Shown piece by piece: positions 1 to 35,069 of a stretch of 35,069 nucleotides of DNA. A program made the translations under genes and the position numbers. This DNA is from a virus. The first letter of the stretch is position 1. The number at the start of each line of letters is the position of its first letter. The notes under the pieces are model-generated. The model was not told where the DNA came from. It saw only the letters and a list, made by a program, of their open reading frames with translations, and did no database searches. The DNA lies in IMG/VR virus record IMGVR_UViG_3300042332_001574, positions 1 to 35,069 of that record. One strand, given 5' to 3'.

Positions 1-127
1 GGAGGTACTCCGCGTCCGCCTCGAGCAGCTGCTCGACGAGACGCTCCCGGTATCCAGCATCGCAGCAGCAGATCAGCGACGCCACCTCCACCCGGATCTC
101 CACTGGCAGGGCACCGATCCGGTCCCA
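1..127. repeat. Terminal direct repeat, left copy (circular join)
   Basis: Bases 1-127 are identical to 34943-35069. An open reading frame continues without interruption through the join. Both facts show that the molecule was assembled as a circle and opened arbitrarily. The length of 127 is a common assembler k-mer, so the duplication is best read as assembly overlap rather than a biological terminal redundancy. The unique genome is then 34,942 bp. Confidence 0.95.
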
Positions 128-310
128 GAGGTTTACCGTCACCTTGTCGCTCTTCAGGCTCCAAAGGATGACCCGCACCGCATCCCGGTGCTCGATCGGG
201 GCTGGCTCACCCCGCCAGCAGATGGCATGCATGATCGGGAGGAATTCGGCAGCAGTCCTCTCCCGCCACCCGCGCTTCAGTGGCTTCGTGTTCTTGTACG
301 TATATGGCAT
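1..310 (-). CDS. Hypothetical early protein, N-terminal part (continues across the join)
   Basis: The reading frame starts at ATG 310-308 on the minus strand, runs to position 1 and continues in phase from 34942 to a TGA at 34764. The whole protein is 162 aa and begins MPYTYKNTKPLKRGWRERTA. I do not recognise the family. The middle carries a short cysteine cluster (CCC) followed by an acidic, alanine-rich stretch, with no clear membrane segment. This start is preferred over the internal GTG at position 103 because it follows a hairpin plus ACCAAACCAA leader (311-341) that also precedes two other genes here. It is the first gene of the leftward early operon after the switch, and its stop overlaps the next gene by ATGA. 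Confidence 0.7.
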   Translation of the reverse strand, partial: MPYTYKNTKPLKRGWRERTAAEFLPIMHAICWRGEPAPIEHRDAVRVILWSLKSDKVTVNLWDRIGALPVEIRVEVASLICCCDAGYRERLVEQLLEADAEYL

Positions 311-341
311 TGGCTTGGTTTGGTTGCGCCCCTCGCGGGGC
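311..341 (-). promoter_or_regulatory. Hairpin plus ACCAAACCAA leader of the early operon
   Basis: On the minus strand a perfect stem (GCCCC, loop GCGA, GGGGC; 341-328) is followed after three bases by ACCAAACCAA (324-315), and the ATG lies at 310. The same order of hairpin, ACCAAACCAA and ATG occurs before the genes at 1281 (+) and 32666 (-). There is no Shine-Dalgarno site. The C/A-rich single-stranded tract is the kind of sequence bound by ribosomal protein S1, so a role in translation initiation or mRNA protection is my inference. No convincing -35/-10 pair is visible in 342-467. Confidence 0.6.
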
Positions 342-467
342 TAGTTGGGGAAAGTTTGCGACCTGTGCCGACGGACCCTTCCAGTCCGCCCATGAAACTG
401 GCTTCGGCAGACCGCAGCGTATCGGTCGGCCCCGCCGCGGTCGCCCCGGCGGCCATGTCCCGAATCC

Positions 468-647
468 TCAGGCCGAAATGACCTCGCGGATGCCGCGCAG
501 GATGAGGGCCTCAACCGTCGTCCCCTGCGCCTCGGCGAGCCGAGAGAGCTGCTCCAGCTCCTCGATCGGGAGCGTGGGCCGGAGAGCGATCTCCAAGGTC
601 ACGCGGGTGGTGGTAGTGGCTTCAGCGTCGTCAGGTGTCTTGCTCAT
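468..647 (-). CDS. Small regulator, Cro-position, ribbon-helix-helix-like
   Basis: This 59-aa protein is the first leftward gene of the switch, in the place of Cro in lambdoid phages. After a short Thr/Ala-rich head it has a possible beta strand (RVTLEIAL, about residues 15-22). A helix-turn-helix-like or ribbon-helix-helix-like segment follows (residues 28-57, IEELEQLSRLAEAQGTTVEA and on). That segment matches residues 65-94 of the divergent HTH protein at 745-1152, with 18 of 30 residues identical by eye. ATG 647 is chosen; a GTG two codons upstream (653) is possible. The strand-helix-helix layout and the shared segment suggest a DNA-binding or dimerisation role. The exact fold is inference. 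Confidence 0.65.
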   Translation of the reverse strand: MSKTPDDAEATTTTRVTLEIALRPTLPIEELEQLSRLAEAQGTTVEALILRGIREVISA

Positions 648-723
648 ATTCACGATTTGATTTCCGGCGCATCAAAGATTCACATTGCGAATCCGTCAAC
701 GGAAAAAAGTTGCATATGTGAAT
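648..723. promoter_or_regulatory. Operator region between the divergent regulators
   Basis: The gap between the two divergent regulators carries three copies of an ATTCAC half-site. They are 648-653 (ATTCAC), 678-692 (ATTCACATTGCGAAT, a near-perfect palindrome) and 716-723 (ATGTGAAT, the inverted form). They are spaced roughly 30-38 bp apart across the region where both divergent promoters must lie. This is the expected layout for a lysis-lysogeny operator with several sites. The region is also more A+T-rich than its surroundings. Confidence 0.55.
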
Positions 724-744
724 TTTTCTGCGCAAGGTGCCCGC

Positions 745-1152
745 ATGACGAATTCCGAATTCCGCAGCATCCAAGAAGAATTAGGCCTGAGCGGCCGCGA
801 CCTCGCCGAAAAACTGGGTGTCGCCACTTCCTCTGTCAGCCAATGGCGCGAAAGCAGGACCGTCCCTGATTACATCGCCCGGCTCATGGCGTTCCTCAAA
901 GCCGAGAAGGACGGGCGGATCCAGATCCCGCTTACCATCCCGGAGATGATCCAACTCTCGCGCGCCGCAGAGGCCCGCGGAGTCACGGTCGAAGCCCTCC
1001 TCATCGATCTCATCCGCGGCATCATCAAGCAGCCGGTATCCTACCAGGCCGATGCAGCCAAAGCCGCCGACAAGCCCACACCGAAAGCCGCCGAACCGAT
1101 CATCTACAAGGGGCCTCAGTCGCTGACAAAACCGATGAAGGACCCGTCTTAA
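745..1152 (+). CDS. XRE-type HTH regulator, candidate prophage repressor
   Basis: This 135-aa protein has an N-terminal helix-turn-helix of the XRE/Cro-CI type at about residues 14-40 (LSGRDLAEKLGVATSSVSQW). A 30-residue segment follows at 65-94, homologous to the small divergent protein at 468-647, and the tail (95-135) is Lys/Pro/Ala-rich. It is the only rightward gene of the switch and lies opposite the early operon, so it is the likely lysogenic repressor. It lacks a LexA/UmuD-type autoprotease domain, so RecA-triggered self-cleavage is not expected; induction may instead work through the small partner. The ATG at 745 has a weak AAGGTG seven bases upstream. A strong terminator follows the stop. 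Confidence 0.75.
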   Translation: MTNSEFRSIQEELGLSGRDLAEKLGVATSSVSQWRESRTVPDYIARLMAFLKAEKDGRIQIPLTIPEMIQLSRAAEARGVTVEALLIDLIRGIIKQPVSYQADAAKAADKPTPKAAEPIIYKGPQSLTKPMKDPS

Positions 1153-1169
1153 ATCATTTCAATAGAAAT

Positions 1170-1206
1170 GGAACGCCCCGCACGGCAATGCTCTGCGGGG
1201 CGTTCC
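1170..1206 (+). terminator. Intrinsic terminator after the repressor gene
   Basis: A perfect 13-bp inverted repeat (GGAACGCCCCGCA, 1170-1182, with TGCGGGGCGTTCC, 1194-1206) lies 17 bp after the repressor stop and is followed by AGTTTTG. It insulates the repressor from the cassette that begins at 1216. A smaller hairpin (CATTTC-AATA-GAAATG) lies just before it. Confidence 0.85.
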
Positions 1207-1215
1207 AGTTTTGGG

Positions 1216-1243
1216 TTGATAGGAACAATTGCTAGAGTACTAT
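1216..1243 (+). promoter_or_regulatory. Sigma70-like promoter of the 1281 gene, with overlapping inverted repeat
   Basis: TTGATA (1216-1221) and TACTAT (1238-1243), 16 bp apart, fit a -35/-10 pair. An inverted repeat, TGATAG (1217-1222) and CTATCA (1240-1245), covers both elements, so a repressor dimer could block the promoter. The promoter lies right after one terminator, and the single gene it serves ends at another. Confidence 0.6.
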
Positions 1244-1247
1244 CAGG

Positions 1248-1280
1248 CCGCGGAGACCCCGCGGACCAAACCAAACAAAA
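1248..1280 (+). promoter_or_regulatory. Hairpin plus ACCAAACCAA leader of the 1281 gene
   Basis: A perfect hairpin (CCGCGG 1248-1253, loop AGACC, CCGCGG 1259-1264) is followed at once by ACCAAACCAA (1265-1274), then CAAAA and the ATG. There is no Shine-Dalgarno site. The order matches the leaders at 311-341 and 32684-32710. Confidence 0.65.
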
Positions 1281-1610
1281 ATGCAACAATATATCAAAAA
1301 ACTCGGCCAACCCTCCCCCCACGACCGCATCGTCGTATCACGCCAACCATGCATCGCTGTAATTGCATGGTGCAAGCTGCGCTCCTCCGGCGATGAAGTT
1401 GGGCAGCCCCTTGGCTTTTGGGAATACCCAACCGCCGAAAAAACACTGGAAGCGCTGGATGGATTCACACCAGAACCGCAGGAACGCTTAGTCGAAGCGG
1501 TCTTTTGCCATCAGGCCATTGCCTATTCAGACGGCTATGGAGGCGCGCAGATTGGCGCGAGCGATCGCCAGTATCCGGAGTTCCCGATAATTCGATCGCT
1601 TTACAGATAG
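1281..1610 (+). CDS. Hypothetical protein, candidate lysogenic-conversion (moron) gene
   Basis: This 109-aa soluble-looking protein belongs to no family I recognise. Three cysteines are spread along it (in QPCIAV, AWCKL and VFCHQ) and a Gly/Tyr-rich stretch lies near the C terminus; no membrane segment or signal peptide is seen. It stands alone on the plus strand between the repressor and the integration module. It has its own promoter, hairpin leader and terminator, the layout that defines a moron: an autonomously transcribed cargo gene likely to be expressed from the prophage. A role in host phenotype or superinfection exclusion is inference only. The start follows the leader directly. Confidence 0.65.
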   Translation: MQQYIKKLGQPSPHDRIVVSRQPCIAVIAWCKLRSSGDEVGQPLGFWEYPTAEKTLEALDGFTPEPQERLVEAVFCHQAIAYSDGYGGAQIGASDRQYPEFPIIRSLYR

Positions 1611-1626
1611 GCCAATAAAAGCACAG

Positions 1627-1659
1627 ACCCCGCAGCGCCCAACGGCCTGCGGGGTTTTT
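1627..1659 (+). terminator. Intrinsic terminator after the 1281 gene
   Basis: ACCCCGCAG (1627-1635) pairs with CTGCGGGGT (1647-1655), and a T run (1655-1659) follows. It lies 16 bp after the stop and separates the rightward gene from the converging membrane-protein gene. Confidence 0.85.
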
Positions 1660-1699
1660 CGTTCCATGGCATCATCTTCGTGACGCCACGAAAATGGTC

Positions 1700-2398
1700 T
1701 TACCTACCAAGCCCCCTCACCGGAGGCCGCGCCGGCGGGCCCAACTCGATGTCGATGGCATCGCGGACAGCCTTCCCGTCTTCAGGATGCATGCCATGCC
1801 ATGAGCGCTGCATGATGTCGCTGCGCGCCTCCTGCCGATGCACCGGATTGGAGAGCTTCGCCGCCTTCGAGATCTCCAGCAGCAGTTCATCGCGGCGCAG
1901 ACCGCTTTGCATGGCTTTGTCCTGGACGGCCGAGGCCGTGGCTGCCGCCACCTGCTCCAGCTGCTTGTCGGCTGCGGCCTGCTCCTTTCCGGCCCAGCCA
2001 AGGAATCCCACCACGCCCCCCAGCGCCAGCATCATCGCCAGCACAAAGCAGATTCCGGACACCACCACCATCAGCACGGCCCGCACCGCTGCCCCATGCA
2101 CCAGCAGCATGATGAAGACTACCACCACGCCGATCCAGTAGACCAGATCCAGCAAGACCAGCAATCCTCCCGAGACCAATCCACCGACCGCACCCGTCTC
2201 AGCTTGCCCGGAAAACGCCACCCCACCGCTCGCCGCAAACAATCCCGCCACCAGCAGCAGCATCACATTCAGCGCCACCCCCGCACGCTCCGCAGCCCGC
2301 CACGGCTCCTTCTGCCGCTCATCCACCACATACACATACTGCGGCGGCGCAGGAGGCTGGATCCTTGGAGGCACAGGCTTTTGATGCTGAGCATGCAT
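1700..2398 (-). CDS. Integral membrane protein, function unknown
   Basis: This 232-aa protein has a Pro-rich cytoplasmic-looking head (residues 1-40). About three hydrophobic segments follow: near 42-65 (VALNVMLLLVAGLFAASGGV), 75-105 (LLVLLDLVYWIGVVVVFIML) and 110-135 (VLMVVVSGICFVLAMMLALG). A charged, Ala/Gln-rich helical tail (about 137-232) completes it. It lies 38 bp downstream of the integrase on the same strand. Membrane proteins in this position are often expressed in lysogens and act in superinfection exclusion, but nothing in the sequence fixes that role. I recognise no family motif. Confidence 0.7.
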   Translation of the reverse strand: MHAQHQKPVPPRIQPPAPPQYVYVVDERQKEPWRAAERAGVALNVMLLLVAGLFAASGGVAFSGQAETGAVGGLVSGGLLVLLDLVYWIGVVVVFIMLLVHGAAVRAVLMVVVSGICFVLAMMLALGGVVGFLGWAGKEQAAADKQLEQVAAATASAVQDKAMQSGLRRDELLLEISKAAKLSNPVHRQEARSDIMQRSWHGMHPEDGKAVRDAIDIELGPPARPPVRGLGR

Positions 2399-2436
2399 CC
2401 CACCATCATGCAGTTTTCCCCGCGCCTGTCCAGCCT

Positions 2437-3639
2437 TCAGCGCTGCCCGTTTTTCTCCCCGCTCCGCGGTGCCACTGCCGCCCCCAGCACGGCCGCCGCG
2501 GCGCGCAGAGCCTCCATGCCGACGGTCGTGTAAACGCGCCCCATATCTCCTGAGTGGCCCACGTAGGCATCGATGACGGCCTTCGGCTGCCCGGCCTCCT
2601 CGAGCCAGCTGCGGGCCGTGTGCCGGAGCGAGTGGAAGCTCAGTTCCTGCTGCTCCCGCCGATCCGATCCGGCATCGACCAGTTCCGCCTTCCGGCCGCC
2701 CTTGGCCACCCGATCATGCGGGCTGTACCGTCGCAGACCGGCGCGCCACAGCACCGCTGCGAAGTCATTGCTCAGCAGGCCCACCTGCCCAGCACCCCCC
2801 AATCTTGCCACCAGCGGCGGGAAGACATCCCCCGCCGGCCGCGGCCCCCGGGCCTGCAACTCCGCCAGCACCCCCTCCCCCAGCGGCACCAGGACCCGCC
2901 GCCCCGTTTTCCCAGCCGTCAGCGTCCAGATGCCTTTCTGCAGATCCAGATCCCGCCAATCCATCCGCACCAGGTCCCCGAGCCGCTGCCCAGTCTGCAG
3001 GCCCAGCTGGATCATCAATCGCCAGTCCCCATCCGCCAGCCCCAGCACCCGCTCGATCTCCTCCCGGGTAAAAGGCCTGCGCACTTTCCGCTCCCGGGCC
3101 GGCGCTTTTGGCGAGCGAACCCCATCCGTCGGATCCGCAGCGATCATCCCATCCCTCAGCGCCGCCCGCATAACCGCCCGGAGAGCCTTTATCCGTTGCG
3201 ACACCGTCTTCGCCCGTACCCGCGAAATTTCCGTCTCCCTCCAGGCCACCACATCCTCCCGGCCGATCAGATCGATCCCCTGCTCCGCCCGAGGCCCCAG
3301 CCACTCCAGCCACCCTTGCAGGGCCCCCCGGTAAAAGGCCAGCGTCGAATCCGCCACCGCCCCAGCCTGATCCCGCAGCCAGCCGCCCACATACTCCCGG
3401 ACCGGCACAGACGTCCGCACATCCGATCCATGCACCCTCCGGAGCAAATCCTCCAGCACCTTTCGAGCCTGCCCCACCCCATCGATCTTCGGCCCCTTTG
3501 CCGCCGCCTCCCATGCCATTGCGACCGCCAGCGCCCTCGACTTGTCCGTTTCCCCCGTCGACCGGAACACCTGCCTGCCATCAATCCATACGGACCCATG
3601 CCAGAAACGGGATTTCTTCGATTTGTGGACCGACGCCAT
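2437..3639 (-). CDS. int: Tyrosine-type site-specific integrase
   Basis: This 400-aa tyrosine recombinase catalyses integration and excision by strand exchange through a 3'-phosphotyrosine. A short arm-binding head (about 1-45) is followed by a core-binding SAM-like domain (about 75-165). The catalytic domain (about 185-390) shows R219 (TGQRLGD), K244 (GKTGR), H336 and R339 (HSLRH), H362 (GHSG) and Y370 (VYTTVG), which is the full active-site set. An insertion of roughly 25 residues rich in basic residues precedes the HxxR box. The gene lies directly beside the attP core and its arm-type repeats begin 12 bp upstream of the start, so integrase may repress its own promoter. Confidence 0.95.
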   Translation of the reverse strand: MASVHKSKKSRFWHGSVWIDGRQVFRSTGETDKSRALAVAMAWEAAAKGPKIDGVGQARKVLEDLLRRVHGSDVRTSVPVREYVGGWLRDQAGAVADSTLAFYRGALQGWLEWLGPRAEQGIDLIGREDVVAWRETEISRVRAKTVSQRIKALRAVMRAALRDGMIAADPTDGVRSPKAPARERKVRRPFTREEIERVLGLADGDWRLMIQLGLQTGQRLGDLVRMDWRDLDLQKGIWTLTAGKTGRRVLVPLGEGVLAELQARGPRPAGDVFPPLVARLGGAGQVGLLSNDFAAVLWRAGLRRYSPHDRVAKGGRKAELVDAGSDRREQQELSFHSLRHTARSWLEEAGQPKAVIDAYVGHSGDMGRVYTTVGMEALRAAAAVLGAAVAPRSGEKNGQR

Positions 3640-3650
3640 CGGCCCATCCT

Positions 3651-3670
3651 GCTCCTAATGCCTCCTAATT
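3651..3670 (+). repeat. Arm-type repeats, integrase-side pair
   Basis: Two copies of CTCCTAATK (GCTCCTAATG at 3651-3660, CCTCCTAATT at 3661-3670) lie 10 bp apart, one helical turn. The same paired motif recurs on the far side of the att core at 3836-3856. Short direct repeats flanking a tRNA-derived core next to an integrase gene are the usual form of integrase arm sites. Confidence 0.7.
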
Positions 3671-3755
3671 CCAAGAAGGAAAACACAAGGAAAACAAAGC
3701 GCCGCACCGCTTCCCCAAACCGCATCCAGTCCCCGTAAAACCGCCGTTTTGTCCC

Positions 3756-3783
3756 GTGGGTTCGAATCCCGCCAGCCCGACCA
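3756..3783 (+). other. attP: attP core: 3' end of a tRNA gene (probably tRNA-Pro)
   Basis: GTGGG-TTCGAAT-CCCGC forms a complete T arm (3756-3772), followed by a 7-nt acceptor strand CAGCCCG (3773-3779), discriminator A (3780) and CCA (3781-3783). The rest of the tRNA is absent, so this is not a functional tRNA gene. It is the part a phage carries to restore the 3' end of the host tRNA it integrates into. The acceptor strand implies a C1-G72 pair with A73, which is characteristic of bacterial tRNA-Pro; this points to a tRNA-Pro gene as attB. The exact crossover limits need the host sequence. Confidence 0.85.
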
Positions 3784-3788
3784 TCACC

Positions 3789-3828
3789 GCCCCACTCCGG
3801 GAAATCACCCCGGAGTGGGGCTTTTTTT
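3789..3828 (+). terminator. Strong intrinsic terminator carried with the att core
   Basis: A perfect 13-bp stem (GCCCCACTCCGGG, 3789-3801, with CCCGGAGTGGGGC, 3809-3821) is followed by seven T (3822-3828). It stands five bases after the tRNA CCA and in the same direction as the tRNA, so it is probably the tRNA's own terminator captured with the 3' end. Confidence 0.85.
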
Positions 3829-3835
3829 CGGTCTG

Positions 3836-3870
3836 GCTCCTAATGCCACTCCTAATTTCCTAATCAGGAA
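3836..3870 (+). repeat. Arm-type repeats, endolysin-side group
   Basis: TCCTAAT occurs three times (3838-3844, 3850-3856, 3858-3864). The first two repeat the CTCCTAATG/CTCCTAATT pair found at 3651-3670. The third lies inside the palindrome TTCCTAATCAGGAA (3857-3870). Read together with the integrase-side pair, these are candidate P' arm sites of attP. Confidence 0.7.
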
Positions 3871-3884
3871 AGGCGTGGAAACAC

Positions 3885-4415
3885 TCAGCGGACGAGGCGG
3901 ATGAAGGCGCGGGCAATGCTGCGCGGACGAATTTTCCGGAAGCAGCCGTCGCCGTCGCGGCCGCCGCTGGCGCCGGTGTTGGCTTCGATGGTGTAGACGG
4001 TGTTGCCGGTCTGGCTTTCCACCACTCCGATGTGGGACATGTCGAATACCATCAGGTCTCCGGCTTGCAGGCGCAGGCCAGGGGCATCGCTGAGGATCCG
4101 GACGCCCTTGGCCCGGGCCCATTCAAGGTGACCGAATGCGCGAGGGCTCTTACAACGCCAGCGCTCTGCTTGAGCGGCTGTCATGCCGAGATTTGCCAGC
4201 ACCTCAGGGGACTTGAGCCACTCGGCCACCCAGTAGCAGACGGCCGCGGCGCAGTACGGCTCGCGATTCGTGTGGCCTTCCGGATAGTCCGTGGCCGGCC
4301 AGTACTTCTGGATCCATGGCGCACGATTGCGGCTCGCCTCGAGCTTATTGACGTCCTTGGCTGCGATGGCGGCGAGCGCCGCTCCGAGGGATGGTTTTGC
4401 GATGACGGAGGGCAT
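3885..4415 (-). CDS. Endolysin, CHAP-type cysteine amidase/peptidase
   Basis: This 176-aa protein is predicted to cut peptidoglycan at the end of the lytic cycle. The papain-like CHAP set is visible: Cys55 in REPYCAAAVCYW, His128 in FDMSHIGVVES, and the acidic/amide residues in YTIEANTG (about 142-148). The GDLMVF box (119-124) precedes the histidine, as usual in this family. There is no cell-wall-binding domain and no obvious signal peptide, although the N terminus (8-22) is Ala-rich. It is the last gene of the late operon, next to a lipoprotein that may be a spanin component, and it ends just before attP. Confidence 0.85.
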   Translation of the reverse strand: MPSVIAKPSLGAALAAIAAKDVNKLEASRNRAPWIQKYWPATDYPEGHTNREPYCAAAVCYWVAEWLKSPEVLANLGMTAAQAERWRCKSPRAFGHLEWARAKGVRILSDAPGLRLQAGDLMVFDMSHIGVVESQTGNTVYTIEANTGASGGRDGDGCFRKIRPRSIARAFIRLVR

Positions 4416-4418
4416 TGC

Positions 4419-4601
4419 TTACTTTTGGTCGGTTGGTTGAGTGCGGCCGTGGCTGTCCACGAGGATTGAGGTTTTCCCTCCGGCGTAGCGGACGGACACT
4501 GGGATTCCGCCGACGTCGCCACGGTATTCAATGTTGAGGCCGGCCGTGGTGGCGCAGCTGGTCATCGCTGCGCAGGTGGCGAGGAGAAGGATGCGGATCA
4601 T
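4419..4601 (-). CDS. Small lipoprotein, candidate outer spanin
   Basis: This 60-aa protein begins with a short hydrophobic signal and a lipobox-like site (MIRILLLATCAAMTSC), so Cys16 is the likely lipidated residue. The mature part is about 44 aa, polar, with no second membrane segment. Small lipoproteins beside an endolysin are commonly Rz1-type outer spanins in phages of Gram-negative hosts, but no inner-membrane partner is evident, so the role is inferred from position. Its start overlaps the stop of the upstream gene by ATGA. Confidence 0.65.
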   Translation of the reverse strand: MIRILLLATCAAMTSCATTAGLNIEYRGDVGGIPVSVRYAGGKTSILVDSHGRTQPTDQK

Positions 4602-4978
4602 GGTTGCAGACCGGGAGGATGGAGGATTTCGTTGGCACGCTGTTCAGTCAGCAGGCCGGACTCGATCAGGGCATGGAAGCCTGCCTGTACCCGGGCGTCG
4701 TCGCTCCACATCTCTGACGGCCACACGGACAGCGACAGAACCAAGGCCCGGACAGCAGGAATCTGCGAAATGCTGATCTCCAGCTGTTCCTGCTGCGAAA
4801 ATTCGGCCAAGAAATCTGCAGCAGTTTGCCAGACTCGACGGATTGGAGGCGGAGGAGGCGGAGGTTCTGGCTCCGGTGGCATTTCCACCCAGCCCCCATA
4901 CGTCGTCATGTGCGCGATGCGCTCGGCATCGGTTTCCTCGATGATTTGATCCGGGTACAGCGGGTTAGTGAATTTCAT
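4598..4978 (-). CDS. Small tail-fibre-region protein, poly-proline linker
   Basis: This 126-aa protein has a polar head (residues 1-35), a run of prolines (about 36-45, MPPEPEPPPPPPP) and a helical C-terminal domain (about 48-115) with alternating Trp/Leu and acidic residues. I recognise no family. Its place after the fibre and lectin genes suggests a fibre chaperone or small tail-tip component. ATG 4978 is chosen because it overlaps the upstream stop by ATGA; a TTG two codons earlier is the alternative. Confidence 0.65.
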   Translation of the reverse strand: MKFTNPLYPDQIIEETDAERIAHMTTYGGWVEMPPEPEPPPPPPPIRRVWQTAADFLAEFSQQEQLEISISQIPAVRALVLSLSVWPSEMWSDDARVQAGFHALIESGLLTEQRANEILHPPGLQP

Positions 4979-5775
4979 TCGCAAGTGATCTTGAAAGCTG
5001 CGGCGAGCGCGTGGTCGATTCTCCGTTGCATCGACGAAGACAGGGAGTGGTTGGGGAACATGATTACAGCCCCCATCAGACCGACGAATTGGACGGTCGG
5101 AAGATCCGATGCCGCCGAACCAATAAACATGTCCAAGGAAGCATTGCTGGTCGTTGGAGGATCAGTCGCTGTATTTCCGCCAACGGGAGCCGCTCCTGAA
5201 TTGCGGAAAGTCAGCCTGTCGGCGGCGGCAGCGTCGCCATCAAATGCCGCGCGATTGATCCGCCAAGCATTCCCCGGCCAAAAATTATTCGCTGTGATCA
5301 CGGCTGCGAAGGCTTGGTTTATCCCTCGCGAAATAGAACCCCTGAGAGCATTTGACGCCGACGCTGCAGCACGATTATCCCAGTAAATCGTGACCCCGAC
5401 CTGCGCTGACCCGGTCCGATTGTTCCCCCACAAGACATACGCAGCCTCCGGAGCCGGCGCAGCCGGAGTGGCGGGACGTGCAGCAGTAAAAACGAGTGAT
5501 GGAGAGCCGTTGTGCAGCCCGTTGAAGAGAGCAGTGCTGGATGGGATCTGGTAGAACCTCGCTCCATCGAATGACAGGCACCGCTGCCCGCTTTCGCCGA
5601 TGGCCACACTGGCTCTGGCTGCGGAGTTCGACTGTGTCGGATTCCTTCCCAGCCCAGAACGATCCGGCCAACTCTGAACCGTGCTGCCGACCGCCTCTGC
5701 AACAACACGGGAGTCCAACTGCAGCGCTGCACCAGGCAGCGGGCGAAGCGTCAGATGTCGCTGGCGTCTGCTCAT
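4975..5775 (-). CDS. LamG/concanavalin-like lectin protein, probable receptor-binding tail protein
   Basis: This 266-aa protein has the look of a laminin-G/concanavalin A-like beta sandwich. An opening ALQLDS...VQSWPDRSG stretch (about 17-42) is followed by [14 protein letters not shown] (about 64-78), the typical 'x-FDG-x-hY' strand of LamG-like domains, and then a series of short hydrophobic strands. Such domains bind sugars. Encoded directly after the collagen-like fibre with a 4-bp ATGA overlap, it is a good candidate for the host-glycan-binding tip. No catalytic motif is seen. Confidence 0.65.
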
Positions 5776-7424
5776 ACTGGTGCGGCCCTGAGTTGAATCA
5801 TCTGGACCCAGACCGTCTGGGAAAGCGGGCTCGTCTCGCTCAGGCCGATCCGGCCAATACGGATCTGCGTCGGCGCTCCATCGGCGACTGAGCCTCCGGG
5901 AGTAACCGTTGACGACCAGCTGGAAACCATGACCTGCTGCGCCGTGCCGCTCGCCGAGTCGGTGACGTCTACAGCTGTCCCGGCGCTCCCGTTTTCCGCA
6001 GAAGAGTCAGCGAAGCACCGGGCCTCTGACCTGAACAGGACATTGCCTGTCGTCCCGGTAGACCTCCAGATCACACGGTACTGGTACCCAACCCATCCGG
6101 TCGGCCAGCCGATTTCGAGTTCCGCGTAACGATTGGCGGATAGCGGGAAAGTCAGGAAGTCCCGGTTCCATCCATTTTCCAGCGAGTCCACTCCAGCCCC
6201 GTTGGTCGTCGCCGGAATCAGCTGAGACGCCCTGTAAGTCTGGATCGGGTCGCCGCCGCCTCCGCCGCCGGTGCCGGCCGCGCCTTGCGGGATCCCAAAA
6301 TTGAGCACCGCAGCAGATGATGTTCCGGAATTTGTGACAGTCGCATCCGATCCGGCGGGAAGCGTAGTAACGCTGCCGACGGTCACGGTGGCTGCCGCAC
6401 CGGCTGGTCCTGTCGCGCCAGTTGCGCCAGCTGGACCGGTTGATCCGGTTGGCCCTTGAGGGCCTGCCGGACCTTGCGGGCCAGTCGCCCCGGTGTTCCC
6501 TGTATCTCCCTTGAGTCCTTGCGGGCCCTGAGGGCCGGTCGCTCCTGTTGCTCCGGTTGCTCCCGTTAGCCCCTGCGGGCCTTGGGGCCCGGTTGGACCG
6601 GTCGCTCCTGTCAGTCCTTGCGGGCCTTGGGGCCCCTGCGGGCCGGTTGCTCCGGTCAGCCCCTGCGGCCCCTGCGGGCCTTGCGGTCCGATCATCGATA
6701 CACCTGCCGGCCATGCTCCGGCCGCCTTCGGGCCGTAGATGAGCCAGCTGGTCGTGTTGACCCAGAAATCGCCCGTAGCTCCAACGGTATTGGATGGAGC
6801 ACCCGCGCCGCTCAGGATGGTGTTGCCACCGCCCGGGCCGGTGCCTCCTTGGAAGAGGGCCCAGACCGTCTGCCAGTCCGTTCCGGTGCCCGGCTGCGTG
6901 GCGGCCGATGACGTGTGATCGGAGACGGCCAGATAGATTGCGCCGCCGCTGCCGACGATATGGTTCGTCTTGTAGGCGACGGCCGTCGCCCATGGGGAGC
7001 CGCCGACATCAGCCAGGAGAGGGACCGATGGAGGAGGAGCGGTGGTTTGACTGATGGCGTGCCATCCGAGGTCGACGTCGTACCCGCCGAAGGTGTAGAG
7101 GACTGTGCTCCCCTCGGCCGCATAGACGACGAGCCAGAGCTTGCGGACGCCCTCGGGAGGCGTCGGCTGATTCATCTGCGCGCTGGAGAACTCGAGGACC
7201 CATTCCGTCTGGATAGGGGCGGCGGCAGCCGAGACGACCGCGAGCGGGGTCGTGTTGGCCCCGACAAATCGCGACGTGTGCAGCTCCGCCTTGAGGACGC
7301 AGGGCGCGGCGAGCGTTTCGCCGGCCGCCATCGATAGCGTGATCCGCAGCGGATTCGCGGCTGGATGGGCGATCTTTCCCGCGTCCGTGCGGGCGTAGCT
7401 GATGGCGATCGGGAAGTTCCTCAT
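5772..7424 (-). CDS. Collagen-like tail fibre protein
   Basis: This 550-aa protein has a beta-rich N-terminal domain (about 1-130), probably for tail attachment, and a middle domain (about 130-245) with a carbohydrate-binding-like [20 protein letters not shown] motif. A collagen-like triple-helix segment of 33 uninterrupted Gly-X-Y triplets follows (residues 246-344). After it comes a short domain of the kind that often follows phage collagen repeats ([18 protein letters not shown], then LNFGIPQGA), a glycine run and a C-terminal beta-rich head (about 400-550). The triplets are mostly GPQ, GLT, GAT and GPA, so threonine is common in the Y position. The protein should trimerise into a rod that carries the tip outward. 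Confidence 0.85.
6393..6689 (-). repeat. Collagen Gly-X-Y coding repeats (33 triplets)
   Basis: The region encodes 33 consecutive Gly-X-Y triplets of the fibre. At the DNA level it is an imperfect repeat of 9- and 15-base units built on GGCCCTTGCGGG-like blocks (plus strand). Such repeats can change in number by slippage and so change fibre length. Confidence 0.85.
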
Positions 7425-7428
7425 GAGG

Positions 7429-7938
7429 TCAGCGGCGGCGAGTGGATCGTTTGTGTGGCAGCCAGTCCTTGATGAAGGCGGTGGCGTGGTGGATCAGCCA
7501 CCAGCCATTCATGCCGCATACAAATCCGGCAGCGGCCCATGCCTGCCATGTGTGGACCCAGCGGGTATCCTGGCCGATGGTGCCAAGCTGCAGGCCAACG
7601 TGGTAAGCGATGGTTGGGGCGAAGCTGCCGATCGATGCGCAGGCCAGAAAGTTGGACACTGCCGGCGCGAAGTCCCGGCCCTTGTAGCGCGCTTCGATGA
7701 GGGCGATGGTCGAGGCAAGGATGGCACCGAGGACCGCGTAGGCGTCCTGGACGGATGGGGCCTCGATGTCGAGCGCCGCGACGGTGACCGCCGCGTCCTG
7801 CGCCATGATGACGATATATGCCGCCACGTCGGCGAGGACAGCAGCGAGGACAGGCAGGGAGGCGGCAGCGGATGTCAGAGGCATCGGATTCGAAGCGGCG
7901 GGGAGCCGGTGATGGAATGGGATGGCCGGGTAGTTCAC
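7429..7938 (-). CDS. Membrane protein, holin candidate
   Basis: This 169-aa protein (from GTG 7938) has three or four hydrophobic segments: around [55 protein letters not shown] and [19 protein letters not shown]. It ends in a strongly basic tail (HKRSTRRR). Several short membrane spans plus a basic C terminus fit a holin, and no other late gene here is a better candidate. It is, however, separated from the endolysin by the fibre genes. GTG is chosen because GTGA overlaps the upstream stop and a GAGGAG lies eight bases before it; ATG 7884 (151 aa) is the alternative. Confidence 0.6.
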
Positions 7939-8207
7939 GGGATCGGCTCCTCGGCGAGCTGGGCCTTGGCGACTTTCTGCACGATCGGCGGGATCGGCGG
8001 GAGGATCGGCGGGCTGTTCCGCATCAGCCACCAGATGCCATTGAGGATCCAGTCGACGTGATCGCGAAGCGATGCCTTGGCCAGAGTCTTCCACGCTTCG
8101 CGGGCCGCCAGGTCTTCGGACGTGGCCGGAGCCGGGATAGGCAGCGGATAGCGCTGCACCGGAGCAGGAGTGGTCGAGGATGGCGGCTGCGAAGTTGGTT
8201 CTGTCAT
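7935..8207 (-). CDS. Small Pro-rich protein of the late operon
   Basis: This 90-aa protein has a Pro/Ser/Thr-rich head (1-30), a charged helix (about 31-50) and an amphipathic Trp-rich segment (WILNGIWWLMRN, about 53-64), followed by more proline. No signal peptide or full membrane span is seen. It lies just upstream of the holin candidate with a GTGA overlap, so it might be a lysis accessory (antiholin) or a small tail protein. I recognise no family. Its start is set by a copy of the TTGAC-N16-ATG element. Confidence 0.6.
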   Translation of the reverse strand: MTEPTSQPPSSTTPAPVQRYPLPIPAPATSEDLAAREAWKTLAKASLRDHVDWILNGIWWLMRNSPPILPPIPPIVQKVAKAQLAEEPIP

Positions 8208-8228
8208 GACTTATGCGGGGCTCGTCAA
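8205..8228 (-). promoter_or_regulatory. TTGAC-N16-ATG element, copy at the 8207 start
   Basis: TTGAC at 8228-8224 is followed by exactly 16 bases ending GCATAAGTC and then the ATG (8207-8205) of the 90-aa protein. It is the most divergent of six copies. Confidence 0.6.
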
Positions 8229-8239
8229 CTCTCAGAGGA

Positions 8240-9154
8240 TCATCCGTCTTCGCGGCGGGCGGCGAAGTAGTCGGCGATGGCAGCCACTTGCTCCGGCTTG
8301 TCGGCGAAAGCCTGCTGAGACCAGATGGGGAGGCCGGTGTGGCGATCCGTGGCGAGGTCGGTGGTCGGATCATATTGCTGGATCAATGAGGGGAGGTCTG
8401 GGTATCGCCGGTTCTCGAGGGAACCATGCCAGAAGTGGCGGATCTCTCCGCGGATATGGCCGATGGTGCCGCCGGCGGCCGCCGGAATGCCATTGGCCCA
8501 GCGGAGGATGTCGTCGATGTGGGCGCGGCCGAGGCGGTTGACTCGCGGATGCTCGGCATGGAGGCGGCCCGTGCAGGCCAGCGCCAACAGGGTGTCCCCA
8601 TGCGAGATTGGGGAGACATACCATCCGCCAATCTGCTCGAGGAATGAGCGGCGGAACGCCCATGCGCAGCCCGGATGATACTGGACCCACTCGTCGAGGG
8701 AGTTGTGGTGGGCACCGTATCCGGTCGATGGGCGACACTCGTCATCGGCTCCCTCTGGGGTGGTGTACCGGACCCGATGCCATGGGTGAATGACCGGGAA
8801 TTCGTCGAGGGCGTCCGAGGCCTTGGCGGCCCAGTCGTCATCGAGGAACTCGATGTCGGCATCGAGGACAGCCACCTTGTCGACCTCCGGCGGGAGCGAG
8901 GCCGCGCCGATGTTGAGCATGGCCTCCTTCCACCAGAAGGCCGGGGTATCCCATGGAAGACTCAGCTCGATCTCAGTGACCAGCGGAGAATCGAATCGAC
9001 TGCCGGCAGGCAGCAGGCCCGGCGTGTCGAGAGTCAGAGAGACCAGAGTCCCCGGCACATTCTGACGGATCATGCCCGCCACGAAGCGCTCGAGGTTCCG
9101 CTGCGGGCGCTCGTACTCGCAGGGATTGTAATGGCAGGCGACCCAGTGCAGCAT
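8240..9154 (-). CDS. GT-A-type glycosyltransferase-like protein
   Basis: This 304-aa protein looks like a nucleotide-sugar-dependent glycosyltransferase. It has a Rossmann-like start (residues 1-60), a DxD metal/nucleotide-binding motif D98-A-D100 (VDKVAVLDADIEF) and an acceptor-side box (YHPGCAWAFRRSFLEQIGGW). The C-terminal half has a further conserved-looking box, EIRHFWHGSLENRRYP. No signal peptide or membrane anchor is seen, so it would act in the cytoplasm. It sits inside the tail genes, just before the collagen fibre and lectin genes. Modification of the virion's own fibre, or of host surface glycans, are both plausible. Confidence 0.75.
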   Translation of the reverse strand: MLHWVACHYNPCEYERPQRNLERFVAGMIRQNVPGTLVSLTLDTPGLLPAGSRFDSPLVTEIELSLPWDTPAFWWKEAMLNIGAASLPPEVDKVAVLDADIEFLDDDWAAKASDALDEFPVIHPWHRVRYTTPEGADDECRPSTGYGAHHNSLDEWVQYHPGCAWAFRRSFLEQIGGWYVSPISHGDTLLALACTGRLHAEHPRVNRLGRAHIDDILRWANGIPAAAGGTIGHIRGEIRHFWHGSLENRRYPDLPSLIQQYDPTTDLATDRHTGLPIWSQQAFADKPEQVAAIADYFAARREDG

Positions 9155-9158
9155 GGGC

Positions 9159-9665
9159 TTAGGTTCCGTATCCGCTGACGACGTCGCCGAAGAGCATGAC
9201 TTCGATCCGGAGATTCACCGGGCTGCTGACTGCCAGAGAGATGGCAGACGTTGCGACCGTCGAGACACCGGCCTTGCGGGTCATGGCGATGCTGTCGCCG
9301 ATGCCGAGGATGTGGGCCGCATCCTGCGGATTGAAGATGTCGGTCATGGTGACCGTGACGGCTCCGCTCGATGCCGAATCCGGATCGTAGGCCGAGACGC
9401 GGACGTGAATGCCTTTGATCTTGGCAAAGCTGGCAGCGAATCCGCTGAGCGTCTGGATGGGGACGTCGGCCAGTTCCACGGCCGGGAAGTTGTCGATCAG
9501 GTAGGTGCCTGCGGCGGTCGGCAGGAGATTGAGCTTGATGGCCGAATCGACAGCCAGCTCCACGCGGTCGCTCGCGACCCCGCGGAATGCGCCGGTGGCC
9601 CCGGCAGTGGGCGGCTGCCAAAGGAAGCCGGACTCGAAAAGGATGGAAGCGGATGGAACGATCAT
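9159..9665 (-). CDS. Hypothetical tail-tip protein
   Basis: This 168-aa protein is predicted to be mostly beta strands with many Val/Thr/Ser residues and no cysteines. It lies between the dead phosphoesterase-like protein and the glycosyltransferase in the region that encodes the tail tip. I recognise no family. Four bases separate it from the next gene. Confidence 0.65.
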   Translation of the reverse strand: MIVPSASILFESGFLWQPPTAGATGAFRGVASDRVELAVDSAIKLNLLPTAAGTYLIDNFPAVELADVPIQTLSGFAASFAKIKGIHVRVSAYDPDSASSGAVTVTMTDIFNPQDAAHILGIGDSIAMTRKAGVSTVATSAISLAVSSPVNLRIEVMLFGDVVSGYGT

Positions 9666-9677
9666 GATGCGGATGGG

Positions 9678-11081
9678 TCAGAAACCAGAGACGAGAGCCC
9701 GCAGCTGGCAGCCGCGAGGGGCCGGGCGGCCCGCGATGGGGTCGAACAGGAGAGCGGCATTGTCCCCCTCCAGAGACAGCCCATCGGGCACCACCAGAGA
9801 GACAGCAGCCCCGGGGATGAGCGGCATGCGGGCCAGATACCATGGCTCGTCGCCGTCGTTGTAGTCAGCGATGGAGACCATGACCGCACCCAGCGGAGCC
9901 GGCGGCTTGGGAGCCATCGATTGAGCCTGCACGATGGCCCCGCTGACACGCTCGCGGAATTCCCAGCGGATGGCGTCTTTGGTGACCTCGATGGCGGCGA
10001 AGCATTCAGCGGTTGGCCTGCGCTCGCTTTGCTCGAGGAGGGCCGTGGTGCCGAAGACATCAGGCGTGGATGTCGATCCGCCCACGCAGCCGGAGACATT
10101 GATGATGCGGGTGCCAGCGACCACGAAGGTCTCGGTCGTTTTGCTGTTCCCGCAGAGGATGAGATCGAAGTGGCCAGACCGGGCCAACTCGACGGCCTCC
10201 GGAAGCAGCTGGACATTGTCCTGATCCGACGGATCCGCGTAGGACACTGGCGGGTTGTGGATGACCGCGATGCGGAATCGGCTGGCCACTGCAGCCAGTC
10301 GCGTCTCCATCCAGTTCCATTGGGCAAGGTTCCGGCGGAGGACGGCGGAGGAGATCGATGGCTCGACGTCGAACCCTTCAATGCCTCCCGACAGCATAAA
10401 GACATGAGCGAGGGCGACGCCGTTGGTGTCGACCCCGAACGTGCGGTCGTAGTAATGCCGCGGAGAGCCCCCGCCGAATTCAGTCACGTATGGGAACTTG
10501 GCCGCGCAGAGGCTGAGGATGTTGTTCGCCACCAGTTCCTGCGTACCGAGAGCCGGGAGGAAGCGCTGGGCAGTGATTTCCGTGGCCCATGCCGCGGTGG
10601 CGGAGTTGAGGATGGTAGCGCCTCCCTCCCCTACCCCAGCAGCGAAGTTGCCAGCCACCAGCACAGTGGGCGATCCGAGCGCGCGGACCGATGCGATGAG
10701 TTGGTTTTGAAGCGTGCCCGGCGCATCGATGCTTCCAAAGGCCGCAAAGGACAGGCGGGTCGTGGCCCCCGGGATCCAGTCGTGAATCGGCTGGGGGACA
10801 GGCTCGAGCGAGACCGTCAGCTGCCGGACGGTCTGCAGATCGGGATTTTGGACGATCCCATTTCGAAGCCCGGAGGTCAACGAGGACGGGCCAAGGGCGA
10901 TGGAGCGGGAAGCGCCCGGCGTGGACTGGTCGGCCACCGTTGCAAAGTTGGGTCCCTCGCAGGAAATCGGCGTGCCGAATTCAACGGAGAACCGCATGGA
11001 CTGCGTGAGGTCGGCCTCGGCCGGAATGATTTCCGCGACCGTGGCGGCCCCGGCGGCGACTTTGTATCGAAACGGCTGCAT
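9678..11081 (-). CDS. Metallophosphoesterase-fold tail protein with lost metal ligands
   Basis: This 467-aa protein shows the motif order of purple-acid-phosphatase-like calcineurin phosphoesterases, but with the ligands replaced. The GD motif is GS117 (SFAAFGSIDA), GDxx is GN145 (TVLVAGNFAAG), GNHE is GTQE (179-182, RFLPALGTQEL) and GHxH is GNSK (311-314, FDLILCGNSK). Only His275 (IAVIHNPP) is kept. The linking features fit the family: YYD near 210, QWNWMETRL near 254-261, and INVSGCVGG near 327-335. An N-terminal domain (1-105) and a C-terminal beta domain (about 385-467) flank it. It is probably structural or ligand-binding. ATG 11081 is set by the upstream TTGAC-N16-ATG element; ATG 11087 is possible. 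Confidence 0.6.
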   Translation of the reverse strand: MQPFRYKVAAGAATVAEIIPAEADLTQSMRFSVEFGTPISCEGPNFATVADQSTPGASRSIALGPSSLTSGLRNGIVQNPDLQTVRQLTVSLEPVPQPIHDWIPGATTRLSFAAFGSIDAPGTLQNQLIASVRALGSPTVLVAGNFAAGVGEGGATILNSATAAWATEITAQRFLPALGTQELVANNILSLCAAKFPYVTEFGGGSPRHYYDRTFGVDTNGVALAHVFMLSGGIEGFDVEPSISSAVLRRNLAQWNWMETRLAAVASRFRIAVIHNPPVSYADPSDQDNVQLLPEAVELARSGHFDLILCGNSKTTETFVVAGTRIINVSGCVGGSTSTPDVFGTTALLEQSERRPTAECFAAIEVTKDAIRWEFRERVSGAIVQAQSMAPKPPAPLGAVMVSIADYNDGDEPWYLARMPLIPGAAVSLVVPDGLSLEGDNAALLFDPIAGRPAPRGCQLRALVSGF

Positions 11082-11102
11082 GCCCATTGCTGGGCGCGTC
11101 AA
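11079..11102 (-). promoter_or_regulatory. TTGAC-N16-ATG element, copy at the 11081 start
   Basis: TTGAC (11102-11098) is followed by 16 bases ending GCAATGGGC and the ATG at 11081-11079. It fills nearly the whole gap after the upstream stop. Confidence 0.65.
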
Positions 11103-11105
11103 TCA

Positions 11106-11909
11106 TCAGGGGCCGTATCGGCGGACCCATTCGTAGTCCGCTTCCCACATCTGGAGCTTGCGGTCGCCGAGTATGTACTCGGCCATGACCCGGTGCGACC
11201 CCGTCCACCATCCATCCCCGCCAGACGGCAGGCCCTCGGCATAGGTGACGAGTGGGTCCGGCATGGCCTGCCAGTTGATGGCCGTGGGGTCGGCTGTGTA
11301 GGGGTTGGGCAGGTTGAGAGTGGGCGGCTTGAACGTCTGGTTGCGGGTCGCGAGGAACGATCCGCGGACGCTGTACGTGTAGCGCCGGCCGAGGAGGCGG
11401 ACCCGCCATGGCTGGGCAGTCAGGGCGACGGATGTTCCACCCGTCTGGAAGACGCCGACCTGACGGATGCCGTTGCCCGGCGGCGCGTAGGGAGCCGGAA
11501 GGATGACCGTTACCCCGTCGCGTTCCTGTGGCCAGAGGGATTCCTCCGGGGAGACACCGAGGTCGATGCTGTTGACCCGGACCCCGGTGCCCAGCAGCCC
11601 GATCCCATTGAAGGCGAGAGGCGGCGACGAGTAGCCAGCCCACTGGAGATCGGCGATGAGGTAGCCGAACCGGGACTCGCGGACGGTCGGGCCTGCGTAG
11701 AAAAGTTCCCGGGACGACCCGAACCCCGGAGCATTCTGGGCCCCGAGGTCGTAGAGGTTGTTGAGCTGGCTGATCGATCCGCGGAAGCAGATGGTGGCGG
11801 AGAGGGTATCGAACCCGCGCGGATTCGGCTGGAGCACGGGATCGGTTTCCCAGTCCCATCGGCCGCCGCCGCCGGCCACGTTTGAGAGATCGTAGTCTTC
11901 GAGGATCAT
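11106..11909 (-). CDS. Probable distal tail protein
   Basis: This 267-aa protein is encoded directly after the tape measure with an ATGA overlap, the place of distal tail or minor tail proteins. It is rich in Gly, Trp and aromatic residues and looks mainly beta, with GGGGRWDWETDPVLQPNP near the start and an aromatic C terminus (MWEADYEWVRRYGP). I recognise no specific family; the assignment rests on position. Confidence 0.6.
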   Translation of the reverse strand: MILEDYDLSNVAGGGGRWDWETDPVLQPNPRGFDTLSATICFRGSISQLNNLYDLGAQNAPGFGSSRELFYAGPTVRESRFGYLIADLQWAGYSSPPLAFNGIGLLGTGVRVNSIDLGVSPEESLWPQERDGVTVILPAPYAPPGNGIRQVGVFQTGGTSVALTAQPWRVRLLGRRYTYSVRGSFLATRNQTFKPPTLNLPNPYTADPTAINWQAMPDPLVTYAEGLPSGGDGWWTGSHRVMAEYILGDRKLQMWEADYEWVRRYGP

Positions 11910-13459
11910 AGTCGGTCCACTGGCTTAGAGTTGATCGCCTCCAGCTTCTGATTCACGGCAGTGAGTTCCTGCACCATCTTGGGTCCCCAATCGTTGAGCG
12001 CCTTGGTGACCGGGTCCCCAGCCGTTGCATTGGCCCGGGAGCCAGCGGCGGCAGACGCTTCTTTTTTCGGGCGGTTCTTTTCCTGCATTCCCTTGTATGC
12101 GTCGAGGCTGGTGAAGGACCATTCTTCGTTGAGCGAAGAGAGGTCCTTCCGATACATCATTTCATCGTATGCAGCAAGACCACGAAGGCCCGTATCGGCT
12201 TCCCCCTTGTACGTTTTCCGGCGACCGGAAGCGATTGCCTTGTTCAGGGACGTTTCTTCAGATGCCATAGCTGCTGCCTGATCTGGCGACATGCCAGCAG
12301 CCTCCAGTTGCGCGCGGCGGGCCGTCTCCGCCTGCTTCTGCTGCAGCTCATCGGCCTTCTTGTTTTTGCCAGCAGCGCGGAGCCGCAGGACTTCGAGCGA
12401 TGCCATGGCCTCATCCCGCTGTGGTTTCGTGGCTGCCAGTTGCGCATCTTTGGCTGCCTGCGTGGCTGCCTCCTCGTCGTCCTTCACCTTTTGCTCGGCC
12501 AGCCGTTTTTGCTCGGCCTCGGCCGCGGCCAGTTCTTCGCGGAGCCTCTTTCGGCGCGCCAGTTCTTCTTCGCTGGGCTGGTACTTGGCGATCATGTCCT
12601 CGCCAGTGGCAGCCTCGGTCAGTGACTCGAGGGAGAGGCCCTCGCCCTGCAGCAGCTTCATGGCTTCGCCCGTGAGGGCCCCGATGATGCCGGCGGTCTT
12701 CCCACCGGTCATGCCGATCCGCTTCTGATCGAGCGCGTCCTTGAAGTTGTCGACCTTGTCCTGCGCGGATTCTGCAGCCTGCGGAAGCTGCTTGAGTTCC
12801 TTGATGATTCCGCGGACCCATTCGAGCGCATTCCCCTTGGGGACGCGGGCCGCCAGCTCGAGGAAGCCCGGGATGCGGGTGGCGATCTCCTTGAGGTTTT
12901 CCATGTCCACCTGCCCCGTCGAGATCATCGACTGGATGGACATGAGGACATCATTGAGTTCCGCCTTTCCTTTGCCCGCATTGGTCAGCGCATTCCCGAA
13001 CGCCACCAACGCCTCACGGGCCTCGGCAGCGGAGAGCTTGGCGCCCTTGAGGGCGGTGGCACCTTGGATGGCTTCGCGGAATCCGAGGCCTGGCATCTTG
13101 GCGACCTCGCGGAGGGCCTCGAGTTCCTCCCGCAGGGTCTCCGATCCGTCACTCGTCGAGGACAGACCGCGCACCAGATTCTCGAATGATGCCTCGGCAG
13201 AAAACATCGATTTCCCCATGGCCACCGCGCTGCCGCCCACCATCTTCAAGCCGCCTCCGATGACATTGATCTTGCTGCTCAGCTCCGTCCATCGGCCCAC
13301 CGCAAACCCCTCCCCGGCAAGGGCCCCCTTGCTGATTTTCATCTGCTCGAGCCCAGCCTTGAATGCGCCCGCGTCCTGCTTGGCACCGTCGAGCGCAGCC
13401 TTGAATCCGCGCTTATCGAGAGTGAGCTGGGCACCGATGGATGATTTGCGGCCGGCCAT
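11906..13459 (-). CDS. Tape measure protein
   Basis: This 517-aa protein sets tail length and helps DNA ejection. The N-terminal third (about 85-215) carries the lambda-type tape-measure domain with runs such as REVAKMPGLGFREAIQG and MSIQSMISTGQVDMENLKEI. A Gly/Ala-rich hydrophobic stretch near 60-90 may insert in membrane. A long Glu/Ala/Lys/Gln coiled coil spans about 290-400. At about 1.5 angstrom per residue it predicts a tail of roughly 75-80 nm, short for a siphovirus. It is preceded by the frameshifting chaperone gene and followed by tail-tip genes, as in lambda. Confidence 0.9.
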   Translation of the reverse strand: MAGRKSSIGAQLTLDKRGFKAALDGAKQDAGAFKAGLEQMKISKGALAGEGFAVGRWTELSSKINVIGGGLKMVGGSAVAMGKSMFSAEASFENLVRGLSSTSDGSETLREELEALREVAKMPGLGFREAIQGATALKGAKLSAAEAREALVAFGNALTNAGKGKAELNDVLMSIQSMISTGQVDMENLKEIATRIPGFLELAARVPKGNALEWVRGIIKELKQLPQAAESAQDKVDNFKDALDQKRIGMTGGKTAGIIGALTGEAMKLLQGEGLSLESLTEAATGEDMIAKYQPSEEELARRKRLREELAAAEAEQKRLAEQKVKDDEEAATQAAKDAQLAATKPQRDEAMASLEVLRLRAAGKNKKADELQQKQAETARRAQLEAAGMSPDQAAAMASEETSLNKAIASGRRKTYKGEADTGLRGLAAYDEMMYRKDLSSLNEEWSFTSLDAYKGMQEKNRPKKEASAAAGSRANATAGDPVTKALNDWGPKMVQELTAVNQKLEAINSKPVDRL

Positions 13460-13462
13460 GGA

Positions 13463-14118
13463 TCAGAGGTTGAGGGCTTCGAGCTGAGAGCGGACAGCCG
13501 CCTCGCGGGCGGCCCTTTCGGAGTTGGTCAGACAGTCGACTCCGGCAGCGTGGAGTCGGGCATGCATGCTGGCATGCACTTCTCGCAGAGACATTCGGTG
13601 GAGCACGTAGTCGCGGCGGGCGGGGTCTCCATTGGTGAGGATGTTGACGTAACACTCAGTCCAATGGGGAGCGGTTCCGTTTTTTTTTGCGGAGCGTCTC
13701 CGATTGGCGTGGCCATGGTTGCGTGGCCGTCGACCCACAGCTGCAGGGCAAGTGCGAGGGCTTCTCCTTCCTCATTGTGGCGGATGGCGGAGGCTGCCCA
13801 CGTAGCGATGGCGCGCCGGAGGCTGACAGGATCCATGCCGAGCGGGAGGGCGGAGTCGCTGCCATCCTCATGCTCCGGAGTGCGTGGGGACCAGAAGTGC
13901 TCCGTGGGATGGGCGCAGACGTACAGGAAGACAAGCGCTTCCGAGAGAGTCTGCGGGATCGAGGTGGTGGCTCCGGCGTCGTAGTATTCCGCCTTGCCCG
14001 CGATCGTGAGGCGCCAGGGGAATCGGGAGATCAGCGGCTTCTCGAGATTGACCACCGGGGCCGGGGCGGGCGTCGGCGCGGCCATGAGAGGATGCTGGGG
14101 GAACGAGTGGAATGTCAT
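13463..14118 (-). CDS. Tail assembly chaperone, -1 frameshift long form (GT-like)
   Basis: Ribosomes that slip back one base in the nine-A run (13688-13680) leave the 196-aa frame after GDAPQKK. They read on as NGTAPHWTECYVNILTNGD and stop at 13463, giving 218 aa. The extension (about 75 residues) is basic and helical and ends four bases before the tape measure start. This is the lambda G/GT arrangement, where the T extension recruits tail tube protein to the tape measure. The 0-frame product ends at 13528. Confidence 0.8.
13528..14118 (-). CDS. Tail assembly chaperone, 0-frame form (G-like)
   Basis: This 196-aa protein is made without frameshifting. Residues about 25-145 form the conserved part (LEKPLISRFPWRLTIAGKAE, then a helical region with FLYVCAHPTEHFW). 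The 0-frame tail after the slippery site is Thr/Ser/Cys-rich and ends in STLPESTV. Unusually, this tail is about 50 residues long; in lambda the unshifted product ends soon after the slip. It overlaps the upstream gene by ATGA. Confidence 0.75.
   Translation of the reverse strand: MTFHSFPQHPLMAAPTPAPAPVVNLEKPLISRFPWRLTIAGKAEYYDAGATTSIPQTLSEALVFLYVCAHPTEHFWSPRTPEHEDGSDSALPLGMDPVSLRRAIATWAASAIRHNEEGEALALALQLWVDGHATMATPIGDAPQKKTEPLPIGLSVTSTSSPMETPPAATTCSTECLCEKCMPACMPDSTLPESTV
13678..13690 (-). promoter_or_regulatory. Slippery sequence for -1 frameshifting
   Basis: On the minus strand nine consecutive A (13688-13680) are read as CAA AAA AAA ACG in frame 0. After a -1 slip they are read as AAA AAA AAC GGA. 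The A-AAA-AAC end is a classic bacterial slippery heptamer. It lies in the tail chaperone gene just upstream of the tape measure, where frameshifting is conserved in siphoviruses. Confidence 0.8.
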
Positions 14119-14957
14119 GAGGAGAGATGGCGGAGGAGGCGATCGCGGAAGCGGGCCGTGTCCTTGCGACCCTCGCGGAGGGTGTCGGCAGAGACGATGG
14201 CGGAGCGCTCCGAGAACTTCGAACGGAAGGCGAGCCGGGGCGCGGCCTCGGCCGCCCTGCGGGCCTCGAGGAAGCCCGGCATGTTGAGGCAGGCTTGCAG
14301 CGAGTAGAGGAACGGGTGTTCCTCCGGAGGGTATCCCGGGAGCCGGATGGGCTCGACGATGCCCTCAGCGGGCCGCTGGATGGCAGCCATGAGCGGCGTG
14401 AGTTGGAGGCCCGGGAACGTGACCGAATGCTCCGGGAAGCCCCACGCCGGGAACCCAGAGGGCCCGGAGAAGAGCTGCGGGGCCGGAATGAATCCGCAGG
14501 CAGCGAGGGCCGCGGCCACCGGAAGGGAATCGATCCCGGAGGTGGGTTCCTCCGCGCGGATGATCTGCGCACCGGTGGTGGGCCAGAGGAACGACATCCG
14601 CTTTTCCCAACTCGGGGGATTGGCCTGCAGGACCGCCCATGAGGCGAGGGCAGCGTAGGCCGAGAGTCCCGCCATGCAGGCGCAGAAGATTTCCCAGCCC
14701 GCCGGAGGATCCGCGAGAAGCGGGACCGCTCCGCTGGCATCGTACCGGACGCAGAGAGCCTGCGCATCGCTCTGCCGGTCTTCCACCCACCATGTGACCT
14801 CTGAGCCGAAGTCTCCAGCAAGCGCGTCTGTGGTGATGCGGTAGCCCATGGTGGCGAGGGCCACCGCATACGGATGGGCCTGCAGATTGCGGGCGAGGTC
14901 GACCACCGGGGAGGATGGTGCGACCTTCGAGGGGAACGAGATGGGGAGCCGATGCAT
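14115..14957 (-). CDS. Hypothetical protein between tail tube and tail chaperone
   Basis: This 280-aa protein is mixed alpha/beta, with several Trp and Pro residues and an Ala-rich helix near 88-112. The C-terminal 60 residues are basic (RSKFSERSAIVSADTLREGR). I recognise no family. Its position between tail tube and chaperone suggests a tail assembly or tail component role. It starts 11 bp after a hairpin that may attenuate transcription from the tail tube gene. Confidence 0.65.
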   Translation of the reverse strand: MHRLPISFPSKVAPSSPVVDLARNLQAHPYAVALATMGYRITTDALAGDFGSEVTWWVEDRQSDAQALCVRYDASGAVPLLADPPAGWEIFCACMAGLSAYAALASWAVLQANPPSWEKRMSFLWPTTGAQIIRAEEPTSGIDSLPVAAALAACGFIPAPQLFSGPSGFPAWGFPEHSVTFPGLQLTPLMAAIQRPAEGIVEPIRLPGYPPEEHPFLYSLQACLNMPGFLEARRAAEAAPRLAFRSKFSERSAIVSADTLREGRKDTARFRDRLLRHLSS

Positions 14958-14967
14958 GATGCGAAAC

Positions 14968-15001
14968 GGGGACCGCCCCCGGAAATCCAGAAGCGGTCCC
15001 C
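14968..15001 (-). terminator. Hairpin after the tail tube gene, possible attenuator
   Basis: On the minus strand GGGGACCGC (15001-14993) pairs with GCGGTCCCC (14976-14968), a perfect 9-bp G+C-rich stem, followed by GTTTCGC. The T tract is weak, so partial termination or 3'-end protection of the tail tube mRNA is more likely than full termination. Confidence 0.5.
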
Positions 15002-15018
15002 TTCCTTCTCAGCGAGTT

Positions 15019-15486
15019 TTAGACCGCATCGCTATCTTGGATGATCTGGACATCGGTGGTCGGGCTCCAGCGGAGCGTGAGTTCGAAGGTCACCTTCTGG
15101 AGTTCCGCCGGCGTGGCCGTGCGGGACGGGTTGCCCATGACCCAGATACCCGAGGTCGGGAACCCGTGGCTGAGGTTGCTGGTGTATGGGGCCACCGTTG
15201 CTGGCGAGAGCGCAGCGCCCGGGTGGGCATTGGACATGGCGTCGGATACCGTCAGATTCTCGGCGTCGACGTTGGCCTTGATCTGCGGATTGGACATGAT
15301 GTCCACGATGCCTTCGTGCCCGCGGTGGTCCTTTTTCCGGACCACGTCGCGCGTGGGAGACACCGCAAACGAGTTGAGCAGCAGGCCCGCGATGGGGGCC
15401 GCGACCCCGAAGGCGAACTGAGAGAAAGAGGCCGCGGATGTGCGGACCACAGCGGCCGCGAGCGGGTTGATGGGAGTGGCTGGCAT
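15019..15486 (-). CDS. Probable major tail (tube) protein
   Basis: This 155-aa protein is mainly beta. Its central stretch (VVRKKDHRGHEGIVDIMSNP, about 50-69) and long loop resemble phage tail tube monomers. Three points support the call. It lies between the tail terminator region and the chaperone/tape measure pair. It is preceded by a strong copy of the TTGAC-N16-ATG element. A hairpin follows it, as expected for a gene expressed far above its downstream neighbours. ATG 15486 is chosen by the element; a TTG at 15507 lies inside the element. Confidence 0.6.
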   Translation of the reverse strand: MPATPINPLAAAVVRTSAASFSQFAFGVAAPIAGLLLNSFAVSPTRDVVRKKDHRGHEGIVDIMSNPQIKANVDAENLTVSDAMSNAHPGAALSPATVAPYTSNLSHGFPTSGIWVMGNPSRTATPAELQKVTFELTLRWSPTTDVQIIQDSDAV

Positions 15487-15507
15487 GCCCTTTGCGCTGC
15501 CCGTCAA
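15484..15507 (-). promoter_or_regulatory. TTGAC-N16-ATG element, copy at the tail tube start
   Basis: TTGAC (15507-15503) follows the upstream TGA directly. After 16 bases ending GCAAAGGGC comes ATG (15486-15484). Its extension past ATG (CCAGCC) is shared with the copy at 23165. Confidence 0.7.
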
Positions 15508-16533
15508 TCAGGCCCAGAAAAGGCCCGGGACCGATGCCAGCGGATTCGCTGGGCGGGTCCATGCCGGAGTGGATCCGGGAGCCGGTTCCGAGATCCAGCC
15601 CGCAGCCGTCGACCAGAGAGCCGCCCGCGCGTGGCTGGTGCCGGGGCGCGTGGTCGGCGGCGTCGTCCCGCACCAGTACCCCCCCGCGACGATGGCCGTG
15701 GCGGAGCCAGCCGAGGCTGCATTGTACCAGTAGGGGATAAAGATCTCGGTGGAGTGATTGGCAGACGGCACCAGTCCCTCGGCCTCGTAGAGCCACTGGG
15801 ACGAAGTGTGGGCGTAGACCCCAAGGATGGTGATGGAATCGGTAATCGCGCCGGCGGGCGTTTCGCCACCAGGGGGATCGATGGGAGAGGACCCGGCATT
15901 CTCTGAGATGAGGTATGCGAGGGCCGGAGGAAGACCGCTGGCCAGCAGACTCTCGAGCCCCGGCTCCGCTCCCGACTTGACCCGGAGGAAGCGGTTCTTC
16001 GTGCCATTGTAGTCTTCCCAGTAGACCGAGAACGCATGGTACGGGCCCGATTCCCCACCGCCCGAGATGGCCGGGTACGTGGCTTCATCAAGGTCGACGA
16101 AGATGTGCTCGATAGAAAAGCTGCACCGCATGGCATCGCCGGGGACTGGGTCCTGCTGAGGGTCGCCGTAGATGAGCCGGCCGACGCGAGCACCGCTGGC
16201 TTCGGTGAGGAACTGGAACGGGGCGCGGCCATTGAGGAACGCGAGCGCCCGGTCGCTGAGGTTGCGTCCCGGGTGGTAGTTGCTCAAGTTTTCCCCGGTC
16301 GGGTCCAGAGCCGTGGCCGCGACCGAGTAGATGAGCTGCGGCGAATGCCGGACGAAGGCGATGAGATCGCCGTTCCGGTTGTACCTGCGCCACTCCTGCC
16401 GGGATGCCCGGGCCGAGCAAGACTCGACGAGCAGGGCATCCTCCGCGCGGAGGGTGGTGATGCTGAGCGGATTGATGGGGACGCGGGAGCGGACGACCAC
16501 GGCCGCGCCGGGAGCGATGGGAATGGGAGGCAT
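15508..16533 (-). CDS. Hypothetical virion protein
   Basis: This 341-aa protein is rich in Ala, Ser, Pro and aromatic residues. It looks like a beta-rich structural protein and has no enzyme motif I recognise. The C-terminal third carries repeated Trp/Tyr stretches (FIPYWYNAASAGSATAIVAG, then GGYWCGTTPP). It lies between the tail terminator candidate and the tail tube gene, an unusual slot for a protein this large. It could be a tail tube decoration or an accessory surface protein. The annotation rests on position. Confidence 0.6.
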   Translation of the reverse strand: MPPIPIAPGAAVVVRSRVPINPLSITTLRAEDALLVESCSARASRQEWRRYNRNGDLIAFVRHSPQLIYSVAATALDPTGENLSNYHPGRNLSDRALAFLNGRAPFQFLTEASGARVGRLIYGDPQQDPVPGDAMRCSFSIEHIFVDLDEATYPAISGGGESGPYHAFSVYWEDYNGTKNRFLRVKSGAEPGLESLLASGLPPALAYLISENAGSSPIDPPGGETPAGAITDSITILGVYAHTSSQWLYEAEGLVPSANHSTEIFIPYWYNAASAGSATAIVAGGYWCGTTPPTTRPGTSHARAALWSTAAGWISEPAPGSTPAWTRPANPLASVPGLFWA

Positions 16534-16540
16534 GATGGAA

Positions 16541-17095
16541 TCAGGGAATGAGGCCCGCGCAGATTATGCGGAAGCGGATGGAGAGAAGCGGATGGGATGC
16601 GTTGTCCTGCAGCCGCTCGACGGAGGACTCGGTGAAGTTGTTCTCCTCGATGCCGCCGATGACCAGCAGTCCCGCATCCGAGAGACGATCCGAGGCCCGC
16701 GAGACACCGCCGGACGGAAGGGCGATGTCGTTGGTCAGCAGGTTCTTGAGGAAGCCCGCGATGGTGTGGGCCTGCTGAGTCTCCCACGCATCGAGCGGCA
16801 TGAGCAGATCGATGGCGCACTCGACAGACCAGAGGCCCTCCCATCGCTGAATGGCCCGCTGCGGGTCCGACTCGAGGAAGACGACGATGGCAGGCGTGGC
16901 CATGTCCTCATCGGCATCGGCGAGGTAGATGCGGACGCCGGCCGGGAGGACGGAGTGACCCGACGGGCACGGCGCGCCAGCTGCCCACGCGGTAGGCGGC
17001 TGACTGGCAGCGATGCCCGGGATCCCAGTGCGGATGACCCGGTCGATGGCGGCGAGGATGCGATCCTCGGGAGGAAATGCGGTATAGGCTGGCAT
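16541..17095 (-). CDS. Probable tail terminator protein
   Basis: This 184-aa protein sits where lambda gpU-like tail terminators occur, after the head-tail joining genes and before the tail tube. Its pattern fits that fold: an initial helix (EDRILAAIDRVIRTG), a strand with an acidic loop (RIYLADADEDMATPAIVVFL), a tryptophan-led strand (WSVECAIDLLMPLDAW), a long helix (QQAHTIAGFLKNLLTN) and final strands. No sequence signature is decisive. Two bases separate it from the preceding gene's stop. Confidence 0.6.
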   Translation of the reverse strand: MPAYTAFPPEDRILAAIDRVIRTGIPGIAASQPPTAWAAGAPCPSGHSVLPAGVRIYLADADEDMATPAIVVFLESDPQRAIQRWEGLWSVECAIDLLMPLDAWETQQAHTIAGFLKNLLTNDIALPSGGVSRASDRLSDAGLLVIGGIEENNFTESSVERLQDNASHPLLSIRFRIICAGLIP

Positions 17096-17097
17096 GA

Positions 17098-17826
17098 TCA
17101 GGCGGCGGTGCGGACGTCGAAGCCGTTGCGCTTCGCTGCCTCGCGGATGTTGCGGTCGGCATAGATGCCGAGGAGATGGTCGACTTCCTTGGCCGAGGAA
17201 GAGAATGCATCCGGCGCGATGCCCGCGATGCCCTTGGATCGCGCACCGAAGGCCGAGGCGAAGTTCTCCACGAGGATGTCGGCGGTCTCGGCGGTAAGCT
17301 TTTGCTCGTAGGAACCGGGCGGCCTGCGGTACTTCGGGAGGCGGCCGAACTCCGAGCGGTAGCGCTTGACCCGCCCGACGTCGGCAGTGGCATCGAGCGC
17401 AGGCCCGAGGCCCGCGCGGTGGATGCGGGCACCGTAGACCCGGCCTCGCACGAATTTGCCGACCACCCGGTAGAACTGATCGCGAGACAGCCGGCGTGCA
17501 TTGCGGTAGTCGAGCATGCCGACGATCTTGCTGGCCAGCGTCCCGCGGTATTGATCGGCCGCACGGACCCGCTGGGTCTTCCTGCTCCGGAGGTTGGTCT
17601 TGCTCCCGATCGATGCGGGCCGGACGTTCGAGTAGGCCGTGACCACCGTCATCAGTGCGGTCTTGATCTTCCGGGGATCGGCAGCGCGGATTTTGTTGAG
17701 CGCGAAGGAGACCCAAAGCCGCATGGCATAGCGGGCGGTCTTGTGAAATTCCCGGCCGGTGAGTTCCCGCGAGGCGGCGAAGCGCACGAGGTTTTCCATG
17801 GCAGAGAGATCGACGACCTTGAACAT
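17098..17826 (-). CDS. Probable tail-completion / head-tail joining protein
   Basis: This 242-aa basic protein is rich in Arg, Ala and Tyr. It lies between a head-closure candidate and the tail terminator candidate, the slot of HK97 gp10-like or lambda gpZ-like tail-completion proteins. Its highly basic middle (SRKTQRVRAADQYRGTLAS and following) could contact DNA or the portal vestibule. It is preceded by one of two copies of a 29-bp repeat. The start is the ATG behind an A-rich run (17833-17827). Confidence 0.6.
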   Translation of the reverse strand: MFKVVDLSAMENLVRFAASRELTGREFHKTARYAMRLWVSFALNKIRAADPRKIKTALMTVVTAYSNVRPASIGSKTNLRSRKTQRVRAADQYRGTLASKIVGMLDYRNARRLSRDQFYRVVGKFVRGRVYGARIHRAGLGPALDATADVGRVKRYRSEFGRLPKYRRPPGSYEQKLTAETADILVENFASAFGARSKGIAGIAPDAFSSSAKEVDHLLGIYADRNIREAAKRNGFDVRTAA

Positions 17827-17841
17827 TTTTTTCCGGGAGCG

Positions 17842-17870
17842 GGAAAAAGTTGGTACAGATGTGTGACAGT
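17842..17870 (-). repeat. 29-bp repeat, copy 1 (upstream of the 17826 gene)
   Basis: Bases 17842-17870 are identical to 21390-21418. On the minus strand the element reads ACTGTCACACATC, then a pyrimidine-rich end with TTTTTCC. This copy ends 16 bp before the ATG. The two copies are 3.5 kb apart and both lie in intergenic DNA just upstream of a late gene. ACAGAT (17856-17861) and ATCTGT (17874-17879) also form an inverted repeat at this copy only. Confidence 0.8.
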
Positions 17871-17878
17871 GAAATCTG

Positions 17879-18268
17879 TCAGACGTGGCGCTCCACTTCG
17901 ATGCGCCAGTGGCTGTGGAATGAGGACCTGTCCGCGGAAACGATCCGGAACTTCGCCGGCGGCTTGGCCGGATCCGCTGCCCACTGGTACGAGGCATTCC
18001 GGACGGCAGAACCGAAGAGGATGATGTCGTCGGGTCGGGGATCGTATGGGATCGAGGCCGCATCGACCTCGATGGTGCGGGAGTCCGTCGCCATCTTGAG
18101 GAGACCCGCGGCATCGCCATTGCGACCGCGGACGGCCGACGACGTGCAGGGCAGGACGAGCGTGTAGTCCGTGCCGCCGCGGGAGGTCGGGAAGAATGCG
18201 AAGGTCCCATGGCCGAAGACCCGCTGGGTCTCCTGCCGGAGGAATCGAAATGTTGAGAGCGGATTCAT
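17879..18268 (-). CDS. Probable head-closure protein
   Basis: This 129-aa protein is beta-rich, with SADRSSFHSHWRIEVERHV at the C terminus and a DDIILFGSAVRNASYQW box in the middle. The size, fold impression and place (after the capsid genes, before the tail-completion candidate) fit head-closure/stopper proteins such as lambda gpFII. ATG 18268 is chosen; reading further upstream would run into the terminator hairpin. Confidence 0.55.
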   Translation of the reverse strand: MNPLSTFRFLRQETQRVFGHGTFAFFPTSRGGTDYTLVLPCTSSAVRGRNGDAAGLLKMATDSRTIEVDAASIPYDPRPDDIILFGSAVRNASYQWAADPAKPPAKFRIVSADRSSFHSHWRIEVERHV

Positions 18269-18274
18269 GAGAGG

Positions 18275-18315
18275 AAAAGAAAAGCCCCCGACCCGGACGA
18301 ACCGGTGCCGGGGGC
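18275..18315 (-). terminator. Intrinsic terminator between capsid genes and neck genes
   Basis: On the minus strand GCCCCCG (18315-18309) pairs with CGGGGGC (18290-18284), with an inner CCGG/CCGG pairing, and TTTTCTTTT follows. It lies inside the late operon, seven bases before the head-closure start. Capsid mRNA would thus be more abundant than neck and tail mRNA unless late transcription is antiterminated. Confidence 0.75.
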
Positions 18316-18317
18316 CA

Positions 18318-18327
18318 ACCAAACCAA
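18318..18327 (+). other. Orphan ACCAAACCAA copy next to a hairpin
   Basis: The plus strand has the fourth exact copy of ACCAAACCAA, two bases after the terminator stem. The order (hairpin, then ACCAAACCAA) is that of the three gene leaders, but no believable plus-strand gene follows. It may be a relic, or chance. Confidence 0.4.
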
Positions 18328-18343
18328 AGGTTGGGTGAGTGTG

Positions 18344-18877
18344 TCAGCGCTTCTTCTTCCCGCTAACGGACGGGGCGGCGGAGTCCTCGGCTGCCGGAAT
18401 TCCTTCCGTGCCGACGGGGCCCTTCTCGCCGATTGGGCCATCGGCTCCCGCAGGAACCTCCACCGAGCCCGGCTGGTCGTCCGGCTCGGCGGGGTCCTTG
18501 TCTGCGTCGAGGGAATCCGAAGAGGGAGCCGGGAGCTGTTCCCCAACTGCTCCCGGCTCGAGCGCTGCCAATTCGGCTTTCAGCGCGGCGATGCGGTCGG
18601 CCTTGGCTTTCGCCTCGGCCTCTGCTTTCGCTGACGCCGCGGCCTCGGCCTTGGCCTGCTGCGCTGCCTGCTCTTCCGGAGTCGTGAAGGTGACACGGCG
18701 GGTGGGCCGGCCATTGCTGAAGACGATCTCGATGACCGCAAACCCGCCCCCATCGTCGACGCGGGCCTTGGCATCGAGAGCGTCCTCCTGATCCGGTACG
18801 GAGACATCCGGACCGGCGATGAGGACGGGAGGAGACTCCGAGTCCCTGAATCCAACAGTGAAACCGTAGAACTGCAT
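18344..18877 (-). CDS. Hypothetical protein encoded next to the major capsid protein
   Basis: This 177-aa protein has a small beta domain (1-68, ending GGFAVIEIVFSNGRPTRRVT) and an Ala/Glu/Lys coiled coil (about 72-112). A Pro/Gly/Asp-rich disordered tail (113-170) contains short collagen-like Gly triplets (GADGPIGEKGPVGTEG). The C terminus is basic (GKKKR). Immediately after the capsid gene, it could be a head decoration or fibre protein. I do not recognise the family. Confidence 0.65.
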   Translation of the reverse strand: MQFYGFTVGFRDSESPPVLIAGPDVSVPDQEDALDAKARVDDGGGFAVIEIVFSNGRPTRRVTFTTPEEQAAQQAKAEAAASAKAEAEAKAKADRIAALKAELAALEPGAVGEQLPAPSSDSLDADKDPAEPDDQPGSVEVPAGADGPIGEKGPVGTEGIPAAEDSAAPSVSGKKKR

Positions 18878-18906
18878 GATGGTAATGCTTCAGCCGATCG
18901 GATGGA

Positions 18907-19821
18907 TCAGGCGGAGACGATGCGCTTGAGGCCAGCGGACTCGATGACACCAAATCCGTAGGCGCACTCGATGATGCTCTGAACGGTGTCGAGAGCCGGG
19001 TTGCCCCACTCGCGGTAAGTGAGGATGAAGGTCTGGTCTTCATCCATGTACTGCTCGTAGGCGGTGAGCTGGTCGCGGACGCCAGCGGCCGGAGCCACGG
19101 GGGCCATGGCAATGCCGATGGCGCTAGGGACAGCAATGAACCCGACGAGGTTCTGCGCATTCGCCGGAACCTTCGCCCCGCCGTAGTAGCGGAACCCGAG
19201 CAGGTCTGGAACCGTGCCGGTGCGGACGGCATCCGGGCTGCCGTAGTTCATGCTGCCAATGACACCGGAATCGGTGATGAGCTTGGCATGGTAGGCAGGA
19301 TTGAGCACGAGGCTGCGGCTGCCTTCGGGGAATTCCGCTTCGATGGCAGCCTGCTGGAGGGTAGCCACGACGCTCATCGCCATCGATGCAGCCGAGCCGG
19401 TGTAGGCGGCCGCGCCGAAGTTGGCCGACGTGATGCTGCTGGCGATGTCGTCACTGACATCGGCCACCAGCTTGAAGACCTTCTGGGCCATGATCTCATC
19501 GGTCAGAAGACCGGGCTGATCGCGGACGTCCTGCGAGCTGTATCCAAGGGACTGGTACTTCCGCTTGTTGACGGTGATCGGCTTGGCGGAGACGGTGCCA
19601 TCGCCAGCGACGTATCCATTGGCGGCGTTCCAGTCCACCGAAGTGGCGGATTCCAGAGGGACGTATGGGACGGCGACGACGTTGGTGCCTTCAAGGCGGA
19701 CCGGGGTTTCGCTGACTTTGTAGGCGAAGGCCCGGATCATGCTGAGCCGGGGTTTGAGAGCGCGGACGATCTCAGAGAGAACCGCTTGGCGCTTGAGATT
19801 GGAGTCGATGATGGCTGCCAT
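18907..19821 (-). CDS. Major capsid protein
   Basis: This 304-aa protein forms the capsid shell. It has the order of phage coat proteins: an N-terminal helix (DSNLKRQAVLSEIVRALKPR), a strand-rich E-loop region (about 45-100), a spine-helix region with IMAQKVFKLVADVSDDIASS, an NPAYHAKLITD stretch in the P domain (about 173-183), and a final strand (IECAYGFGVIESAGLKRIVS). The position after protease and scaffold candidates supports this. The protein lacks a long N-terminal delta domain, which fits use of a separate scaffold protein. No Shine-Dalgarno site precedes the ATG. Confidence 0.8.
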   Translation of the reverse strand: MAAIIDSNLKRQAVLSEIVRALKPRLSMIRAFAYKVSETPVRLEGTNVVAVPYVPLESATSVDWNAANGYVAGDGTVSAKPITVNKRKYQSLGYSSQDVRDQPGLLTDEIMAQKVFKLVADVSDDIASSITSANFGAAAYTGSAASMAMSVVATLQQAAIEAEFPEGSRSLVLNPAYHAKLITDSGVIGSMNYGSPDAVRTGTVPDLLGFRYYGGAKVPANAQNLVGFIAVPSAIGIAMAPVAPAAGVRDQLTAYEQYMDEDQTFILTYREWGNPALDTVQSIIECAYGFGVIESAGLKRIVSA

Positions 19822-19856
19822 GATGCTGGATGGTTATGGGCTGGGCGTGGTGGTGA

Positions 19857-20486
19857 TCAGTTTTTGCCGAAGATCCGGTCTTTGTGCTTGGCGAGGAAGT
19901 CCTGCCGTTCCCGGATGGATTTGCAGTTGGCGAGCTGCTCTTCGAGTTCCTTGAGGCTGGCAGCTTCGGAAGACGTGGCGGCAGGGATAGTGACTGCGGG
20001 GACACCGAGGGAGCGGACAGCAGCGCCTACTCCTTCGGACACCGCGGCTTCGAAAGCGGCGGCGGGATTGGAAGCGGCATTGGCTCCGTGTCCCTGACTC
20101 TGCAGCCACGCGCCGATCCTCTCAAGGTCTGCGCGCTGGGCGGCCACTTCCTGCTGGAGGGCGGCGATGGTGGCATCGCGATCGGCAACAGCGGCGCGCA
20201 GATTGGTCAGCTCGGCCTCGTGACCGGCGATGGTGGTGGCCAGTTGCTTCTTGCTGGAGGCGTAGGCGGCGATGCGGGAGAGGAAGCCGGGTTCTCCTTC
20301 TTCCTCCTTCCGGGCCGCCGGCGCAGGGGTTGATTCAGGCCCCTGCGCCGGGGCTGGTGCTGGAGCGGCTGGCGTAGATGCCGCGGGTCCTGGTGGCGTA
20401 GCAGGAATCGGTTCTTGAGCAGAGGCATTCCCAATGAGGAAAGCGATAGCAGCGGCGGCTGCGAGAAACTTGATGTGATGGCGCAT
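19857..20486 (-). CDS. Scaffold-position protein with an N-terminal signal peptide
   Basis: This 209-aa protein lies between the S49 protease and the capsid gene, where scaffold proteins usually are. Its body fits a scaffold: a Pro/Ala linker (25-62), a coiled coil (about 75-135, KQLATTIAGHEAELTNLRAA onward) and a helical, basic C terminus (LEEQLANCKSIRERQDFLAK and on) that could bind coat protein. The N terminus is odd: it is a textbook Sec signal (MRHHIKFLAAAAAIAFLIGN, then ASA and QEP). The frame stays open upstream for ten codons to an ACA that occupies the ATG position of a TTGAC-N16-ATG element, so the start may have moved. Confidence 0.65.
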   Translation of the reverse strand: MRHHIKFLAAAAAIAFLIGNASAQEPIPATPPGPAASTPAAPAPAPAQGPESTPAPAARKEEEGEPGFLSRIAAYASSKKQLATTIAGHEAELTNLRAAVADRDATIAALQQEVAAQRADLERIGAWLQSQGHGANAASNPAAAFEAAVSEGVGAAVRSLGVPAVTIPAATSSEAASLKELEEQLANCKSIRERQDFLAKHKDRIFGKN

Positions 20487-20513
20487 GTGGTAGGCGGTGG
20501 CTGGTGCGGTTCT

Positions 20514-20537
20514 TGTGTCCTTTGCGCACCGCGTCAA
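20514..20537 (-). promoter_or_regulatory. TTGAC-N16 element with ACA in place of ATG
   Basis: TTGAC (20537-20533; it includes the stop of the S49 gene) is followed by 16 bases ending GCAAAGGAC, then ACA (20516-20514) where other copies have ATG. The ACA is in frame with the scaffold-position gene, whose first ATG lies ten codons on. Confidence 0.65.
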
Positions 20538-21388
20538 AGCAGAGCCCCGAGGAATTCCTCGAAGGTCGGAATCGAGGCGGAGTCGACCAGACCAGACGGG
20601 GCCAGCCGGGCTTCCCATGCCTGCCCCTGCATGGCGGCCGCGGTGATTCCGCGGCGCTCAGCCATCCAGCCTTTGAATTCGTCGCTGTAGGTCTGCACCA
20701 TTTGGCGCATGTGGGCATCGTGGGCATCCGTGATCGGCCCAGCGCCGAGGCCCTTGAGGGCTGAGTCGGCAGTGTAGACTCGTTTTTCCACTCCGAGCTT
20801 GGCCCAGAATCCGGAGGCATCCGAGAGACTGGCGATGGTGCCGATGCTGCCGACGTATGCGCCCGGCGCAGCATGGATGGCATCGGCCGCGGCGGCGAGA
20901 TACATGCCAGCCGAGGCTGCGAGCCGCTGCGAGTATGCGATGACCTCGACTCCGGGCCGCATGGCCGAGATGCTGCGGAGGGCATCGGCTGCGGCGCGGA
21001 GGCCGAGGACGGATCCGCCAGGTGTGTCGAGCTGGAGGATGAGGGCGGAGATCTGCGGATTGCTCGCCACCGTGCGGACTGCTTGATGGATCCGGTCGAG
21101 GTTGAAGACGCCATACCAGTCTTCCATCTCGGGAGATGCACCGGAGACGATGACGCCATTGATGGGCTGGATGGCGACGACCCGCGCGCCCAGCTGCAGA
21201 AGGCGGAGAGCGTTGGGATGGCCTTGGACATCTTCATCAGCTGCTCCGCGCGAGGATTCCGCCCGGATGCGGACACGGCCCGCGAGGTAGTCCTGCATAA
21301 GCATGGGGACGTCGACGGCGACCGGATGGCTGGCCAGAGAAGCGAGGCCGAAAGCGGAGAGGAAATTTTCGATATTTTGCAGGGTCAT
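20534..21388 (-). CDS. S49-family (SppA/gpC-like) capsid maturation protease
   Basis: This 284-aa serine protease is of the ClpP/crotonase-like S49 class, used by lambda-like phages to process scaffold and portal proteins during head maturation. Visible family features are VVAIQPINGVIVSG (70-83), LILQLDTPGGSVLG (116-129), the catalytic serine S159 in RLAASAGMYLAAAADAI, and VGSIGTI (179-185). It follows the portal gene, and the scaffold candidate follows it, as in lambda C/Nu3. The start is the ATG one base after the 29-bp repeat. Confidence 0.85.
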   Translation of the reverse strand: MTLQNIENFLSAFGLASLASHPVAVDVPMLMQDYLAGRVRIRAESSRGAADEDVQGHPNALRLLQLGARVVAIQPINGVIVSGASPEMEDWYGVFNLDRIHQAVRTVASNPQISALILQLDTPGGSVLGLRAAADALRSISAMRPGVEVIAYSQRLAASAGMYLAAAADAIHAAPGAYVGSIGTIASLSDASGFWAKLGVEKRVYTADSALKGLGAGPITDAHDAHMRQMVQTYSDEFKGWMAERRGITAAAMQGQAWEARLAPSGLVDSASIPTFEEFLGALL

Positions 21389-21389
21389 C

Positions 21390-21418
21390 GGAAAAAGTTG
21401 GTACAGATGTGTGACAGT
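21390..21418 (-). repeat. 29-bp repeat, copy 2 (upstream of the S49 gene)
   Basis: This copy is identical to 17842-17870. It fills the gap between the portal stop (TGA at 21420-21418) and the S49 start (21388) and overlaps the portal stop by one base. No Shine-Dalgarno site is present, so the repeat itself is the only leader available for translation. Confidence 0.8.
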
Positions 21419-22881
21419 CAGGATTGAGGCGGCGGAGACCCTGCCGATGGCATTAGGAGGGAGGGGTCGATGCCGGCCGCGGCGCATTGCTCCTGGGCAA
21501 ACTTGAGTTCCGCGACCCTCTGCTTGATCTGGTCCTGCCACGTCTCGCCCTGCTCGCCGTATTCCATGGCCCATGTGGTGAGGCCGGTCTCGAGTCGGCT
21601 GCGCTGGGCGGCCGCGTCGCGGCCTTCGTCGATGGTGACGCTGCGCGGGTAGTTGATGGCATGCCGCCACCACCGAGGGTCCTTGGGCCGTGGGACCTGC
21701 CGGGTGCGGATGGCATACTCGACGCGGCGGATGTAGTCGACGACGGCGAAGCCCACCTGCTTGTCGAGCCATGTGAGCCGCCACTCCTGCGCTTGACGGA
21801 GCACAAAGCGAACCCCGGGGCCGGTGAGCTTGTCGAGCATGAACAGCAGCTCCACCGGGACCCCGAGGCCCATGGCGATCTGGGCGTAGATGTCGTTCTT
21901 GATAGCCGCCTGCGACGGGAAATCGCGGCCGTCGGTGAGCGCCTTGATCGAGGCGCCTGGCGGGAGATTGGCAATCTCGCCCCGGTCGACGACCTCGTTG
22001 ATCTTCCGCGGGATGCTGGCAGATGCCGGAACCCCGGGCATGGGCCGGGTGCCGCCCTCGGCCAGATTGTCGATGCGGCTTTTGCCCGAGAGCGGATTGA
22101 TGTCTGCCACAACGGCTCCGGCCTGACGCTCGACGACCAGCCCGAAGAGGCCGTGGACTTTCAGGATCTTGCGGAGGTCGTTGTCGATTTCCCGGTAGTC
22201 GAGGATCTGACTGATCGCGTGGATGAGGGCCGGGGTCCCGCGCGTCGATGAGTGGGTCTCGTAGTTCGCGAAGAGGTGGGCCGCGGCGGCTGGAATGACG
22301 ACATCGGAGCCGGAGGACGATTCCGAGCGGATGTTGTAAGCGAGGTGGCGGTAGTTGGGGCCGAGGCGGACGCCGTCGCTCCATTCGTCGCCTGCGCCAC
22401 GCGTCGGATTGTCGACGAGAGCAGACTCGACCGCCACCACGATGGGCGCGCCGGTGGCATCGGTGGCATGGACTGCTAGCATGTCCCCGTCGCGGAATGT
22501 GCTGAAAAGGGCATTGGTCAAAAACTCGGCAGCAGTGAATTTCCCGGTGGCGTCGTAGGCTCCCGGCCTGCGCTCGTAGGTCTCGGTCCACCACTCCTGC
22601 AGGGCAGCATTGAAAACCGGATCGGTGGTGGCTGGGCGGATGCTGATGGATCCGACCCATCGGGCGAGGTCGCGGGTGGCCTTGCGCGCCGGCGGGATGT
22701 TCCACGCTGCCCACTGGGATCGGCGGCGGGCTTCGCGACGGGTGTATTCCTTGAACTGCTGCTTTCCCGAGAGATTCGGGAACCAGATGTATCCGCGATC
22801 CTGCGAGTCGTCGGCCGAGGCGATGCCGGACGTCCATGCCGCAGGGGCAATCTCTTCTGCGATGTCGGATGGTGGGGTCAT
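21418..22881 (-). CDS. Portal protein, lambda family
   Basis: This 487-aa protein forms the dodecameric DNA channel at one capsid vertex. Family features include an early RREARRRSQWAAWNIPPARK stretch (about 48-67), a region with EWWTETYERRPGAYDATGKF (about 93-112) and the LVDNPTRGAGDEWSDGVRLG loop. The MGLGVPVELLFMLDKLTG helix-loop and a final Gln/Ala helix are also typical of lambda gpB-type portals. It overlaps the gpW-like gene by ATGA and precedes the protease, as in lambda. Confidence 0.85.
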   Translation of the reverse strand: MTPPSDIAEEIAPAAWTSGIASADDSQDRGYIWFPNLSGKQQFKEYTRREARRRSQWAAWNIPPARKATRDLARWVGSISIRPATTDPVFNAALQEWWTETYERRPGAYDATGKFTAAEFLTNALFSTFRDGDMLAVHATDATGAPIVVAVESALVDNPTRGAGDEWSDGVRLGPNYRHLAYNIRSESSSGSDVVIPAAAAHLFANYETHSSTRGTPALIHAISQILDYREIDNDLRKILKVHGLFGLVVERQAGAVVADINPLSGKSRIDNLAEGGTRPMPGVPASASIPRKINEVVDRGEIANLPPGASIKALTDGRDFPSQAAIKNDIYAQIAMGLGVPVELLFMLDKLTGPGVRFVLRQAQEWRLTWLDKQVGFAVVDYIRRVEYAIRTRQVPRPKDPRWWRHAINYPRSVTIDEGRDAAAQRSRLETGLTTWAMEYGEQGETWQDQIKQRVAELKFAQEQCAAAGIDPSLLMPSAGSPPPQS

Positions 22882-23165
22882 TGGATGCGTCGGAAGGAGA
22901 AGTCGACTCCGGAATTGACCGGGCTGCGCACGAGATCAGGATTTGCCCCGGTGGAGGATTGCTTGAGGTAATCGAGCGCGGCATTGCAGTCCTCGATGAT
23001 CTGGCCTGCGTTCTCGATGCTGATGGTCATCGAGGAGCCCTCGTAGTTCCGGGTGGTGGTGCCGCCTTCCATGCGGACATCGAGGGCCACCTTGCGGATG
23101 CCCGCAATGTCCTCGGCGGAGTAGGTTTCCGCGAGAGCGCGGACGGTGGAGGGATCGGCTGGCAT
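22878..23165 (-). CDS. gpW-like head-tail joining protein
   Basis: This 95-aa protein lies between large terminase and portal, the place of lambda gpW. It has an N-terminal helix (STVRALAETYSAEDIAGIRK), a basic beta hairpin (VRMEGGTTTRNYEGSSMTIS) and a second helix (GQIIEDCNAALDYLKQSS), the alpha-beta-beta-alpha order of gpW. It is about 25 residues longer than gpW because of a C-terminal extension. The start is fixed by a TTGAC-N16-ATG element; the next gene overlaps by ATGA. Confidence 0.7.
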   Translation of the reverse strand: MPADPSTVRALAETYSAEDIAGIRKVALDVRMEGGTTTRNYEGSSMTISIENAGQIIEDCNAALDYLKQSSTGANPDLVRSPVNSGVDFSFRRIQ

Positions 23166-23186
23166 GTCCTTTGCGGGCGGGGTCAA
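23163..23186 (-). promoter_or_regulatory. TTGAC-N16-ATG element, copy at the gpW-like start
   Basis: TTGAC (23186-23182) contains the stop codon of the large terminase gene. After 16 bases ending GCAAAGGAC comes ATG (23165-23163). Confidence 0.7.
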
Positions 23187-25213
23187 ACCTGCGTTTGCTC
23201 GTCCTGCTCGACGGCATGGATGAGGACGAGGCCGTACTTGAGGAGGTCGGCCATGTCGTTGGGGCGCGCGGCGTTGCGCTTCCGCCATCGCAGCTCGCGG
23301 ACGTTGCCCTTGTTGGGCTTGTCGTAGAAGTGCTCCATGTTGCCAATCTCGGCGAGGATGTCGTCTGGCGTGTCGATGGGCAGATGGATGGCGGGCCGGG
23401 TGCTCCGGCCGTCGGCGGCCTTGGCGATCCGCTCGATGTGCAGCTCGTGCTCCCAGTGGTCGGCCTTGATGCCGATGAGGCGGACAAGGCATGCCTCGCC
23501 GAAGGCGGTGCGGCCCTGATATTCCTTGGTCCATCGGGGAGAGACCCGAGCCATGCGGTCGGTCGCGGCGGACCGCCCGCGGATGCCGACCCACCGGGTG
23601 GATCCGCCATGCGTCGACCCGCCCATGGCTGCGAGGAAGCCGGTCACGAGGTCCTCCCGATACCCGGTGTCGATGCAGGCGATGGCGACGGTCCACGGAT
23701 TGTCCGGGTCGTCGCGATCCTTGAACGGCCGGGCCTCGATGACGGATGGGAGGTCCTCGAGTTCCGGGACCGTCCCCCAGTCGAGGACCCATTCGGATCC
23801 GTCCCACCCGGCGGCAAAGATCGCCCATTTCACTTCGCCGATCTGGCCGACGTCATTCCCCTGCCCCCGCTGCACGTCGGCGGTGAGGCCGAGGAAGCGG
23901 ATCTCTGCGGAATTGAGCGGGATGGTGAGTGCTGGCTGACCATCCCACTTGAGTCGGCGGTACCCTCGGCGGAGCTTGGCGACAGCTTCGTCCGCGGGCC
24001 GCTTGGTCTGGTAGCGCGCGAACGGGCGGCCGAGGAACTCGGTGTGGAAGGCTTTGATGCTGGCCTCCGATCCAGCCTCGCTGGCATCGATGAAGGCATT
24101 GGCAATGGCTCCCCAGCGTCGGGACGCGAAGGCTTGATTCAGCAGGGAGGAAACCGCGAGGGAGCGATGCGCGACGGCGGGACTGAGGTTCTGGGCGACG
24201 AACCGGCGGCGGGCGATCATGTCGCCCTTCGCGGATTCGTCGATCCGTTCTTTGCAGCCGGCGCATTCGTAGTAGGTCTCGGTGAGAACGCGGTCGCGAT
24301 TCCACACCGGGCGCGAATCGGCCTCGGCGAACGGGAGGGATTCCTTGCAGTGGCCGAAACGCAAACCTTCGAAGACCAACTCTTGCCAGTGGCCACAGTG
24401 GGGACATGGAACCTCGCAGCGCTCCTGCGTCCCTCGGAGGTAGGAGGAATGGATGACGGTCTCGCGAGTCACCACCGGGACGCGGCGGCCGGTGATGGGG
24501 TCCTCCTCGTAATCGAGGGCGTCGTCCGGAGTGGAAAACGCGAGGAGGCGGGCGTCGTCGTCGCCGGTGATCCGGCCCTCGAGGAGGGTGAGGGACGGCA
24601 TGCCATCGATGAGGTCGTGCTTCGCCACTTCGTCCGCGATGCTGATGGAGGCTGGCTTCGAGATGAATTCGGAAGCGGACTGGCCACCCCCGAGGTAAAG
24701 GGTCCCTCGGGAGTACCGGAGGGCCATGGCAGTGGAGGTCTTTTCATTCCGCTCGGCGCGCAGCTCCGGGTATGCGTCGAGGACTGGCGAGAGACGGTCG
24801 CGGGCAAAGTCGCGGGCCTGCTGCCGGCAGTCGGTCACGAAGATCATGTTGCCGCCTCGATACCTTGCCCACCAGGCCAGCCCATGGAGGGCGATGGATG
24901 AGCAGCCGGACTGGGAGTCTTTGATGACGCAGGCGGTGCGGTTTCTGATCGGTCGCTTCGAGCCGTCGGCAAAGACGACTTCGGTGGTCGGCTCGCGGAG
25001 GAATTCGAAGACCCAGTCGGCGAGGACAGAGAACTGGGAGAATTCCCAGACCTTCCCGGCGGCTGCAGCCATGCGGTTGTGCTGGGCCGGGATCGGGAGT
25101 CGGTGGCCTTCGACCCAGTCCCGGATGCGGGGCTCAGGCTCGAGGACAGGATGCGAGCGGATCAGTTCGATCCAGCTGCCCACCAGGCCGAGATGGATGC
25201 GCCGGTCGCTCAT
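23183..25213 (-). CDS. Terminase large subunit, GpA family
   Basis: This 676-aa motor packages DNA into the prohead using ATP and cuts the concatemer. The N-terminal ATPase shows a GpA-type P-loop variant (KDSQSGCSS, about 98-106) and a Walker B-like ISIADE (D194, E195). Two Cys pairs (CPHCGHW and CAGC) mark the zinc-binding insertion common in GpA terminases. The C-terminal RNase H-like nuclease carries acidic residues in GLTADVQRGQG and ACIDTGYRED. GpA terminases usually cut at cos sites. It overlaps the upstream gene by ATGA. Confidence 0.92.
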   Translation of the reverse strand: MSDRRIHLGLVGSWIELIRSHPVLEPEPRIRDWVEGHRLPIPAQHNRMAAAAGKVWEFSQFSVLADWVFEFLREPTTEVVFADGSKRPIRNRTACVIKDSQSGCSSIALHGLAWWARYRGGNMIFVTDCRQQARDFARDRLSPVLDAYPELRAERNEKTSTAMALRYSRGTLYLGGGQSASEFISKPASISIADEVAKHDLIDGMPSLTLLEGRITGDDDARLLAFSTPDDALDYEEDPITGRRVPVVTRETVIHSSYLRGTQERCEVPCPHCGHWQELVFEGLRFGHCKESLPFAEADSRPVWNRDRVLTETYYECAGCKERIDESAKGDMIARRRFVAQNLSPAVAHRSLAVSSLLNQAFASRRWGAIANAFIDASEAGSEASIKAFHTEFLGRPFARYQTKRPADEAVAKLRRGYRRLKWDGQPALTIPLNSAEIRFLGLTADVQRGQGNDVGQIGEVKWAIFAAGWDGSEWVLDWGTVPELEDLPSVIEARPFKDRDDPDNPWTVAIACIDTGYREDLVTGFLAAMGGSTHGGSTRWVGIRGRSAATDRMARVSPRWTKEYQGRTAFGEACLVRLIGIKADHWEHELHIERIAKAADGRSTRPAIHLPIDTPDDILAEIGNMEHFYDKPNKGNVRELRWRKRNAARPNDMADLLKYGLVLIHAVEQDEQTQV

Positions 25214-26070
25214 GCCACGAGGAGGTCTTTGATGGTATCAGGTGATGCCGCGAATGCCGACCGGACGGCCTCGACGGCCACGTCCCGCGGGACGTGCGGA
25301 ACCAGCCCAGCCACAATGGACTGGGCGAGCGCCGGAAGGAACCGGACGAGGGCGGAGTTGACCTCGGCAGGATCGAGCAGCTCCCGCATTTTCTCGGCCC
25401 GGGACCGCTGCATGATCAGCAGCTCCGATGCCTCAGACCACCGGCGGCGATGCACTCCCTGCGCAGCCTCGGATTCCCCGGTCGCGACCGCCTGCAGGTA
25501 GCGCTGATGCAGCCGGGCCTCGTCATCCTGCAGCCTCGCGATGACGGACCGAGTCGAGAGATCAACCTCTGGCGCATCAATGACCGGAGGTGGCGGAGGA
25601 GGAACCGGATCGGCGACGGCCGCCGCGGGAGCCGGGGCCGATTGCGCCGGCGGAGCCGAGGCCCGCGCGGCAGCCTCGATCAGAATCTCAGGGACGGCAT
25701 GCTTGAGATGCCCAGCCTCGCGCATCTGCTGATACCAGAGGATCATTTGCTCCGGATTGCCCAGCGGGGCCGGGATGCCTTGTTCCGCGCCCAGCTTCCG
25801 CCAGCGCTGCAGCCGACGCTCGACGGCGAGCGAGCGCTCCTCGCAATACAGATGCAGGTAGGCAGCCGTACCGCGGACATGCGCCGCGCCCGGCTCGAGC
25901 CGAAACCCATCCGCCGGAGCCGGGTCGGCCACAGGTCCAGCCGAGCGGTCGACCAGCTCGAGATACCGCGCCCACTCGCGCGTGTCCGGTAGGACCTTGC
26001 CACGACTGACCAGAGCCTCGAGGGCCCGCAGCTCAGCAGCCTCCCGCGGAGACAGAGTCGATTGATCCAT
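25210..26070 (-). CDS. Probable terminase small subunit
   Basis: This 286-aa protein is called from position (first gene of the late operon, overlapping the large terminase by ATGA) and composition. It has a helical N-terminal region (1-70), an Arg/Trp-rich helical segment (EERSLAVERRLQRWRKLGAE), and an Ala/Pro linker (about 136-165). A C-terminal coiled coil (about 175-230) and final helical domain follow. The NPEQMILWYQQMREAG stretch may be a DNA-binding helix pair. It is longer than most small subunits. No sequence signature is decisive. Confidence 0.6.
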   Translation of the reverse strand: MDQSTLSPREAAELRALEALVSRGKVLPDTREWARYLELVDRSAGPVADPAPADGFRLEPGAAHVRGTAAYLHLYCEERSLAVERRLQRWRKLGAEQGIPAPLGNPEQMILWYQQMREAGHLKHAVPEILIEAAARASAPPAQSAPAPAAAVADPVPPPPPPVIDAPEVDLSTRSVIARLQDDEARLHQRYLQAVATGESEAAQGVHRRRWSEASELLIMQRSRAEKMRELLDPAEVNSALVRFLPALAQSIVAGLVPHVPRDVAVEAVRSAFAASPDTIKDLLVA

Positions 26071-26091
26071 GCCCTATGCGCGCCGCGTCAA
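26068..26091 (-). promoter_or_regulatory. TTGAC-N16-ATG element, copy at the first late gene
   Basis: TTGAC (26091-26087) is followed by 16 bases ending GCATAGGGC and the ATG at 26070-26068. It is the only copy that does not follow another gene directly. Confidence 0.7.
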
Positions 26092-26611
26092 ACGGCACGA
26101 CGACAAAGCCGACAGAAACTTTTCCGGATTCCGGCGCGCCGTTTGATCGCGGGTCGGGAAACTCGCGTCGCATAAACCCCGCGCAAAAGATTCCTTTGCC
26201 CGCCGGGCCCCGACATGTCCCGACGCCCTGCCCGACCGTCCTTGAGGAATCCGACAAAATGCAGACCTGAAGAACGTCCTTTCGCGTTTTTCTCGGATTC
26301 AATGCTTTCTGGATTATCTCAAGAGTAGGTTCACAGGTCTGAAAGGACTGCATATGTATTCATTCTAAGGGGATTGCGGGCCAGAATCTTGCGAACCTGC
26401 ATCGAACCTCTGCACACCTTGGCCCCCCATGCGCATCATGCGCCGACCGCTCGGCGCGTCGATTTGCCGCTTCCGATCCGCAAAACCGCACACCTGTCAG
26501 ACGTCCGCGAACCTCGCACCACACCGAGGGAACGGGAGGTCTGCAGGCAAAGGAAAGGGCACCCAGATCGCCCTGAGTGCCCCTGCTACCCGCCGACGGC
26601 CGTCGCCGCCT
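26071..26611. other. 541-bp non-coding region between early and late operons
   Basis: I see no believable gene here. It holds two nested inverted-repeat pairs: GAATCCGA/TCGGATTC (26247-26254, 26293-26300) and CAGACCTG/CAGGTCTG (26262-26269, 26334-26341). It also holds an 8-bp palindrome GACATGTC near 26212-26219. GCATATGT near 26350 is also found in the switch region at 712-719. An A+T-richer patch at about 26275-26375 is the best place for the late promoter on the minus strand. The site directly upstream of the terminase genes is also where cos would be expected. Confidence 0.5.
26546..26582 (-). terminator. Terminator after the helicase gene (end of early operon)
   Basis: On the minus strand GGGCAC-T-CAG pairs with CTG-G-GTGCCC (26582-26557), followed by TTTCCTTT. 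It lies about 30 bp after the helicase stop. Confidence 0.7.
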
Positions 26612-28354
26612 CTACTGGCGCACGCACGAGTAGGTCGCCTGCCGCGCCCCCTCCCGGCTCCCGAACTGGTAGTTCCGGCCCATGCTGTCCACGAACATCA
26701 GCCCATTCACCAGCCGCTTCAGCACGCTGCCGAACCTCGTCGCCATCGGCCGGTCGAGGAAGGCCGCAGCCTGTTCCCTCTTGTCTTCGGCCGTTGGATC
26801 CCGGCGCACCACATCCCCGTCCTCGTCAGTGTGCTCCACCGGCTTCCATCGGCCCTTCCCGGCATCGAGGTCACGGTAGACGTCATCCCATGTCCCGAGG
26901 GCCTCGACGAAGAGCCCGGCCTTCCGCGCAATCGGCACCAGATCCGCCAGCTTGATGGCATGCACCTGCCGACCTTCGACCAGCTGATCGAGCGCCCGCT
27001 TCGCCAGTTCCCGCGCATCGGCCAGCAGCGGATTCCCTTGGATGTCCGCGGGCTTCTCCGTCGGGTCCCCCAGGACGGCATGCACCACGATCCGCGGCAC
27101 CACCCGGCACCACCCTTCGAATGATCCAATCTTCCGCGCCAGCTGTGCCGGCCGCAGCTGCTCCATGATCTCCGCATTGCGCACCAGTGCCCACAGCGAC
27201 GCCAGAATGCGCGCCCGGTTGGCATCATCGGCCAGCCACTCCTCCGTCATGTCGATCGCATCATCAGGCAGCGTCCGCTGATCGTACTGGACTGGTTGGA
27301 ACAGGTCACACACAAGCGACCTCCGGAAAAGGTCATCGGTGAAGCTCAACTGATTCCCCGTCACTAGCGTCACCCCACGCAGAGGAACGGAGAACCGATC
27401 CTTGCCCCCCATCACCCGCCCCGACCACCTTGAGCTCGTGATCCATCCGTTCAGCAGGCCACTCTTCAGCAGCCCCGACTGATCATCGAAAAACAGGTAC
27501 GGCGCGAAGTCCTGCGCGGCACTGTCCAGTTCCTTCTTGAAGTCCTCCACCCTCTCCCACCAGGCGCTTACGGCCGCCCCGCCGAAGACCGGGATCAGGC
27601 ACATCTGCGCCAGCCTCGTCTTCCCGCTCGCCACCTGATTCGCATTCCAGACGAACATCGGAGGCCGCGCCCCTGCCGGCATCATCCCCATGCAGAAAAC
27701 CGTCAGCATCCCCGAGATGTGCACCGCTCGGCTCCGCTCTGGATCGCCGAACGGAAAGTACTTCAGCATCTCGAGGAGGAACGACCGCGCTTCGTCCGCA
27801 TCCATTTCCTCATCGTAGTCCAGCCCAGCCCGCAGGGTGAAGATGCCAGACTCCGCATCATACCCCGGCTGCAGGAGGACCACCGAGCCATCCCCGCGCC
27901 GCACTGGCAGCTTTACCGGATTGATCCCATTGATGATCGGAATCTTGCAGCGGAACGCATCGCTCGCGAGGATCTCCTCGGCCTTCTGACGGTTCAGGGA
28001 GACGAACTTCTTCTCCCCGTGGGACGTCTTCCAGAATGAGACCCAGTCATCCACCCACGACACGAACCTCGCGGACTTCATCAGCTGAAACCGCCCCGTC
28101 CCCTCATCGACCGTCACCAGTTCCTCACCAGCCCGGTACAGGCCGGAATGCCTCAGATGCTGCGCCAATGCATGCGCCAACTCACCGACCCGGTCGCCGA
28201 GGTAGATTTGAGGGACAGCCTGCTCGATGTCCTTGGGCAGTTCGACTCCCGCGTCGGCCATGTAGCTGCTGAGGTGTTTGACGGCCTCAGCGACCTCGGG
28301 CGGGAGTTGTTTCTTGCGGGCATCATGCGGCGGTTGATCGGGACTCTGACTCAT
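26612..28354 (-). CDS. P-loop replicative helicase (primase-associated)
   Basis: This 580-aa ATPase has a Walker A box NANQVASGKT (about 237-246), a Walker B FFDD (288-291), a sensor-like VTGNQLSF and an arginine-finger candidate in FRRSLVCDLF. This layout resembles helicases paired with RepB/PrimPol primases in phages and plasmids. The N terminus (1-130) is helical and may contact the primase. It overlaps the upstream primase gene by 32 bp, so the two are made together. Unwinding at the phage origin is the likely role; family assignment within P-loop helicases is uncertain. Confidence 0.7.
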   Translation of the reverse strand: MSQSPDQPPHDARKKQLPPEVAEAVKHLSSYMADAGVELPKDIEQAVPQIYLGDRVGELAHALAQHLRHSGLYRAGEELVTVDEGTGRFQLMKSARFVSWVDDWVSFWKTSHGEKKFVSLNRQKAEEILASDAFRCKIPIINGINPVKLPVRRGDGSVVLLQPGYDAESGIFTLRAGLDYDEEMDADEARSFLLEMLKYFPFGDPERSRAVHISGMLTVFCMGMMPAGARPPMFVWNANQVASGKTRLAQMCLIPVFGGAAVSAWWERVEDFKKELDSAAQDFAPYLFFDDQSGLLKSGLLNGWITSSRWSGRVMGGKDRFSVPLRGVTLVTGNQLSFTDDLFRRSLVCDLFQPVQYDQRTLPDDAIDMTEEWLADDANRARILASLWALVRNAEIMEQLRPAQLARKIGSFEGWCRVVPRIVVHAVLGDPTEKPADIQGNPLLADARELAKRALDQLVEGRQVHAIKLADLVPIARKAGLFVEALGTWDDVYRDLDAGKGRWKPVEHTDEDGDVVRRDPTAEDKREQAAAFLDRPMATRFGSVLKRLVNGLMFVDSMGRNYQFGSREGARQATYSCVRQ

Positions 28355-29504
28355 GGGGAACTTGGGAAACTCGCAGCACCGGCAGCGACTGGATCGGAGT
28401 CCAATCGGCCAATGGATTCAGGTAGAGCAGCCGCTGCATGCGGGGCTCCGGAAATGGTTGGTATCCTCCCTCTCGGCCTTCCTTGCCGCGCCGCAGGCAG
28501 CCCGGCAGGCGCGTCAAACGCACCGCCGAGAATACCCCCTTGTCCGCTCCCATCCTTGTCAGGACAGGCTTGAGGTAGTCCCTCAGCAGATCCCAGTTGG
28601 CCTTGCTCTGCGCATCGACGCGCACCAGGGCATGCACCGAGCGACCGCCAGACGTGTACAGCGCCACGATCCGCAGCGGCATCTGCACCAGCAGATTCAG
28701 CCACGCCTCCTCGATGCCCTCCTCGTCACTCTCGACGACCATGTGACGCCACGACGCCACCGAGGCCGCCGACCTCCTTGAAAACTTCTCGCCGGACGGA
28801 TGCCACTGCCCGTCCACCGGTTGCCCCAGCCACCAGACCCCGCAGCGCGCGGAAACGATCGCCCGCGGCGTTTCATCCATGCCGCCCAGCCACCGCGCCG
28901 GCTGCCCCTTCCGGTCTCCCAGCTCATACCATCCCCGCCGCTCCACATCCTGCGCACGCCAATAGATGTACTGCCCCTGCGATCGCTCCGAGGTAAAAAC
29001 GAGTGCCTTGTCCCCGGTGAGCAGGACCTCATCGAGGAAGCGCCCGGGAGTCAGGCCCACCGGATCCACCAGCGACCGCTGCGCCAACCACCGCGCGCCG
29101 ATCTTCACGGGCCGCTGCTCGCGCTGCAGCGCTTCCGGATCGTACTCCCTCCAGTTCCGCGCATCCTCGATGGACGTGCCCGGGACGGCCGCCGCCGCGG
29201 CCACCGAGGCCTTCTCGCTCCGCCCCTTGCTGTCGATCCGGTCGCCCAGCAGATGCCCGCGAGGATGCTTGTGAGCGCAGGAATTCGCCTGCTTCAGCTT
29301 GTGCTCGAGTTCCTTCGTCGACCACCGCGGCTGGCACCGCTCGTTGTACTCGAGCAGGAGCGACCACGCAGCCGACCACTCGAGCGCGAAGCCGTGGATG
29401 AGCGCGCCGGCCACCTTGAAGGTCGCCGTATGGCCGCCGGAGCCGCTCACAGCAGCATCCATCCGCGCCATGTACTTCCGCGCTCTTTCCACGACGTCGC
29501 TCAT
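28323..29504 (-). CDS. RepB/PrimPol-type primase
   Basis: This 393-aa protein is predicted to prime phage DNA replication. The N-terminal part (about 5-75) has the helical layout seen in plasmid and phage bifunctional primases (ARKYMARMDAAVSGSGGHTA, then RCQPRWSTKELEHKL). The C-terminal half shows archaeo-eukaryotic primase features: an acidic VVESDEEG, the SGGRSVHALVRVDA box with its His, and VRLTRLPGC. ATG 29504 is chosen because it overlaps the nuclease stop by ATGA. With the helicase it forms a compact replication pair like those of plasmids. Confidence 0.75.
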   Translation of the reverse strand: MSDVVERARKYMARMDAAVSGSGGHTATFKVAGALIHGFALEWSAAWSLLLEYNERCQPRWSTKELEHKLKQANSCAHKHPRGHLLGDRIDSKGRSEKASVAAAAAVPGTSIEDARNWREYDPEALQREQRPVKIGARWLAQRSLVDPVGLTPGRFLDEVLLTGDKALVFTSERSQGQYIYWRAQDVERRGWYELGDRKGQPARWLGGMDETPRAIVSARCGVWWLGQPVDGQWHPSGEKFSRRSAASVASWRHMVVESDEEGIEEAWLNLLVQMPLRIVALYTSGGRSVHALVRVDAQSKANWDLLRDYLKPVLTRMGADKGVFSAVRLTRLPGCLRRGKEGREGGYQPFPEPRMQRLLYLNPLADWTPIQSLPVLRVSQVPHESESRSTAA

Positions 29505-29911
29505 TTCGTCTTCCCTTTCTCGTCTGTTGCTTCGGCAAACCCATTTTGGATCATCCACCAGGCCACGGAATACCCGTCAGAAGTCCAGCAGTCCGCGAGG
29601 CTGCGCCCGAAGCTGTCCGCCTTCTGAGTTTTGATGATGAGGCGGTTTCCAAAGCTCGCCAAATGCAGCGCGAGGAAGTTGCGGGCCTGCTGTCCGGCCG
29701 CCTTGCTTGGCCCCTTCATTTCAGGGGCGTCTATCCCGAGGATGCGGATCGTCTTCTTGCTCCAAATGGAATCGCCCCGGTCGACCATGGCCTCGAAGGT
29801 GTCCCCGTCCACGACCCGCAGCACTTCAGCGCGGTAGTGGTAAAGTTTTCCCACGAGGCTCGTGTCCATTTTTCCATCGGCCTCAGTGATGGAGTCTGAC
29901 CCCTTGCTCAT
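29501..29911 (-). CDS. Staphylococcal nuclease-like (thermonuclease) protein
   Basis: This 136-aa protein belongs to the SNase/thermonuclease OB-fold family, which cuts DNA or RNA with calcium. The catalytic set is visible: D35 and D37 in RVVDGDTFE, R56 in KTIRILGIDAPEMKG with D61 and E64, and R103 in DSFGRSLAD. There is no signal peptide, so it would act in the host cytoplasm, perhaps on host DNA or recombination intermediates. It lies between a DUF6378-like gene and the primase, with ATGA overlaps on both sides. Confidence 0.88.
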   Translation of the reverse strand: MSKGSDSITEADGKMDTSLVGKLYHYRAEVLRVVDGDTFEAMVDRGDSIWSKKTIRILGIDAPEMKGPSKAAGQQARNFLALHLASFGNRLIIKTQKADSFGRSLADCWTSDGYSVAWWMIQNGFAEATDEKGKTK

Positions 29912-30327
29912 GGCTGCCCTCCCTTCTTCGCTTCCGACTCGATCCCGAGGGCCTCGTAGGCCACCAGATCGACCATGGAATCCCGATGGCCCGGAGACGT
30001 CTGCAGCCGCGCCCGCTTGACGCATACCATGAATCGCCAGCCCTGCGTGTCACTCAGCTCAATGCCAGTCTCCTCCTTGAAAAGCCGCACGATCTCCGGC
30101 ATCGACCGCTCACGGCCACGCTCCGGATCGTACTCCCTTCCTCGAGCCTCAAGCGCCGCCAGCGCATCGCGCAGCAGGCCCTCGGCTGTGACTTCAGATT
30201 GCAGCTCATTCAAATGCTTTGCGCACCGCACGGCCATCCCGTCCCCGTCACCGCAGCCGCACGGCTTACTTTCGCCACTATATGGCGGCCCCCAGCACCA
30301 CTGGTCCGTCTCCTCGCCAGCACTCAC
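29908..30327 (-). CDS. DUF6378-like phage protein
   Basis: This 139-aa protein has a short Cys-rich head (CWGPPYSGESKPCGCGDGDG). A helical domain follows, of a type common in phages: RGREYDPERGRERSMPEIVR, LSDTQGWRFMVCVKRARL and DSMVDLVAYEAL. It matches my recollection of DUF6378, function unknown. GTG 30327 is chosen because GTGA overlaps the upstream stop; the Cys-rich head is then included. Confidence 0.65.
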   Translation of the reverse strand: MSAGEETDQWCWGPPYSGESKPCGCGDGDGMAVRCAKHLNELQSEVTAEGLLRDALAALEARGREYDPERGRERSMPEIVRLFKEETGIELSDTQGWRFMVCVKRARLQTSPGHRDSMVDLVAYEALGIESEAKKGGQP

Positions 30328-30503
30328 AGCGCACCCCCTTTCTTCGCTGCCCTGATGCGTTCCCATCGGGCGTCCGCCGCGCACTTCGGCGAGCAATACT
30401 GCCGCTTTTTCCAAGTGGACATGGATTCGTCGCTCGTTCGCTTGAACGTCGCTCCGCACTTGGCGTTTTCGCACACCTTCGGTGCCTTCCTCCAGTCGCT
30501 CAT
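30324..30503 (-). CDS. Small zinc-ribbon-like protein
   Basis: This 59-aa basic protein has four cysteines, C11 and C16 (VCENAKC) and C37 and C41 (YCSPKC), spaced to bind zinc. It resembles other small phage proteins likely to contact DNA, RNA or host factors. Both ends overlap neighbours by four bases (ATGA before, GTGA after). Confidence 0.75.
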   Translation of the reverse strand: MSDWRKAPKVCENAKCGATFKRTSDESMSTWKKRQYCSPKCAADARWERIRAAKKGGAL

Positions 30504-30898
30504 GCTCGCCTCCTTTCCGCCACCGTGCCCGCCCACTGCGCTCCGGTGTCGTAGCAGTCCCGGGGGGCCTTCGATGTCCGACGGCCATTCAGCGGTCGCG
30601 ACTGCAGCCCGGCTGCCTTCACGACCTCGAGCCACTTCTTCATCGGCACCGTCAGCAGCTTCTTCGGGACCCGGAGCGTCGCGCAGATCCGGTCCAGCGT
30701 CGCGCCCTGCGGCACCCTGTTCCCGTTCTCGATGTCCTTGAGTGTGCATTCCGAGATCTCCGCCAGCCGCGCGAAATCCCGCTTCGTCATCGGGGCCTTC
30801 TCTGGCCCCTTCGACCAGCACAGCCGGAGCCAACCGATCCGATCGCCGACTGTCCGTGCGGCCGCCGGCGGGTACATGCCTTTGTGGTCGACGTTCAT
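30500..30898 (-). CDS. XRE-family HTH protein of the early operon
   Basis: This 132-aa protein has an XRE-type helix-turn-helix (about 38-78, KRDFARLAEISECTLKDIEN). A region containing PKKLLTVPMKKWLEVVKAAG follows, then a basic tail that may be disordered. It is a second early regulator, distinct from the switch pair, and may time late transcription or replication. ATG 30898 overlaps the upstream stop by ATGA. Confidence 0.75.
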   Translation of the reverse strand: MNVDHKGMYPPAAARTVGDRIGWLRLCWSKGPEKAPMTKRDFARLAEISECTLKDIENGNRVPQGATLDRICATLRVPKKLLTVPMKKWLEVVKAAGLQSRPLNGRRTSKAPRDCYDTGAQWAGTVAERRRA

Positions 30899-31251
30899 TC
30901 GGCACCCCCTTCCCGCACCAAGAACTTCATGGCCGCCATATATGTCACCACCGTCTTCTGGCCACATTCAATGCAGTGGATCTCCTCCGCTTCACCCCCC
31001 GCCACGGACGCGCCCCGTGGCCACCACCCCTTGAACAGATTCGCTCCGCAGTAGTGGCAGCATGGCTTTTCAGTGACATCCCCCGGAGCGCTCGCCAGCA
31101 GCGGCTGGGCTACCGGGAACAGCTGCTTTATCAGCTCGAGATACCGCTGCCGCGCATCATCGAGCGGGAACGTGTTCTCGATCTCCATCCGCTCTGCCGC
31201 CAAACCGGGCGAAACCATGCGGACGATCACTTGCAGCTTCGCCACTTTCAT
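30895..31251 (-). CDS. Hypothetical protein with a CxxC...CxxC zinc site
   Basis: This 118-aa protein has an alpha/beta N-terminal half (1-60) and a C-terminal zinc ribbon with C65-x2-C68 (CHYCG) and C93-x2-C96 (CIECG). It lies directly after the sliding clamp with an ATGA overlap. A DNA- or clamp-associated role is possible but not shown; I recognise no family. Confidence 0.65.
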   Translation of the reverse strand: MKVAKLQVIVRMVSPGLAAERMEIENTFPLDDARQRYLELIKQLFPVAQPLLASAPGDVTEKPCCHYCGANLFKGWWPRGASVAGGEAEEIHCIECGQKTVVTYMAAMKFLVREGGAE

Positions 31252-32666
31252 TCCGCACCCCCCTCTACCCTCATCGGCATCAGCACGTACTGGAACGTCG
31301 CATCGCACGCCTCCGTCACCGGCAGCGACGACTTCCAGACCAGTGGCCCATTGGTTCTCGCATGCCCGATGTCCAGCGTCCCTTGACCAGTACCCGACAG
31401 GATCGGCACGTAGTCCGGATTGAGCGCGACCCGGCAGACCTTCTCCACCTTGGTCTCCTCCGAGATCATCCGGACCGACTCCCGCCACATCCCCCGGTCG
31501 GCCTCATTCCCCTCCACCCTCACAATCCGGCCCTCGAGCTGAAGCTGCACCGAGTTGTTCTTTCCCCCGGCCAGCACTTCCGCGCGGCCGACGGCCTCCA
31601 CCAATTTTTCGACGTCCAGCACGACATCCTCGCCGCTCGGCCGCGGCACCACCTTCTGCCATGCGGGATACTCCCCGTCGACCACCTTGCCCCAGACCCT
31701 GAATCCTTCCTCGCAGAACCACATCGCAACAACCCGCGGAGGTTTCCCACCCGGCTCCGGAACCGTCACCAGGCCGAAGCCCGCGGCCGTCTTCTCATTC
31801 CCGCTCAGCGTCGCCAGGAGGAATGCCACCAGGGCATTCGGAGCGATGACCTTGGCGCCTTCATCGGACTTCCAGAAACCCAGCAGATCGCCAAACCCTA
31901 CCCAGCTACCAGCGAGCGCCTGCACAGTCGTGGCGATCGTTGCCAACCGCTTCCCATCAGTCGCCACCATCCGCAGATCCATGACCTCATCGCGGCCCGG
32001 CCCACCAGAGCTTTTCATCTCAAAGCAGACCCCATTGAGCACGTACCGCGTCGAGTCCGCCGACGCGGCTCCGTACACCGCCTTCAGCATCTTCTTCAGC
32101 GCCCGACTCGGGAAATAGACCCCCTGCCCATCCACCTTCGGCATGGGCGGCATATCCTCGATGGAGAGGACGCACAGCTCAGCAAACCAGTTGTCGCTCC
32201 CGATCCACAGGCGCTTGCCTCGTTCATGGATGATCTTGATCTTCTCACCCGCACGGTCCAGCAGCTTCCCAAAGGCGGCCGCCTCGACAGCCACACCGCC
32301 ACTGCCAGCCAACTGGACATCGTCGTCCTCCGCCACCTTCTGCTCAGCATGCACATCCAGAGATGTCGCATGCATGCTCAGGCCGAACACATCCCACCGG
32401 AGCCCAACGCACCGCAGGATGGGGAGCGAGTTGTTCTTCCCCGCCGCTTTGCCGACCCGCTGGAATGCGGCGCGCAGCAATGCCGTGGGGCCACTCCAGC
32501 TCAGCACATCATCGGACTGCCCAGCCTCTTCCGCCGCCGCCTTCACCGCCCGCTTCCGCTTCGGCTTTTCCGGCTCTGCGGACGCCTCGACAGGTTCCGC
32601 CGCATCCACTTGGGCCGCTGCAGCGATTTCCGCCTTCCGTGCTTCATCATCAGTGATCTCAGTCAT
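31248..32666 (-). CDS. dnaN: DNA polymerase III beta sliding clamp (phage-encoded)
   Basis: This 472-aa protein is a ring clamp that tethers polymerase to DNA. The three-domain clamp body runs from about residue 58 to the end. Signatures are NNSLPILRCVGLRW, DSTRYVLNGVCFEM, MVATDGKRLATIAT and the C-terminal YVLMPMRV, close to the YVVMPMRL that ends E. coli DnaN. A 57-residue N-terminal extension (acidic, then EKPKRKRAVK) is unusual, and five residues (EGGAE) follow the usual end. Phages of this size rarely encode a clamp. It begins a second early transcript segment behind a hairpin/ACCAAACCAA leader. Confidence 0.9.
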   Translation of the reverse strand: MTEITDDEARKAEIAAAAQVDAAEPVEASAEPEKPKRKRAVKAAAEEAGQSDDVLSWSGPTALLRAAFQRVGKAAGKNNSLPILRCVGLRWDVFGLSMHATSLDVHAEQKVAEDDDVQLAGSGGVAVEAAAFGKLLDRAGEKIKIIHERGKRLWIGSDNWFAELCVLSIEDMPPMPKVDGQGVYFPSRALKKMLKAVYGAASADSTRYVLNGVCFEMKSSGGPGRDEVMDLRMVATDGKRLATIATTVQALAGSWVGFGDLLGFWKSDEGAKVIAPNALVAFLLATLSGNEKTAAGFGLVTVPEPGGKPPRVVAMWFCEEGFRVWGKVVDGEYPAWQKVVPRPSGEDVVLDVEKLVEAVGRAEVLAGGKNNSVQLQLEGRIVRVEGNEADRGMWRESVRMISEETKVEKVCRVALNPDYVPILSGTGQGTLDIGHARTNGPLVWKSSLPVTEACDATFQYVLMPMRVEGGAE

Positions 32667-32683
32667 ATCGTCGTTTGTTTTCG

Positions 32684-32710
32684 TTGGTTTGGTGGGCTCG
32701 GATTGAGCCC
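32684..32710 (-). promoter_or_regulatory. Hairpin plus ACCAAACCAA leader of the clamp gene
   Basis: On the minus strand a perfect hairpin (GGGCTC 32710-32705, loop AATCC, GAGCCC 32699-32694) runs directly into ACCAAACCAA (32693-32684), then an A-rich tract and the ATG at 32666. The architecture matches 311-341 and 1248-1280. Confidence 0.65.
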
Positions 32711-32716
32711 GGAAAA

Positions 32717-33559
32717 TCAAAGCCCCTGCACACTCCGCAGGCCCTCCCCGGCCCGGGCGCCCGCAGCCCGCATCAGCCGCTTCCTCCTCATCTGGATCGC
32801 TTGCCTCGAGACCCCGAGCGCCCCGGCCAGTTCCGCATTGTTCCGCCATGGGCTCCCCGCGCTGCCCAGAAATGTGTGGATCAGCGCGGCCAGCCGGGCC
32901 GAAATCTCCCGCGGGTCGACCACCGCCGCATCCAGTTCCATCCGCTCGATCTGCAGATGCCTCCGCGGATCCCGCGAGAACGACCCCTTTGGCCGCTCGC
33001 CGGCCGGAATGATCCTCCGCACCCGCGCCTCGCCCCATGCGAGGACCGCCGCCCCGCCAGCATCCCGCACCACCACCCCCCGGGCCCGCCACTGCACATG
33101 CCGACCGTCCCGCAGCCACACCTCCCCAGGCCCGCGCATGTCGACCCACTGCGCATCGTCATCGATCGGCACCCGCGCCAAGAACTTCCATCCCCACCGT
33201 TCCTGCAGCAGACCGGTCCGCAGGTACTCGATCACCCGCAGCGCCTCGGCCCGCTCCGCCAGCGTCGGATCCGCCGTCGAGCCGGCCGACACCGCCAGCT
33301 TCAGCGCGGCCTCATCGGCTGCTGCCCAGTCCACCGTAATGGCACCGACCGAATTCCCCTGGCGTAAATCCCCCACCACAGCCTGCTGCGCCTCATACCG
33401 CCGAGCCCGCTGCCAGCGGCGATGCAGTTCCGGCAGCCTCTCCAGCGTCTCCTCCGGCACCCCGCCAGCCAGAGCCTCCTCGATGACATCCCATCGATCG
33501 CCCGCGGCCCGGCGGCCGTCGACGTATTCGCAGATGGCATCGATCTGCTCCTTCGTCAT
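32717..33559 (-). CDS. Hypothetical early protein with C-terminal HTH
   Basis: This 280-aa protein has a helical N-terminal region (1-60), a central alpha/beta part with a WVDMRGPGEVWLRDGRHVQW stretch, and a C-terminal helix-turn-helix (about 238-265, NAELAGALGVSRQAIQMRRK). The HTH suggests DNA binding; just upstream of the clamp and replication genes it could be an origin-binding or early regulatory protein. Function is not fixed by sequence. It overlaps the upstream gene by ATGA. Confidence 0.65.
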   Translation of the reverse strand: MTKEQIDAICEYVDGRRAAGDRWDVIEEALAGGVPEETLERLPELHRRWQRARRYEAQQAVVGDLRQGNSVGAITVDWAAADEAALKLAVSAGSTADPTLAERAEALRVIEYLRTGLLQERWGWKFLARVPIDDDAQWVDMRGPGEVWLRDGRHVQWRARGVVVRDAGGAAVLAWGEARVRRIIPAGERPKGSFSRDPRRHLQIERMELDAAVVDPREISARLAALIHTFLGSAGSPWRNNAELAGALGVSRQAIQMRRKRLMRAAGARAGEGLRSVQGL

Positions 33560-33945
33560 GCCGCGCCCTCCTTCGCCCGCCGCATCGGCGCAGTCGCTTC
33601 CGACCGATCAATCCCCATGGCTGCCTGCTGCGCCGACCTCGCCGCCAGATACTCCGCTGCCCGATCAAAGATGATCATCAGCTTCGCCCTGCCGGATGCC
33701 GCATCCCCTGTCGTGTAGACGCCCGCAAATCCCTCCTTCCGCAGGCCGAGCCATTCGTGGTAATGCAAACCGAACCACGGATCTGTCTCGCCTTTGAGGG
33801 GGTGGCGGAAACTCCACGGCCGCACAGCGACGGCCGCGCCGCCGTCGACCGCCGTCTGCGTCACCTTCTCGCGCAGGGCCTCCTGCAGCTGAGGCAGCAT
33901 CGCTTTCATGGCCTCCACGGCCTTCATGGCTGTAGCGGTGTCCAT
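33556..33945 (-). CDS. Hypothetical early protein
   Basis: This 129-aa protein is mixed alpha/beta. It has a Met/Ala-rich N-terminal helix (AMKAVEAMKAMLPQLQEALR), an aromatic middle (DPWFGLHYHEWLGL) and a basic C-terminal helix. I recognise no family. It is one of a run of small early genes between the join and the clamp gene, probably host-takeover or regulatory functions. Confidence 0.65.
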   Translation of the reverse strand: MDTATAMKAVEAMKAMLPQLQEALREKVTQTAVDGGAAVAVRPWSFRHPLKGETDPWFGLHYHEWLGLRKEGFAGVYTTGDAASGRAKLMIIFDRAAEYLAARSAQQAAMGIDRSEATAPMRRAKEGAA

Positions 33946-33947
33946 GG

Positions 33948-34241
33948 TCAGTCCTCCGGATACTTGGCCCGCAGCCGCGCCAACTCGGCCCGCTCTTTCA
34001 TCTCGGCCTTTTCCTCAGCGGTCACGATCCCAAGAGCCTTCCGCGTCTCGTCATCCCATTTGAGACCCGCCTTCGCGAACAGTTCCGAGACTACCACGTC
34101 CTCGCGCCGCACGGCAGTATGGGACGTTGCCCGCTCAAGTATCGCGCCAACCAGATGGTTCACGGATATTGCAGGCTTATCGTCAGCCAGTGCAGACGCA
34201 CGCTCAAAAACATAGAGCACCGAGATCGAGAATGCATTCAT
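33948..34241 (-). CDS. Hypothetical early protein
   Basis: This 97-aa protein is predicted to be almost all helical, with a hydrophobic head (MNAFSISVLYVFERASALAD) and a charged Ala/Glu/Lys/Arg tail. I recognise no family. Two bases separate its stop from the next start, and its own start overlaps the upstream stop by ATGA. Confidence 0.65.
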   Translation of the reverse strand: MNAFSISVLYVFERASALADDKPAISVNHLVGAILERATSHTAVRREDVVVSELFAKAGLKWDDETRKALGIVTAEEKAEMKERAELARLRAKYPED

Positions 34242-34606
34242 CGCATCCCCTCCCCGTAGTGATAGGCACCCTCAGCGGCCAGGAAGATCCCGCCCAGCCA
34301 CATCCCGCCCCACACGATTGCGGCGACGAGCAGCCACAGCAGGACGCAGACCCATAAAGGAATCCGGTCGCATCGCTCCGCCTGCAGCGGGAGATCCAGC
34401 AGGCCAGACTCCGCGCAGCGCAGCGCTTGGGCCACAGTGGCCGCGCCCGGGATCCGGGCCGTGACGGCCCCCTTGCCCAGGACGATCCCGCCATCGGGCT
34501 CCTGACTCAGCACGGTCACCCCGTGCTGCGCCATCCGATCCGCGAGGACCCACTTCTGCCACCGATGCAGCTCCTGCAGCTGCGCATCATTGATGTTCCG
34601 GCTCAT
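34238..34606 (-). CDS. Small early protein with one membrane segment
   Basis: This 122-aa protein has a soluble head (1-80) and one C-terminal transmembrane segment (about 85-112, with LWVCVLLWLLVAAIVWGG). A tail-anchored topology is likely. ATG 34606 is chosen because it overlaps the preceding small gene by ATGA. Function unknown; adjacent to another small membrane protein. Confidence 0.65.
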   Translation of the reverse strand: MSRNINDAQLQELHRWQKWVLADRMAQHGVTVLSQEPDGGIVLGKGAVTARIPGAATVAQALRCAESGLLDLPLQAERCDRIPLWVCVLLWLLVAAIVWGGMWLGGIFLAAEGAYHYGEGMR

Positions 34607-34767
34607 GATCCGCAGCAGAGTTGGCCGACGATCTCGGCGATTTTCCAGATTCCACACAGCGCCGACCACAGGCACCACAGCAGGAGCATCAGGCAGCCCA
34701 CCCGCTCCTTCCGCGACCTCGGAGTCAGCCAGCCATCATCCACTTCAGGATCGTACTCGTCGTTCAT
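34603..34767 (-). CDS. 54-aa membrane microprotein
   Basis: This short frame has an acidic head (MNDEYDPEVDDGWLTPRSRK) and then one hydrophobic segment (about 24-40, GCLMLLLWCLWSALCGIW). A short tail follows, ending CCGS. Both junctions are ATGA overlaps, with the stop of the gene before (34764-34766) and the start of the gene after (34606). That matches the tight coupling of the surrounding operon and supports it as a real gene. It may be a small membrane regulator. Confidence 0.65.
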   Translation of the reverse strand: MNDEYDPEVDDGWLTPRSRKERVGCLMLLLWCLWSALCGIWKIAEIVGQLCCGS

Positions 34768-35069
34768 GAGTCGAATCGATTGGGGTTTTGGTCCTGCAGA
34801 CCGACCGGGTCGCCCAGCCAGTTCCGCCCATCGGGGCCGTAAATGTCATCTCCTCCTGCCAGCGCCATCCCCGGCAGCATCGGGCCGAGGTCGGCCGCGG
34901 CCCATGCCGGCAGCCGCTCATCGCGCTCCGCATTCCGGATCGGGAGGTACTCCGCGTCCGCCTCGAGCAGCTGCTCGACGAGACGCTCCCGGTATCCAGC
35001 ATCGCAGCAGCAGATCAGCGACGCCACCTCCACCCGGATCTCCACTGGCAGGGCACCGATCCGGTCCCA
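34764..35069 (-). CDS. Hypothetical early protein, C-terminal part (starts across the join at 310)
   Basis: This is the downstream part of the 162-aa protein described at 1-310. On the circle its start is at position 310 and the first 127 bases overlap the terminal repeat. The C-terminal part is acidic and Pro/Gly-rich (LGPMLPGMALAGGDDIYGPD) and ends in NPNRFDS. Read alone it would seem to begin at GTG 35045. Confidence 0.7.
   Translation of the reverse strand, partial: WDRIGALPVEIRVEVASLICCCDAGYRERLVEQLLEADAEYLPIRNAERDERLPAWAAADLGPMLPGMALAGGDDIYGPDGRNWLGDPVGLQDQNPNRFDS
34943..35069. repeat. Terminal direct repeat, right copy (circular join)
   Basis: This is the exact copy of bases 1-127; see the left copy. 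Confidence 0.95.

Follow-up and report, generated by a model that had tools for sequence, protein, structure and literature searches.

We describe a phage switch region in which two divergently transcribed genes encode proteins sharing a ribbon-helix-helix (RHH) module, fused to an XRE helix-turn-helix domain in the putative repressor P0002 and free-standing in the small opposing protein P0001. We propose a microprotein switch in which a detached copy of the repressor's RHH domain opens the lytic operon and would break the repressor dimer by domain exchange. The CI and Cro positions of Verrucomicrobiota phages as a whole would be built on one RHH module, XRE-fused or free; we put the probability of this reading at roughly 40%. 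A repressor with a small partner at a phage switch is known, and what is new here is that the pair is built on one RHH module.

The DNA analysed (the window) is a single virus record, 35,069 bases long, and a 127-base direct repeat at its ends (positions 1-127 and 34943-35069) marks it as probably a complete circular map. A second phage of the clade, G397, has an end repeat that is likewise 127 bases in length; the repeats are probably assembly overlaps of circular genomes. In a relative, G001 (IMGVR_UViG_3300043399_000977, 36,802 bases, collinear with the window), the segment corresponding to 34237-35069 adjoins that corresponding to 1-466 and thus bridges the window ends. Replication, packaging and structural genes run leftward. 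Judged by its gene content the phage is temperate, since an integrase is encoded together with a terminase and a head protease. It is probably a phage of Verrucomicrobiota; among named phages, just one has a similar integrase (30% identity over 76% of the query), and it infects Akkermansia. Elsewhere on the map, a 633-aa open reading frame (31251-33149, minus strand) carries all three domains of the DNA polymerase III beta subunit (sliding clamp), and this phage-coded clamp has a long additional N-terminal part. The features of the switch region are collected in Table 1.

Table 1. Coordinates of the switch region in the window.
Feature	Position	Strand	Remark
P0001, 59 aa, stand-alone RHH-fold protein	468..647	-	Cro position, first gene leftward (lytic)
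P0001 residues 28-57, shared segment (helices A and B joined by a turn)	477..566	-	
Divergent intergenic region, 97 bp, presumed operators and promoters	648..744	.	
ATTCAC copy 1	648..653	+	abuts P0001 start codon
ATTCAC copy 2	678..683	+	also in alignment with relative
ATTCAC copy 3	718..723	-	22-27 bp before P0002 start
P0002, 135 aa: XRE helix-turn-helix, RHH and tail, no S24 match	745..1152	+	
XRE domain of P0002, residues 1-55	745..909	+	
Recognition-helix region of P0002, residues 27-36	823..852	+	
P0002 residues 58-95, RHH-fold segment (a strand, then helices A and B)	916..1029	+	alignment, model, HHalign
Shared segment in P0002, residues 65-94	937..1026	+	

P0002 is very probably the immunity repressor. 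Its AlphaFold model, built from a two-sequence alignment, begins with the four helices of the XRE domain, from which a short extended linker leads to two further helices (residues 65-78 and 82-90); the mean pLDDT is 70, and the tail is poorly predicted. In the structure comparison, residues 1-56 matched XRE domains, with Aca2 at Z 8.7 and an rmsd of 1.0 over 56 residues. The order of XRE and then RHH is that of XRE-RHH-S24 phage repressors in the alignment, and HHalign matched the RHH segments of the clade's repressors to those of other repressors at 94.9%. The Pfam scan gave no S24 peptidase row for P0002, which ends at residue 135. RHH domains form dimers with an intermolecular ribbon; with S24 absent and no second dimerisation domain in sight in P0002, its RHH domain is the likely dimer module. 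The C-terminal tail (1036-1149, plus strand) contains a stretch, PTPKAAEPIIYKGPQSL, that is identical in G001, whereas the remaining protein has diverged.

P0001 has the orientation of the replication and structural genes, of which it is the first past the divergent region, and P0002 is encoded in the opposite one. In functional terms P0001 thus belongs with Cro, its gene opening the lytic direction and diverging from that of the repressor. In its AlphaFold model (two-sequence alignment, mean pLDDT 76), an extended stretch of low confidence (block pLDDT 62-73 for the strand) is followed by helices at residues 28-40 and 45-58. Most of the 29 rows matched in the structure comparison are RHH proteins, among them VapB12, Arc, CopG, TacA and ParG, although the superposition is modest, with Z 5.1 at best (VapB12, rmsd 1.5 over 43 residues; an Arc mutant, 1.8 over 42; CopG at Z 4.7). 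P0001 stays under the curated Pfam RHH cut-offs (RHH_5, 15.1 against 26 bits; Antitox_RHH, 13.2 against 27.2). Neither the model nor the Pfam scan contains a helix-turn-helix, which agrees with the statement of the initial annotation that P0001 has no XRE domain and consists of little besides the shared segment. In HHalign, the small proteins of the window's clade matched the RHH segments of other repressors at 90% (E 1.6e-6), and the latter segments matched generic RHH_1 at 88% (E 3e-6), against reversed controls of at most 6.3%. Compared directly with generic RHH_1, the clade's small proteins match only weakly (3.3%), and the RHH assignment of P0001 therefore rests on the profile chain together with the model; on these we predict the fold with high confidence. 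Since the clade's small proteins lie nearer to the repressor RHH segments than to the small RHH proteins of other phages (E 7.6e-5), the profiles suggest that the small protein is a detached repressor domain. A toxin-antitoxin role for P0001 was dropped, as no toxin-like gene appeared among its neighbours in the open reading frame and Pfam results.

The open reading frames and the gapless alignment described in the initial annotation were reproduced: the two shared segments are identical at 18 of 30 positions, where 2,000 shuffles of P0001 reached 11 at best and 34 other XRE-RHH segments 10. A single BLASTP comparison of P0001 with P0002 gave 19/32 at E 1e-8. The shared stretch, first described as a homologous segment, is on the models and profiles the two helices of an RHH domain. 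Its ungapped BLOSUM score is 81; the maxima elsewhere were 50 in 5,000 shuffles, 42 for 17 generic RHH_1 domains taken from the same phylum and 41 for the 34 other repressor segments. Scores of this size do occur between generic RHH_1 domains of one subfamily (28% of 136 pairs reach at least 81). The helix pairs at 477-566 and 937-1026 also match computer-designed helical toroids (5byo, 4yxz), a warning that very regular, idealised helices can match by composition.

The likeness belongs to the clade and not to the single pair. Against the repressors of the window, G001 and G397, P0001 scores 81, 72 (17/30) and 48, the G001 small protein 61, 48 and 38, and the G397 small protein 58, 65 and 47. 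Seven of these nine small-by-large pairs have 12-18 identities in 30, and the other two have 9 and 10. Because the cross-comparisons are all raised within the clade, the copy is older than the split of the three phages and has not been renewed as a match in each of them. Since scores across phages equal or exceed those of own pairs, we rejected both gene conversion and tight co-evolution inside the individual phages, and we found no pair-specific co-variation. Among 23 hand-chosen pairs, own partners exceeded random ones with p 0.028 when the window was included and 0.22 without it; the small proteins for these pair comparisons, and for the charge and profile comparisons, were chosen by eye, and the strict test described below is the only unbiased one. 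On these comparisons, the 18/30 identity is special to the window's clade.

Comparison with G001 sets the locus apart from the rest of the genome. Fourteen of the 16 window proteins searched have a match in G001, most of them 82-99% identical, and elsewhere G001 is about 90% identical to the window; the corresponding values are 68.9% for P0002 and 56.5% (over 46 residues) for P0001. The open reading frames at 1281 and 1700 had no match in G001. A second helix-turn-helix protein (30500-30967, minus strand) has, at 36.9%, the lowest identity among the proteins common to both phages, although the region around it is about 90% identical, and may be a further immunity or replication-control gene. 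The intergenic repeats change as well, from three copies of ATTCAC in the window to three of TTGGAAT in G001 and three CTCTGTAA-like copies in G397, and in each phage a copy of its own repeat lies about 21-27 bases ahead of the repressor start. The three ATTCAC copies proposed as operators in the initial annotation are real, but their number is not significant by itself, since 31 of 200 shuffles of the window region give three copies of some 6-mer, and we rejected the triplet as proof in its own right. Shuffles reached the repeat counts in 5/200 cases for G001 and 8/200 for G397; five word lengths were used per phage, so that none of these counts is a strict probability.

Within residues 20-36, P0002 differs from the G001 repressor P0004 only by A27K, T28P, S29P and Q33R. 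The XRE domain of P0002 aligns number for number with the phage 434 repressor over this range, and in the latter positions 27, 28, 29 and 33 touch operator bases. P0002 would prefer ATTCAC-type and P0004 ATTCCAAAT-type sites. The strand LEIALRP of the small protein is identical in the window and G001 although the repeats differ, and is therefore not the part that follows the repeat. The proposal that the locus is a switch is strengthened by these comparisons: it has diverged from a close relative, the recognition helix and the repeats have changed together, and the small gene is the first lytic one. Judged from these sequences, this is what the immunity region of a temperate phage should look like after a specificity switch. 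In G001, a Bro-N (antirepressor-type) gene (L003:1834-2721, minus strand) begins where the small RHH gene ends, and its product could be the antirepressor of that phage, a point against antirepression by the small protein; no Bro-N gene was seen at the corresponding place in the window.

We infer dimerisation through the RHH domain, the identity of the operators, the heterodimer and the direction of its effect, and combine them as follows. P0002 would be the maintenance (CI-like) repressor, with an XRE domain that would read the short repeats, particular to each phage, between the divergent genes and an RHH segment that would serve as its dimerisation module. Because P0002 has no S24 peptidase domain, it would not be open to the usual inactivation by self-cleavage. 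P0001, as a free copy of the RHH module expressed from the lytic promoter, would replace one repressor chain in the RHH dimer, and the resulting one-headed complex would grip the operators poorly and favour lysis, much as SinI acts on SinR. We give heterodimer antirepression by P0001 odds approaching, but short of, even. Exchange into the repressor dimer would be its simplest action, since P0001 is nothing more than a non-basic dimer domain copied from the repressor and would be expressed from the opposing promoter. Titration is a reasonable hypothesis for the window's clade. Against a matching specific to each pair, P0001 scores almost as high with the G001 repressor (72) as with its own (81), and the G001 small protein scores higher with the window repressor (61) than with its own partner (48).

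The SinI/SinR trick belongs to biofilm control in Bacillus. As in our pair, the repressor joins an XRE domain to dimerisation helices at its C-terminus, and a small free protein is matched to these helices; the sizes are also alike: SinR and SinI of Bacillus subtilis are reported as 113 and 57 aa (PMC5864091), against 135 and 59 aa for P0002 and P0001. The SinR-SinI heterodimer surface is described as built from residues conserved between both proteins (PMC3163267). In contrast to our predicted RHH domains with a strand, SinI and SinR associate through helical hooks in a four-helix bundle, and unlike theirs the genes of P0001 and P0002 are divergent and lie in a phage. With E allowed up to 1, the Pfam scans returned no SinI row for either P0001 or P0002, from a library that may lack that model. 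SinI and SinR structures do not occur among the 29 rows listed for P0001 in the structure comparison, a listing that does not bear on their absence.

The arrangement extends beyond the window. As a query against viral contigs, P0001 alone had no match, and a two-row alignment of small proteins matched only G001. The single match of a genome contig scan (L004) was an unrelated helix-turn-helix protein, and the one match among 387 genomes of the phylum with the two-row alignment (L010) was judged by eye to be no relative. A three-row alignment matched 47 of the 387 genomes at E up to 0.01, chiefly via its XRE part. Relatives found through the terminase added two more switch types, one in G397 and one in G393 (identical in G392); in both, an XRE-RHH protein faces a small RHH-like one encoded divergently. 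The switch was matched in only 3 of the 12 terminase relatives examined, most of the others being fragments; G400 (36 kb) matched neither the switch nor the integrase. A search with the G393 repressor led to the Akkermansia phages Chambord and Chantilly, which are listed among 13 induced prophages (PMC10197239). Their repressors, annotated as transcriptional repressors, likewise have XRE followed by an RHH segment; unlike P0002 they carry Peptidase_S24 (P0009 in Chambord, P0010 in Chantilly), and unlike P0001 their divergent small proteins do not resemble the RHH segments of their own repressors (scores 17 and 22). With P0009 as query and E up to 1e-6, matches were obtained in 20 of 288 Verrucomicrobiota genomes, frequently more than one in the same genome. 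Up to eight matches occur in single genomes (L110-L168), whose owners seem to be rich polylysogens, unless the repressor has been reused. On this survey, XRE-RHH repressors, often with an S24 peptidase, are widespread in Verrucomicrobiota prophages.

For the strict test we took 59 of these P0009-matched loci and 7 others, which gave 56 RHH segments, forming 37 groups at 75% identity, and used a profile of repressor RHH segments only to score 130 divergent open reading frames against 685 others. Nine divergent frames and none of the others exceeded 6 bits, the best control reaching 4.6. A divergent frame above this best control was present in at least 7 of the 37 groups, and by construction in none of 2,000 control draws; above 2 bits, the count was 12 groups, with about one expected and at most five in 2,000 draws. 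P0001 scored best of all with 18.1, falling to 14.7 without its own repressor segment and to 11.8 with four window-related rows left out of the profile. No divergent small RHH above the best control was found in 30 of the 37 groups, which include Chambord, Chantilly and G001, whose small protein scores only 1.1. Pfam scans at E up to 1 gave RHH-type rows as eight family hits among 23 small proteins and none among 23 random control frames. The initial annotation had contrasted this switch with phages in which CI and Cro share only the helix-turn-helix fold; RHH at both positions is better seen as a wider theme of Verrucomicrobiota phages, in which the two domains are mostly not specially alike, and the small RHH protein's function would therefore generally need no sequence matching.

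Several loci vary the theme. In L143, an RHH-S24 protein without XRE (1230-1886, plus strand) faces a divergent protein (954-1151, minus strand) whose Pfam RHH_1 score of 25.6 bits exceeds the cut-off of 20.5, so that this switch is possibly wholly RHH-based. The repressors of L123 and L137 lack the RHH segment in the alignment, and the divergent small frame there is helix-turn-helix-like (by eye). The eight loci of the L115 group have a 108-aa frame with a likely membrane stretch instead of the small RHH protein. In L150 (436-765, minus strand) and L151 (1446-1775, plus strand), a second RHH-like frame scoring 7.5 bits comes after the small RHH gene and shares its orientation.

The wider occurrence bears on the strongest alternative, which we regard as nearly as likely as the mixed dimer: P0001 may act as a Cro-like RHH homodimer that binds the intergenic DNA and shuts the P0002 promoter, its homology to the repressor reflecting common descent only. 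P22 Arc is a phage RHH repressor of this kind, and P0001 has the fold of the Arc/CopG/VapB family. A stand-alone RHH protein at the Cro position recurs in the distant groups counted above without special likeness to the repressor, and 16 of 20 other small RHH proteins are neutral or positive in charge; because most of them differ from the repressor's RHH and are neutral or basic, Cro-like DNA binding is suggested as the general role. The clade of the window departs from this pattern, its small proteins P0001, P0003 and P0006 being acidic (net charges -4, -3 and -4). Unlike Arc, CopG and VapB, P0001 lies below the Pfam cut-offs and seems to be without the usual DNA-contact features. Among generic RHH_1 domains of the same phylum, 15 of 17 have [NST]RS at the start of helix B and 14 of 16 readable ones a basic residue on the strand face. 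The [NST]RS motif is missing in the three clade small proteins compared and in P0002; with the strand register uncertain, P0001 has TEAR on the strand face and TTVEA at helix B, P0002 has RQP and VTVEA, and a Glu lies in the strand of two of these three small proteins. That the strand stays constant while the repeats change likewise argues against Cro-like binding, and the mixed-dimer idea fits the acidic small protein and its invariant strand.

P0001 might instead bind P0002 and yet not block it, acting as a co-repressor or modulator that shifts, for instance, which operators are occupied. We consider this unlikely. The CI:Mor systems of TP901-1 and phi13 are, like ours, phage lysis-lysogeny switches in which a small protein binds the repressor, and corepressor is a keyword of the report (PMC11149083); one repeat of the window also abuts the start codon of the small gene. 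In TP901-1, however, Mor contacts the N-terminal domain of CI and not a common dimer domain, and the abstract describes no shared RHH segment (PMC11149083). That the likeness is merely one of two ordinary RHH helix pairs of idealised composition, without functional meaning, is very improbable: the toroid matches and the high scores within one RHH_1 subfamily would allow it, whereas the gap between 81 and the generic and repressor maxima, and the cross-likeness throughout the clade, speak against it.

The smORFs of TF-smORF prophage modules are described as having no homologues or predictable domains (Silpe et al. 2023), whereas P0001 is a copy of a repressor domain. In the portions of open papers in PMC covered by our search, no XRE-RHH phage repressor with a small RHH partner was found.

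If the mixed dimer is true, the locus would be a minimal lysis-lysogeny switch with one domain on both sides, a phage counterpart of SinI/SinR. Even without a mixed dimer, the RHH modules in both switch proteins give a handle on the immunity of Verrucomicrobiota phages. Their host group has been little studied; it includes Akkermansia, for which inducible prophages carrying repressors of this type are available in culture. The window and G001, a phage pair differing mainly in the immunity region, amount to a natural immunity swap.

Follow-up and report, generated by a model that had tools for sequence, protein, structure and literature searches.

The window analyzed here, the whole 35,069-nucleotide stretch of DNA, derives from a bacterial virus whose host is probably a soil member of the Verrucomicrobiota; no relative turned up when 84,980 genomes were searched for that host with profiles of TerL and the integrase. 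A repeated element, TTGAC-N7-GCAWAGGRC-A, is present in six copies on the minus strand, each before a late gene. The element is asymmetric and every copy points along the direction of transcription, with all six restricted to the late strand, the late region and the structural/late operon. In the clade-A layout, TTGAC occupies positions -21 to -17, followed by a GC-rich 7-bp spacer (87% GC), GCAWAGG at -9 to -3, a pyrimidine at -1 and an A at +1, the two boxes being separated by approximately one helical turn. The coordinates and sequences given for the six copies in the initial annotation were all correct.

Copy 1, TTGACGCGGCGCGCATAGGGCATG (26068..26091, minus strand), carries ATG at +1, directly precedes the putative small-terminase gene (25210-26070) and is kept in the related contigs G002, G003, G004 and G005/G006. 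It is preceded by ~540 nt of non-coding DNA containing a putative 12-nt cohesive end (cos), AGTTTCCCGACC (26152..26163, minus strand), ~60 nt upstream of the copy; contigs G002, G004 and G006 terminate at this sequence, which G002 harbors at both ends. Copy 2 (23163..23186, minus strand) precedes a small gene (22878-23165) located after TerL in a gpW-like position. Copy 4 (15484..15507, minus strand) precedes a 155-aa gene (15019-15486) that may encode the major tail protein, judging by its position, and whose AlphaFold model is of low confidence. Copies 5 (11079..11102, minus strand) and 6 (8205..8228, minus strand) precede a 467-aa gene (9678-11081) and a 90-aa gene (7935-8207), respectively. 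The informative copy is copy 3, TTGACGCGGTGCGCAAAGGACACA (20514..20537, minus strand), which had been noticed for its ACA in place of ATG. This ACA is indeed present, yet it is no start codon: the gene begins at the ATG at 20486, 30 nt downstream, with MRHHIKFLAAAAAIAFLIGNASAQ, which looks signal-peptide-like by eye. The ACA is kept in G002, G003, G004 and G005/G006 despite diverged spacers.

Elements had further been described as nearly filling their gaps between otherwise tight late junctions. This applies to the gaps 23183/23165, 15508/15486 and 11106/11081 and less so to 8240/8207, but not to copies 1 and 3, the latter occupying a 47-nt gap, and several late gaps of 29-75 nt, before 19821, 18877, 18268, 17826, 14957 and 13459, are devoid of the element. 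The TGA of the upstream gene lies inside the copies at 23186 and 20537, and other copies are located near a stop. This overlap is packing, because in relatives the stop is found at other positions and the element has not moved with it. An RF2-type frameshift at CTTTGAC, considered for the two junctions with TGA inside TTGAC, was rejected because TTGAC is not at a stop in copies 1, 4, 5 and 6 and in several relatives. Likewise, the idea that reading through the element yields a conserved peptide, FDxxRKGH, was dismissed: frames and stops differ between relatives, hence the DNA is conserved and the peptide is not. Inspection for an RNA hairpin within the element revealed none consistent across copies.

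Pattern counts on both strands of the window yielded five occurrences of TTGAC-N16-ATG against 0.86 expected, a number reached in none of 100 shuffles, and six occurrences of the complete pattern with up to three mismatches against 0.20 expected. A stronger and unbiased test is provided by a weight matrix for which relatives alone supplied the training sites (14 from G003, G004 and G006). Applied to both window strands, it retrieved exactly the six copies, with scores of 22.6-28.7, and the next-best score of 12.6 leaves a 10-bit gap; no site was found in the early region or elsewhere outside the late operon. The best score in 100 shuffles was 19.9, below the weakest of the six copies. The repeat noticed initially is real, and it is present in relatives. 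Exact-pattern matches in unrelated viral contigs (L005, L007, L009-L010, L012-L017) occur singly in each and look like chance.

Related contigs spanning TerL identities of 66-100% retain the element at the same late junctions, with boxes held and spacers differing. Changes at orthologous junctions amount to 11/42 in the spacer versus 2/90 in the boxes (Fisher p = 5.6e-5). The element as a whole also differs between the two clades, A and B, and does so jointly at every junction within a genome, GCAWAGG in clade A being replaced by GTGRAAAGTG in clade B; such a change of the boxes as a set is expected for a shared trans-acting reader. In G007, G008 and G013, foreign genes (methyltransferase or other) are inserted between TerL and the next gene, and despite these insertions the element of the copy 2 junction remains with the ATG of the downstream gene. 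Two leaders in clade B are alike (GAAGCCAAC), which suggests some copying between junctions. A prophage repressor is encoded at 685-1152. A 280-aa protein with a C-terminal helix-turn-helix (32717..33559, minus strand) is one of two early proteins common to G013. Like the element, the region of its recognition helix is not the same in clade A as in clade B, and by its conservation the protein is a candidate trans-acting factor for the elements; its AlphaFold model is of low confidence.

The base at +1 is A in 26 of 26 clade-A sites, including nine without ATG there, and the equivalent position is A in all 15 clade-B sites. At the nine non-ATG clade-A sites the true ATG lies 1, 6 or 26-32 nt downstream and never upstream, and in clade B about as many sites have their ATG away from the element. 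Over both clades, the ATG offset is 0 (23 sites) or 1, 6 or 25-32 (16 sites) and never negative, the 41 sites of the two clades being related by descent and hence not 41 independent events. C or T precedes the A at 25 of 26 clade-A sites, as is common where bacterial transcription starts. AAGG is, as had been pointed out, too close to ATG for a normal Shine-Dalgarno, and anti-Shine-Dalgarno pairing at element starts is almost nil (-2.8 to +0.7 kcal/mol). Pairing of -5 kcal/mol or lower was found for two of 24 late genes, both owing to terminator G-runs, and Shine-Dalgarno pairing for seven of ten early genes.

Two late cassettes end in strong terminator-like structures. An intrinsic-terminator-like hairpin with a U-rich tail (18269..18343, minus strand; -35 kcal/mol, z -4.4) ends the cassette begun at copy 3, which includes the major capsid gene; it is kept in eight sequences with compensatory change in two pairs. 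The second hairpin (14958..15018, minus strand; -34.1 kcal/mol, z -4.3) directly follows the 155-aa gene of copy 4 and is kept in six sequences with double-sided changes in six pairs. Moreover, a conserved extended -10-like block, TGAGATAWT, is located ~250 nt upstream of TerS. This block may be the ordinary late promoter; if so, the elements could work at the RNA level.

The observed repeat, its conservation and bipartite structure, the invariant A at sites lacking ATG, the strictly downstream position of ATG, the association with the downstream gene and the lack of Shine-Dalgarno sites match a translation module or a linker less well than they match an element by which the 5' end of an RNA is set. 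Among the readings initially offered, comparative evidence favors an unusual late promoter, since both boxes and the conserved A are retained even at sites with a start codon 1-32 nt downstream. Specifically, we give about an even chance to a phage-specific late promoter of compact build, with the RNA 5' end fixed at the invariant A. Transcription would start at this A, yielding leaderless mRNA where ATG coincides with +1 and otherwise a leader of 1-32 nt (mostly 25-32, about 28 nt) without Shine-Dalgarno. TTGAC would be bound by a phage-encoded or phage-modified factor replacing the -35 contact, and host RNA polymerase would use the A/W-rich GCAWAG as a weak, -10-like box for melting, with internal copies re-starting transcription before selected late cassettes. 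TTGAC was rightly judged incapable of being a normal -35, and no -10 hexamer is present at sigma70 spacing. No sigma70 pair (TTGACA and TATAAT, 16-18 bp apart) is present at any copy, and such pairs have one match in 20 kb versus 2.2 expected. Against the promoter reading, the geometry of the element fits no known promoter class, the boxes being too close for sigma70 and misplaced for sigma54. A T7-like promoter, with TTGAC-N7-GCAWA|GG placed on the -17 to +1 layout, was tentatively rejected: a search of eight records gave no PF00940 match, although its control was silent, family scans showed no single-subunit RNA polymerase, and the spacer varies at positions that T7-type promoters specify. 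More tentatively, the elements could represent an undescribed class of Verrucomicrobiota-phage promoter with a short box for specificity centered near -19, a GC-rich spacer that borders directly on a weak melting box (-9 to -4), and a phage-encoded factor; late mRNAs would be largely leaderless, late translation would leave Shine-Dalgarno, and lineages would differ in box words while sharing the geometry.

A fixed 5' end and a downstream-only ATG would be accounted for equally well by RNA processing, in which one long late transcript from upstream of cos is cut by an endonuclease at each element; the sole late promoter could then be the extended, sigma70-like -10 block that precedes TerS. We consider this unlikely, as two boxes roughly a helical turn from each other, with an unconstrained spacer of 87% GC between them, suit DNA recognition, inspection shows no RNA hairpin consistent among the copies, and a cut at the first copy would remove only a leader. 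A comparably low probability is assigned to a translation-initiation module, in which a phage or host factor would read an RNA site by the start codon, like the start-associated sequences (SAS) of cluster K phages. The placement of ATG exactly 16 nt past TTGAC at five independent window junctions speaks for such a module, as does the resemblance of AWAGGRC in the second box to the SAS consensus GGGATAGGAGCCC and GGGAAAGGACCCC (PMC3203893, PMC7302621). This reading is weakened because nine clade-A sites, and about as many in clade B, retain the A and the boxes with a start codon 1-32 nt downstream; moreover, anti-Shine-Dalgarno pairing is essentially absent at the copies, and the GC-rich spacer would fall in the ribosome-binding region.

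Asymmetric sites of class-specific sequence, lying along transcription in short intergenic gaps, also recall the general behavior of L5 stoperators (PMC9283540), and the elements might be operators at which a phage repressor stops elongation in the lysogen. Such a roadblock is still less probable: no copy lies in the early region or at an early promoter near the repressor gene, and the exact zero ATG offset at several independent junctions would be left unexplained. Compact phage genomes reuse junction sequences, and the alike clade-B leaders GAAGCCAAC could be taken for such reuse. Nevertheless, the matrix test and conservation already contradict chance as well as a recombination linker devoid of any regulatory role, no shuffle equaling the window and the boxes being held while spacers drift over TerL identities of 66-100%, and we regard this reading as extremely improbable. 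The mosaic linker offered initially is unsupported because the spacer accumulates changes far more quickly than the boxes do and the element changes in concert between clades.

Little is known about the timing of late genes in Verrucomicrobiota phages, and repeated start-associated elements of phages have gone unexplained since 2011. The element family is a clean, testable case, being bipartite, with an RNA 5' end predicted to the single base, the boxes of two clades, and natural controls in the form of non-ATG copies and inserted genes. If the promoter reading is true, it would add to the known promoter geometries and mean that translation turns leaderless late in infection.

In phage P1 late promoters, the operator is centered near -22, the normal -10 is kept and leaders are present. 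These Lpa-dependent promoters (PMC8198154) and the element are alike in having several late sites with a phage-specific box near the -35 contact position, whereas the second box of the element (GCAWAG / GTGRAAAG) is not TATAAT-like and many of its mRNAs would be leaderless. Stoperators of L5 and cluster A phages (PMC9283540) share with the element an asymmetric, oriented and class-specific sequence in short intergenic gaps. However, they are also found at early promoters and in the early region, where the element is absent, and the element has another sequence and a fixed relation to +1/ATG.

The initial claim that no described element matches needs a qualifier, since SAS (PMC3203893, PMC7302621) are the same sort of phenomenon. 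SAS, together with an associated ESAS proposed to include a promoter, occur in mycobacteriophages of cluster K and Microbacterium phages of cluster EF (PMC3203893, PMC11373665, PMC7302621). The cluster K SAS are the nearest described relatives of the element. Both are short asymmetric repeats near the starts of some genes, in one orientation and kept in related phages, with a similar core AWAGGA; like SAS, the element lies immediately upstream of several starts, with the same ATG offset in five of six copies. The SAS consensus GGGATAGGAGCCC / GGGAAAGGACCCC itself is not matched, GCAWAGGRC having only the AWAGG core in common, and SAS lack a TTGAC box. Furthermore, the SAS core has a good AGGAG Shine-Dalgarno and is located before non-structural genes, whereas the element is without a Shine-Dalgarno match, precedes structural (late) genes only, is bipartite (TTGAC-N7-GCAWAGG) and has some copies distant from ATG.

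Akkermansia phages harbor a repeat, AAAGAGACGG-N6-ATATAG, at several late junctions (Moulinsart, ON453896), for which no published description was found. ATG stands at a fixed offset from this repeat at three junctions and at longer offsets at others, and its ATATAG is nearer to TATAAT than the second box of the element. The box sequences differ, and the likeness is one of spacing and gene order rather than demonstrated homology: GACG-N6-ATATAG-N4-ATG in Akkermansia phages and GACG-N6-GCATAG-N3-ATG in the element have the same GACG-to-A/T-box spacing, and the phages share their late gene order with the source virus.

The window holds a temperate tailed phage (a 35-kb IMG/VR virus record) with an integrase (2437-3639, minus strand) and a repressor-like HTH gene (685-1152, plus strand). 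An early operon (34.6 to 26.6 kb) and a late operon occupy the minus strand, the latter encoding a putative TerS (25210-26070), a GpA-type TerL (23183-25213), portal (21418-22881), an S49-type head protease (ending at 20534), capsid (18907-19821), tape measure (11906-13459), a collagen-like fibre (5772-7424) and endolysin (3885-4415). A sliding clamp (DNA polymerase III beta)-like protein is phage-encoded at 31248-32666 (minus). Adjoining the repressor-like gene is a probable early promoter, TTGACG-N17-TTTGAT (about 660-699, minus), whose spacer contains the palindrome GATTC-N7-GAATC. The host is probably a verrucomicrobiote, because the integrase is by far best matched in Akkermansia phage DTMo-2021a (30% identity, E 3e-26) and the late gene order is the same in Akkermansia phage Moulinsart. 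No prophage relatives were found in about 85,000 genomes searched.

All six copies of TTGAC-N7-GCAWAGGRC-A that the initial annotation had reported (minus strand; 26068-26091, 23163-23186, 20514-20537, 15484-15507, 11079-11102 and 8205-8228) were confirmed. A weight matrix trained on 14 sites from relatives only, which guards against bias from picking the motif by eye, recovered exactly these six in the window, scoring 22.6-28.7, with the next site at 12.6; the maximum in 100 dinucleotide-preserving shuffles was 19.9, setting the motif apart from chance. All copies lie on the late strand, within the late operon and at gene starts.

The motif also occurs in related phages. Thirteen contigs encode TerL relatives (66-100% identity), and comparison of sequences upstream of orthologous genes aligned 41 element sites in a small family of about 14 contigs, some near-identical and all relatives metagenomic. 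Clade A (the window, G002, G003, G004, G005/G006) uses TTGAC-N7-GCAWAGGRC-A, and clade B (G007, G008, G010, G013) TTGAC-N7-GTGRAAAGTG-A, with one extra base. Junctions with the element come before the small gene following TerL, a signal-peptide gene ahead of the capsid gene, the 155-aa gene and the 467-aa gene (or whichever gene holds its position), as well as, in clade A, the 90-aa gene and TerS, for which clade B lacks an aligned homologous start. Copies within one genome all match their clade's version, so the box words change together, which a single trans-acting reader of all the copies would predict. Between the window and G002, 11/42 spacer positions changed but only 2/90 in the boxes (p 5.6e-5). 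The sequence of the spacer varies freely, although its composition is 87% G+C.

The element goes with the gene downstream of it. TerL's stop codon in the window lies inside the copy before the small gene. A DNA-methyltransferase-like gene of ~1.1 kb stands between these genes in G007 (record L024, 3594-4742) and G008 (L025), and a different gene separates them in G013; in all three the small gene's ATG nonetheless keeps the element immediately in front of it, with different stops preceding the element. At the G007/G008 insertion, the TerL 3' end is apparently duplicated.

From sequence alone, we predict that the element is most likely an internal, phage-specific late promoter, a reading whose chances we hold to be even and which we rank above RNA processing, a translation module or an operator. 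Were it a translation module, a constant distance to the ATG should be expected, but the offset from the invariant A varies: it is 0 in 23 of the 41 sites, 25-32 in 16 and otherwise 1 or 6, and never negative (the sites share descent and are not independent, with at least four different junctions contributing). The ACA of the third copy is kept in G002, G003, G004 and G005/G006, with diverged spacers, and four more clade-A sites read AAG, AAA, AAT and AGC; in these nine non-ATG sites the base is A in 9/9, the gene's ATG lying downstream. A site fixing an RNA 5' end need not keep its distance, if the ATG lies at or after that end, and an offset of exactly zero would then give a leaderless mRNA.

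No sigma70 pair was found at any of the six copies. A conserved block at about 26300-26360 (minus), between 26612 and TerS and about 250 nt upstream of TerS (CTTWCAnACCT...TTGAGATAWTCCAGAA), contains an extended -10-like TGAGATAWT and could be an ordinary late promoter, which keeps alive the alternative that the element is an RNA-processing site. An operator is a further alternative to the promoter reading; L5 stoperators (PMC9283540) share the element's orientation and placement but differ in distribution. A putative 12-nt cohesive (cos) end, AGTTTCCCGACC (26152-26163, minus), lies about 60 nt upstream of the first copy, and three independent contigs (G002, G004, G006) terminate exactly there.

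The capsid cassette and the 155-aa gene are each followed by a strong hairpin (18269-18343 and 14958-15018, respectively) with a U-rich or pyrimidine-rich tail. The stability of both far exceeds that of shuffled sequences, and relatives retain them with compensatory changes. Shine-Dalgarno pairing at or below -5 kcal/mol occurs in 7/10 early genes and 2/24 late genes, both of the latter from terminator stems. Element-free late genes (e.g. 19821, 16533, 14957, 18877) often carry CATC or similar C/A-rich leaders before the ATG and, in contrast to early genes, lack a Shine-Dalgarno.

Only two early proteins of the window are matched in the clade-B phage G013, whose early genes are otherwise unlike: an XRE-like protein and a 280-aa HTH protein. 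The latter would be the better candidate factor, a lead rather than a result, because its recognition-helix region differs by clade (SRQAxQxR versus S/T-REAVRVR).

The closest described phenomenon is the Start Associated Sequences of cluster K phages (PMC3203893, PMC11373665) and Microbacterium cluster EF (PMC7302621), whose function is still termed ill-defined. The element lacks three of their defining features (consensus, Shine-Dalgarno pairing and non-structural genes) and is therefore not filed as a member. Moulinsart (ON453896) and related gut contigs (L080-L108) carry at late junctions a repeat, AAAGAGACGG-N6-ATATAG with variants, of which no description was found in the literature searched. 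In Moulinsart it lies at 468, 2785, 4640, 10607 and 15314, preceding TerS, the gene after TerL, the protease, the gene at 10632 and the fibre gene. The ATG follows at a fixed offset of 25 at three junctions and further away at others, and the spacing, GACG-N6-(NNATAG)-N3/4-ATG, is the one seen in the window element. We regard this repeat as a second instance of one geometry written in different words, on the strength of spacing and not of demonstrated homology.
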